From Clavelina lepadiformis (Eukaryota; Chordata; Ascidiacea; Aplousobranchia; Clavelinidae): a stretch of DNA of 64,000 nucleotides. The DNA lies in the NCBI RefSeq assembly GCF_947623445.1, contig NC_135243.1, positions 6,822,501 to 6,886,500 on the forward strand. Direction: 5' to 3'. This document shows positions 1-64,000 of this stretch, piece after piece. Positions within the stretch are counted from its first letter, which is position 1. Each line of letters opens with the position of its first letter. A model generated the notes under the pieces. The model was not told where the DNA came from and did no database searches. It worked only from the letters and a program-made list of their open reading frames with translations. The translations under genes and the position numbers were made by a program.

Positions 1-782
1 CACCTTATACTTTACATCCGAAATATTAATTACCGTTCCCAGATTGGGAAGGTTAGGAATTTTGCTTTTTTATAACTCCTGGCTAGACATGGACATGCAC
101 CATAGCATTTGACGCTACCGATACACGTAATTAATAAAGTTTATTTGCATAGTATAAAGTAGATAGTGTTGAAATGCTTTGCAAATACCACGACCTAGCA
201 AAAAGCAAACAAACAGCAGGTAAATAGATTATTTTTTTAAGGCTTACTAGTTTCGGGCATACTTATGTCCTTCATCAGAGTGAATGTTTGTAGATTGATA
301 AGACTGCAAGCTACTTTGAAACAAGAATAACGGAACATTCGAGATTTGATTGTACGCAAAATGAGCAACGACTAAACATAAATAACAATACACTATACGT
401 GCAGCAAACTTGACTCCACATAAATAACTTTAAAATATTACGAAAATACAAAACAAATTACCAATGTAAAATTCAGGACGTTTTGTTGATTAAACAGATA
501 AACCTACGTTAAATAAGTAGGCAGTCGAAAATGGCGTCTATTTTTTTAAATTCTATTATGAACACACTTTAAATGTAAACTCGCTCACCCATTATCTGGA
601 GAATCGTGTATCTTGTACCGCGCCGCGTATCGTCCGTATTATCTCGGTGTAAACGCCTCGTGGACTATGGTTAATTTCGCATTTGTGTCTGTCACATTAT
701 TTTATTGTGATATACTCTACTGGTTATGTAATATCTAACTGATATTCTTAACTCTGGACTTCTCATTTGTGGTCTCATTCCT
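1..782. other. Gene-free AT-rich flank with old repeat remnants
   Basis: No coding exon is recognisable. Bases about 695-770 resemble a diverged copy of the block seen again near 1460-1525, 4250-4315 and 6795-6860. Bases 248-282 read on the minus strand hold a CTGATGAAGG...CCGAAAC string like the plus-strand string near 1605. Confidence 0.5.
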
Positions 783-2940
783 CTTTTCAATTGTGTAATC
801 GCTTTTTGCTAGACAGCGGCAAAAAGCGAGGAAATCGAATAAATAAGAACCTTACTGCGCCAGCAAAGCAAGCACTGTCGTGACCTTGCAAATTTCAAAT
901 CACTCTCTTGAGACGTCGCCAATCCCTGTCTGACTGAATATGCGACGTATTGGGAGGTCGCTAATACTAGGTAGTTGTAAATATGCGACGTGTAGGCAAT
1001 AGGGATGTGCCGCGAGGAAGATTATTCGGGTTCGTGCGAAACCAAATATCATGAAGGTCGACACGAACGAATCCCGAATCTATTCGTATTAGAACCAAAC
1101 AACAAAATTTCATCCAAAAGTTGTCAAGTCTTGCTTGTAAAATGACGTAATCGATAAACAAATCGCTTTTTTTCGAAAAATAGTGATTAAAAAACGATTG
1201 AGAAAGAAAAAGCGTTAGAAAAACGACCTTCATTATAAGTACTGCTGACTCTAATTTCGCTTTGTCGGGAAACTAGATCATCATTTTTAACAAAAGTCAG
1301 TTAATTTATAAGTAATATTGTATTCGGGTTCGCCATTGTTGGTATTGGTGTTCACCCAAATCTTCTATAAAGGCGATATTCGGCGAATCTATTCGGGTTT
1401 GGATTCGTATCAGCCCATCCCTAGTAGGCAAGTTCTACGCAACGATATAGCCTACCTCTTTTTATTGTGATATATCCTACTCGTTACGTAACCTCTAACT
1501 GCTATTCTTATCTGTGGACTTCTATTTGCGACAACTTCCAAACGAAACCTTTAACCTATATATCGTTACACTTTGTTGTCCATCAATTTATTCAAACACT
1601 GGCTCTGACGAAGGAACTAAACATGTCCGAAATTAGGAAGTCTCAATAAATTTTTATATTAACTTGCAGTTTTTTGCAAGTTTTGCAAGTTTTAGGGGAG
1701 ATTTCATTAAATTCGAGTTATAGAAAGTTTCCAAGTTTGGCCATCCATGAAGCCATATTGCGAAAAGTTTTGCTTCTTTAAGCTTCAAAAACCACTTTAA
1801 ACGCTTCGAAATAAAATGTATTTTCATATTTATGCGTACAATTGCTGGTAATTTATAAGGCTCAAACTTGAAATAGCGCATAAAAAAATTTTAAAACGCT
1901 GTATAACCCGCCTTTCATACAATAAATGAATATGTTAAAGCGAATTGAATAGGAATGAAAGTGTCACTTTATTGTCAATATTTTGACGTCTTTAAATATT
2001 TGACGCTCGGAGTAAGAGCCCTTCATGTCCATCCCATGCCTCGTCACTGTTTGCGGAGAATTGATAATGATTAATTGCTAATGATCCCAAGTGATTGTTT
2101 TTGAACACACAAGACTTGGCGTGTATTTTCATTTGCTAATGTATATTACTTTATGACTCTCGAGTCTCGACACAAAGTGTTTATTACTTTTTGTGCAAAT
2201 ACACTTTCTACAATGACCTTGTTTAACAAAGTCTTTCAATGCTTGTGACGTTGGGAGGAAGATTAAAAGTCTTGTTTTCAAAGTGGGTTTGCACGTTTGT
2301 TAACAAATAACAATGACAGAATTAATTACTTTTGGTTTAGAAAAGCACTGAAAATAATTACAGGGTGTTTCCGGGTAACACCTGGACTTTAACAAGCTAT
2401 AGATAGGATATCTGACAAGTTCAAAATGAAAAATTCAAAATGAAAAGAGTCGCTCAGTGTAAATTAATGTACATTATCCAGTTGTTTCCTCTGATTCCTT
2501 TTAAACGTTTTTAAAACTTAACAGCGTTTTATTTAGTGCTGTCCAGCTTTTACAGTTGGTTTTGTCTCCGATTGCCCTAGTTTTAACCTTAACCTTATAG
2601 CTGTTTCTGCATTATTTACAGAGATGAACAAATTCGATTCAAGGCTTTTGGAAAAACTTAACCTGACTTGTGTTTTAGTGTTTAAAAGCAGACTTAATTG
2701 GACTAGTTGTCTTATTCAATGAATTACAGCAAAATGTGGGTAATTTTAATTCTTAATCTAATTTTCGATTTTGCCAAAAATGTTCGTATGTCTAACGGAG
2801 TTTTTTCGTAAGTGAAACAAGAAGCTCCTTCACGGAACAAAATGATCAAAATCAAAGTGGTATAGGCCTATGCCAAAGCACCAGTGTCAATGTATAACCG
2901 GTATAACCTTTTTTGAATGTTTTTCGAGGAAAATTGAAGA
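783..2940. repeat. Repeat unit A, about 2.2 kb tandem repeat
   Basis: This stretch is repeated with small changes at 3453-6768. Landmarks in order are a TTGTGTAATCGCTTTTTG start, a hAT MITE, a conserved block near 1443-1660 ending in an AATAAA-like run, a TTTTGCAAG-rich block, and an AAAGTGGTATAGGCC end. No protein is recognised in it; the short open frames on the minus strand differ between copies. It could be the body of an unknown transposon or a local segmental duplication. Confidence 0.75.
1000..1423. mobile_element. hAT-type MITE, 424 bp, whole ends
   Basis: The ends are TAGGGATG and CATCCCTA, and the element is flanked by an 8-bp target duplication GTAGGCAA (992-999 and 1424-1431). 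An 8-bp duplication and short terminal inverted repeats fit the hAT superfamily. No transposase frame is present, so it is non-autonomous. Confidence 0.8.
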
Positions 2941-3673
2941 ATTATTATTTATTACAACAATTATTTATTAAGAATTAACACAATTTGCAGAAAAGTAAGC
3001 AAAAAAAGTGACTTTTTCAAACAAAATTTTTCTTTTAATCACCCAAGTGATAAATCTAATTCTAGTTCAGTTTTTAATTTTAGCAGATTTTTAATTTCTA
3101 ATTCTAATCTAATTAGAAACAGGTTAGCACGTTCTAATTCCAATTTCATTAATTGCAAAAACCTTAAAAACTCTAGTTGTCGAAGTCTGTTTAAAAGATC
3201 CGACTTGACTCATGTTAGCGCAAAAAATTCAGTTGGCTTGACATGACTCGAGTCACAAAACAAATCATTTCAAATCGTTATGAAACTTATCTTCATATGT
3301 AAATGCATTTGTTGTCAATGCGGAAAAGCATGCGAACGCTTGCAGATCCGGCACGAAAACTGCCCTGAAATTTGTTGAACTTTTCGTTGTTAACCAACGT
3401 AGGTTGGGTTGATTTCGAAAATTGACACATCTATAACACGGCGAGACATTCCACTTTTCAATCGTGTAATCGCTTTTTGTTAGATAGCGGCAAAAAGCAA
3501 GGAAATCAAATATACAGGAGCCTTACTGCGCCAGCAAAGCAAGCACTGTCGTGACCTTGCAAATTTCAAATGGCACTCTCTTGAGACGTCACCAATCCCA
3601 GTCTGACTGAATATGCAACGTATTGGCTATGTCGTTAGTACTAGGTAGTTGTAAATATGCGATGTGTAGGCAA

Positions 3674-4225
3674 TAGGGATGTGCCGCGAGGAAGATTATT
3701 TGGGTTCATGCGAACCCAAATGTCATGAAGGTCGACACAAACGAATCCCGAATCTATTCGTATTAGAAACAAACAATAAAATTTCATCCAAAAGTTGTCA
3801 AGTTTTGCTTGTAAAATGACGTAATCGATTAACAAATCGCTTTTTTTCGAAAAATAGTGTTTAAAAAACGATCGAAAAAGCAAAATCGTTAGGAAAACAA
3901 CCTTCACTGTAAGTATACTGCTGACCAATGTTCCCTCTAAGCTGCGCGCGTGCGCAAATGCGCACTGCTGACACGGTCTCCGCGCACAGAAAATCTGTGC
4001 TGCGCACAAGAAAAAAAATCCAACCTGCATTGAAAACAAAATAAACGCATAATAATGGCCACAGTGCGCACGTGACTCGTCTGATGTTGCTCACAGTGGT
4101 CCAAGGGACCGCTCAGGGAGTTAGTGTGTTTGCTCAGGCTCGTGAAAAATTAGAGGGAACATTGCTGCTGACACTAGTTTAGCTTTGTCGGGAAACTAGA
4201 TCATCCTTTTTAACAAAAGTCAGTT
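3674..4225. mobile_element. Copy of the 424-bp hAT MITE, right end lost
   Basis: It starts with the same TAGGGATGTG end after GTAGGCAA as the element at 1000, and matches it up to a CAAAAGTCAGTT string, after which the right end is missing. It is interrupted by another hAT element at 3926-4164. The MITE was therefore already in the unit before the unit was duplicated. Confidence 0.75.
3926..4164. mobile_element. hAT-type MITE, 239 bp, nested in the older MITE
   Basis: Terminal inverted repeats CAATGTTCCCTCTAA and TTAGAGGGAACATTG are perfect over 15 bp. The target duplication CTGCTGAC lies at 3918-3925 and 4165-4172. The paralogous empty site, with one CTGCTGAC, is at about 1243-1250 in unit A. 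The interior is GC-rich compared with its surroundings and has no transposase frame. Confidence 0.9.
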
Positions 4226-5028
4226 CAACTACACAACAATATAGCCTACCTCTTTTTATTGTGATATATCCTACTCGTTACGTAACCTCTAGCTGCTATT
4301 CTTATCTGTGGACTTCTATTTGCGACAACTTCCAAACAACCTTTAACCTATATACCGGTACACTTTGTTTTCCATCAGTTTATTCAAACACTGGCTCTGA
4401 CGAAGGAACTAAACATGTCCGAAATTAGGAAGCCCCAATAAAGTTTTATATTAACTTGCAGTTTTTTGCAAGTTTTGCAAGTTTTAGGGGAGATTTTATT
4501 AAATTCGAGTTATAGAAAGTTTCCAAGTTTGGCCACCCATTAAGCCATATTGCGAAAAGTTTTACTTCTTTAAGCTTCAAAAACCACTTTAAACGCTTCG
4601 AAATAAATTGTATTTTCATTTTTATACGCACAATTGCTGGCAATTTATGAGGCTCAAGCTTGAAATAGCGTATAAAAAATTTTGAAACACCGTATAAACC
4701 GCCTTTCATACAATAAATGAATATGTAAAAGCGAATTGAATAGGAATGAAAGTGTCACTTTATTGTCAATATTTTGACGTCTTTAAATATTTGACGCTGG
4801 GAATAAGAGCCCTTCATGTCCCTCCCATGCCTCGCCACTGTTTGCGGAGAATTCATAATAAATAATTGCTAAAGTTCCCAAGTGATTGTTTTTGAACACA
4901 CAAGACTTGGCGTGTATTTTCATTTGCTAATGTATATTACTTTTTGACTCTCGAGTCTTGACACAAAGTGTTTATTACTTTTTTGTGCAAATACACTTTC
5001 TACAATGACCTGGTTTAACAAAGTTTTT

Positions 5029-6127
5029 CAGTGGTAAAAGTTTGACCTTAACAATTTTTCTCGATAAATGTATTATTTTGTGTTTGTATATCATTTGATT
5101 TCATGGATGTACGACTGCATGTGTTTATTTCGTGCAAGGGTAGTTGCGCACTTTGTACCTACAATCGGCCTCAGCAGGTGCGAGGCTCAGTGCAAGAATT
5201 AATGTCACCCTTTGCCGATTTTGAAAAACTTAATGTAATATTAGTAATATTAATAACGATAAACCAAATACCAATATATTTTCACCAAAACATTATCTTT
5301 CTAGAACAACTTGAAAAATAACTGTGTGGTTTGCGCAAAATAAAAGCTATGTATTGTTATTTTCGTTTCGGTGCTAAGCAGCGCGGGGTCCGACGCAGTT
5401 GCATCACTCGCATTAACCTATTGCGTCGGCCTTTTTTGTACCAATGTATTATTTGGTGACTTATGGCAACATTCTTTTGTTGGATTTACGGATAGTTATT
5501 GACGACCTACTGTACATTATAAGTGTCGTTTTGAGTACCTTGCGGTTTCAAAGGTCAATATTTTGACCAAAACTTTGATGAAAAACATAGTTATTAATCA
5601 CAGTATGTTAAGTTTTGTGGATTGCCTTTATAAAACTCCCGGATCTGTTTCTCGCTGTTTGTGCAAAGAATATGAAGTGTATGAAGTGATATTTTATGAA
5701 ATAGAAAAAAGTTATTGACCTCTAATTTAAAACGTGCACAAACCAAGATATTCATTTTATGAAGTGGTTTGACGAGTTGGCAAGGAGTCAAGGCGTTGTA
5801 TAGACAAGCAAATCGGAGCCTCAACTGGCCTTATAGAACAAATAGTTCTTAGCTTTACACTAATCGATCATGCAATAAACAATAACCTGCTAACGTCAAA
5901 GCCACAACGTGCAGCTCAGTTACTTACTGTAGCCCAGTGGTTCCCACCTTATATAAAGTCTCGACACACTGCATAAAAATATTTACGCAGCATCCAATTT
6001 GGAAATCCCTCCTGTAGCTTATTAATTTCCATATTAGCAGAAAATATGTTTACCGATGATGAATAAGTAACCAAGAAACCAGCAATTGAGTTAACGTTGG
6101 TAAATATTTGCTTATGAGTAATGACCT
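5029..6127. other. Extra block inside repeat unit B
   Basis: About 1.1 kb absent from unit A. It holds a strong hairpin (5387-5431) but no recognisable gene, and clear terminal repeats were not found. A CAGTGGTTCCCACC string near 5935 resembles a hAT end, with no partner identified. Confidence 0.4.
5387..5431 (+). other. GC-rich hairpin followed by a T run
   Basis: GGTCCGACGCA (5387-5397) pairs with TGCGTCGGCC (5422-5431) with one bulged base, and is followed by six T residues. The shape recalls a structured RNA with a Pol III stop, but no A or B box was recognised. Function unknown. Confidence 0.3.
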
Positions 6128-6768
6128 TAGGAGAAAGATTAAAAGTCTTGTTTTCAAAGTGCGTTTGCACGTTTGTTAACAAATAACAATGACAGAATTA
6201 TTTACTTTTGGTTTAGGAAAGCACTGAAAACAATTACAGGGTGTTTCCGGGTAACAGCTGGGCTTTGACAAGCTGTAGATAGGATATCTGACAAGTTCAA
6301 AATAAAAAATTCAAAATGAAAAGAGTCGCTCAGTGTAAATAATATACATTATCCAGTTGTTTCCTCTCATTCTTTTTAAACGTTTTTAAAACTTAACAGC
6401 GTTTTATTTAGTGCTGTCCAGCTTTTACAGTTGTTTTTGTCTCCAATTGCCCTAGTTTTAACCTTAACCTTATAGCTGTTTCTGCATTATTTACAGAGAT
6501 GAACAAATTCGATTCAAGGCTTTTGGAAAAACTTAACCTGACTTGTGTTTTAGTGTATAAAAGCAGACTTGGACAACTAGAAAAGTCTAGTTGTTTTATT
6601 CAAGAAATTACAGCAAAATGTCGGTAATTTTAATTCTAATCTAATTTTCTATTTTGCCAAAAATGCTAGTTTATCCAACGGAGTTTTTTCGTAAGTGAAA
6701 CAAGAAGCTCCTTCACGGAACAAAATGATCAAAATCAAAGTGGTATAGGCCTTTGCCTACGTCTACGC

Positions 6769-6915
6769 CTTTTAACTACGCAACAATATAGCCTACCTCT
6801 TTTTATTGTGATATATCCTACTCGTTACGTAACCTCTAGCTGCTATTCTTATCTGTGGACTTCTATTTGCGACAACTTCCAAACAACCTTTAACCTATAT
6901 ACCGGTACACTTTGA
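6769..6915. repeat. Third, partial copy of the repeat-unit block
   Basis: About 147 bp nearly identical to 4226-4372 (CAACAATATAGCCTACC through ACCGGTACACTTTG), joined directly to the end of unit B. It has no coding content. Confidence 0.75.
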
Positions 6916-6932
6916 TCTCCTAACCTATCCGT

Positions 6933-7095
6933 TATGACGATACGTAAAAGAACCATAATTGACTTATACGTGTAAAAAGAAAGCAGTAGTGAGTTGCACT
7001 GCAGTGTTGTAGCGTGGTATTAGACTTGGCCAGCCTCCAACCACGTCACACAATTGCTTTGTCCAGAAGGGGTGGGAAACTGGATCTAATACACA
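6933..7095. repeat. Dispersed repeat, copy 1
   Basis: It shares the order ACGATACGTAAA, GCAGTGTTGTAGCGTGGTA, CACACA-TTGCTTTG and GGGGTGGGAAA with 8369-8514. Family unknown and no coding content. Confidence 0.6.
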
Positions 7096-8368
7096 ACTGC
7101 ACAACCAGATGACGTCACGATTTGAGTAGCTGCGTTCCAGCATACAAAGGTATCCTGTGGTTGTACACTTGAAATAAATTTCCACCTCAAGAGAATACCA
7201 TTCATTAACATGATGCTATATACAACTAAATACAGTATTTAAAGAAATCTTTATGTTTGGATTAATTGCATCGTATCGATATACATGGTATATATTTGTT
7301 TATATTATATCTATGGTTGCATCATATAATCATACAAAACTTTTTACGATTACTCCAAGTAGGTTTTGTGAAAAATTAAAAATTTGAGCTCATAAGATAA
7401 CTCTTATCAGCAAACGAAAGTCATCAGCACGGAACCATTGTTGTTGCACCACCATAGTTCTGTACACTTCAAATCGAATATAATTATAGTGATGTCACTA
7501 TTTCGTTTGTGAATAAATAAATGTTGGTTCAGAGGCGAAAATGTAATGCTGACTTAATGGCACAATGACCTTGGCTAATGTTCAACCACTGGAATGACTA
7601 GATTATTTAAAACTTATTGTAAGTTACTGTTTGCTAATGGCTAATGGTTTAGTAAGATAGAGAAGAATACCACCATTTAGCCAACCATGACGTAACAATA
7701 GACTGTATAGGAAAATAAGCATATCCTGTTTAAAAACCGGAATAAGCTTAGCTCGAGTATGAAGGTATCAGATCGACCTTTTTATGGTGTGTAACGCAGC
7801 AGATGAATAGGCTGACAGGTGCAGGAGAGTACTGCATAAGTGTAATGTGTAAAATATATGACACGAGTCATTAAAATAACGCGAGAAACAAGTAGTGGGT
7901 ATTGCTTCAAAAAAAGTAAAAAATATCGTGCAGATTTGAGATAGCAGCTTCGAAGTAGCCTGAATGTTTTTGAGCAGCTTTTCCTCTGAAGAGTACTATG
8001 AAAGATGGGGCAATTTGAGGCACTATATCGCTCTTGCATTCACATACCACGATCGGCGCGTTAGTGCAATAATTTATCATTGACTGCCACTATTTCACCG
8101 GGAAAATGTCGTGCGCTCAAAACTATTTTCATGCATTCTTGTTAACCTAACTTAAATGTAAAAACTCAGTAACCTGAACCTTACCTAAATCTATCTTCTC
8201 ATCTCAATCTAACTCCAATAACCTTTTCCTAACCTAACCGCTTATGTTTAACTATGAGCTGCGTGACCTACTTGCGGTGAAAGAATCTACCTCATTACGT
8301 TTGTCCATTTTACCAGCTTTGTGTTAACTTCGTAGTAAACCAGCCGCATTGCCGACACGATAGTTTCG
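7096..8368. other. No gene seen
   Basis: AT-rich spacer between the two copies of the dispersed repeat. Around 8150-8250 it holds scattered AACCTAAC-like words. No exon, RNA gene or element ends were found. Confidence 0.5.
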
Positions 8369-8514
8369 ATGACGATACGTAAAGAACTATAACTGATTTT
8401 TACAGGTAAAAACGAAGCAGCATTAACGATTGAATCGCACAGCAGTGTTGTAGCGTGGTACTAGACGAGTCTGCTACCACCTCACACATTTGCTTTGCCC
8501 AGGGGTGGGAAAAC
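8369..8514. repeat. Dispersed repeat, copy 2
   Basis: Same orientation as the copy at 6933-7095 and clearly diverged from it. Confidence 0.6.
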
Positions 8515-9238
8515 AGTCGGCAGTCGTATTTCAGTTCACTGGGAATCAGTGATTAGGACGCAACGTAAAAGTAGGCTAAGTACAACAAAATATGACGAAT
8601 CTTGTTTATTTATAGCATATACTGCCTGCACCGAGGTCGTTTATCATGAGCTGCTGGTACAAAGCAAACAGTTCTGCCTTTTTCTGTGGAAGAAACCAGT
8701 ACTTAAGCCTATGTCAAAAGTTAGTAAAAACTAGCAACAAAAAATAAATATTTTCGTATGGTGTTGGACCACGAAAAATAGCAAGAATCAAAAAATCAAA
8801 ATAAGTCAAGAAATCGAACAAATATAACTACTTTATAGGCTGATTTCCATTTATCAAGCCTGGTACAGCAAGCATAGTAATGCCATATTGTTATTAAACG
8901 GAAACTTTCGAATATGACGAAACAATGGTCAACCTTTTTGGCTTCAAAATACAGTAATAATTAATTAACTGCGCAAAGTTTTGTACCGTATGACAACAAC
9001 CGAATGTTGATGATTCCGAAACACTCTTGATGCTACAACCGTATGAAATTAATATAGCGCACTTCTATTTCTAAACTGTCTAGGAGTACGGTTTTTATAA
9101 AAGTGCGAAAAATGCAGTAGATTTTATAACGATAATTAATAGGTTACAATGTGGTTTTAAAACCAAAATTTTGTGCTTTCAATTTTTCACAAAACCTTTA
9201 GATTTAACCAAAAGATTTTGTTTTAGATTTGATAAGAC
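8515..9238. other. Upstream flank of the semaphorin gene
   Basis: No coding exon is seen. The 5' UTR and promoter of the gene starting at 9239 should lie here, but no clear TATA box or initiator could be singled out. Confidence 0.4.
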
Positions 9239-12200
9239 ATGAAGCTGGATTTTATATGTGCTGTTGTTACTATGTGTCTAATGCAATACACAACAGGTAA
9301 CTTTTAATGGAAAAGTATTTGTTCCCAATTCCACTTCACCATAATTAGATAATTGCCAACTTAAATACTGTTTATTGACTAATTCCCTAAAGTTAGAACA
9401 AATAAGCTGACAGTAGGCACAAGTAAAATACGATTTTTTGACTCTTTTAACGATTAAACCGCTAGAAAAAACTTGACAGGGGAAATCAATTACCTATTTA
9501 ATAGCACTCGATCCTGGTGCTATGACAGTTTTACAATGGTTGACTAACAGAGAATTCTGTATCTCAGCACTGTCAAGTCCTGCAAAAGAAGTTTACACAA
9601 ACCCTCAAGCTAACTCTAATCTTGGCAGGGTTCTTCATGAAGGCGACAAAACGTATGTGGCCGGCGTAGATTACTTGTCTGTCATTCTGCAAGGGAATCC
9701 AATTGCGGAACGTGTGAGCATGAATATTCATAGAATAGATGAGGGTAGGGCATTAGGTTATTATATTACCTAGAAATGCCAGTACAAGCACTACAAGTTT
9801 AATACCATATGGAAAATGCGGATGTTTACTGGATTGAGTTCGTAGTGAGGTTTTTCGGCGCAAGACTTACGGTACACTTTTAGCAACTAACTTTGTAAAA
9901 TAAAATCAACGTAGCAGGTGTAACTCCTGATTTTTAGCAAACCAGTCTTTTCGGTCAATGTAAACAAGCTAACGTGCTTCTTTAAACCTTGTAAGGAGCA
10001 GTTCTTAATGTTCCAATTTCATAGATTTAACGCACGCTAATCTCTTTTTTGTTGTTTCAGGTTTCTGTACCGGTGGCTTCGTATTTATGCGCATACGTGG
10101 ACGTGAGTTTTGCCAAACTTGGAAGCCAGTTTAGCCTAACAGTGCATTTAAATGAAATAGCTTTGAATTATTAAAAATCCAGTTACAAGATTTGCATGTA
10201 CGTTGATTCAGCAATTTAAATTTTCTGTTAGGAAGGGAAATGTATTAATGCGATAACCATCCTTGAACGTATAGATTCGGACAGGCTGCTGGTTTGCGGG
10301 ACCAACGCAATAAGCCCGCTTTGTTATCACATCAACACATCTGACCCGGTAAGCTCAAGGATTCTGTCTTTAATTGTGTAGGCATTATCGCGCCTTATGA
10401 TTTGTAGTTGGCAATTGTTGTTATGCTTTATTATTTGATCTGTGTTGGACATTTTGATGTATTTTCTTACAGAGTTACCCAGTGAGCCAAGCAGGACTAA
10501 GCGCACGTTTATGGTTAAACCATGACCCTAGCAGCCCATTGTCGTCTCTAATACTCAATCCTGGACCAGGTTTGGTACTGATTCCTTTTATTTCCAGGAA
10601 AATCTGGTCCTCAATCAATCCCATACTTACACACTAACCACGCAGTGTAATGACTCGATGGTAGCGATGCTTTGCTCTCATCCAGCCTAGTGGCACGTTT
10701 TTATTTTGTCATCATCCATTACTTCCGATAACTTAAGAGGAACTTGCTCATTTTTACAGGGGTTGAACTATACTTGATCAATTGTCCTATAGAAAGCGAG
10801 ACTTGCAGAATATCAAGACAAATCAGTAACCGACTGAGCACAGAGAGCGTCGCGTGGTTTTCTGCCGAAGGTTTTCTACAAGTTTTTATTCACTAAAAAT
10901 GAACGAATTTTTTTGTCTGACTTAATAAACTTTTCTTCTCAGTTCCAGAATTCCTAAACGCTTATTCCTCGGAACCTGAAAACGATAAAATTTACTTTCT
11001 ATTCCGGGAGGAGCAAAGTAGCTTCCAGTACGATGGCTTCACCGCCACAGGTGATACGAACTCTTATGCAATGGTTGGCCGGGTTTGCGCCGTAAGTTAA
11101 GAAAAATCTTCAGAGCAAATTGTAGTAAAAGTGTTTTTCACAAACTCTGTACGCGGTCGAAACCAACTCCGTAGGGAGATAATAATCAGCGTAGTTAATA
11201 AATATCGCTACCGATTAAAGTTCGTCATACATTTTGCAGGCAGACAGAGGCGGATCAATTAGTTTAACGTCCACTTGGATGACTTTCATGAAAGCGAGAC
11301 TTTTGTGTCCGTTTCCAGGAGGAAGGAACACTGGGAGTAGAAGCACATACTACGACTACTTAAGTAATTCCCTTTACTTTTACCACTTTTTATGAAACTA
11401 TAAAGTTCAGTTCAGTTTTGACACGGTTTTTAACATGCTGTATATTGTATGCTGCTACTATTTATAACATAATGAGGCTTCTTGGTTGCCCAAATGTTTC
11501 GATTTGTAGTAAACGTTGCGGTTTGCGCCGGATTGCTATGATTCTTGTCATTGTCCAAAATTCCATGATTTAATTATAAGATCTTTACATTTCCAGGAGC
11601 AACTTATAAGATCAAGAATATCCTTTACGGCGTGTTTAGTTTTCCCAGGTAGGAAGAAGCTGTCATAATTGTCACGTGCCTCATGCATAATTCGATATTT
11701 GAACGCATTGTGTTGATCCAATGATCTGTAATTTGTTTCTTTTTCAGCTCGTGGGGAATCCAGCAATCAGCCGTTTGCGCTTACGATCTCCGAACTATTG
11801 ATGCTACCATAGATGGAACCGTTTTTCCGAACAACGTGACGCGATATTTTGATAGAAATTCTGCCTCCCTGTATAAAACTTTTACGTCATCATCACCGTT
11901 CCTACCCGGTCAGGTACGTTTGGTGATATCCAGGCGCTTATAGGAATCCACTGGAACGATGACGTCAGATCTGCTAAAGTTTCAGCTTTATAGCACACAC
12001 GCCTTCAATCCAGTTTTGCTTTTTTTCCGACATAACAGTAATTTTGACTAAGTAACTAACTAACATAACTTACTCTTTTCTGGAGTTAGCAATCCGTTAA
12101 CATCCACACAGAAAGCATGAGTAACAGAAATACTGTAATCTGGATGCTTTGACATCGCTTGTGTTCGTGTTGTGTTCGACATAGCTAATTCGCTTCAGCA

Positions 12201-15200
12201 TATGTGTTTGTTTTATGAAGTCAATGCGCATGTTTTAGCTTGCGCGGATTGCTTTTAAAGCTTATTGGAGATCGTATCTGGTTTTGCCAAAATTTTCACT
12301 TAAAGAGACGCTTTTGTCAGCTATTTGCATTCTTATTACTTCTGTCACTGTATTTATGTTGTCAAAAGTTAAACAAATAAATAAGCAGATACCAACGAAG
12401 AAAAAACCAAAAATGACATCATGCAATAATTATTGACGTACTTTTTATGTCTTTTAGTGCCCAGGTGCGGACGAATCCACAAAAGATGTGTCAGGTCAAT
12501 ACGAAAATTTTGTCAGAACGACGTCATTAATTAATAAAGCAGTTTCACCGATCGGGGAAAAACCCTTGCATGTTTCGCGTGATGCTGTTTTTGATTTTAT
12601 AGTTGGTGAAATGGTCGGCCAAGAAAACGTTCTTTACTTAGTAAAAGGTAAATTCAAGTAGTTTAGGATGTGATTTTGTCAATAAATTGTCGTCTCAGGT
12701 TCAAAAATACTGCATTTGGCCTGCTATATACAATGTTTATATGATATATCATACATTGATTTATATATTTCTCTATTATTGCATAGTTTTATGTTTATTG
12801 TCGGTTAATTAACGTTGTAAGCATCTGCCATTTTATTTACCGAACAATAGTTATTGTGTTGCAATCGTGTTGTCTGTAAACAGAAGATGGATCGATTAGG
12901 AAGATTCGAGTTTCTACCACAGACCACAGCGACACTTCTGTGCTCTCTCCCGCCACTATAAACGTGAGTCAAGGGCGTAATAAGCATAGAAGCCGCATTT
13001 GAGTAAACTCAATTCTGAATGTATGTAGCTGAAAAAAATACATTATTGTATATATTCGAAACTGCATCGATTCGACAAAACTTGGCAAGGCATAAACATA
13101 ATTCTCATTACATTAAATATATTTTAGGTTACCACGAAAATCTTATCGGCATCACTGAAGAACAAGGTGAGATCATAACCAGAGTAACACAAAAAGAACA
13201 TTCGATTGCGAGGACTTAACAAGTTTTGAAGCTTTTAAAATTCATAAATGTTGACAATTTATTCATTACGTAATCCGTCTCAATAGGATCTGGTCTTGGT
13301 CACTGGAAATCAAGTGCTTCTTGTAGCGACGACCAACTGCTCTTCGTACAACTCTTGTGAAAGTTGTGTTTCTGACCCACACTGTAGCTGGAGCGGACGG
13401 GTTGACTTCATGTGCAAGGATGCTTCGTCGAATGACTCGGGAGCGAGGTGTGTTATAACCACAAGCATCGTTTGGAAACTGTCAGGAAACATTTAACCCA
13501 GGGAACAATACTTTATCCTGGTTTTAAATGATGTCTTAACCAAGAGAAAAGTCATGTTTGTTTTTAGCTAAGTGGTTTGAAGCTATTTAAACGACTAAAT
13601 TCGTCGAAGACTAGTTGTTCAATTACCGTAAGTTGACCAGAGAGAAACATGCCTGCTGTTCGTAAATTAGTCTGTTACACAATCATACGTTTCAAACGTG
13701 AATGAAGGCGGTGATTCGTCAAAGTTTATGTCTCGTGTTTGAAGACCTTCTAGGCTTTAGCGATAAATTTAAATCAAAATGACAAGGAATGAAATTCTAA
13801 GGATGTTGCTATCATGCGAAACCGTTAACGATGTAACATTGGCAACAATCAGTGAAATTTCACCCATTAATGACAAAAACATCATCATTTAACAATAAAC
13901 TCTCCTATTTTTAGCGCTGGTTGTTTACCGCCACCATCGGCGCCAGGTGGACTTACTGTTTCAAAAGAACTCAAGGAAGTGATTTGGAATGCTTCTGTAG
14001 GGGATGTAACAGCGACTGGGTACGTGTGCAAGATCATGCTGCAGAGAAATGGTTCTGTGGTCCACAAAATAGCGACTAGCAATTTGTCTGCTGAGGTGAT
14101 ATTGATTAATCTTATATATAAATTTGACGAGTAAAAGCTTTCTCAATTTTTTGTTGCCCGTGAACACATTCATTGGCTTTCATCAACTGATAATTGGCTG
14201 ATTTGTTTTTCAACCTTGTTCGTATCTAATGTGCAAGGTGCATGTGGACTTCTTTTTAAGTCATTTCACTTTGGTTCCTTTATACTGTCATTCTTAGATC
14301 CCTGAGTCAATTTTGAAACCTGGCGTGAAGTATTTGGCCAAAGTCTGGGCAATCAATCAAGAAAGCCTGAGCCCACCCGCGACCTACGCATTTGTAGAGG
14401 GTAAGCAATCCCGTTATTATTGCAAAGCCATTATGGTAAGATCTTTTAAAGCTTTTAGCTGCTATTTCTGATTGACAGTATCAAATACTGTGTAAGATAT
14501 GCAGCAATAACTTGTTTTAGCGGCTATGAATGCTATGAGGATATCATAGCAGCCTATCGCATTTTCCTCATATAATTATTAATGCTTTACAGCTTACATT
14601 ACTTCTTTATCATTATTGATGGGTAAAAGATTTCTGGCGATATTTTGTGTGTTTTATATATTGCTTATCCAGCTCTACGTGGCCTAACCTTGCAAAGCCC
14701 GATGGTCAGCATAAATGACGTCACAATTTCTTGGGGTGAAGTGGACGGCGCTATTTCTTACCATGTCACCGTGTCTGAAACTGATACCAACACACAGTTG
14801 CGCTCATACGCCTTAAAAGCGCCTTCAGCCGGCAGAATTTTGTCGATAAACGTAGGATATCTTGCTGCAACACACACGTACAAGGCTGAAATATTCGCCA
14901 TATCTGCAGATGGCGTGAGATCGGATACCGAAAGCGCTTCCTTCGATACCAGTAAGTATTGCTTTAAAAATTGAATGATTGTCGAAAACTGATAACCGCA
15001 ATCATGGTGTACGACTTTGTAGTCGGGACAGCACAAAGCGGCGCATTAGGAGAATCTACTACGTCAGAGTCTGCTTCCGAAATTCGAGAGCAGCCGTCAG
15101 CACCCACTGCTAGTAAGTCCACTGATACCCCAGTTATACCCAAGCTTTCTCCACAAGATAACCCTTGTGTTTTGAATGGCGAAATGTTGCTTGCAATTCG

Positions 15201-16218
15201 GAACGTGCGTTTGCGAATAATTGGAATAAGTTTGCATGGGATGGTCGAAACATACGTTTGTACGTAACTGTGGATATACCGTACTGGCCTTTCTAAAATA
15301 TATTGCCTGTAATGTTTGTAAGTAACTCGTCATAAATAAACTAAACATCAAACAAACAAAAATCCAACAAAACTTAAATCCAATCCAAAATCCAACAAAC
15401 TCATACGTTTAAAGCTGGTATTTAGCGTCGGTCAAATTGCATGATTTGAGAATTTTCACTACCTGTTGTTATAAGTTATAATTTACCATCTCCTCGGCTG
15501 TCAGTTTGAAACTGACGATGGCAACCATTTAACTGTCTATAAATTGAGCTGAGACGCAAATGTAACGCATTTGTAGAAAACTCTTTTAAAGTTTTTTTGT
15601 AAAGAAAAAACTGCACCTTTCATCTCTTTATCATTTACATTCAATTATAAATCCTTTTAGGAATAGCGGGTTTCAATAAACGTTTTAAGTCTGAAATATT
15701 TGTAACTTTTCCACACTTGTTGAATTTGTTCTACACATTGTAACAATACTTGTTGAAGGTTGGACTTCCTTCAATAATCCGCTCTTGATAGTGGTTGTGC
15801 CGGTTGCGGTGGCATTTGTCATTTTTCTCGGCCTCTTTATACAAAATCGATGGGCAATTGGCCCAAAAACTAAACATATTTGGTCAGGTGAGTGGCTACT
15901 AGATACACATCAGGTATTTTTCATTGTGACTGATTAAACATCAGCTACTTAAAGAAAACAATTCGCTTTATTGCATGTACAGGCAACAGTGACAAGATGC
16001 TGAAACGAAAATTTGGTGTTATATGGTTAAAATATGGTAAGTTAGTTAATTACACTCTGGTTGTTTATTGTATTTCACGTAATAATCGATCTTGACCAAC
16101 AGTTTCAAATCTCGCTCGATCGGGATTTTGAATTCTAAGCAACATGTATTGATAATTATCAACAGCCTTAAGTTGATAAAGCAACTTTACAGATAGACCT
16201 ACAACCAATCAAGCGTAA
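9239..16218 (+). CDS. Transmembrane semaphorin with PSI and two fibronectin-III domains
   Basis: Twenty-one exons give one 818-residue frame: 9239-9296, 9505-9713, 10061-10102, 10232-10348, 10473-10569, 10760-10870, 10943-11091, 11240-11363, 11597-11648, 11748-11913, 12458-12647, 12884-12963, 13128-13166, 13287-13447, 13915-14095, 14298-14400, 14673-14951, 15023-15112, 15759-15887, 15983-16036, 16193-16218. All introns are GT-AG and phases agree. Residues 1-20 look like a signal peptide. About 25-480 is the sema propeller (VCGTNA, IYFLFREE, GRVCA, WMTFMKARLLCP, QQSAVCAYD). About 490-530 is a PSI knot with C..C..C and CSW. About 538-627 and 628-718 are FN3 folds. A Ser/Thr-rich linker, a span at ~758-780 and a ~38-residue tail follow. 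Semaphorins are guidance ligands or receptors that bind plexins. Known classes carry Ig or thrombospondin repeats, or neither, after PSI, so FN3 here is unusual. The last 26-bp exon is the least certain part. Confidence 0.9.
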
Positions 16219-17234
16219 CCTTTTTGGGACCAATGCAACTTACCAAAGATTGCCACCATACTGGGATATGCTTTAGTATTGGGTGAAGGAACAAGTTTTG
16301 AGAAGAAGTTCGGGGACACGACATTTTATTTTTCGACCGAGTTTTTGAAGTTTGTATGTTTTGCAGTGATTCTTGCTAAAAACTGAAATATGTTTTCTGC
16401 CCGTTGAGAACGTTTTTTATTAAAGTTTATTCTTATATTATTTATTGTTAAACTTTATTTCTGTTTTTATTACCGTTACTGTGGTTTATTTTGCCGTAAA
16501 GTTGGCTGCTCTCTTTGAAAACCATGATTTTGTCGGATTAACTTTTACTAAATGTTTGCGAGCGAACTTTTATTCTGTTCTTTCAAAAATTTTCTTTTCT
16601 TTTTGTACATTGCCTTGTTTTTATTTGACAAAAATTTACTGAAATCACTGTAACGACCAAATCTTGTCGTTTTACCAAATTTGCCTCTATACTGACACTG
16701 TTAACACTTTTTAACATTCTTTTACTTAAAGCTGTAATTGTTTGATTTTAGTTACATATTTAAAATGGACAGAAACTTGTTTTTAGTATTTTATTTTCTA
16801 TCGTCTTATCCTACAATACTAGTCATTCCCTAAATATTGCGTAGTTGTGATGTTTTTATTTTACATTGATCTTCAATGTTTAATTATTTTTGCATTCTTA
16901 CCGGAAATTTTTTTGCTTTCCAATTCGGTATTACGCTGTTTTGTTTTATCAAGAAACTTATGTTGTCGTCTTAGACGAAATATCTCTTCTATACCAACTC
17001 CTACATAGCTAAAATGTTCGTGAAATTATACTTAGTATATCGTAAATAACGCAATGTACAACACAAAATTACATGTCTATGTGATTAAAAATATGTAGCT
17101 TTGTGATTCAAAACTCAACCGAAAGTCACAGAACACTGTAGTTTGCAAATATTATTTGGTGTTTAACGAAAAATCCTTTGCATTTTGCAAACGTCAAATA
17201 TTAGACAACAGCGAAGTATATGCACAGTGACAAC
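16219..17234. other. Intergenic, between convergent genes
   Basis: T-rich spacer between the semaphorin stop and the LPMO-like exons on the other strand. I looked here for the missing C-terminal exons of the LPMO and did not find them. Confidence 0.4.
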
Positions 17235-17847
17235 GTACTGATTAAAGCAGTCGTGTGTTCCTGGTACCGTGGGATTATTCCATGGGCACAAGCGGAATTC
17301 GAAGAAGCCCAAGTGATGAACGGTCAGCTTTACAGGTACTTCCATAGCTGAGTCTGCAATTAGGTGTTGGCACGTGGAACAATATGTAGCTTTGTTTGAA
17401 TTATGCTGATACGTAAATACTAAAAAATAATTGTGTAACTTTCGATTGCTACCTTGTTTATGTTGTCTTACAATTATTCCTTTTTCGTATTTTCCGCCAG
17501 CTTCATTTTCTATAATTCCATCATATGCATCTCCGCAAATTCCACATTTTCCTTCAAGACTTTGTTGATGCTACCGCAAACAAAAAATCTCTTCCACTTC
17601 AAAGCTCAACAAGTTTAATAGTTAAAGTTGTTGGTTTATTACCGTTAATTAACATGTACAAGTTGTAAAAACCTGAAATCCTAAACTAAACAACCGGTTG
17701 TCGTTCCAGTTTTCTTCGACAATATCCTTATATGGTATGATGGCAGGATCCTCATCTTTGACTCTCCACATGTAAGACCGGTTGGGAGGTTCCACCAATG
17801 TTCCGTGAGAGCGGACACTCTCCGCAAGCAAGAATCCGAACAAATTA
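17235..17847 (-). CDS. AA15-like lytic polysaccharide monooxygenase, partial (three exons)
   Basis: Minus-strand exons 17847-17673, 17570-17453 and 17353-17235 join in phase to about 137 residues. The first gives S-H-G-T-L-V-E-P-P-N-R-S, where the His would be the N-terminal copper ligand after signal cleavage, then MWR and WNDNRLF. The second gives GKCGICGDAYDG and ENEAGGKYEKG. The third gives KLTVHHLGFFEFRLCPWNN, whose His matches the second copper ligand. These blocks are typical of AA15 LPMOs, secreted copper enzymes that oxidise chitin or cellulose. Oddly, the family's F-C-G-G-F motif reads F-S-L-G-F, losing a Cys. No signal-peptide exon upstream and no C-terminal exons (with the axial Tyr) downstream were found, so this is either a fragment or a gene with hard-to-see exons. 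The family call is firm; intactness is doubtful. Confidence 0.75.
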
Positions 17848-19820
17848 CTGGAAAATGATTAAGAAAACAATGTTCAAAAGTCATCAGAAAATTTAAAACT
17901 TGTAAATTGGAAACAATTAATATGGTCATAAATATTGCACATCTTCCAACATATGCTTGCCTTGAATGATCGACCGCTTCCACAGCCATTCTCTTAATAT
18001 TACTCCCCAACACACGTATAACAATCAATCCTGCCCCCTAATAAGTTCCCATGCCTTCAAAATATAGTTCAACTGAAATATTATAAACCGGAATTGCAAT
18101 TGGTACTCGTAATTTATTTCCCATGATCTACATTTTAAGTTGATGAAGTGACCATGAAATTGCTCGCTTCTAACCTGCGCGGATTTCCTAAACAGATATG
18201 TTTCTGGGACATCCTATTATATATTTCTCTATGCTTGGCATCTGGCATTCGTCGCTTCATTCCCAGAATATTAATCTGACGTAAAACAAATGAATTGGTA
18301 ACGAAAATATGTCACGTGTTATTTATACAGTATCTTATATTTTACCGTTTTTATAATGAAATAATTCTCTACTTGGTGTGCGATGATTACTTCGCGGTGT
18401 TTTGGTTTTAGTTGATTAATTGCGATTATCGTTGTTTATCTCACGTTTTGTGCGTTCTTATCTTATCAATAGCTTAAAACCTCACATTTTGTATTCTATG
18501 AAAGCCGTTGTAAAGTGATTTAAGAAGGTCGGTTTGGTTTTGGGTCGTGAGGCTGTTTAATAAAATAAATTGGTTTCTTGGGTTTTACTGATGATGTCGC
18601 GGTTCATCGTGAGTGTGGGAAGACGGCAATATGCCTCACGCAAACGTCCGATTAACCAATGTTTCCTTGCCTACCATTGCCCCTCTATAATGTTTCAAAG
18701 AACATGCAAATGAGGTATCTTAAAAGTTTTATTTTAAATTTCCAGAAGATCTGTGTTTAAAATTAAGAAGCTTTAAAGCTGTTGTTTTATTTGAAAAAAA
18801 AGGTACTTTTCATTAGCTTATGAAACAAGCTCTCTCGAATTATAAACAAGTTATAATATCATAGAATAATCTGTAAAATGTACAGACTCGCTCCAAACAG
18901 CCTGAAGCAACTTAAAACCACAATTAGTCAACATTCTTTTGTTGGAAATGCGATTATTAATGACGTAGGAACTGATTTCTTCTAAATTTACAAGTAGTTG
19001 GAGCAATGTAGCAACAAATTTGTGCGAGTCGACAATCACCAGCAAACAATTTCATTCAGCTGCTGTGAAAATAAAAATCATTTGAAAAATGTTCAGTTTT
19101 ATCGCAATTTATAACAAGATCGTTACATAGTGTATCATATTTTTAGCTGCATTTTTAATAAATAAGAACATGGTTTAATATTTGTCCTTAAATGTCGTAT
19201 AAATAATCTTTAAATTCTAGCAGAATAACAAATCTGCATGAGGTTAATTTTAAGACGACAAACAACAACTCTTCAATATTCGAGCGTTTTCAGAAACTTC
19301 GACTTATTCGGACTTAAAAAGCGTCTGTCAATGACGTAACAGTTATGTAAACTGCATTTTTTCTAATCTAAAAACTCTTTCAGCAAACTCATGACCAAAT
19401 ATAGACACATAATTTGCTAAGTAACGTCTTTATAACCAGATGGACTAAAATAAATTGTTTAGAACAAAGAGCGATTACAGCAGGGCTGACTATTTTTGAG
19501 AAGTCCTAAAACGATATTGAAGCTAAAATCTAGGCTAAATTTTAAAAAGGTGCTGTTTATAGAATGAAGTTTATTTCTAACAGATGGCCGCTTTGAGTTG
19601 TTTTTATAATCGTTTATATTGTGCTTTTAAAAGGTAACAACTTTATGGTCATAAAGGTGATATTTAGAAGTTGTACATATCAACATAGCTTTTTGTGTAA
19701 TAATTCAGTTTTATAAATAGATCAGTTAAAATGAAAAGCAGACCTTTACTGCAATATAATTGCATTTTGAAGTAAAACACTTGATATTTTTCATGTTTAG
19801 CAACATAAGCCAGTTAGTTT
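17848..19820. other. No gene seen
   Basis: AT-rich. It may hide the first exon of the minus-strand LPMO-like gene near 17850-18300 and the promoter of the plus-strand collagen/discoidin gene at its right end. A GACTTATTCGGA string near 19300 recurs near 21505. Confidence 0.4.
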
Positions 19821-20997
19821 ATGTTGAAGATGGCGCTTTTTATCCGAGTTTATTCTGTTTTTATCTTTCTTGTTTTCGTCACTTCCGTTCAAGGTCAAGG
19901 TGAACAGATTTGTTTGAACTTACAACGTGAACCTTTAGAACGTCCCTTGCCTGTCATCCACCAAGGACCCCCAGGTCGTCGTGGACCGCAAGGTGCTACT
20001 GGACCGCAAGGAACTAGGGGAAATTCCGGCCCTCCAGGACAATGTGTTTGTGATCTGAGTGAAGTTGAGCAACTTCGCGAAAGGCTTAATGACATTTCCG
20101 GTAAGTGACGTCATAATATACTCATTTCTGCTCAACAAGGTTGTGGTTTTCATGTTTTGATTTTCTTTTTTTAACAATGTTGGTTCAACAAAATTTAACT
20201 TAAATTACTTTATAAGGTCGGTATGAAAGAGTTGAACGGATAATAAGGAATGTCATGGACCATATCGGCAGAGGTAAACACAACAAGTCGAATTGGGTTT
20301 TTGTGATTTAAAATTTATGAATATACAATATCATTAAGTTTATAAGATTATATAGCAAACAATAAATTGAACTCCTTCATTCGTTGAAGTTGAAGTCTGT
20401 CCTCTTGGAATCAAAAGTGGAAGAGTTCAGGATGCTGACATGACGTCATCGTCTGTATATTCGTCGTCTTATGCAGCTCATCGAGGAAGATTGAATGGAT
20501 CCGGAGTTTGGATTGCTTTATCCTCAAACAGTAAGAACATCTCGAGGAAAACTTCTACTTTAAAACAAAAACCGTGGAAATTGATTATCTCGTGTTGTCA
20601 CAGACAAACGAGGAGCCTGGATCCAGGTTGACATGAAAGTTAACACAACTTTGACTGGTGTCGTCACTCAAGGAAGACACAGTACCAACCAATGGGTGAC
20701 CAGATAGAAGATATCATTCGGGAACTTCCCTGATGAGTTGGAATTTATTCAGGATGATGACGGAAACGATATGGTGAGTAATTTGACGTCATTATGTAAA
20801 GTACAGTATTTCTGATAGGATTTCCAATCAGTTTTCTTAAAATTTTTTTTGTTTTACAGATTTTTGAAGGAAATACAGACGACAACAGTCACGTTCTCAA
20901 CATATTTTCGCACCCAATCACAGCAAGATACGTCAGACTTGTGGTGTGGTATTTTACCACACATATTTCCATGCGTATAGAATACGTGACTTGCTAA
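19821..20997 (+). CDS. Secreted collagen-like / coiled-coil / F5/8C (discoidin) protein, one in-frame stop
   Basis: Exons 19821-20100, 20217-20273, 20390-20530, 20604-20773 and 20860-20997 join in phase (262 codons including the final stop). Order: signal peptide ending near VQGQG; eight Gly-X-Y triplets (GPPGRRGPQGATGPQG region); C-V-C-D; a heptad-like helix (EVEQLRERL); then a discoidin domain from VCPLGI to its closing YVTC, with GAWIQVDM and ITARYVRLVV. Proteins of this shape form collagen-linked trimers that bind sugars or lipids outside cells. Codon 194 (20705-20707) is TAG where discoidin domains usually have an aromatic residue before K-I-S. It may be a true nonsense allele, a sequence error or an early pseudogene; the rest of the frame and all splice sites look sound. 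ATG at 19830 is an alternative start. Confidence 0.8.
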
Positions 20998-21072
20998 GAT
21001 ACACATACATGGTGTTATATTTGCGGGGGCCAACGCAAGATTTCATTTTAATTTACATTAAATTTTTGTGTT

Positions 21073-21078
21073 AATAAA
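21073..21078 (+). other. Poly(A) signal of the collagen/discoidin gene
   Basis: AATAAA lies 75 bases after the last codon of the discoidin domain and is the first canonical signal downstream. Confidence 0.55.
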
Positions 21079-21413
21079 ACTCGAAGCTTTATAAGAGCAG
21101 TCGGCAGATGGCAGGTGTCCATTAAAACAAATGCAGTGCTGGAAATTAAATGCCATCATAATGAATAGATATGGGTATTTCTGTGAATAATCTAAACTAA
21201 TATCGCACTTGGACGCATACTATACGCATACGCAACCCTACAACGCTAAAAGAAAATGAGCTGGTTACAAAATAGACCACACAGACCGCGTAACGAACTG
21301 AGAAAATATACAAAGTAGCCGAGACAGGAACATCGCAAGACCTTACAGACAAGCCAAAGGCAGAATTAGCTGACAAACGCAACGCTTCACTGCAAAGATT
21401 GCAAGACAAATTG

Positions 21414-21640
21414 TGCAGAACGGCAAGTTATTTAAATTGACTCAGTTAACTTGAAGCCCAAACCACACGTTTCCAATATTCTGGCAACCCGAGGAATGTT
21501 GAGACTTATTCGGAAGCCAACTATCGTGCGATTTTGCGGCAACTTAAACCTTTACTTTCTTTTTTTTCGAATCACATGCGAAACTCTTGGTAAGCCGCTA
21601 TGCGTGACGTTGCACCTGTGTGGGCTGTGATTTTACTTTG
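21414..21640. repeat. Diverged dispersed repeat, copy 1
   Basis: GCAGAACGGCAA, a CTCAGTTA-like string, AATATTCTGGCAAC, GAGACTTATTCGGA and GTGCGATTT occur in the same order as at 22383-22530. No coding content. Confidence 0.4.
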
Positions 21641-22382
21641 AAATTCCTGGACAAATTCCTAACCAAATATGGTCAGATAGTTTTTAAGCTGCATTCCGCA
21701 AGCAATTGGCAACAAACAACTTTTTATAGGAAACTAAGCCACAACGTTTTAATACCCAGACATGACCAATGTCCGCATGATTAATGATGTCGATTGCTTT
21801 GCTTTATATTTGTTGAAATTCAAGAATGGAAATTACATGAAACTTATACAGTAAAGCGAATCAATTTTCCTTTAAATTCAACTGTGCATGTGCATCTAAA
21901 TGTTCAGTGATAAAAGCTTTGCTATATATCATGTATCAATCTCGAGATTTATTTAAACTTGACAGGTATAAGTGCCGTGATGTGGCGTTTCCTGCGAAGT
22001 GATGAAATGGCTTTCTCTAAAGTCTAAAACCATGATAACCAAAAGGGATCAACAACTTGCAGTGCTTGAGAACAAGGCCATCTTGCTCTTTACTAAGGGC
22101 ATTGTTTTATGACATTGCTGTAGCTTTCGTAGCGCTCAATGTTGCCATGGTTACAACCGACAAGGAATTGCAAAATATAAAATGTAAAGACAAAGAAAAT
22201 GAAGATGTAAATACTTATGGTCCTCAAAAATTCCTGATGGTCACAGAACTTTTATTTAAATAAAAAGTTGTTCATAATTTCGGGTGACAACGAACTCCCC
22301 ATCCTCACCCTTGTTACCCCTCACTGGTAGGGAACTCCCTCATGTTAAGATCCACTGTTTTAAACCATACAGAAAGAAAATA

Positions 22383-22530
22383 TGCGCAGAACGGCAATCC
22401 GCTATTAATAGCTTCAGTTATTTTGCAACCACGAAACCACAACTCTGCAACATTCAGGCAATGGCGAGAATTTTAAGACTTATTTGGACTTCGAAGGCAA
22501 CCATACGTGACGTATTACTTAGGTTTTCTG
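22383..22530. repeat. Diverged dispersed repeat, copy 2
   Basis: Second, clearly diverged copy of the 21414 repeat: GCAGAACGGCAATCC, CAACATTCAGGCAATGG, AAGACTTATTTGGAC, CATACGTGACG. Confidence 0.4.
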
Positions 22531-25230
22531 CATTTTTTTTCATCATTTTCATCGTTTTCATCATTTTTTCAAAGCTACTGTTTTTTCGAACTTCAGCCCT
22601 AACTAATCGATCGACGTCGCCATTGGTGATTTATCGATGACATCACTCAAGCGTAACGGAAAGCAACAGTAAGCTAAATTTTGACTAGAAACTACATTTG
22701 TCACAAAAAAGCTTTCTTCAACTCTACTAAAAAGTACTATGTTAAAGAAAAAGACTTTAATTAATGTTTAAAATAATTGGAAGCAAAAATATTCTGTAAA
22801 CATTACTTTCTATTAGTCTCGCAAAATTTCCCGCGTTTTCCAAACCATTGAATGCACATGCTGGAATGTTTACTTTATTGTGAAGTGAGGCATGGCAGGG
22901 GAATTTATACTTTATATTGACGTATCCAGAAATTAGAATTAAGTCAATTCCGGATTAACTACGGCTCGCAAGCTGTTGCACAATGTAGTGCAGCACTGGC
23001 TAGGCTATTGCCTAGTTATAGGCCACTGTTGAAATTTAGATATGCAATTTACAAATGCCATATCCATTTTTGTGTTGTATTGTTTGTTTTTCGCCATTGA
23101 TTGTGGGGAACAAAAAGTATGGTGAGAACCTCGTTGTAGACTCGTCAAACAACAAAAATGCTCATAAACAATCAACGAACTGGAAAAAACGGCAACGCAC
23201 TGAGGGCTTAAAATGTGCAATGTGTGATTTATAGTGGCGCTACAACGATGGAAGGTTAGTACGGCCGCCAAACCCAAATGGTAGTCCCAGGGTGATGGTA
23301 AAAATTGTTTAACGTAAGCTGAGGCCTATTCCGAATTTCCTGCTTCACTAGGCAATAGGCTCCGTGATGTGCGGAACTTTGTAATGTTGCTCCGGTGTAG
23401 TGCCAAAACCTGTCCTCTATTGTGACGCCATAAATTTAAATCCAATTATAGTTTTGACAGCAGCAGAAAAGTAACAGAGTAGCAGGCAACGCAGTTCGCC
23501 TGGTTGGGATAACAAACCCTTTTTCTTTCAATTCTTCTGAGGCTTGAAGTCTCGACAGTTCTTACAAGACAAGAGTTGTGATCGGTATAAATACGTTTGA
23601 AGAAGTGCTGATTACAAGATTGTTGTCAGTTTGTGTTTTTATGGCTGTTTGTTTGACTGCTGAGTGCATCATCATCATCAGTGATGTAATTTTAAGACGT
23701 TTAATTCAAAGATTAACATAAAACGACTTTCCGTATGCCATGCATAATGTTAACTTGCTCAACGTCAGAAGCAAATTCAAAACTTCAAGTTTATTAGGAG
23801 TCATAACAAAGCAACTCATAACTCAAACAAACAGCAAAGGTCAATGGTTTGAAATAACCTCTCGTACGATGACAATTAATTATTACTAAAAATAAACAAA
23901 GCTATTGTTACGTGTCTGTGATAACTGCCATTGATAAAATCAGCCTGGGACAGATATTTTCTTTCATAAGGAAATTAAGTTGAGTGGTGACGATGTATTC
24001 TTCCAGCAAAAAAATATGATTTTCACGGAATTTACGATAGCCGTGGTTAAGAATGACAGCTTAGTTTACATTCAGCTAGATGCCTTGTGCATTGCAAATT
24101 CATGTTCATGACAACGATCATTTAGTTTTTTTATCAATTGTAAGCCTTTGTATTCATTGTGAAGAGAAATCTGGTGCTAACCGTTGTTTCACCTCGGTAA
24201 AAAGTCAATTGTGATTAATTAAGTGAAAACAGCAAGTCAAATCGCAAGGGCGTATGCTAAAACAAGATTTATTACAAAGGTGTTCGACGTCTACAGAGAT
24301 TGCTAGGGCTAGTACAACCAGCAAACTCAGAAGTACCGTACACTACGTTGAACCTTATTTCAAACAAGCAATCACGGTGCATATTTCATGCAAATTATTA
24401 TAAAGTTTGTAGGATCTGAAGATTTGGCCCAAAATAAATTTTGATTTTATGGTGTGCAAAAATAAAAAACCAAAGAACCTTGGGTGGGCTAAAACATGTC
24501 TGGAAGAAACATAGACATAACATATTTTAGTAGCTTACTGTACGACTTACCATTGCAATATTGCATTCATAGGTATCACTTGGCCTCTTCTTTTTTTATA
24601 AAAATAACGATTTTTAAACCCACATGACGCTCATTATGTTATCGATTTTTCTCGTTGGTGTCCCACAGCATGGAATTGTCGTTTGTTTCACTTCTTTGTA
24701 TCGATTATTTTTTACCAAATGCACTAGGTATTATAATTGAAAACTTCTCTACTGGTATATTGGGTACATAAATCACGTCCACAATCAATTAAAGTCGAGC
24801 CTGGTAGCACATCATTTTAATATAAGTTCCACCCACGAAGTTAATTCATTATTATGTTGTCATTAAACGATGAAATACCTTTAGCTGGTTGTGGAGCCTA
24901 AATTAGACTGGGGATATTCAGATGTATGAAGTAATTTCAAACTTGCATTTGATCCAAAACTTCACCGATCAAAAGTATTTTCGGGCTGAACTTTGCGAAG
25001 CCAGTTAGATTTTTACACGAAATTAGTCAGATTTGTTTGCAGTCAGGGGCATGGTTAAACATTCAGGTTCACTGAAAAAATCGTCAAATTTCAACCAATG
25101 AAAAATCGTTTGCAATAATTAATCAGCTACTCCCGCTCAAGTGGAGTTCCTCAAATTGTGACAAAAACAATTCGGACCATTTCGTTATAATTACAAGTTA
25201 GTCGAGCCCAAAGTAATAGATAACAAATGG
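22531..25230. other. No gene seen
   Basis: About 2.7 kb of AT-rich sequence with no exon recognised on either strand. A short CAT-triplet run lies near 23668. The right end would be the 3' flank of the lyase-like gene. Confidence 0.45.
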
Positions 25231-25969
25231 TTATTTTCTTTTCTCAAATAAATCGATTTCTTTTAAACGAGACATGATTCGATCAATCTTTTCCTTGCTT
25301 GGTGCAGCAAGCGGCAGACGAGTTGGGCCAACTGGTAGACCGGTGACAGCTTGCATGACCGCTTTGTTCACACCGACATCGAAACCTGAATACAGTAAAA
25401 ATTCCAAAGATTATTTCAAGCGGTACGGGAGCATTTCTGTGGAAAAGAACAAGTCAAAAAGAAAGCTCAGAAATTTGCTATTAGAACTGCAAAGCAAGCA
25501 GATTAAAGTAAACTGCCCAACCAAAATTATCAAGAAAGTAGGTGCAGACAACTAGCATTTGATTATAAAAAAGCGACCTTCATCGAACATCACTCCAATC
25601 ATATTCGCAGAGATAATCTGATCCTTCGTCGCCTCTTTGAAGTTCCCCGCTCTTGCTGCTTTAAATATTCTGCTGTAGATCATTCCTGAGTAGTTGTAAG
25701 TGCCGATGCCGGCGTGAGCACCAAGAAGCAAAGCGCTGACGAATTGCCGATCGAAAGAACAGATAGAATTGTGCAAACTTAATGTGCCGTGGCCAGCAGT
25801 CAATTTTCATAAAAAAGCTTGAAAAAAGGACAGGAAATTTGCTGAAAACCTTCACCTGGTCCTTTCCATAGCAGAGACTGAGCTTGTCAGCAAATTTATC
25901 GACACATCTTGCGAATGTTGGGAGGTCAAACGAGGTGAATTTAATTCCTCCAAAATTAGAAATTTTCAG
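25231..25969 (-). pseudogene. N-acetylneuraminate lyase-like gene, 3' half only
   Basis: Three minus-strand blocks, 25969-25856, 25743-25578 and 25385-25231, keep one reading phase. The first has NFGGIKFTSFDL, where the Lys matches the Schiff-base lysine of sialic-acid aldolases (GLKFSDTDL in the human enzyme), and ends CYGKDQ. The second gives FVSALLLGAHAGIGTYN; the third gives KAVMQAVTGLPVGPTRLPL and a stop at 25233-25231. The enzyme splits N-acetylneuraminate into N-acetylmannosamine and pyruvate. Signs of decay: the N-terminal half (with the catalytic Tyr) was not found, and the second block is preceded by a pyrimidine tract ending CAA where CAG is needed for splicing in phase. The family call is good. 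Calling it a pseudogene is inference. Confidence 0.7.
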
Positions 25970-26228
25970 CTACATTTAAACAGGAAAAAATGCAAAATGC
26001 AGCGATATGGTGTGAACAAAGGTACGATGGATAAAATGGGAGATTGAAGCGACACGTATGTCAGCGTCAGTACGACAGTATTACTACCGAACAGATGTGT
26101 GCTTGAAAAATTCCCGCGGACTTAAGATTGACTCTCGCTTCTCGCTGCTTGCGAATTTCAGACATCAATTCCAAGCACCCCAGTTCAGCAATAAAACTTC
26201 AGAAAGGCCGGTTGGAAGTTTTTAAGCC
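25970..26228. other. No gene seen upstream of the lyase fragment
   Basis: The expected 5' exons of the lyase were searched for on the minus strand and not found. The stretch ends where a dispersed repeat begins. Confidence 0.4.
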
Positions 26229-26597
26229 TCATTACCAACGAGTCGTCGTCAGGCTTGCCGTCGCTTGATCTTCCAAATCCGGACCAGGCTTACTAAGAAC
26301 TCTGCAGCAGCTCCATACATCATGACATGCGTGTGAAGCTTCGCCTAGCATAAGAATTTGATTAGTTAGCCATTTGGCATTCGATTTTGACCTATAGACT
26401 GTTTGGTTATACACATCATAATCTATCTATCACAACCTTTTCTCTGGTCTAAACTGTAACCTAGGCTTCTCTGTCGATGTTCCTGAAAGTGTAATTGAAG
26501 AGAAACCTGAAATAACTAAGCTAACATAATAAAGTCCAAACATTGAAACAAATTAAGTTTTTACAACAAAACAGTTTAGGTAATAAAATAAATTCAT
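26229..26597. repeat. Duplicated flank R1, copy 1
   Basis: CATTACCAACGAGTCGTCGTC through AAACAGTTTAGGTAATAAAAT recurs at 40221-40575 and, trimmed on the left, at 50012-50335. In those two places it leads into a peptide-gene copy. Here it is joined to a broken peptide-gene piece. Confidence 0.7.
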
Positions 26598-26601
26598 GAA
26601 C

Positions 26602-26758
26602 GAACTGAAGTTTCGTCGTTCAACAATGGACTTCGCGAGTAAGATGTTATTTTGTACAACCAATTGATCATTTGCTTTAGTTGCTTACAAACAAATTTTA
26701 ACACGATGCTTATGAGACTTAATACAATGTTTTAAGCAACAGAATAAAAGATTAAACA
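26602..26758 (+). pseudogene. Peptide-gene fragment: exon 1 tail plus start of intron 1
   Basis: From ACTGAAGTTTCGTCG the sequence matches the end of exon 1 and the following intron of the peptide family (for example 34430-34590). The start codon, most of the signal peptide and exons 2-3 are missing. It ends at a TA microsatellite. Confidence 0.75.
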
Positions 26759-26761
26759 TAT

Positions 26762-26795
26762 GAATATATTTATATATATATATATATATTTATTA

Positions 26796-26832
<37 letters not shown>
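26762..26832. repeat. TA microsatellite
   Basis: About 70 bp of nearly pure TA with a few interruptions, marking the right edge of the broken peptide-gene piece. Confidence 0.9.
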
Positions 26833-26835
<3 letters not shown>

Positions 26836-26841
26836 GAATAG

Positions 26842-27190
26842 AGTGACCATAACGCAGAGAGTAGCCGACCAACAGAGGAGCATCCACCAAAGGAGGGCTT
26901 CAAACACGACTCAAACGAATTAACCTCGGAACAGCAGAAGAAAAGAGGGAACAAAAGAAAAGACATAAGCGGGGACTCAACAGAAAATCAAGAGAAACCG
27001 GAAACACAACGAAGTAAGATAGATCATATGCCATATGACTTTGCCGATTTGCTAATAGACGAAATTACAGACGTCCGATGTGCATCCAAAAACTACGTTC
27101 AAATCCAGAAAAGTAACGACCCAGGGAAAGAGGCTCCACAATTTGAAGAACCGGTTTACTGTACGGGATGTAATGGAGCTTTAATAAGAT
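26842..27190 (+). CDS. Unidentified charged coding exon with a C-x-x-C motif
   Basis: A TAG ends just before 26842 in this frame and also serves as a possible splice acceptor. The frame then stays open to 27447. The first ~115 codons look protein-like: a Glu/Lys/Gln-rich hydrophilic part (EQQKKRGNKRKD), then PYDFADLLIDEITDVRC and EPVYCTGCNGALI, suggesting a zinc-binding C-x-x-C. After about 27190 composition turns intron-like. No start codon context, partner exon or family could be assigned. It may be one exon of a larger gene or a stranded fragment. Confidence 0.4.
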
Positions 27191-27719
27191 GTAATTGTGT
27201 TACGTTGTTTTCTGCTTGGTTTGACGTGCCTTTGTATTTTCTGCCTTCGGCCAGAAGCACTGATAATTGCGATTACGCCTTGCCCGTTGTCGAACGTGTG
27301 TCATTCTACCGATGCCTTTACTACTGTGTAGACGTGCCTAGTTTTTACCATTTTATGAAATACAATCGTATAATTAACTGCAGGTCCCTTCGAACCAGCA
27401 CTAGAAAAAGGCCGGTTACAATTGCACCGATTTCTCGTTCCAATTAGTAAAAAATAGATACAAGTCATGTTATTTTAAATGCTGCGACATTACGTACAAA
27501 CCGAACCCAAGTGAACTCAATTATACTATAAATTAAAGATTGTACCCTTTTTCTGAGTTTTTTAATTTAGAATGCTTTTGGAAGTAGCCTACTCTGTGTT
27601 TTTTTCCGAAACTTATACGATCATTTTTTTCTCGTTTTTCTTATTATTTTTTATTAAGCGTGCCTTAACACCGTTTGAGAGCGTTTAATAAACAAAAACA
27701 AGGCTTGGAAGAAGCGTTC

Positions 27720-27984
27720 ATTTAATCTTTTATTGAATAACAATATTGACCTATATAAACAATGATAGCAGAGCAATTATAATGCCCTAAAAATTAATTT
27801 AAATTGGGGTTGGATTATCTCAAAGTAGGTTTGGATACTTGCTGTATGTGAATGTTGCAGAGGCCAAAAAAGTAAAAAAATACATTTTCTGTTTCCTGAA
27901 ATATCAAGTCGTGATTTGTTAGATCCGCTGTCAGCTAAGTCTGTTGATACGGAAATCACGTTGTAAAAGAATGCTAAAAAGAAT
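27720..27984. repeat. Peptide-gene upstream flank, detached copy
   Basis: Matches the region about 230-480 bases upstream of the peptide-gene copies at 31727, 34380, 37652 and 48495 (TTTTATTGAATAACAAT through AAATCACGTTGTAAAA). It is now separated from the nearest peptide gene (29377) by about 1.2 kb of unrelated sequence. Confidence 0.65.
27901..27922. promoter_or_regulatory. Dyad element, detached flank
   Basis: ATATCAAGTCGTGATTTGTTAG, a one-change version of the near-palindrome CAAATC-GT-GATTTG found upstream of most peptide genes. Its distance from the next gene makes function doubtful here. Confidence 0.3.
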
Positions 27985-29230
27985 TTTGCATTTTTATGAT
28001 AAATTTTATGATAAATGATACACCATTTACTACCAAAGAGATACGAAAATTCAGAACACGCAAATAGTATCTTGGTTTTCCTTTGTTTTTATTTTGGAAC
28101 TTTGATTGCCTTATCCTATTGTGCACTGATTAAGATAATATTCTTCTTTCGTTGCCTAGTCGACCTAATTTTTGAGTCCAGACTGATGGCAACCCTGCGT
28201 ATAAGCGTATGACTCATTTTTTACAATTAAGCGAAAATATTTGAATAGGTTTAATTGTTTACTGAGTTTATTCAAACATCAACGAGTTTCATGTTATTTT
28301 CATGGCATATAATTTCGTTCCTATGTCAGTGTAATTAAAATGTTTTGCCCAATTATTTCATTTATTGTAAGAAATCAGGTTAGTACATTCAGCAAATCTT
28401 TTTGAGCGCTCAAAGCCGGCTTTGCGTGTCGCTTCAACTTCCCATCAACCATTCATAACTCTGTTCACACCATATCGCTATATTTGCCTGTTTTCTTAAT
28501 TAAATGTAGAAATAAAACTCAACGCTTTGATAAACATACGACCAAACAAGTCAAATAAAATATCTTAAAATGATATCATGCGATAAACTTGTTATACACA
28601 AGCATGTTTTCACCCAAATAAAGCTTATTCGGGAACACATTCCCAAGCTCGTTACTAAAGAGAAAATACTATAAAACTGGCTTGGTTCATGGTTGTCTAA
28701 AGTTTGTCGCGATTGCCTGTGGCTATTGACGTATAGTAAGCAAATGATTGCGTGCTATGACAAGCAAGCAATTTCGTGCTCTGTAACAGAGCACTATCTT
28801 GTGCATCAAGGCAACGAATCGGATGTGAGGAAGCGGGAAGTAAAATATTGCACGGCACTTTGTTTATCTCAACACTTAGTTGCTCGAAAAGTAAAAGCTT
28901 ATTGAAACATTAGTAGCTGTGCTGTTTTCTTAGGAGAAGTGTTGTTTTAAGAAGTCTATTTTTTTCAAAGAAAGTGTCACAGTGTAAACAAACAAGCATT
29001 TAAGTGATACTTGCTTTCGTTAAATTTTATTGTTTTCCTCCGTGCTGTAGTGATGACGATGAGGATAGGGACGCTGGAGAACGGGGTTTTCCCACTTTTG
29101 TTGATGCGGGAGCGCTTACAAATAGCTTTTTGCTATAAAAGCTCAATTTGAAGATGCTGTTTTGTATTAAATTAATCTTCTGGTTGAACAAATTTAATTA
29201 TGCATCAAATGGTCAGCTAGGGGGCAGGTT
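27985..29230. other. No gene seen
   Basis: About 1.2 kb that splits the flank at 27720 from peptide gene 1. No terminal repeats or coding exon were recognised. Confidence 0.4.
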
Positions 29231-29376
29231 CCTTGCAAACCAATTAAGGATTTTCAGCAGTGCATGACTCCCATACAATAGAGCACTGATACCAATAACC
29301 TTTCTATTCTTTTAGTCTAACACGGTATTACAGCGGATTGGCAGCTGAAGCGTCATCTATTTCAAGTCGACCCAAA

Positions 29377-30026
29377 ATGAGTAAATTGTTTTTCTTTGTT
29401 GGATTTCTACTTCTTGTCAGTTTGACTGAAATTTCGTCTATTTTCTCACATGGAGTTCACCGGTAAGACAATTCCTCAAATACAGTTGAGCAGTTAGATT
29501 TACTGCTTACATATACACACTTTTTTACGTTGTTTTTGGAACCTATATAAAGTATTTTTAAGCAGATATGAAAACAAGTCTCTATTTAATCATTTACAAA
29601 TAACAACTACCCACACATACGTCACAATAGAAGAAGGTGCTGTAGATTTATAATTATACTTTTAATAGCTTTTAAAAATTTGATCCATTTAATACATATG
29701 CAGAAAAGTGCGTCATGGCTATAATTTTATGGAAAAGATTGACACAGGTAAATTGTACGTTGTTCGGTGGACATTCTTGTTTAAATGGTAACTTTAAATT
29801 TTGTATTAATAAAAATTGATATATCTGCAATACTAATATGGTCTTACATTTTTGTACGTGTAGATTATGGTTTATATGTGAAATCATGATGACGTTTAAT
29901 CTCGAATGCTCTGCAATTTTATGAACAGAGATCAACAATGAATTAACGAACACGCAGCATCGAGCACGACGAAACGTTGCGGAAGAAGAAGACGATCATG
30001 AATTGGGCCCGCGCAATGGCAAATAA
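29377..30026 (+). CDS. Small secreted peptide precursor, copy 1
   Basis: Exons 29377-29462, 29704-29747 and 29929-30026 (phases 2 and 1) encode 75 residues. Exon 1 is a signal peptide starting MSKLFFFVGFLLL. Exon 2 adds a short basic segment (KVRHGYNFMEKIDT). Exon 3 gives EINNELTNTQH, the dibasic site R-A-R-R, NVAEEED, and the tail HELGPRN-Gly-Lys before TAA. A furin-type cut after RARR and C-terminal amidation at Gly are predicted. This copy lacks the cysteines of its sisters; Leu and Asn stand in their places. It is the most diverged of the closely linked copies in its signal peptide. I do not recognise the family; hormone-like or host-defence peptide are both possible. Confidence 0.75.
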
Positions 30027-30375
30027 AATATCATTTGCGTCAACTGTTTGGCGTTGTATTTATTTGCAAAGTTATTTGACGAATATAATAAATACGTCAG
30101 TGTGCACACCAAACGTTGCATCTCTTTAATCTGGAAAATATAATTAGGCATTAATTAATCGGAAATCACGTTGTAAAAATCGTGAAAAACTTTTTATCTT
30201 TTCATGTTAAATTGCCTACTTCGTGTGCCACTGGCAAGTCAATTAAAGGTTTTTAGCAGTTACGCACATATACAGCGTTGTATATCATTAGAGTGCGTAC
30301 ACTTGTTCAGCACACAGCACGGTATAACAGTGTAGATTGTCAGTTGAAATAACCTTTGTTTGAAATCGAAGCAAA

Positions 30376-31038
30376 ATGAACAAATTGCTTTTCTTCGTTG
30401 GACTTCTACTTCTTCTCAGTTTCACTGAAGTTTCGTCGTTCAACGGTGGACCTCCCGGGTAAGATGTTATTTTGTACAACCAATTGATCAGTTGCGTTAG
30501 TTGTTTACAAACATAAATTTATGCTTATGAGACTTAACACAATGTTTTAAGCAACAGATTAAAAGGTTAAACGTATCTTTCAACCACTAAAAATAACGTT
30601 ACACACTTGCTACGATGAATACAAGTGTTAAAGATTTATAACTTTGTACTTTAAATAACTTTTTAACACTTTGATTTATTCAATGTAACATGTAGAAAAT
30701 TGCGTCCTGGCTATACTTTAATGGAAAGGATTAACACAGGTAAACTCTATGTATTGCTTTGTACTTTGTTCATGTGACGTTCGTGTTTATATAATAACTT
30801 TAAATTTTGTTTTGATAAAAAAAGATATATCGGCGATACTAATATGGTCTTACGTTTTTGTACGTGTAGATTATGGTTTATATGTGAAATCATGATGGCG
30901 TTTAATCTCGAATATTTTGCAATTTTATGAACAGAGATCAGCAATGAATTAACCGACACACAAGATCGAGCAAGACGAAACGTTGCCGAAGAAAAAGACG
31001 GTGATTGGCCTGGATGCGCGCCTAGTTGTCGCAAATAA
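30376..31038 (+). CDS. Small secreted peptide precursor, copy 2
   Basis: Exons 30376-30458, 30696-30739 and 30935-31038 give 76 residues. The signal peptide MNKLLFFVGLLLLLSFTEVSS is followed by FNGGPPG, exon 2 KLRPGYTLMERINT, then EISNELTDTQD, R-A-R-R and NVAEEKD. The tail is DWPGCAPSCRK: two cysteines three residues apart around a Pro, with Arg-Lys in place of the Gly-Lys amidation signal. Exon borders match all other copies. Its upstream flank keeps AAATCACGTTGTAAAA but lacks the dyad element found in the other copies. Confidence 0.8.
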
Positions 31039-31457
31039 AATTCCTTTGTGTCAATAGGTTGTCAGTGTAATTTTTTGCAAAGTTATTTGGCGAATCTAAT
31101 GAATATAACAATGTGCACACCAAATCATGCTTCTCTTTAATTTGGAAAATATGATTACTCATTCAGACGACCGTGAAATTAGCCAAATAATATCAAAAAT
31201 AATAAATAAAAAAAGTATTCAACTATATACCGGTGTTTGAAAACACGAGTTATAGAGCAAAAAAAGGAAGAAATTCAGTTTTAAAAAATTACCTATAATT
31301 GTTGACCTATATCAACAATTATAGCAGAGCAATTATAATGCCCTAAAAAATTAATTTAAATTTGAGTTGGATTATCTCAAAGTAGGTTTGGATACTTGCT
31401 GTATGTGAATGTTGCAGAGGCCAAAAAAGTGAAAAAATACATTTTCATTTTCCTAAA

Positions 31458-31479
31458 ATATCAAATCGTGATTTGTTAG
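31458..31479. promoter_or_regulatory. Dyad element upstream of peptide gene 3
   Basis: ATATCAAATCGTGATTTGTTAG, holding the arms CAAATC and GATTTG, about 250 bases before the start codon at 31727. Confidence 0.45.
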
Positions 31480-31726
31480 TTCCCCTGTCAGCTAAATCTG
31501 TTGATACAGAAATCACGTTGTAAAAAATTGGGAAAAAGAATTATATCTTTTTATGTTAAATCGCCTATTTCTTGTGCCCTTCACAAATCAGTTAAAGGCT
31601 TTTAACAGTGACGCACATATACAGCATTGCATATATAATTAGAGTGCGTATACTTGCTCAGCACACAACTGGGCATAATAACGTAGATTGTCAGTTGAAA
31701 TAATCTTTGTGTGAAATCGAAGCAAA

Positions 31727-32382
31727 ATGAACAAATTGCTTTTCTTCGTTGGACTTCTACTTCTTCTCAGTTTCACTGAAGTTTCGTCGTTCAACGGTGG
31801 ACTTCGCGGGTAAGATGTTACTTTGTACAACCAATTGATCAGTTGCGTTAGTTGCTTACAAACATAAATTTATGTTTATGAGACTTAACACAATGTTTTA
31901 AGCAACAGATTAAAAGGTTAAACGTATCTTTCATCCACTAAAAATGACGTTACACACTTGTTACGATGAAGACAAGTGTTAAAGATTTATAACTATTTAC
32001 TTTAAATAGCTTTTTAACACTTTGATTTGTTCAATGCAACATGTAGAAAATTGCGTCCTGGCTATAATTTAAAGGAAAGGATTAACACAGGTAAACTCTA
32101 TGTATTGCTATGTACTTTGTTCATGTGACGTTCGTGTTTAAATGGTAACTTTAAATTTTGTATTAAAGAAATAGATATATCTGCAATACTAATATGGTTT
32201 TACATTTTTGTACGTGTAGATTATGGTTTGTATGTAAAATCATGATTGCATTTAATCTCGAATGTTCTGCAATTTTATGAACAGAGATCAACAACGAATT
32301 AACCGACACACAAGATCGAGCAAGACGAAGTGTTGCCAAAGAAAAAGACGAAAAAAGATTCGAGCCTAAATATGGCAAATAA
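31727..32382 (+). CDS. Small secreted peptide precursor, copy 3
   Basis: Exons 31727-31809, 32047-32090 and 32285-32382 give 74 residues. Signal peptide and propeptide match copy 2 (SFNGGLRG, KLRPGYNLKERINT, EINNELTDTQD, R-A-R-R, SVAKEKD). The tail is EKRFEPKY-Gly-Lys: Phe and Tyr occupy the two cysteine positions, the central Pro is kept, and the Gly-Lys amidation signal is present. A second dibasic pair (K-R) could release a shorter FEPKY-amide. Confidence 0.8.
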
Positions 32383-32908
32383 AATACCATTTGTGTCAAT
32401 AGGTTGGCAGTGTAATTTTTGCAAAGTTGTTTGGCGAAAGTAATAAATATGACAATGTGCACACCCAATCATGCATCTCTTTAATTAGGAAAATATGATT
32501 ACTCATTCAGACGACCGTGAAATTAGCCAAATAATGTCAAAAATAATAAATAAATAAATTATTCAACTATATACCGGTGTTTGGATACACGAGTTATAGA
32601 GCAAAAAAAAGGAAGAAATTCAGTTTTAAGAAATTACCCAATAGGTTTCTAGAACGTGAAATCAATAATATTGCTTTCTTTTGTTGACAATAAAGAAGCA
32701 TCATACAGACACCCCCTGACCACACTTTGGGTGCTTTGCAACATCTAGTAAATATGACAACTTTGAACGGATATACACTGCATTGTGTGTTTTGTTAAGT
32801 ATATGACATAAATGCTTGAGTTAAGTTTGATTGTTCAAGGCAAAAGAAATGATCAGTTCAAATATACCAAACACAAAACACACAGCATTGTCTTTCCGAT
32901 ATGATATG

Positions 32909-32930
32909 ATATGATATGATAAGATACATT
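32909..32930. repeat. ATATG pentamer microsatellite
   Basis: Four to five ATATG repeats; shorter versions occur in the paralogous flanks near 38800 and 49675. Confidence 0.8.
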
Positions 32931-32977
32931 ACGATATCCTTAAAAAGTAACAACGAAAACATTTATCACGTATTTAA

Positions 32978-33172
32978 TTGTTTATCAGCTTACAATGCGA
33001 CGATTTGTTTAAGCAAACATTGACGTCTGAACTCAATTCATCATCCCAGCAAGCAAACAGCACGATAACGCATGTTCCGACAAGCTTTTGCGTTTGGATC
33101 AGAGTGTTAAGACAAATGTTTCTTTCTTTCCGCTTCTTCACATCTGCTTCTTTTATTCACGAGATAAATTGA
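32978..33172. repeat. 195-bp downstream block, copy 1
   Basis: Part of the 3' flank of a peptide-gene unit. It is repeated at 38881-39075 and 49759-49953 and is open in one frame on each strand in all three copies. The plus frame begins at TTG rather than ATG and the copies are too alike for openness to show selection, so I do not call a gene. Confidence 0.6.
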
Positions 33173-33405
33173 TGATAAGTGACAAAGTGACATAGCAGTA
33201 CTATCATTTCATTGAATCATTTGCTTGCTATGCGTTGAAATATACGTTTGTTAACTGTCCTGCTAGATGTTCGTAAATCGTTTGTATTTACCAGTAGTTA
33301 ACTGAATAATGTGGTGGTAGCGTAAATATAACTCTAAATTGTTTACCTGTAACAGCAATAATTGTAGAAAAGTTGTATAAATTTGTTGATTTCAAAGTCA
33401 CTTAC

Positions 33406-33490
33406 CCGATTATTCCAACTCCATACCACCCAGAAACCTCAGTCAAACTCAAAACAAGTAAAAGTCCAACAAAGAAAAACAGTTGTTCAT
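33406..33490 (-). pseudogene. Inverted, diverged peptide-gene exon 1
   Basis: Read on the minus strand, 33490-33406 aligns with exon 1 of the peptide family: a start codon after GAAGCAAA, a FVGLLL-like stretch and a GTAAGT donor. The frame is not intact compared with the others and no matching exons 2-3 were found further down the minus strand. It is an old inverted copy. Confidence 0.65.
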
Positions 33491-34111
33491 TTTGCTTCAA
33501 GTTTAAACAAATGTGACTTTAACAGTCGTTAACACTGTTATAAACAAATCAGAACGCAGAGAAATTCAAGAATTAAAATTCTATTTACATGCGGTGTTGC
33601 GTGTGCAACAAACACTGCTAATGAATTATAGTGTTACACAATTCACTTTTTCGATAAAACACGAATTTGACAAGAAATGATTGCGCTTAATCACATTGGC
33701 CTTCAACGTGGTTTTGAAGACATCTGGATTACGTTTCAACATCCCATTATAAGAAATACCGCAATAAAATCCGTTATGATTTACCTGTTTTGTAAGCATT
33801 TAGAGAATTTGGTGATATTTTAACGGCGTGCACTAATTTCATATGTACTCACGTTGACTTAACAAATATTTTCATGGGTTTAAGGGTCTTTGCTACAATA
33901 CAGGAGCTCGGAAAGTTGGAACAAGCGTTCATTTTCTCTTTTATTGAATAACAATTTAACCTATATAAACAATGATAGCAGAGCAATTATAATGCCCTAA
34001 AAAATTAATTTAAATTTGGGTTGGATTATCTCAAAGTGTGTTTGGATACTTGCTGTATGTGAATGTTGCAGGGCCCAAAAAAGTGAAAAAATACATCTTC
34101 ATTTTCCTAAA

Positions 34112-34133
34112 ATATCAAATCGTGATTTGTTAG
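34112..34133. promoter_or_regulatory. Dyad element upstream of peptide gene 4
   Basis: ATATCAAATCGTGATTTGTTAG, about 250 bases before the start codon at 34380. A CATATAAT string near 34286 could be the TATA box. Confidence 0.45.
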
Positions 34134-34379
34134 TTCTGCTGTCAGCTATAAGTCTGTTGATACGGAAATCACGTTGTAAAAGAATGATGAAAAGAATTTT
34201 ATCTTTCATGTTAAATCGCCTACTTCGTGTGCCACTGGCAATTCAGTTAAAGGTTTTTAGCAGTGACGCACATATACAGCATTGCATATAATTAGAGTGC
34301 GTATACTTGTTCAGCACACAGTTGGGCATAATAGCGTAGATTGTCAGTTGAAATAACATTTGTTTGAAATTGAAGCAAA

Positions 34380-35031
34380 ATGAACAAATTGCTTTTCTTC
34401 GTTGGACTTCTACTTCTTCTCAGTTTCACTGAAGTTTCGTCGTTCAACAATGGTGGACTTCGCGGGTAAGATGTTACTTTGTACAACCAATTGATCAGTT
34501 GCGTTAGTTGCTTACAGGCATAAATTTTAACACGATGCTTATGAGACTTAATACAATGTTTTAAGCAACAGATTAAAAGATTAAGCCTATTTTTCAACCA
34601 CTAAAAATGATGTTACACACTTGTTACGATGAATACAAATGTTAAAGATTTATAAGTTTGTACTTTAAATAGCTTTTTAACCCTTTGATTTGTTCAATGC
34701 AACATGTAGAAGAGTACTTCATGGCTATGATTTAAAGGAAAGGATTAAAACAGGTAAACTGCTTGTATTGCTATGTACTTTGTTCATGTGACGTTCGTGT
34801 TTAAATGGTAATTTTAAAAATTGATATATCTGCAATATTGATATGGTTTTATATTTTTGTACGTGTAGATTATGGTTTATATGTGAAACCATGATGGCGT
34901 TTAATCTCGAATGTTTTGCAATTTTATGAACAGAGATCAGCAATGAATTAACCGACACACAGGATCGAGCACGACGAAATGTTGCCGAAGAAAAAGACAG
35001 TTATGGACCGCCTAGTGGGATGTCCGCCTAG
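34380..35031 (+). CDS. Small secreted peptide precursor, copy 4
   Basis: Exons 34380-34465, 34710-34753 and 34934-35031 give 75 residues: the common signal peptide, SFNNGGLRG, exon 2 RVLHGYDLKERIKT, EISNELTDTQD, R-A-R-R, NVAEEKD, and the tail SYGPPSGMSA with neither cysteines nor Gly-Lys. The DNA of the tail resembles copy 8, whose C-x-P-x-C Gly-Lys codons lie here in another frame, so the tail seems to have changed frame rather than been replaced. It may still be expressed as a different peptide. Confidence 0.7.
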
Positions 35032-35363
35032 ATGTGGCAAATAAAATATCATTTGTGCCAATAGGTTGGCAGTGCATGTAATTTTTTGCAAATTTATTTG
35101 ACGAATGTAATAAATATGACAATGTGCACACCCAATCATGCATCTCTTTAATTTGGAAAATATGATTACTCATTCAGACGACAGTGAAATTGGCCAAATA
35201 ATGTCAAAATAAATGAATAAAATAAAGCATCTAACTATATACCGGTGTTTAAAAACACAAGTTATAGAGAGAAAACAGGAAGAAATTCAATTTTAAGAAA
35301 TTACCCATGCCCAACAAGTTTCTAACAACGTGAAATCAATAATATTGCTTTCTTTTGTTGACA

Positions 35364-35452
35364 GCAATGAATTAACCGACACACAGGATCGAGTAAGGCG
35401 AAATGTTGCGGAAGAACAAGACGTTGAATTGGGCCCGCGCAGTGGCAAATAA
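35364..35452 (+). pseudogene. Orphan peptide-gene exon 3
   Basis: About 330 bases after copy 4 a lone exon-3 body appears (NELTDTQD, R-V-R-R, NVAEEQD, tail VELGPRS-Gly-Lys). It is joined to flank sequence that elsewhere continues into TAAAGAAGCATC. The join leaves a TTTCTTTTGTTGACAG acceptor-like string, but splicing there would be out of phase. The tail is closest to that of copy 1. Confidence 0.75.
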
Positions 35453-35601
35453 AATATCATGTGTGTTAACAGTTATGCGTTGTATTTATTTGCAAATCTA
35501 TTTGAAGAATATAATAAATATGAAAATATGCACACCCAAACGTTGCATTACTTTAATTTGGAAAGTATGATTAATTAATTTTGCCGTGAAATTGGCTAAA
35601 T

Positions 35602-36425
35602 CAGGTTTTCCCAAGCTTTTGGGGCCACGGACCCTTATTCGTAAACATTTTTTTCTTGGACCCCAACCTTATGTCGTATCAATTTTTGTGCCTAACCAAC
35701 GAGGAAAGGTAATTTAAACCCGAAAATAAATAACACTAAATCATGTTTATTAACAACAATGAAAACATCAATGCGTTGTATTTGGTTGTTTTTACTACAC
35801 AATATATCTATCTATTCTGGAATCAATTTGAGACAAGTGTGGCAAAATAATATTTCGCACCATTGTTTGTTTGGTTTTCGTGTGTTTTCCCACGCTTTTA
35901 TTTTTGTTAGTTAATTAACAGTTAGCTTTTATTCTGTTTGTTATCACCTTGATTTCTTTTGTCCACTGCCTTATTTCATGTTGTTCTCTTTGGCGCCTCA
36001 AGTGTTTCGATGTGGTCGAACGCGGAATTATTGCGTGTCCTTTATCGGTTGGTGTCCCGCATTGGCTTCAGGCGGGAGGGGTTGCCTTCCTGAAACAACG
36101 TGGCCTTCGAGGTCAGTCTAGATACGAGCGTTCAGGACGAGGACCTGTCGTTTTGGTTGGTCCTCGGATCTGCTCTTGTTGCTTTGATTGTATTTTATCG
36201 ACTTGATTTGAACGTGTGTCCCGAACGTTAAGCCCCAAACGGAGAGGAGTGTTTTTAATGTCTTATGAAAATACAATCGAGCTACATTGAAAAACGTTCG
36301 TTGGCTTTCAGTGGGCTGTTAAAGCGGTAGAAAACGTACCTGGCAAAGTGAACTCGTAAATCAGAATCTACGGCGAGTCTGGACCCCCAGTGCAGCCATC
36401 ACCGATCCCAGTTTGGAAAATCCTG
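35602..36425. mobile_element. hAT-type element, 824 bp, non-autonomous
   Basis: The left end CAGGTTTTCCCAA and the inverted right end CAGGATTTTCCAAA form imperfect terminal repeats. The flanking duplication GGCTAAAT / AGCTAAAT (35594-35601, 36426-36433) matches in 7 of 8 bases. The interior is GC-richer near 36030-36200 but has no recognisable transposase. Confidence 0.7.
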
Positions 36426-36943
36426 AGCTAAATAAAATCCAACATAAAAAAATAAAGTACTGTATTCAATTTTGTACTGGTACTTAAAGACAAGAAATAC
36501 AGAGACCAATCAGCAAGTATCTAAATTTTAAGAAATTACACTTACGAAATTACCTTATTAACACAATTCTTTTAGTACTGCAATGACTCACGTTTCAACA
36601 TCCTATTATAAGAAACACTGCAATAAAATCCGTTATGATTTACCTGTTTTGTAAGCATTTAGCAAATTTGGTGTTATTTTAACGTCGTGCACTAATTTCG
36701 TATATACTCACGTTGACTTAACAAATACTTTCATGGGATTAAAGGTCTATGCTAAAATGCAGGGGCTCGGAAAGTTGGAACAAGCGTTCATTTACTCTTT
36801 TATTGAATAACAATATTGACCTATATAAACAATGATAGCAGAGCAATTATAATGCCCTAAAAAATTAATTTAGAGTCAGGTTTGATTATCTCAACGTGTG
36901 TTTGGATACTTGCTGTATGTGAATGTTGCAGAGGCCAAAAAAG

Positions 36944-37348
36944 CAGGCTTGTCCATGGGAATGGGATTCCCACGGGAATCCCATGGGAAATGTCCCATGG
37001 GATGTGATGGGATGGGACAGCACGAATTGCAATTCCCATGGCATTGAAAATTTGCTAAATGAGCACAGTGACTCGGAATATGAGTACCAATGATAATAAA
37101 TTGTCATAGATAGACAACTTTTCTGAACTTTAAAGTTAACAAAGTCAATAAATTTTGTCGTTTTGTATCTCTCTTTGTACATGTAGTCAATTCTAATAGA
37201 CATTAGACTTAAATTTCCATAAATTTAATAACATTTATTGAATTGTATTTTGATGGGATGGCATGGGATGGGATGGGATGGGACAGGCATGAATTGCTAT
37301 GGGATGGGATGGGATGGGACAGAAAAAAATGTCCCATGGACAAGCCTG
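36944..37348. mobile_element. hAT-type MITE, 405 bp, with internal GGGAT repeats
   Basis: Terminal inverted repeats CAGGCTTGTCCATGGGA are perfect over 17 bp. The target duplication CAAAAAAG is exact (36936-36943, 37349-37356). The unfilled site is visible in paralogous flanks near 27862, 31422 and 34078. Inside, runs of GGGAT/CCCAT units dominate both ends. Confidence 0.92.
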
Positions 37349-37384
37349 CAAAAAAGTGAAAAAATACATCTTCATTTTTCTGAA

Positions 37385-37406
37385 ATATCAAATCGTGATT
37401 TGTTAG
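37385..37406. promoter_or_regulatory. Dyad element upstream of peptide gene 5
   Basis: ATATCAAATCGTGATTTGTTAG, about 245 bases before the start codon at 37652. The MITE at 36944-37348 ends only about 35 bases upstream of it. Confidence 0.45.
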
Positions 37407-37651
37407 TTCTGCTGTCAGCTAAGTCTGTTGATACGGAAATCACGTTGTAAAAGAATGGTAAAAAGAATTTTGTCTTTTTATGTTAAATCGCCTACTTCGT
37501 GTGCCCCTCGCAATTCAGACAAAGGCTTTTAACAGTGACGCACATATACAGCATTGCATATAATTAGAGTGCCTATACTTGTTCAGTACACAGCTGGGCA
37601 TAATAGCGTGGATTGTCAGTTGAAATACCCTTTGTTTGAAATCGAAGCAAA

Positions 37652-38303
37652 ATGAACAAATTGCTTTTCTTCGTTGGACTTCTACTTCTTCTCAGTTTCA
37701 CTGAAGTTTCGTCGTTCAACAATGGTGGACTTCGCGGGTAAGATGTTACTTTGTACAACCAATTGATCTGTTGCGTTAGTTGCTTACAAACATAAACTTT
37801 AACACGGTGCTTATGAGACTTAATACAATGGTTTGAGCAACAGATTAAACGATTAAAAGTATCTTTCAACTACTAAAAATGATGTTACACACTTGTTACG
37901 ATGAAGACAAGTGTTAAAGATTTATAACTATATACTTTAAATAGCTTTTTAACACTTTGATTTATTCAATGCAACATGTAGAAAAGTGCTTCATGGCTAT
38001 GATTTAAAGGAAAGGATTAAAACAGGTAAACTGCTTGTACTGCTATGTACTTTGTTCGGGGACATTCTTGTTTAAATGGTAATTTTAAAAATAGATATAT
38101 CTGCAATATTGATATGGTTTTATATTTTTGTACGTGTAGATTATGGTTTTATTTGTGATATCATGATGGCGTTTAATCTCGAATGTTTTGCAATTTTATG
38201 AACAGAGATCAGCAATGAATTAACCGACACACAGGATCGAGCAAGACGAAACGTTGCCGAAGAAAGTGACGGTTATGAGTGCCCGCGTTGCGTTATGCGT
38301 TGA
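37652..38303 (+). CDS. Small secreted peptide precursor, copy 5
   Basis: Exons 37652-37737, 37982-38025 and 38206-38303 give 75 residues: the common signal peptide, SFNNGGLRG, KVLHGYDLKERIKT, EISNELTDTQD, R-A-R-R and NVAEESD. The tail GYECPRCVMR has a tighter C-x-x-C pair and no Gly-Lys. The end of the usual 3' flank is deleted right after the tail, so the terminal VMR is read from formerly non-coding DNA. Confidence 0.75.
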
Positions 38304-38880
38304 CGAATGTGATAGATATGACAATGTTCACACCCAATCATGCATCTCTTTAATTTGGAAAATATGATTACTCATTCAGACGACCGTGAAATTGGCCAAA
38401 TAATGTCAAAATAAATGAATAAAATAAAGCATCTAACTATATACCGGTGTTTGAAAACACAAGTTATAGAGAGAAAACAGGAAGAAATTCAGTTTTAAAA
38501 AATTACCCAACAAGTTTCTATCAACGTGAAATCTATAATATTGCTTTCTTTTGTTGACGATAAAGAAGCATCATACAGACACCTACCATACCATACTACC
38601 TACCATACTTGTATATAGTACTTACCATACTTTGGGTGCTTTGCAACATCTAGTAAGTATGACAACTTTGAACGGGCTATACACAGCACTGTGTGTTTTG
38701 CTACGTATGAGATAAATGCTTGAGTTAAGTTTTATTGTTCAAGACAAAAGAAATGATTCTTTCAAATATACCAAACACAAAACACACCGCATTGTCTTTC
38801 CGATATGATATGATGGGATAAGAAACATTACGATAAGAAGCCTTCAAAAGTAACAACGAAAATATTTATCACGTATATAT

Positions 38881-39075
38881 TTGTTTATCAGTTCACAATG
38901 CGACGATTTGTTTAAGCAAACACTGACGTCTGAACTTAATTCATCATCCCAGCAAGCAAACAGCACGATAACGCATGTTCCGACAAACTTTTCCGTTTGG
39001 ATCAGAGTGTTAAAACAAATGTTTCTTTCTTTCCGCTTCTTCACATCTGCTTCTTTTATTCAAGGGATAAATTGA
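38881..39075. repeat. 195-bp downstream block, copy 2
   Basis: Second copy of the block at 32978-33172, a few substitutions apart. Confidence 0.6.
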
Positions 39076-39297
39076 TGATAAGTAATAGAGTGACATAGTA
39101 GTACTATCAATGCACGAAATCATTTGTGTGCTATAAGTCAATAGCTATAGGGAGTCGCATTTTTAAGACGTTAGACAACATGAACCAAGCTCTTTTGATG
39201 TATTGTCTTTTGTTACTAGTTGTAAGTTAGCAAATATTATCATTTTACGATATTTTATTTCATTTCTTGCGTCATATGTTTATCGAAGCCTCATTAG

Positions 39298-40219
39298 TAG
39301 GGCGATTATTTTTTGACTTGTCAAAAAAAGTCAAAAATTTGTCAAATTTACAGCGTTAGGTCAAAAATTGTCAAAATTGTTTCAAAAGTCAAAATTTTTT
39401 ACCAAGTCAAAATTGCTTACAAATTGCATTGTCGTGGTGTCGTAGAGGTTGCACTGTAGGTGAACTTGTCATTTTACATTGCACACCTTGCAGCCTACTT
39501 TATACTGTTGTAAATGGCCCATTGTCTACTTATTGTGAATCAGCTCTTGCTTCGGTTTTGCTTTAGATACTTCATGTATCTTTAGTTTAGACCAGTGGTT
39601 CCCAACCCTTTTTGGTGTCGGGGCCGAATTTCAAACTTCAGAGTAGCCTACGTATGGAGTCGCATGAAAACACTCAAGTAATTAGAACGAAAATTTTAAA
39701 GCATGAAAGCATGTACCAACGAATAGCAACACTAACAAGAAAAATAACACAAATCAATTTAATGTCCAACTTGACTCCAACTCTAACTGAAAAGTCAAAA
39801 AATAATCGCCCTAATTATTATATACAGATTATTTATATTTTTTGAGGGATTTTCAGGTGTCAATGAGAGCCGCAAGAAGGCTTGGTACCGCATGCGTCTC
39901 TAAGAGCTGCGGTTTGGAATCACTGGTTTAGACAAATGTATTGAACAGTTTTTGTTGTGTTTTAGTTCCAGCTTTTTTGGCAGTGATTTGTAATTAGCAC
40001 ATTTCCCTTTTCAGAATAGGCTAGGTCTGTGTTCACATTTTTGCCCTTCTTTACAACAATAAACTTTAACTTTTTGTACAATAATGGGTAATTTAACTAC
40101 TTGAAATCTTCATACGTCAAAATTTGTCAAAAAAAAGTTTTTTTATGTCAAAATTTGTCAAAATTTTCAATTTCTAGGTCAAAAACTATCGTTTTTTAGG
40201 TCAAAAAATAATCGCCCTA
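39298..40219. mobile_element. hAT-type MITE (outer element), ends TAGGGCGATTATTTTTTGAC
   Basis: The 20-bp terminal inverted repeats are perfect. The flanking 8-mers CTCATTAG (39290-39297) and CTCATTAC (40220-40227) match in 7 of 8. An empty site is seen at about 26224-26231. The interior is built of GTCAAAA-type repeats. Another hAT element sits inside it. Confidence 0.85.
39593..39925. mobile_element. hAT-type MITE nested inside the outer element, 333 bp
   Basis: Ends CAGTGGTTCCCAACC and the inverted CAGTGATTCCAAACC; exact target duplication GTTTAGAC (39585-39592, 39926-39933). No transposase. Confidence 0.88.
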
Positions 40220-40220
40220 C

Positions 40221-40575
40221 TCATTACCAACGAGTCGTCGTCAGGCCTGCCGTCGCTTGATCTTCCAAATCCGGACCAGGCTTACTAAGAACTCTACAGC
40301 AGCTCCATACATCATGACATGCGTGTGAAGCTTCGCCTAGCATAAGACTTTGATTAGTTAGCCATTTGGCATTCGATTTTGACCTATAGACTGTTGGTTA
40401 TACAGTTCATAACCTATTACAACGTTTTTTCAGGTGTTCCTAAAAGTTTACTACTCTGTCGGTGTTCCTAAAAGTGTAATTGAAGAGAAACCTGAAATAA
40501 CTAAACTAACATAATAATGTCCAAACATTGAGACAACTTAAGTTTTTACAACAAAACAGTTTAGGTAATAAAATG
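40221..40575. repeat. Duplicated flank R1, copy 2
   Basis: Continues directly from the right end of the outer hAT element with CATTACCAACGAGTCG, as at 26229. Confidence 0.7.
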
Positions 40576-41047
40576 AATTCATATTATCAACACTACAACA
40601 AGACTGCATGCTGGCACACTGTCACAACGAATTTAACCAGCCAACTGAAAATATCACTTGACATACCAAATGTTTTCACACGTGTTCTGATTGTCAACAC
40701 GTTTGCAACATGTTCCACCCGCTCTTGGTGTTTTCTATGTGTTGCAGGAGTGTGACACCTGACACTTTACAGCTTCTAAAGCACACAGCAGCAGCCTACT
40801 GCAACATTGAAAAAACGCACAGAAACGCAAGCACAGCATAGTTTGTGTTGTATCAAGTGTTATGTTGATGGAAAAGCCTTGACAGTGTATAGCTTCTTTT
40901 TTCATTTACTTTTGTAAATAAAATCGTACGATTTTGTAAAAGAATCGCTTACTTCGTGTTTAATTAAAACGTAATTACTTACAATGCTTATGTCAATAAG
41001 AGGTCAAAAAGTTAAAATTGAAATGTTAAAATTTTCTTTGTCCTGAA

Positions 41048-41069
41048 ATATCAAATCGTGATTTAGTAG
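41048..41069. promoter_or_regulatory. Dyad element upstream of peptide copy 6
   Basis: ATATCAAATCGTGATTTAGTAG, one arm with a single change, followed by TCCGCTGC and AAATCACG as in the intact copies. It is kept although the gene behind it is diverged. Confidence 0.4.
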
Positions 41070-41280
41070 TTCCGCTGCTAACTAAGTCTGTTCATATGAA
41101 AATCACGTTTTGGAAGAAAATTTGTCTGCATCGTGACTTGTTGCAAATCCAGCTGAAGGGTTTTAACAGTGACGCAATCATAGCTATGTGTACAAGCAGA
41201 TTGCGTTTTCGTGCACGGCCCAATGTACGTCATTACAGATCAGATCAGCAGGCGAAGCATATCTTTGAAACTAAAGCAAC

Positions 41281-41938
41281 ATGAACAAATTCATTTTCAT
41301 CGTTGAACTTCTACTTATGGTCAGTGTGACTGAGGTTTTTTGGGTTTCTGCTAAATATCCCAGACAAGAGTTTCCCTCAAATATACTCCATAATGAGTAG
41401 TTTATACGTTTATTGCTTAGAGCCTTAGACATATACATAAATTTCACGCGATGTTTTTGGGGCTTGAAATTATTTAACAGCAGACAAAAAACAACATATA
41501 TCGATTTTAATCAAGAACAAATGACAATTTGAAACTTGTTATAATAAAAGAATTTCAAGATTTTGTGGTTTTATTTGGTATTTTTAATAAATTTCACTTT
41601 CACTTTCTTCTTACATATCAATATGCAAAAGACCAGTATATACTGATTTCAGATATCCAAGTTTCAGGAAAAAGTTTGACACAGGTCAATTTTATCACAT
41701 AAAAAATATTCTTTATCAAAAAAAAATATTGATCTGTTTTACATAGACAACAAAAAAAATTAATCTGCGAAAGTGGTGAGGTTTTTCATATTTTATGTAG
41801 TTTAGTTTATTTTAGCATTTCAATAACTTCAACTTCAATTTCTTCACAACCTGTGGAATTTTATGAGCAGTTATCAGCAATGAATTAACCGGCACAGTAA
41901 ACCGAGCTCGACGAAATGTTGCAGAAGGAAGCTCATGA
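41281..41938 (+). pseudogene. Diverged peptide-gene copy 6, probably dead
   Basis: Exon 1 begins MNKFIFIVELLLMVSVTEV, but the splice donor seen in all intact copies is not recognisable. Exon 2-like sequence lies near 41652-41684. Exon 3 (41871-41938) still encodes ISNELTGTV, R-A-R-R and NVAEG and ends early without cysteines or Gly-Lys. It is paralogous to the copy at 51077. Confidence 0.65.
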
Positions 41939-42079
41939 TTGGAGGCCGCGGGGTAGCAAATAACTTTTCATGTGCAGTAACAGTTTATCGGTGTAATTGC
42001 TTCATTACGTATAACACATTTTGACAAACAATTGCAACAAATAAACATAATAAACCTAACAATATGCACACCAAATCAA

Positions 42080-42945
42080 GTATCTTTTGGAATGTATTTA
42101 TTCATTCAAACTGCATGCCGTGAATTTAGTGATCACAGTTTCTGATTGTTCAGTCAGTTATTTATTTTTTGTTTAGTTATTTCTTTTTAGTTGAAGTTGC
42201 CTAATAGTTCTCGGAATATTCATTTAATTATAGTTATTCGCAGTTCGAAAAAGTTACTTCATATCGCTTTTTATTTGCTGTTAAAGTCAAAACTTAAAAT
42301 TTATTCTTAAGTATTTGTGCAATTTTGTATACATTCGTGTAAATTTAAATAAATACAGTACATAACAATACAATCTAAAACAAGTTCATAAAACTCATAA
42401 GAAAAACTTAGTTCATACAAAATAAAGCATAATTAATTTTAATTGAATTCAAACAATATCTTATAAATTAAAATAACTTCCAATTAATTTATATAACAAG
42501 TTCAAAAAAATAAAATGCGCAATAAACTTGAAACGCACTTGAATACGTAGACCTGTGGCATAAACGAAGATTTGAACACAAGGTATCAAGAAGAACAGCC
42601 CCACCGCCCCAGCTTGTTCCTATATAGTACCAATCGTCTTATCAAGGCGGTCCGAGATGCAAGTGTCTTGTGTAATGCTGATTTCATGCATAAGTAGTTT
42701 TTCCAAATTTGCACGTATTATGAGGTGCACATCGATCGTTAAGCTTCTTGCATTTTGACGAAGCATTTTGGAAAATATAAGTTTACATAAGTATAAGCTC
42801 TAGGTTTACAAAGAAACCTTGCTTATATAATTATAGCTATAATAAGCTACTGCATTAACATATTCAATTTCTCCTCACTCAAAGCTCTTCATAATCTATT
42901 CGCCAAGTTTTTCATTTTCTATTTTAACAGCAAAATTGCTTTCAG
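42080..42945. other. No gene seen
   Basis: Very AT-rich spacer, repeated at about 51840-52705 in the second duplication unit. The upstream exons of the protease piece were looked for here and not found. Confidence 0.4.
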
Positions 42946-43286
42946 GGAGAATGTTCTGATACGTGCCAAGGAGCAGCGGAGGTCCTCTGACATGTTCCGA
43001 TTGTGAAAAAATGCTGTTGTGGGGCATTACAAGCTGGATTGTCAAATGTGCATTTTCCGCAAAACCCGGTGTGTATATATTCTCTGGTCTATCTAGCTAC
43101 ATCAGATGGTCGTACATAGTCATGGAAAAGCAGTTGGAAAATAGCAAAAAAACTTCAAAGATTTTTGTCAGAAACCAAAATTGTAGCGTTTTAAAAGTGT
43201 TAGACATTTATGTAGATATTGTAAGCTGTTTAACCATTTTTAAATCCATGATTTTAACGTTACTTGATGTGGCCGCTTTGGTTTAA
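42946..43286 (+). pseudogene. Trypsin-like serine protease, last-exon pseudogene (copy A)
   Basis: After a TTTCAG acceptor the frame gives GECSDTCQG, then one base is missing within the G-D-S-G-G codons around the catalytic serine. From there the other frame gives GGPLTCSDCEKMLLWGITSW and KPGVYIFSGLSSYIRW, the usual end of an S1 protease domain. An Asp at the specificity position suggests a trypsin-like ancestor. No His- or Asp-bearing exon was found upstream. The copy at 52706 shares the same lesion. Confidence 0.75.
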
Positions 43287-44174
43287 ATTGAAAGTAAATG
43301 ATATTGTGATGTAATTAGTTGTATATTTTGCTATTAAAATCATTTAGACAGTAAAATCATGTTGCATTTTGAAGTATTTCAAATTTTTGTTAAAATAATC
43401 TTATAAGTTTCATAACTCTGCCCTTGTTTTTCACACAGCTAATCCTACAGTCACTTGTACGCCGCTGACCAATAATAGCAAAGAAATTAATGCATATAAG
43501 TCAGGCTTAAAGCAAATATACTTATATCATAAATTTACTTACAATACCAGATTGAATTCAAAATTTTCAATACTAACTTTTCAACATTCTATTTTTAGTG
43601 TATATGGTAAACTTCAAAAATAAACGACTTTTGTAAAAATAAGAATTCCAAACTTGTAAAATATTTTTTGTTTCTTATAATTTTTTTTTGTTATGTTTTA
43701 CATTGAACTCCACACCCGGAAGCATTGCTGCCAACTCCGTTTTAATGTAGTTTCTAAAAATTTTTCTCTCAAAGCTACATAGCTTTTAATAAATAATGGA
43801 GTATTATTCTGAGTATAAAAAGTCAGATACATTCAAGCTCAATTTATTTTCTTGGTTTCATTAATCTAGTTGCGTAACAAATTAACAATTGCGTCAAACC
43901 TCCAACTGAAGAGTTACGTTAGCTTATACAAATGCAGAGGCTACTTGGCGCTAGAATTTTCAACCGAATGCTCAATCGCATCTGGTAAAAGTAAAATTTG
44001 TTGCTCTTTAGGATTAACGTATGACAACTTTGCAGTGGTATGATAAACAAGATTAAATTAAAATTGAGGGATTAATAAGTGGGCATACGCCTTTATGTGC
44101 TGCACTTGGATTGCCGGCTGCTGCCTTCCTATGGTTACGTAGGAGGAAATGCTATAGAAAATGTTTCATACATT
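43287..44174. other. Spacer between protease piece and SLC17 copy A
   Basis: Repeated at 53047-53627. About 310 bp near 43890-44185 is present only here and accounts for the different last codons of the two transporter copies. Confidence 0.5.
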
Positions 44175-46838
44175 TTACAATGATGGTTCTGTTTTTTTTT
44201 CGGCTATATCGTTATCCGATTGTTCTTTTGGTTCCTTTATCAAATACCTCAATTCTTGATTTTCACCTGTAAAACCGCAATTCAAGTTTCAAATGTTCAA
44301 ACAAGAAGGTTTTGAGATTGAAATAAAAGTAACAACAAAGTTTCTTGTGTGTTCAATAACATACTTCTCGTTAAATCCTCGCCTTTTGCCCAAGTTTGTA
44401 GTTGATCTGATGCAAAGATAAGAAAAATGACCGCTCCAAATGCGCCAATTGCTGCCGCTAACCAAAACACCTTTTTCCAGCTTGACACAGACTACACATG
44501 ACAAAGAAAAAGCTTTTGCACTCGTTCGTCCAAACGTTCTCAAAATAGTTACCAGCTGACATATGAGCCTGTGAAAGACACTGTGCACAAGACAGTGATA
44601 TTACATGACGTTACTTGTCGAAAACTACAGCTTCTGTATTGCTAAGTATTTTAAGTGGTTCAGCGTAAGCTTATTCCCGGTCAATTTATCTTCATTCTAT
44701 TCAATGTCGATTAATTCATGCTTACAGCTAGTAACAAATTGTTTTTAACTCGGTTGAGAAGTTTAGGGTTGAACCGAAAAAGGTTGATTTTATTTACCAG
44801 ATTGCATTTGATCAGAATGAGTTTAAAAGAGTCATCCAACACTTCAAACATAACTTACGTTGTCACTTAGAAGCGCTCCTGATATTTGCGGTGCAACAAA
44901 ACCCATCAAGGAAGCTAACGTGTTTGATACGGAATAAATGATTCCACCAAAACGTGGTGCAATATCAACAAAGGAACAAGCGTGTCCTGAAGCTAGGGCA
45001 TTGAAACAAAAAGGCATTTTGTTTATAAGTAAAGTTTTTAACAAAACTTCATTAATAGTCAAAAACTTATACTTGATATCGCACAAAAAATAAATAAATA
45101 ATACACGTAAGTATACAAAGTACTTACAAGTAAGACCGAGAATTCCCCCTGAAACTGATATCAGGGCAACGGCCGGCCAAGTATTGCAGTTCAAGTAACC
45201 TAGAACCACCAATGAAATGCTGGATATAGTCATAGGCAACACAGAAGCAACCTATATTACAAATACGAAAATTTTAAGTCAAAGAAACGTTTCAATAAAA
45301 CGGACAGATAACTAAATCTTGTTCAGTTTCAGTTCAGTTTACTGCGATCTTATATTAATGGGTAAAGTTTGCTTCTTACCTTTCGAACAGTAATGACTCT
45401 CGTTAGTCTTTTAGTAAGGATCATATCAGCAATGAAACTTCCGCCAAGGTTTAAAATGAGTCTAATTAGGAACGGAATAGCAGCAAGAAAACCGACCTGT
45501 TGAAATCTGGTATTTTGAATCAATCTTTCTTTTTGTTTGCTATAACCGTATAACGTTTGTTTTTTAACCGATGAAGAAATTTATCATAAAATAAATATGT
45601 GACTAACGTTAAATTTATAAAAATACGGACTATTTTATAAATTTAGCAAGTCAAATTTTGCAGGTTTATTCCCAACTTTTATTTTTCTTTCTCCTTTTCA
45701 AAAGGGTACATTTTGATTTTCATTTTTGCTTTCTTTTTCAACATATTTACATATAGGATGCAAATGAGATTAATGAAATATTTTCTGTCTCAACATATGG
45801 CTATTTCTTTTTTTCAACGTTCGATAAATGTGTGACTTTCAAGAAAAGCAAACACAACCTAAACAAGACTTAAATGGTGATAAATCGAGACAAAGACCGA
45901 GATAAAATAGCTTTAAGCGTCCACCTGGCTTTAAAGCAATAAGTTACTCTTCACGGCTACACTCGGCGGCGCTATACTATCCTGGTAATGCTTTTGCACA
46001 AAAAAAAAACAATATAAATGTCTATCGGAAAATGTGTAACGTATACGGAAGAGCAAAAAACTCCGCTTGTAACATATTAGCGACATATGAAATTTTTAAA
46101 CACATTTTGGTTCCTGTCTTTCAGTTTTTATGAACAGCGAGTTATAGAAAGTTATATAAAAGAATAAGAACCCACAGATTTAATTTCCAAACCGTGGACC
46201 CTTGCAATGTACGTCGGGGCCATTATGCCGAGCGAGAACGTCAAATAATTCTCGGTCAGATGTGAAGCAATCGTCGCCCATACTGGAACGGATCTTGCCA
46301 TTTTAAGCCAAGGTATTGCTTCTGTTTCCCTTGGAACCTAAACAAAAATTGCTGAGAGAATAAGAACGAATAAATACAACATTTTAAAAGCTGTTTTTGT
46401 ATTGTTTGGTAAATCTGTGTTGGCACCTTGTCACCGTGTATGCTTTGTTCAATGTAGTCCTTTTCCTGACGTGATATCCGTGGGTGTTCGGCCGGTGTAT
46501 TATGAATTATGGACAACCAAACTACTGAGAATAGTATCCCAATAGCTCCTGCGTAAAGCAATTCCAGTATTACGTATGAGAAAAGGCAAGTAGTGCAAAT
46601 TAATGACATATTTTTACGAGGAGTCTAGAAATGTTAATACGTGCGAATAAAACGATAAATGACCTGTAATGTAAAAAGACGCCTCCCATCCCAAAGAGCT
46701 CACTATTCCGCCGACAACGGGATACACAACAAAGTACCCCATGGATAACCCTGACAGAGTGATGGAAACCAAACGACTTCTCTCCAGCGGGGGAGCCCAG
46801 TTACCCCAAGCAACCCATGCGGTTGGAAACGTCACACC
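44175..46838 (-). pseudogene. SLC17-type transporter, 5'-truncated copy A (eight last exons)
   Basis: Minus-strand exons 46838-46664, 46548-46427, 46337-46176, 45496-45380, 45251-45128, 44992-44859, 44491-44365 and 44266-44175 join in phase and match the last eight exons of the copy at 53628-58026 almost base for base. They start at GVTFPTAWVAW and end KKTEPSL. The three upstream exons are absent: similarity to the long copy stops inside the intron near 47352, where peptide-gene sequence takes over. All eight exons stay open and their splice sites are usable, so the duplication is young. It could be expressed only if an upstream exon was captured. As it stands it lacks the first membrane spans. 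Confidence 0.8.
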
Positions 46839-47522
46839 CTGAATCATACATAAAAGGTGGTTTAGTTAGCTTGTGGTCAGTGGTCAGTTACTTGTATGTG
46901 TATGTGTAGTATAAATCTCAAACTGTTGAGGTCGATAGGTTATCGTGTATAAGGAAAACATAATAAAAAAGTAATCCTTTTATATGTCAATCGCCTGACA
47001 CAGAAATGTGTCTTTAGGCAAGCAGTTATTAGGTTTCGAAGTTATACCAAAAGAATGTAGCAAGTTTAGAAATCTTATTAATTTGGTAAATATATATTTT
47101 TTTAATGCGTAAAATATTTTGCTATGTTGGTTCTTTTCATATTCGTTCCGCGCAAAAAAATATTCATTATAGTTCCTATTTCAATCTAGTTGTGAAATTA
47201 ATTTCAAGCAAAACTTTTACGTTGGTATTTGTTTATTGACGACAAATATTAGCATTGACGACAGCATTAGGTATAGAATACTGCTTCAGCAAATATTCTT
47301 TGTTTATAAAGCTCACACATATATTTCTCTGGGGCGCAATTGTTAGGTGGTAGTTTGTTAACGTTTGTTAACTGTCCTGCTAGATGTTCGTAAATCGTTT
47401 GTATTTACCAGTAGTTAACTGAATAATGTGGTGGTAGCGTAAATATAACTCTAAATTGTTTACCTGTAACAGCAATAATTGTAGAAAAGTTGTATAAATT
47501 TGTTGATTTCAAAGTCACTTAC

Positions 47523-47607
47523 CCGATTATTCCAACTCCATACCACCCAGAAACCTCAGTCAAACTCAAAACAAGTAAAAGTCCAACAAAGAAAAACAGT
47601 TGTTCAT
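47523..47607 (-). pseudogene. Inverted, diverged peptide-gene exon 1, second copy
   Basis: Identical to 33406-33490; it travelled with the 890-bp tract. Confidence 0.65.
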
Positions 47608-48228
47608 TTTGCTTCAAGTTTAAACAAATGTGACTTTAACAGTCGTTAACACTGTTATAAACAAAACAGAACGCAGAGAAATTCAAGAATTAAAATTCTA
47701 TTTACATGCGGTGTTGCGTGTGCAACAAACACTGCTAATGAATTATAGTGTTACACAATTCACTTTTTCGATAAAACACGAATTTGACAAGAAATGATTG
47801 CGCTTAATCACATTGGCCTTCAACGTGGTTTTGAAGACATCTGGATTACGTTTCAACATCCCATTATAAGAAATACCGCAATAAAATCCGTTATGATTTA
47901 CCTGTTTTGTAAGCATTTAGAGAATTTGGTGATATTTTAACGGCGTGCACTAATTTCATATGTACTCACGTTGACTTAACAAATATTTTCATGGGTTTAA
48001 GGGTCTTTGCTACAATACAGGAGCTCGGAAAGTTGGAACAAGCGTTCATTTTCTCTTTTATTGAATAACAATTTAACCTATATAAACAATGATAGCAGAG
48101 CAATTATAATGCCCTAAAAAATTAATTTAAATTTGGGTTGGATTATCTCAAAGTGTGTTTGGATACTTGCTGTATGTGAATGTTGCAGGGCCCAAAAAAG
48201 TGAAAAAATACATCTTCATTTTCCTAAA

Positions 48229-48250
48229 ATATCAAATCGTGATTTGTTAG
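48229..48250. promoter_or_regulatory. Dyad element upstream of peptide gene 8
   Basis: ATATCAAATCGTGATTTGTTAG, about 245 bases before the start codon at 48495 and exactly at the end of the near-identical tract. Confidence 0.45.
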
Positions 48251-48494
48251 CTCCCCTCTCAGCTAAGTCTGTTGATACGGAAATCACGTTGTAAAAGAAT
48301 GGTAAAAAGAATTTTATCTTTCATGTTAAATCGCCTACTTCGTGTGCCCCTCGCATTTCAGTTAAAGGCTTTTAACAGTGACGCACATATACAGCGTTGT
48401 ATATAATTAGAGTGCGTTTACTTGTTCAACACACAGTTGGGCATAATAGCGTAGATTGTCTGTTGAAATAACATTTGTTTGAAATTGAAGCAAA

Positions 48495-49151
48495 ATGAAC
48501 AAATTGCTTTTCTTCGTTGGACTTCTGCTTCTTCTCAGTTTCACTGAAGTTTCGTCGTTTCACAGTCCCGGGTAAGATGTTACTTTGTACAACCAATTGA
48601 TCAGTTGCGTTAGTTGCTTACAAACATAAATTTATGTTTATGAGACTTAATACAATGTTTTAAGTAGCATATTAAAAGGCTAAACGTATCTTTCATCCAC
48701 TAAAAATAACGTTACACACTTGTTACGATGAAGACAAGTGTTAAAGGTTTATAAGTTTGTACATTAAAAAGCTTTTTAACACTTTGATTTATTCAATGTA
48801 ACATGTAGGAAATTACGTCATGGCGATGATTTAAAGGAAAGGATTAACACAGGTAAACCGCTTGTATTGCTATGTACTTTGTTCATGTGACGTTCTTGTT
48901 TATATAATAACTTTAAATTTTGTTTTGATAAAAATAGATATATCGGCAATACTATGATGGTTTTACATTTTTGTACGTGTAGATTATGGTTTATATGTGC
49001 AATCATGATGGCGTTTAATCTCAAATATTTTGCTATTTTATGAACAGAGATCAGCAATGAATTAACTGAGACACAGGATCGAGCAAGACGAAACGTTGCC
49101 AAAGAAAAAGACGGTTATGGGCCTGGATGCCCGCCCAGATGTGGCAAATAA
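48495..49151 (+). CDS. Small secreted peptide precursor, copy 8, C-P-P-R-C amide type
   Basis: Exons 48495-48571, 48809-48852 and 49048-49151 give 74 residues. After the common signal peptide come SFHSPG, KLRHGDDLKERINT, EISNELTETQD, R-A-R-R and NVAKEKD. The tail is GYGPGCPPRC-Gly-Lys. Cutting after RARR, a disulfide between the two Cys, and Gly-Lys processing would give a 17-residue peptide with a five-residue ring at an amidated C terminus. This is the clearest member of the family for the predicted processing route. Confidence 0.82.
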
Positions 49152-49758
49152 AATATTATTTGTGTCAATAGGTTGGCAGTGTATATTTTTGCAAAGTTAT
49201 TTGGCGAATGTAATAAATATGACAATGTGCACACCCAATCATGCATCTCTTTAATTTGGAAAATGTGATTACTCATTCAGACGACCGTGAAATTAGCCAA
49301 ATAATGTCAAAAATAATAAATAAAAAAGTATTCAACTATATACCGGTGTTTGGAAACACGAGTTATAGAGGGAAAACAGCAAGAAAATCAGTTTTAGAAA
49401 ATTACCCTTAACCAACAAGTTTCTAACAAAGTGAAATCAATAATATTGCTTTCTTTTGTTGATGATAAAGAAGCATCATACAGACTCCCACTGACCATAC
49501 TTTGAGTGCTTTGCAACATCTAGTAAATATGATAACTTTGAACGGGCTATACACAGCATTATGTGTTTTGTTAAGTATTATATAAATGCTTGAATTAATT
49601 TTATTGTTCAAGGCAAAAGAACTGATTATTTCAAAGATACCAAACACAAAACGCAAAGCATGCATTGTCTTTCCGATATGATATGTTATGATATGATAAG
49701 AAACATTACGATAACAAACCTTCAAAAGTAACAACGAAAACATTTATCACGGATATAT

Positions 49759-49953
49759 TTGTTTATCAGTTTACAATGCGACGATTTGTTTAACCAAACA
49801 TTGACATCAGAACTCAATTCATCATCCCAGCAAGCAAACAGCACGATAACGCATGTTCCGACAAGCTTTTGCGTTTGGATCAGAGTGTTAAGACAAATGT
49901 TTCTTTTTTTCCGCTTCTTCACATCTGCTTCTTTTATTCACGAGATAAATTGA
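49759..49953. repeat. 195-bp downstream block, copy 3
   Basis: Third copy of the block at 32978-33172, in the 3' flank of peptide gene 8. Confidence 0.6.
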
Positions 49954-50011
49954 TGATAAGTGACAAAGGGACATAGCAGTACTATCATGGCACGGAATCA
50001 TTTGCTTGCTT

Positions 50012-50335
50012 GATTTTCCAAATCCGGACCAGACTTACCAAGAACTCTGCACCAGCGCCATACATCATGACATGCTTGTGAGGCTGCGCCTAGCATATGA
50101 CTGTGATAAGTTAGCCATTTTGCATTCGATTTTGACCTATAGACTGTTGGTTATACATATCATAACCTACTACAACCTTTTCTCTGGTCTAAACTGTAAC
50201 CTAGGCTTTTCTGTTGGTTTCTTAAAAGCGTAATTGAAGAGAAACCTGAAATAACTAAGCTAACATAATAATGTCCAAACATGGAGAAAACTTAAGCTTT
50301 TACAACAAAACAGTTTAGATAATAAAATGAATTCA
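50012..50335. repeat. Duplicated flank R1, copy 3, left end trimmed
   Basis: Starts at GATTTTCCAAATCCGG, inside the block, and runs on to AACAGTTTAGATAATAAAATG as in the other copies. Confidence 0.7.
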
Positions 50336-50844
50336 TGTTATCAACACTACAACAAGACTGCATGCCTGCTGGAACATGACTGCTGGATCACTTTCACAAC
50401 GAATTAAACTAACCAACTGAAAATATCACTTGACATACGATATGTTTTCACACGTGTTTTCTGATTGTCAACTCGTGTGCAATATGTTGGTGTTTTCTCC
50501 ATCTTGGTGTTTTCTTCGTGTTGCAGGAGATCGACACCGAACACTTAACTACTTTTAATGCACACAGCAGCAGCCTACTGCAACATTAAAAAAACGCATA
50601 GAAACGCAAGCACAGCATGTTTTGTGTTGTATCAAGTGTTGTGTTGATGGAAAAAGCTTGACAGTGTATAGTTTCTTTTTACATTTACTTTTGTGAATAA
50701 AATTGTACGTTTTTGTAAAAGAATCGCTTACTTCGTGCTAAAACATTTCGTGTTTAATTAATTACAATTATTTAATTACAATGCTCATGTCAATAAGAGG
50801 ACAAAAAGTTAAAATTGAAATGTTAAACTTTTGTTTGTCCTGAA

Positions 50845-50866
50845 ATATCGAATCGTGATTTAGTAG
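50845..50866. promoter_or_regulatory. Dyad element upstream of peptide copy 9
   Basis: ATATCGAATCGTGATTTAGTAG; two changes from the common form. Confidence 0.35.
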
Positions 50867-51076
50867 TTCCGCTGCTAGCTAAGTCTGTTCATATGAAAAT
50901 TACGTTTTGGAAGAAAAGTTGTCTGCATCGTGACTTGTTGCAAACCCAGCAGGAGGTTTTACCAGTGACGCAATCATAGCTATGTGTACAAGCAGCCTGC
51001 GTTTTTGTGCACGATCCAATGTACAGCATAACAGAACAGATCAACAGGCGAAACATTTCTTTGAAACTAAAGGAAA

Positions 51077-51740
51077 ACCAACAAATTATTATTTTTCATC
51101 GTTGGACTTCTACTTGTTGTCAGTTTGACTGAGGTTTTTTCGGTTTCTGCTAAATATCCCAGACAAGAGTTTCCCTCAAATATACTCCATAATGAGTAGT
51201 TACGTTTATTACTTAGACATATACATAAATTTCACGCGATGTATTTGGGGCTTGAAATTTTTTAAACAGCAGATAAAAAACAACATATATCGATTTTAAT
51301 CAAGAACAAATGACAATTAGAAAGTTGTTATAATAAAAGAATTTCAAGATTTTGTGGTTTTAATTGGTATTTTTAATAATTTCACTTTGACTTTTTTCTT
51401 ACATCACAACATGCAGAAGCCAAGTATATACTGGTTTCAGATTTCCAAGTTTCAGGAAAAAAGTTGGAGCAGTCAAATTTTATCTCCTAAAAAATGTTCT
51501 TTATCAAATAAAATATTGATCTGTTTTACATAGACAACAAAAATTAATTAATCTGCGAAAGTGGTGAGGTTTTTCATATCTTACGTATTTCCGTTTATTT
51601 TAGCATTATAATAACATTTCGCCTCAACCTGTGGAATTTTATGAACAGTTATCAGCAATGAATTAACCGGCACAGAAAACCGAACACGATGAAACGTTGC
51701 AGAAGGAAATGCCGATGATTGGAGGCCGCGGGGTGGCAAA
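51077..51740 (+). pseudogene. Diverged peptide-gene copy 9, broken
   Basis: Paralogue of the copy at 41281 in the second duplication unit. The start codon and the reading frame of exon 3 are not maintained. Signal-peptide-like (FIVGLLLVVSLTEV) and exon-3-like sequence remain recognisable. Confidence 0.65.
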
Positions 51741-52705
51741 TAACCATGTGCAGTAACAGTTTATCAGTGTAATTACTTTATTTTGTATAACACATTTTGA
51801 CAGGCAATTGCAAATAAACATAATAAACCTAACAATATGCACCCCAAACCAAGTATCTTTTGGAATGTAATTATTCATTCAAACTGCATGCCGTGAATTT
51901 GGTGATCACAGTTTCTGATTGTTCAGTCAGTTATTTATTTTCTGTTTAGTTATTTCTTTTTAGTTGAAGTTGAAGTTGGAAGTTAATAGTTCTCGGAATA
52001 TTTATTTAATTATAGTTATTCGCAGTTCGAAAAAGTTACTTCATATCGCTTTTTATTTGCTGTTAAAGTCAAAACTTAAAATTTATTGTTAAGTATTTGT
52101 GCAATTTTGTATACATTCATGTAAATTTAAATAAATACAGTACATAACAATACAATCTAAAACAAGTTCATAGAACTCATAAGAAAAACTTAGTTTATAC
52201 AAAATAAACCATGATTAATTTTAATTGAATTCAAACAATATCTTATAAATTAAAATAATTTCCAACTAATTTATATAACAAGTTCAAAAAAATAAAATGC
52301 GCAATAAACTTGAAACGCACTTGAATAGGTAGACCTGTGGCATAAACGAAGATTTGAACACAAGGCATCAAGAAGAGTAGTCCCACCGCCCCAGCTTGTT
52401 CCCACCAATCGTCTTATCAAGGCGGTCCCAGATGCAAGTTTCTTGTGTAATGCTGATTTCATGCATAAGTAATTTTTCCAAATTCGCAGGTATTATGATG
52501 TGCGCATCGTTAAGCGTCTTGCTTTTTGACGAAGTATTTTAGAAAATATAGGTTGTGAGCTCTAAGTTTACAAAGAAACCTTACCTATAATTATAGCGAT
52601 AATAAGCTACTGCATTAACATACTCAACTTCTCCTCACTCAGAGCTCTTCATAATCTACTCGCCAAGTTTTGCATTTTCTATTTTAACAGCAAAATTGCT
52701 TACAG
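51741..52705. other. No gene seen
   Basis: Counterpart of 42080-42945: AT-rich, similar throughout, no exon recognised. Confidence 0.4.
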
Positions 52706-53046
52706 GGAGAATGCTCTGATACGTGCCAAGGGGCAGCGGACGTCCTCTGACATGTTCCGATTGTGAAAAAATTCTGTTGTGGGGCATTACAAGCTGGAAT
52801 GTCAAATGTGCGTTTTCCGCAAAACCCGGTGTGTATATATTCTCTGGTCTATCTGGCTACATCAGATTGTTGTACATAGACATGGAAAAGCAGTTGGAAA
52901 ATAGCAAAAAAACTTCAAAGATATTTGTCAGAAACCAAAATTGTAGCGTTTTAAAAGTGTTAGACATTTATGTAGATATGGTAAGCTGTTTAACCATTTT
53001 TAAATCCATGATTTTAACGTTACTTGATGTGGCCGCTTTGGTTTAA
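52706..53046 (+). pseudogene. Trypsin-like serine protease, last-exon pseudogene (copy B)
   Basis: Same structure as 42946-43286 and same missing base within the G-D-S-G-G codons, so the lesion is older than the duplication. It keeps GPLTCSDCEKILLWGITSW and KPGVYIFSGLSGYI with a few extra substitutions. Confidence 0.75.
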
Positions 53047-53627
53047 ATTGAAAGTAAATGATATTGTGATGTAATTAGTTGTATATTTTGCTATTTAAAT
53101 CATTTAGACAGTAAAATCATGTTGCATTTTGAAGTATTTCAAATTTTTGTTAAACTAATCTTATAATTTTCGTAACTCTGCCCTTGCTTTTCACACTGCT
53201 AATCCTACAGTCACTTGTACGCCGCTGACCAATAATAGCAGGGCAATTAATGCATATAAGTCAGGCTTAAAGCAGATATACTTATATCATAAATTTACTT
53301 ACAATACCAGATTGAATTCAAAATTTTCAATACTAACTTTTCAACATTCTATTTTTAGTGTATATGGTAAACTTAAAAAATAAACAACTTTTGTAAAAAT
53401 AAGAATTCCAAACTTGTAAAACATTTTCTGTTTCTTATAATTTATTTTTTTGTGATGTTTTACATTGAACTCGACACCCGGAAGAATTGCTGCCAACTCC
53501 GTGTTAATGTAGTTTCTAAACATTTTTCTCTCAGAGCTACATAGCTTTTAATAAATAATGGAGTATTAGTCTGAGTATAGAAAGGTAGATACACTCATGC
53601 TCAATTTATATTCTTGGTTTGATTAAA

Positions 53628-56600
53628 CTATTTGCGTAGCAATTGCGATTCTGTTTTTTTTTCGGCTATATCGTTATCCCATTGTTCTTTTGGTTCCTTT
53701 ATCAAATACCTCAATTCTTGCTTTTCATCTGTAAAAACGCAATTCAAGTTTCAAATGTTCAAACAAGAAGATTTTAAGATTGAAATAAAAGTAACAACAA
53801 AGTTTCTTTTGTGTTCAATAACATACTTCTCGTTAAATCCTCGCCTTTTGCCCAAGTTTGTAGTTGATCTGATGCAAAGATAAGAAAAATGACTGCTCCA
53901 AATGCGCCAATTGCTGCCGCTAACCAAAACACCTTCTTCCAGCTTGACACAGACTACACATGACAAAGAAAAAGCTTTTGCACTCGTTCGTCCAAACGTT
54001 CTCAAAATAGTTACCAGCTGACATATGAGCCTGTGAAAGACACTGTGCACAAGACAGTGATATTACATGACGTTACTTGTCGAAAACTACAGCTTTTGTA
54101 TTGCTAAGTATTTTAAGTGGTTCAGCGTAAGCTTATTCCCGGTCAACTTGTCTTCATTCTGTTCAATGTCGATTAATTCATGCTTATAGCTAGTAACAAA
54201 TTGTTTTTAACTCGGTTGAGAAGTTTAGGGTTGAACCGAAAAAGTTTGATTTTATTTGCCAGATTGTATTTGACCAGAATGAGTTTAAAGGAGCCATCCA
54301 ACACTTCAAACATAACTTACGTTGTCACTTAGAAGTGCTCCTGATATTTGCGGTGCAACAAAACCCATCAAGGAAGCTAACGTGTTTGATACGGAATAAA
54401 TGATTCCACCAAAACGTGGTGCAATATCAACAAAGGAACAAGCGTGTCCTGAAGCTAAGGCATTGAAACAAAAAGGCATTTTGTTTATAAGTGAAGTTTT
54501 TAAAAAAACTTCATTAATATATAGCCGTAAACTTATACTTGATATCGCACCAAAAATAAATAAATAATACACGCAAGTATACAAAGTACTTACAAGTAAG
54601 ACCGAGAATTCCCCCTGAAACTGATATCAGGGCAACGGCCGGCCAAGTATTGCAGTTCAAGTAACCTAGAACCACCAATGAAATGCTGGATATAGTCATA
54701 GGCAACACAGAAGCAACCTATATTATAAAACGAAAATTTTAAGTCAAAGAAACGTTTCAATAAAACGGACAGATAAGTAAATCATGTTCAGTTTCAGTTC
54801 AGTTTACTGCGATATTATATTAATGGGTAAAGTTTGCTTCTTACCTTTCGAACAGTAATGACTCTCGTTAGTCTTTTAGTAAGGATCATATCAGCAATGA
54901 AACTTCCGCCAAGGTTTAAAATGAGTCTAATTAGGAACGGAATAGCAGCAAGAAAACCGACCTGTTGAAATCTGGTATTGTGAATCAATCTTTCTTTTTG
55001 TTTGTCGGTATATGTTGCCGGCAATAAGAACAAACGTGTGCACTAAATTAGCCACATCGTCGTTGCTATAACGATTGTCTTTGAAACGATGAAGAAATTT
55101 ATCATAAAATAAATTCGTGACTTACGTTAAATTTATAAAAATGCGGAGTATTTTATAAATTTAGCAAGTCAAATTTTGCAGGGTTACTTCCAACTTTTAT
55201 TTTTCTTTCTCCTTTTCAAAAGGGTACATTTTGTGTTTCATTTTTGCTTTCTTTTCCAACATATTTACATATAGGATGCAAATGAGATTAATGAAATATT
55301 TTCTGTCTCAACATATGGCTATTTCTTTTTTTCAACGTTCAATAAATGTGTGACTTTCAAGAAAAGCAAACACAACCTAAACAAGACTTAAATGGTGATA
55401 AATCGAGACAAAGACCGAGATAAAATAGCTTTAAGCGTCCACCTGGCTTTAAAGCAATAAGTTACTCTTCACGGCTACACTCGGCGGCGCTATACTATCC
55501 TGGTAATGCTTTTGCACAAAAAAAAAACAATATAAATGTCTATCGGAAAATGTGTAACGTATACGGAAGAGCAAAAAACTCCGCTTGTAACATATTAGCG
55601 ACATATGAAATTTTTAAACACATTTTGGTTCCTGTCTTTCAGTTTTTATGAACAGCGAGTTATAGAAAGTTATATAAAAGAATAAGAACCTACAGATTTA
55701 ATTTCCAAACCGTGAACCCTTGCAATGTACGTCGGGGCCATTATGCCGAGCGAGAACGTCAAATAATTCTCAGTCAGATGTGAAGCAATCGTCGCCCATA
55801 CTGGAACGGATTTTGCCATTTTAAGCCAAGGTATTGCTTCTGTTTCCCTTGGAACCTAAACAAAAATTGCTGAGAGAATAAGAACGAATAAATACAACAT
55901 TTTAAAAGCTGTTTTTGTATTGTTTGGTAAATCTGTGTTGGCACCTTGTCACCGTGTATGCTTTGTTCAATGTAGTCCTTTTCCTGACGTGATATCCGTG
56001 GGTGTTCTGACGGTGTATTATGAATTATGGACAACCAAACTACTGAGAAAAGTATCCCAATAGCTCCTGCGTAAAGCAATTCCAGTATTACGTATGAGAA
56101 AAGGCAAGTAGTGCAAATTCATGACATATTTTTACGAGGAGTCTAGAAATGTTAATACGTGCGAATAAAACGATAAATGACCTGTAATGTAAAAAGACGC
56201 CTCCCATCCCAAAGAGCTCACTATTCCGCCGACAACGGGATACACAACAAAGTACCCCATGGATAACCCTGACAGAGTGATGGAAACCAAACGACTTCTC
56301 TCCAGCGGGGGGGCCCAGTTACCCCAAGCAACCCATGCGGTTGGAAACGTCACACCCTGAATTATACATAAAAGGTGGTTTAGTTAGCTTGTGGTCAGTG
56401 GTCAGTTACTTATATGTGTATGTGTAGTATAAAGCTCATACTGTTGAGGTTGATAGGTTATCGTGTAAGGAAAACATAATAGAAAAGTAATCCTTTTAAA
56501 ATATTTTACTATGTTGGTTCTTTTCATATTCGTTCCGCGCAAAAAAATATTCATTATAGTTCCTATTTCAATCTAGTTGTGAAATTAATTTCAAGCAAAA

Positions 56601-58026
56601 CTTTTACGTTGGCATTTGTTTATTGACGACAAATATTAGCATTGACGACAGCATTAGGTATATAGAATACTGCTTCAGCAAATATTCTTTGTTTATAAAG
56701 CTCACACGTATATTTCTCTGGGGCGCAATTGTTAGTTGGTAGTGTTAATGAATTACTGAATTACAATGCAGCAAATCAGAAAATGATGCATTTGCCCTTT
56801 ATCGTTAGCGAAGCTGAGATAACTGTTTTCAGTTCAGTCCGTAACAAAAAAGTGCAGTATGCATTAGCTTAACCTTAAGTATTTAAAACCTCACATTTTA
56901 CATGTAACGGTAGCAATATATGAACAATGAAATATGTTCCCGCGAGTACTCGGCATGTAGTCATGTTTGTTTGAGGAAGGTCATACTATTAGGTCATACA
57001 TTAGATCATACATATTTTGTGAATGATTTGGAAACCTAGAATGTGATGATGACTTAATACACATATTGTCTGAAGGACATCCTACATACAAGAAATTACA
57101 ATCAGGCTACCGTAAAATACTCAACCAGATGCATATTGACATGAGAAACGCGAACCTATGGGTAACCAGAAACATACTTTTAACAAATACCTATGTATTA
57201 ACGATTAGGACCTTGTGCCTGTGCAGCAATAGATAGCCTACATTTTTCCATATTTTACGCTTTTGGCTTTTTGAAAACGTCCATCAGTGTACTATTATCC
57301 AGCTCAACACACTGTTCACGGAAACAGTAACACTTACTTGAAGAATTCCCAAAGTAATTCGTAAAGCGACCAACAAAGCTAAACTACTCCGAGCCACAAC
57401 CGGCACCAATAGAGTAAGTAGAGCGCAGAGTAACGACGAAACTCCTAAAACGATACGTATCCCATATCGTTTTGCCATCCAAGCTCCTGGAAAATTAGTC
57501 ACACAGTATCCGTAGTAAAACGATCCCATCACTAATGTTTGTTCTGTGATAGACCAATCAAAATCTACGTCCTACGACACAAATAAACCTTAGATTGATA
57601 ACTCACAGATTGTCTCAAACACATCGTACTTTCAAACCGATTCTCAAAAACAATTATTATCATTTTTTGGTTAATAAAGCAATACCTTCGGTTTGTCGTC
57701 TGTTATTGTCATATTGATCTGTCGAGCGCATGTGCCAGTGGTCGTTGAATTGTCCGGTGAATGACTTACAGTCTGAAAGTACAAACTTCTTACAAATCAA
57801 GATCGCAAAATTCTTCCAAACAAACCCATTAACTGTAGTCTGCTCTGGTTAATTCATAATACTTTGCGGAACAACTCAATGATTTTCATTATCTTGTGCC
57901 ATCACGTACCATGTTAACAATTGCAATATTAATTCCATTTCTCAATGAGTAAGCGTTCAATGTAGCCAGCGCTGTCATCACCGCTAAAACGTATCTTGCT
58001 TTGATGTAGCATCCGGGAGTTTCCTC
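53628..58026 (-). CDS. SLC17-type (sialin / vesicular glutamate transporter-like) anion transporter, first exon not found
   Basis: Minus-strand exons 58026-57910, 57772-57686, 57571-57338, 56356-56182, 56066-55945, 55855-55694, 54961-54845, 54717-54594, 54454-54321, 53953-53827 and 53728-53628 join in phase to 500 codons including the stop, close to a full SLC17. Marks in order: RYVLAVMTA and SLRNGINIAIVNM (span 1, Arg kept); a luminal loop with NST and NMT glycosylation sites; FDWSITEQ; GSFYYGYCVTNFPGAWMAKRYG; GVTFPTAWVAWGNWAPPLERSR; PVWATIASHLTEN; SGHACSFVDIAPRFGG; a hydrophilic tail. SLC17 proteins are proton- or sodium-coupled carriers of sialic acid, glutamate or phosphate in lysosomal, vesicular or plasma membranes. 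The His of GVTFPAMH in sialin is Trp here, so coupling may differ. The initiator Met exon must lie above 58026. Confidence 0.88.
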
Positions 58027-60930
58027 CTGTGAAAATCAAAGCATAAAACTATAATTTGGTCTCATTGGTTGTGAGTTGACTTGTTAGATCTCAAGTATCA
58101 AGTTTTAGCCATGCATTTTTTCTCATACAAAAATCTAAATGTGCGTTTTCAACTCTCTGTGATTGACAACAAGGACAGAAGAAATTACTGTAAGTACGAA
58201 GCTGGAAGACATTGTTTATAATTGCGTTATGACAACCTGCTTTATCCATTTGCCAAACGGCTTTAGGCTCTCAAATGCTATAAGCTGCGGCTATAATTAC
58301 TTTTTAGAGCTTGTAAACAGGGGCAGCTTGTATTATTTTTAACGTCTTACAACATAACCATTAACATAACCATAACCATAACAAAAATGTTTTAAACGCT
58401 CTTGAAAAAAAATACTGTTTTTTCATGTAAAATTACCCGCAGTTCGGTCTATAACAATTTTTCTCCCGTTTTTACAAGAATGCGCATGGTCATATGCGTC
58501 ATACATATGCGTCATGGACTATCTGCAGTAAAATACCGGATTACCGGTTCATGAAACTTCATCGTATGTTACTGATGCAACTATAGGTTTTTTCACGTCT
58601 ACCAATATGCAAGGTATTCGTGTCCGCAGTAACATATACACTTTCCTGTCCTTATAGTTCATATCGGTTTCCATTTTCCTTCAGTTAGCTTGACTATATA
58701 ATCGTGCTCACAAAATCTTTGGCTTGAAAGACTGTGGAACTCTTTTTGCGGATGGCGTCCTAACCCTAGGTAGCACAAAAAATGCAGCACAAACTAATCA
58801 TTTGGGTGATTGGAAAAATCACAAAAAGGTGTATGGTTGTTGTTCCAGTAACGATACTTTGCGAACTAATGCTTGATAACGAAATTTTTGTAAATTTGTA
58901 AAACAGCAATCTAAAAGTAAATAAACTAACAATCAACCGAGAATCATGCGTTTAAAGGCAATGTAGTTTTGTACGTTGGCGGTATAGTTGAACCGAACAC
59001 ACTAGGCTACCATTGCAAAGCCCTTAAGCGAGATATGAATGACGCTTGCTTCTGTTCAGTGGCACTGGTAGACATTCGGTGCCACATACCGATACAAATA
59101 AAACAAGTAAAATATGTATAGGCTATCAATCGGAACTTGTACAATAGAAAAGTTCGGTAAACGAGGCTACAGAGGTGCGGAACCATCGCTGAGTTTAGGT
59201 CGTGCAAACACTTCTCTCCGTCCGAGAATAGAAAATGTGATACCATACCATAACATATCATTGCAAAACGAAGTGATAAAAAGCTGCGTTTGCAGTAATA
59301 AAATACCTCAAGTATGTTTGTGGTCTTTGAATGTACCGCCATTTTCGTAACTTTTCGACTTATTCTACTTCTACTAAAGCAAAAAAACAACTGGGCTGCA
59401 GCTAATTGTTAAATGACTCCTGTGTACACTTTATGATCACAAAATGCAGAATACCCAGAAGCGAAATACTAGTTCAATACAAATTCAGAATACCTGGAGG
59501 CGTAATATAATCTGAATTTACATTTTTTGATCTTTTTTTTACTACACCAAAACATGCAGCTATCATGTAAGTAATTATACTGAACGATTTTTGATGTAAG
59601 CTACTAATTCTACCCAATGTCAACATTTAGATGCTACATGAAATCTATTTGTTATACCGCTTCAATTACATGTTACGTTAAGCATACTGTACTTCGGCTG
59701 TCGGATCAGTGAATAAAAACGTTTCACAGCGTATAGGCTATTGCTGCTTGCGGTTACGCTATCGTTATAGGAAATAAAATTGTCCAATTCTAACCTAAAT
59801 TAGCCGTGTTTCCGAAATTTGAGAAACGTACGTCGAGATGTTTCCGTAGCAGCGACAGTTTTCTCCGTGCTATTTCACGCGTATATCACTTCACATTACG
59901 ATCAGCCTCACAGAATGTTCATGGTTGCGTAGTTTACGTCATGGTTCAACGGCAGAGCGCTGAGACTGTGCATGGTGGGCGGACTGTTTTTCCTATTTTG
60001 TCTTATCGTGACCTGCTAATGTCTGATAAGTATTTCCGCTCGTGAAAATTTAAAACAAGCGTCAGCGCAACACATGCTATACCCTGAATATACTGTATAG
60101 AAAGATTCAAATCTTGCAAATCATGGCATAAAAATTTTGGAACGCGTTTCTTCAGCATTATATACGTTGAAATACGCCAATTCGTTTGAACTATCAATTA
60201 TATCAGAAAAGGTATTAATAATCGTATTTTCCATTCACTACAGAGTAAGCATGATGGCTGCCACAATATAGCACTCCATATTGCGTTTATTATACTTTGT
60301 TGATAACAGAAAAGTTAGCTTTACAGTACCTGTTTCAACTGCAAAATCTATTACTTAGCCCATGTCCGCTTTTTTCGCCAGCTCCACTATGAATAGCGTA
60401 GGCTAAGCCATAAAGGCCTGTTGGCTTGAAAATTCATAGCCCGTCACATACAGTGACTGCAAAGTTTCCTGTTTGGGGAACACAGTACTTCTGTGACGAC
60501 GACAGATGGTGCGTGCAGAAACACAACTATTGGCTTGAAAACGGTATGCCTAGTCAACATTAGCAGCATTATACAGTTGTCTTTATATATAATTGTTGGA
60601 AGCACAAAATACCATTATGAAAACCAAGCTCGTGACGTGCGATTATGAACTCACATGAAACGTAAAAAATTATCACTGCAGCAGCATTGACAGCAGCATG
60701 CACGCACACAAATGTCATAAAGTCATCCTTCATGCGTGCAACCTATATCCTGACGTTTTCAGCAATTGTTTCTCTTATTTATATAGTATATACATGCCAA
60801 TTTTAGAGAATAGACAGAATTGCTTATAGCATGCTTATTTATAGCTGGCTTACATAGGCAGTTGCATATGTATATCAAAAGAATTGCATGAAATAGAAAA
60901 CGAAATGTCGAATGTTTCTTTCAGTCGACT
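58027..60930. other. No gene recognised; 5' flank of the SLC17 gene
   Basis: The missing first exon and promoter of the minus-strand SLC17 gene should lie here. I could not single out a signal-like ATG exon ending in phase 0. Short repeats (CAGAATACC-AGAAGCG near 59450 and CAGAATACCTGGAGGCG near 59487) and ATATGCGTCAT words near 58495 are present. Confidence 0.4.
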
Positions 60931-60945
60931 TATCAAATCGTGATT
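60931..60945. promoter_or_regulatory. Dyad element core upstream of peptide gene 10
   Basis: TATCAAATCGTGATT, about 190 bases before the start codon at 61127. The following AAATTACG string is also kept. Most other upstream sequence has diverged, which makes the match informative. Confidence 0.5.
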
Positions 60946-61126
60946 GACCAAGGCAGGAAGCAGTTTTCGCTGTGCGGAAATTACGCTGTGGCCGAACCGC
61001 AAAAGAAGACACCCATCTCATGGTGATAAATTGTCTCCGGCTATGTAGGCTACTTGTTTAGCAACAGTACGACATAACAATGCAAGTCGGTCAGTTGAAA
61101 TATTCTTTGTTTGAAACCGAAACGAA

Positions 61127-61743
61127 ATGAACAAATTGCTTTTCTTCGTTGGACTTCTACTTCTTGTCAGTTTCATTGAAGTTTCGTCGCTCAACACTCG
61201 CATTCGCAAGTAAGGCGTTATTTGAAACGTTTAATTTAGCGGCTGCGTTTATTGCTTACTTAAAAAAAACTTTAACGAGGTGTACTTGGGACTTAAAAAC
61301 AATTTACAAGCGGCAGATCGAAATTTTAGGCTTGGTTTTAAACTTTTTATATGTAGTGGCACAAGATATGGCTGAATAAATTTGTTTCTATACTTTAAAT
61401 AATATATTAATGCTTTAATTAATTCAATACAATATGCAACAGAGCGAATGTTCGGTATGGACTTAGTCATGCGAACAAGATTAACACAGGTAAGTGTAAG
61501 TGAGGCCTTTGTGTTTGAATTATCTTTTTTATGTTTTATTTTGATACATTCAAATAAAGCTGAAACAACGATAAGTTTCTAAATTCGCTTCATTAGTTTA
61601 GTTGATAGTAAGCATCGCAGAAATATTTCAATTCAACTTATGCATTTTTATGAACAGAGACGCGAAGAAAATTGGTCGACGCAAATAATCGAGTAGCAAG
61701 AAGCATCGCGGAATATCAGCCCAGAAGGAAAGGCTTGGAATAA
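61127..61743 (+). CDS. Small secreted peptide precursor, copy 10, distant member
   Basis: Exons 61127-61209, 61443-61489 and 61658-61743 with the same phases (2 and 1) give 71 residues. The signal peptide MNKLLFFVGLLLLVSFIEVSS is nearly identical to the array copies, but the rest is strongly diverged: LNTRIRK, ANVRYGLSHANKINT, then ETRRKLVDANN, an R-V-A-R cleavage site, and the tail SIAEYQPRRKGLE with no cysteines or terminal Gly-Lys. Exon 2 is one codon longer. A slowly changing signal exon with a fast-changing product is what one expects of a diversifying peptide family. Confidence 0.75.
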
Positions 61744-62999
61744 TCTTTTATTTGTGTCAGCAATCATGGTAATATACTGTAATTATTCGGAACACATTTT
61801 GGCAAATAAATACAAAAAATAAATGTTATTGGTAAATATTCGTCCATGCAGACGTTCCTATGATGAGCCTAACATCGTTTCCTGATAAAAACCGTGGTTC
61901 TCACAAAACAGAGTGTAAGAATTTAATTTTACAGACAAAGTTATTATGATTTTTACTAAAATAGATCGAATTTCAATCCAAGTCGTGATAATACACAATG
62001 CATAGATGACAATATTTAGCAAAACGGATGAGCTTAGACTTAGATGCTTCTATCAAACTATGCCTAACTATCAAAGAAAAGATGTCGACTTCTTATGATT
62101 GAAGAATATTCGAATACGGTTGCAACAAACACTTTTTGATTCCAACTATTTACATATATGGTGATACACTTCTGTTACGTAACATCGCAGTGTTAGTAAC
62201 AGATATAGTAAAAACACGTGTTTTGAAAAGATAACGGAAAAATTGTTTTATTTAAGTACGTTTTGAGCCCTTTATTATATTAAAAAAAAGTTATAGGCTA
62301 TATAGTATATAGTATAATTCTTGTGACTATCATTTTGTACAATTAGCCAACTACTTAGAGAACAAGAAGGGATGAAGTGGAAACAATTCCTTAACACCGT
62401 TTTGATGAGATAAAGAACGAACAAACTTTATGTTTGCTGTATTTCACTAAGCGTCCTCTTCAATTTGTCGGCATTTGCGTAATAAACGGTTACGCGACAT
62501 TTATCGTAACACTCCAGCCGAGATTAGCTAACGATGTGTCCTATACTTAAAGGTTTTCTTAAAACACATAAACATATATAAAGATATAATTTAAGCAATA
62601 AGATTTGGCATACGCCAAAAAGAATTAAAACTCTTTAGTATTTGTATAGATCAGTGTTGCACGGATCTATTTTTAGAAATACGAGTAGTATAGAGTCGCT
62701 ACCCTAGGAACCCCATTACCTGCAGGTTACCGGTTACGAGTAGTTTTAGATCAGTTTTTGCTTTTATTCACGATTAAATGATTTTGCACGCGAATAAAAA
62801 GAATATTTAAATTAAATTAACTTAGTCATACTTTTGTTGTACTTATAATGTAATAATGGGACATAAAGTGTAGTCAACATACAACGCATAGTGACAACAT
62901 ATTTCTCCGTTAGGAGGCGCAAGCATGTGATAAAAAACAGACAACGAAAAAATAATAATTAATAGACAGAGTCGTGATAACTTTTCTTTCTACTTTCCA
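61744..62999. other. No gene seen
   Basis: AT-rich spacer after peptide gene 10 up to the LINE remnant. No exon or element ends recognised. Confidence 0.4.
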
Positions 63000-63545
63000 C
63001 AGTAAGTATAGACGTGTATTTCAAAGCACATATAACAGGTGAAACTTACAGACGGTACACATAATAGAGGTATGGTCAAGGGGGGGTGGTAAAGTTATTT
63101 AAAAGGTCTGGATTGCTTTTACGTAGTGTGGAGATTCTATATTTAAAGGTTCTATGAAAACTGTTCGATAAATTTTCCAAGGAGAGCTGTTGATTTTCAA
63201 TACCACATTTGAGTCTGGTTTTCCATGTGTGGTGATTCGTCGTTGTGATTAAGATAGTGAGGACTTTGTCGGTGTTCGACTCAAATCCCGGGTCATACCT
63301 GAAGGCGCAAAGATCCTCGACATTTTCTTTATTTAGGTTTAAGTTTAAAGTTTTTTCGGCGAGTTTTATTGTTCGTTTCCATTGGATCTGGGTTTGGGAG
63401 CATTTGTAAAATAGATGATGGGCGGAATCTGGTCCAATTTTACAAAAGCGGCAGCTATTGTTTGTTGTTGGTGCGTATACGGTTCTTAGTTCATGTTTAA
63501 AAGGGTAACAATTACCAGGACCGAGATTATAACCTTTGATGTTTA
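63000..63545 (-). mobile_element. LINE ORF2 C-terminal fragment (zinc-binding RT end)
   Basis: Read on the minus strand, one frame runs from about 63545 to 63088 and stays open to about 63000: NIKGYNLGPGNCYPF, then CRFCKIGPDSAHHLFYKC followed by QTQIQWKR. This C-x-x-C, H, C layout with a following Trp is the zinc-binding domain found after the reverse transcriptase in many non-LTR retrotransposons. The upstream RT domain is not in the window and the rest is 5'-truncated, as is common for LINEs. The clade could not be settled. Confidence 0.7.
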
Positions 63546-63820
63546 AATCGTTTGGGCGATCAAGTTATTACTAAGCCAAGTATACAGCAAGCTTTAAACT
63601 AAACATACACCCATATAAAAATGTAGCATTACAGAACTTATATTCATAAAAAGGAATTTTTATGTAATAGCGAGAATTTAAAATATAATTCCTTTTGTAC
63701 AATATGTTTGGATAAGAGAGATACTTTTTTGTAAATCGGAATTATTTAGCTTCATTGTTGGATTAATTTAATATTTCGGCCATGTCCACAATATGTTTGC
63801 GGCATAGCGGTAGCGCGTAG

Positions 63821-64000
63821 CAGTGGTTCTCAACCTTTTTTGGCTTACGGCAAACAACCAAAAGATTTGGCGGCTCCCGCAGTCAAACCAAAAAGTTTCT
63901 GCATTAAATAAAAATAATTTGCGAAGCCGTTTTCCTGGACTAGTGATTAGCGGTAGCGCTTTACGATAGCAAATCACCAAAGAATAGCAAACGTTTTTGT
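63821..64000. mobile_element. hAT-like element, left end, running off the window
   Basis: CAGTGGTTCTCAACC at 63821, followed by TTTTTTGGC, is a typical hAT terminal repeat. The right end is not in the window, so its target duplication cannot be checked. Confidence 0.55.

Follow-up and report, generated by a model that had tools for sequence, protein, structure and literature searches.

Frog skin host-defence peptides of the temporin/brevinin type derive from multigene families of precursors, which according to passages of PMC7106915 combine a conserved signal peptide and an acidic propiece with a hypervariable C-terminal mature part. From ascidians (Styela/Halocynthia), the clavanins, styelins and halocidin are presented in parts of PMC7460354 as small, helical antimicrobial peptides, and the C-terminally amidated clavanins are made by blood cells of Styela clava. 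Neuromedin U is introduced in PMC9853942 as the deuterostome ortholog of the PRXamides; PMC5818035 lists peptide systems lost in Ciona without mentioning neuromedin in its text. For the ascidian Clavelina lepadiformis a genome of 210.1 Mb with 9 chromosomes and 102 scaffolds has been published (PMC10884593). We analysed a stretch of 64,000 nucleotides from this species (the window), which holds an array of short precursor genes.

Between positions 29377 and 61743 the plus strand of the window carries seven intact three-exon genes (Table 1). An open frame, GT/AG introns and the intron phases 2 then 1 are found in all seven copies, as had been proposed from the DNA letters, and the boundaries given in that original prediction fall exactly on the first ATG and the last stop. 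The precursors are short as proposed, although their length is 71–76 residues instead of 74–76. From the N-terminus, each precursor consists of a signal-like hydrophobic segment, a short variable stretch, a propeptide, an R-x-x-R motif, a spacer and a copy-specific tail. The presence of the signal-like segment and its constraint are evident from sequence comparison. The motif, a furin-type site, reads R-A-R-R in six copies and R-V-A-R in c9, just as first described, whereas the NVAEEKD-like, mostly acidic spacer is present in six of the seven copies and not in all of them.

Table 1 Genes and further pieces of the peptide family in the window (positions are those of the window)
Feature	Position (strand)	Exons	Tail	Remarks
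Copy c1	29377..30026 (+)	29377-29462, 29704-29747, 29929-30026	NVAEEEDDHELGPRNGK	mosaic
Copy c2	30376..31038 (+)	30376-30458, 30696-30739, 30935-31038	NVAEEKDGDWPGCAPSCRK	
Copy c3	31727..32382 (+)	31727-31809, 32047-32090, 32285-32382	SVAKEKDEKRFEPKYGK	
Copy c4	34380..35031 (+)	34380-34465, 34710-34753, 34934-35031	NVAEEKDSYGPPSGMSA	
Copy c5	37652..38303 (+)	37652-37737, 37982-38025, 38206-38303	NVAEESDGYECPRCVMR	protein identical to P0001
Copy c7	48495..49151 (+)	48495-48571, 48809-48852, 49048-49151	NVAKEKDGYGPGCPPRCGK	
Copy c9	61127..61743 (+)	61127-61209, 61443-61489, 61658-61743	SIAEYQPRRKGLE	most divergent; R-V-A-R
Orphan exon 3	35365..35452 (+)		NVAEEQDVELGPRSGK	behind c4
Dead copy	41281..41963 (+)	exon 1-like at 41281, exon 3-like at ~41870-41963		frame broken
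Dead copy	51052..51743 (+)		WRPRGGK (readable)	start codon lost, stop in cleavage-site region
Exon 1 relic	33433..33542 (-)			frame broken
Exon 1 relic	47550..47659 (-)			inside 300-base piece identical to that at 33 kb
Fragment	26604..26761 (+)			last part of exon 1 with first part of intron 1

With its own place excluded, a leader query of 134 bases detected five other copies at 86–96% identity (E 1.7e-56 to 2.5e-36). It missed c1, whose whole unit aligns at 73–75%. These E values, together with the constraint on the signal relative to the introns described below, rule out a chance resemblance of the copies. In the following, c2, c3, c4, c5 and c7 are referred to as core copies, c1 and c9 as non-core.

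Besides the seven genes the window contains six further pieces of the family. The orphan exon 3 is nearest to exon 3 of c1, with 11 mismatches in 86 positions. The original prediction mentioned neither this exon nor the dead copies, the relics and the fragment at 26604-26761, and it also lacked the amidation-type ends, the Cys pairs, the comparison of tails with introns and the mosaic c1 described below. Two identical pieces of 300 bases (33244-33543 and 47361-47660) lie 14 kb apart, each with a minus-strand exon 1 relic. The regions ~41200-46600 and 51000-56100 form a direct duplication with a spacing of 9.46–9.78 kb and are 94–98% alike in five sampled blocks. Each arm holds one of the two dead peptide copies together with a trypsin C-terminal exon, for which the stretch 42960-43286 scored Pfam E 3.4e-5. 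Both arms also hold a minus-strand gene which we take to be transporter-like, and a Pfam scan of two pieces returned no transporter match.

Among the five core copies only 1 of 63 signal-peptide columns is variable, compared to 76 of 416 intron columns (Fisher p 1.6e-4, in a test that treats sites as independent). By the same count the end of exon 1 (4/14), exon 2 (11/44) and the spacer (5/21) do not differ from the introns, and exon 3 up to R-A-R-R is not below them either (6/44, p 0.54). For the 10 core-copy pairs, which are non-independent and yield small numbers, pN/pS is 0.00 in the signal, 0.13 in exon 3 up to R-A-R-R, 0.63 in the spacer and, as a point estimate, 1.39 from the end of the signal through exon 2. 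The signal peptide had been called near-invariant, and indeed it is protein-identical in five of the seven copies; relative to these, c9 shows 2 nonsynonymous changes and c1 shows 6 nonsynonymous and 3 synonymous changes. The signal of the dead copy at 41 kb differs from that of c3 by 10.5 nonsynonymous and 2.5 synonymous changes.

The tail, expected to vary in almost every copy, differs in all seven. Its divergence exceeds that of the introns in two of the three testable pairs, c2-c3 (11/30 vs. 30/431 mismatches, p 1.2e-5) and c3-c7 (11/30 vs. 37/431, p 6e-5), and is borderline in c2-c7 (6/36 vs. 31/432, p 0.054); the tail counts vary by alignment, as for c2-c3 with 11/30 in one and 15/30 in another. 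A broader figure (106/266 mismatches, 116 gap columns) was set aside, since it includes c4 and c5 and its alignment is doubtful. Codon rates by part of the precursor, a check suggested with the original prediction, gave 0.00 for the signal and 0.78 for the tail. The tail value is a point estimate over three pairs (c2, c3, c7); it leaves out c4 because of its frameshift, c5 because of its deletion and the non-core copies c1 and c9. At 0.78 the idea of a tail dN/dS above 1 was dropped, and the counts do not demonstrate that point changes were driven by diversifying selection.

G-K-stop, with P-[R/K]-x before it, closes four of the eight open tail exons, namely the orphan and those of c1, c3 and c7; the dead copy at 51 kb and the database protein P0002 likewise end in G-K. 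G-K at the end of a precursor is a classical amidation signal. The motif P-R-x-G-K occurs in c1, c7 and the orphan exon, c3 has P-K-Y instead, and c2, c4, c5 and c9 have neither this motif nor G-K, c2 ending in R-K. In the five tails compared in register (c1, c2, c3, c7 and the dead copy at 51 kb), the proline before the G-K-like end is encoded by CCG, CCT or CCC. Pfam copper monooxygenase domains gave 29 matches in the genome; this family covers the amidating enzyme as well as other enzymes.

As read from the aligned copies, part of the tail variety stems from indels, a frameshift, a deletion and exchange. In c4 a frameshift has put the tail into another frame than the GCPPRCGK-like end of c7, the end of the c5 tail was lost through a deletion extending to the 3′ UTR, and the tail of c9 is different. 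Compared to the five core copies, intron 1 of c1 is 34–38% diverged and intron 2 only 8–13% (p <= 6.2e-7 in each of the five comparisons). Since intron 1 looks old and intron 2 family-like, the 3′ half of c1 was probably exchanged or converted, and c1 is a mosaic of an old 5′ half and a family-like 3′ half. What stands of the diversifying peptide family originally proposed is thus the secreted-type architecture, the constrained leader and the variable end, but not point selection, and the events in c4 and c5 account for part of the variety.

Within the genome, all matches of four queries fall inside the window: 10 for leader DNA, 9 for tail-exon DNA, and 14 and 9, at E up to 10, for two precursor proteins. 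A dispersed repeat or transposon was rejected on these grounds. Each query missed some known copies, i.e. c1 and the dead copy at 41 kb with the leader query and c9 with the tail-exon query, and in the protein searches exon 1 of c1 reached only E 0.48 and 0.60, so distant members elsewhere in the genome could escape such searches. A profile of eight precursors, scored on 6144 word-sharing candidates out of 5.8 billion proteins, kept five proteins at E up to 10 (P0001–P0005). All are C. lepadiformis proteins from another assembly, and no relative outside this species was found, in line with the view that the ascidian family is an unrecognised one. A known Pfam family was likewise rejected: c1, c2, c7 and c9 (4/7 precursors) gave nothing over the cut-off in a scan covering E up to 10, in which filters drop most weak matches and short peptides are easily missed. 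The best solved-structure match of the one precursor searched had E 1.3. No description of the family appeared in titles or abstract openings among the literature matches listed, which include few subscription journals.

Our best explanation, to which we assign a probability of about 0.62, is a tandem and so far C. lepadiformis-only family of secreted, furin-cut and partly amidated short prepropeptides. Secretion, cleavage and partial amidation would be the simplest reading of the precursor architecture. The signal peptide would bring each precursor into the secretory pathway, a furin-like convertase would cut after R-x-x-R, and a C-terminal peptide of 13–19 residues (before trimming) would be released. 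In the genes with G-K-stop, trimming of the lysine and conversion of the glycine would leave an amidated C-terminus; LGPRN-amide, FEPKY-amide and CPPRC-amide would be examples, and a disulfide might close CPPRC-amide. Varied tails would have come to stand behind a constrained front through tandem duplication, small indels and swapping of 3′ halves between copies. The released peptides would most likely act as extracellular ligands or defence peptides, and the amidation motif together with the mixed charge tips the balance slightly towards signalling. Against this explanation, the c4 frameshift and the c5 deletion could signal decay, and the fast look of the tails could come from gene conversion that evened out their flanks.

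The family is an orphan, while the kind of system is already known. If our explanation holds, a colonial tunicate with well-known alkaloids would turn out to have, in addition, an orphan family of peptides that are probably secreted and in part amidated. The tandem copies are young, and their introns can still be aligned to serve as a neutral standard; they offer a compact case of a changing tail behind a constant front, and pose the question whether the end was changed by indels, 3′-half exchange or point selection.

The alternatives considered are not mutually exclusive. That the tails serve as antimicrobials or deterrents, with microbes or predators driving their diversification, overlaps with our best explanation and specifies the function; we consider it possible, though tentatively. 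This reading agrees with the tandem array, with Cys pairs in the tails of c2, c5 and c7, and with the overall pattern of the frog peptides described in PMC7106915, which share the conserved signal, the hypervariable C-terminal mature part and the multigene organization. In Clavelina, however, the acidic stretch comes after the cleavage site and not before it, the charge is mixed, and sequence relatives were found within Clavelina only. Net positive charge is predicted for only three of nine released peptides (range -4 to +2), mildly against a standard antimicrobial peptide. The amidated clavanins of Styela clava blood cells (PMC7460354) likewise speak for a small defence peptide in an ascidian. 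Nevertheless, the ascidian peptides treated in these passages are described as helical, and it is by this description and by the profile search that clavanins, styelins and halocidin are set apart from the present family.

Another possibility, which we consider unlikely, is that the stretch from the signal to R-A-R-R is the working part and that the tail is discarded and drifts without constraint. The strongest codon constraint indeed lies in the signal and in exon 3 up to R-A-R-R, and the c4 frameshift and the c5 deletion fit this reading. Drift alone should nevertheless stay at or below intron divergence, which the tail exceeds in two of three pairs, and P-[R/K]-x-G-K is kept in four open tail exons. 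Furthermore, the c5 protein is identical to P0001 of the other protein set. As regards possible variation between animals, the tails of c2, c5 and c9 recur there unchanged, P0005 differing from c9 at three signal-peptide residues only. The tail of P0002 is altered, being c3-like and ending in FEPRWGK, and this protein has a post-signal stretch absent from the window.

We regard cross-unit splicing, in which a transcript spanning several units pairs leader exons and tail exon of different units, as improbable. The observation suggesting it is P0004, which corresponds letter for letter to exons 1-2 of c1 plus exon 3 of c2, and the intron phases agree in all seven genes. Read on from exon 1 of c4 (phase 2), the orphan exon 3 stays in frame, but not when read on from exon 2. 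Such joining, by run-through splicing or by frequent recombination near the similar intron 2, could turn the array, including the orphan exon, into a combinatorial peptide library, an equally improbable extension in which the released peptide set would differ between cells or between animals. P0004 may, however, stem from recombination or from a wrong gene model just as well as from run-through splicing: had the two genes recombined in the other assembly, the product would be the same protein, and an automatic model is suggested by P0003, a truncated c3-like model with one residue different from c3 that reads into intron 2. As for the orphan exon, its acceptor may have arisen by chance; it sits in sequence that elsewhere follows the units.

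Descent from the PRXamide/neuromedin U peptides as a branch of this lineage, with PRN-amide and PRS-amide ends acting on a neuromedin U type receptor, is very improbable. In its favour are the P-R-x-G-K ends, seen in c1 and c7, in the orphan exon, in P0002 and in the dead copy at 51 kb, and the orthology of neuromedin U to the PRXamides noted above; vertebrate neuromedin U ends in PRN-amide. Against it, the resemblance covers three residues, the CPPRC and FEPKY ends fit poorly, each precursor holds a single C-terminal peptide in a variable context, and c1, c2, c7 and c9 gave no peptide-family match in the Pfam scan with its filtering of weak matches.

Three further places in the rest of the window gave minor observations. 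At 63076-63564 a minus-strand ORF shows a weak reverse-transcriptase zinc-binding match, and at 14627-14974 a weak fibronectin type III match was obtained, both under the curated cut-off. The minus-strand ORFs at 967-1272 and 3641-4090 have a repeated C-terminal stretch in common.
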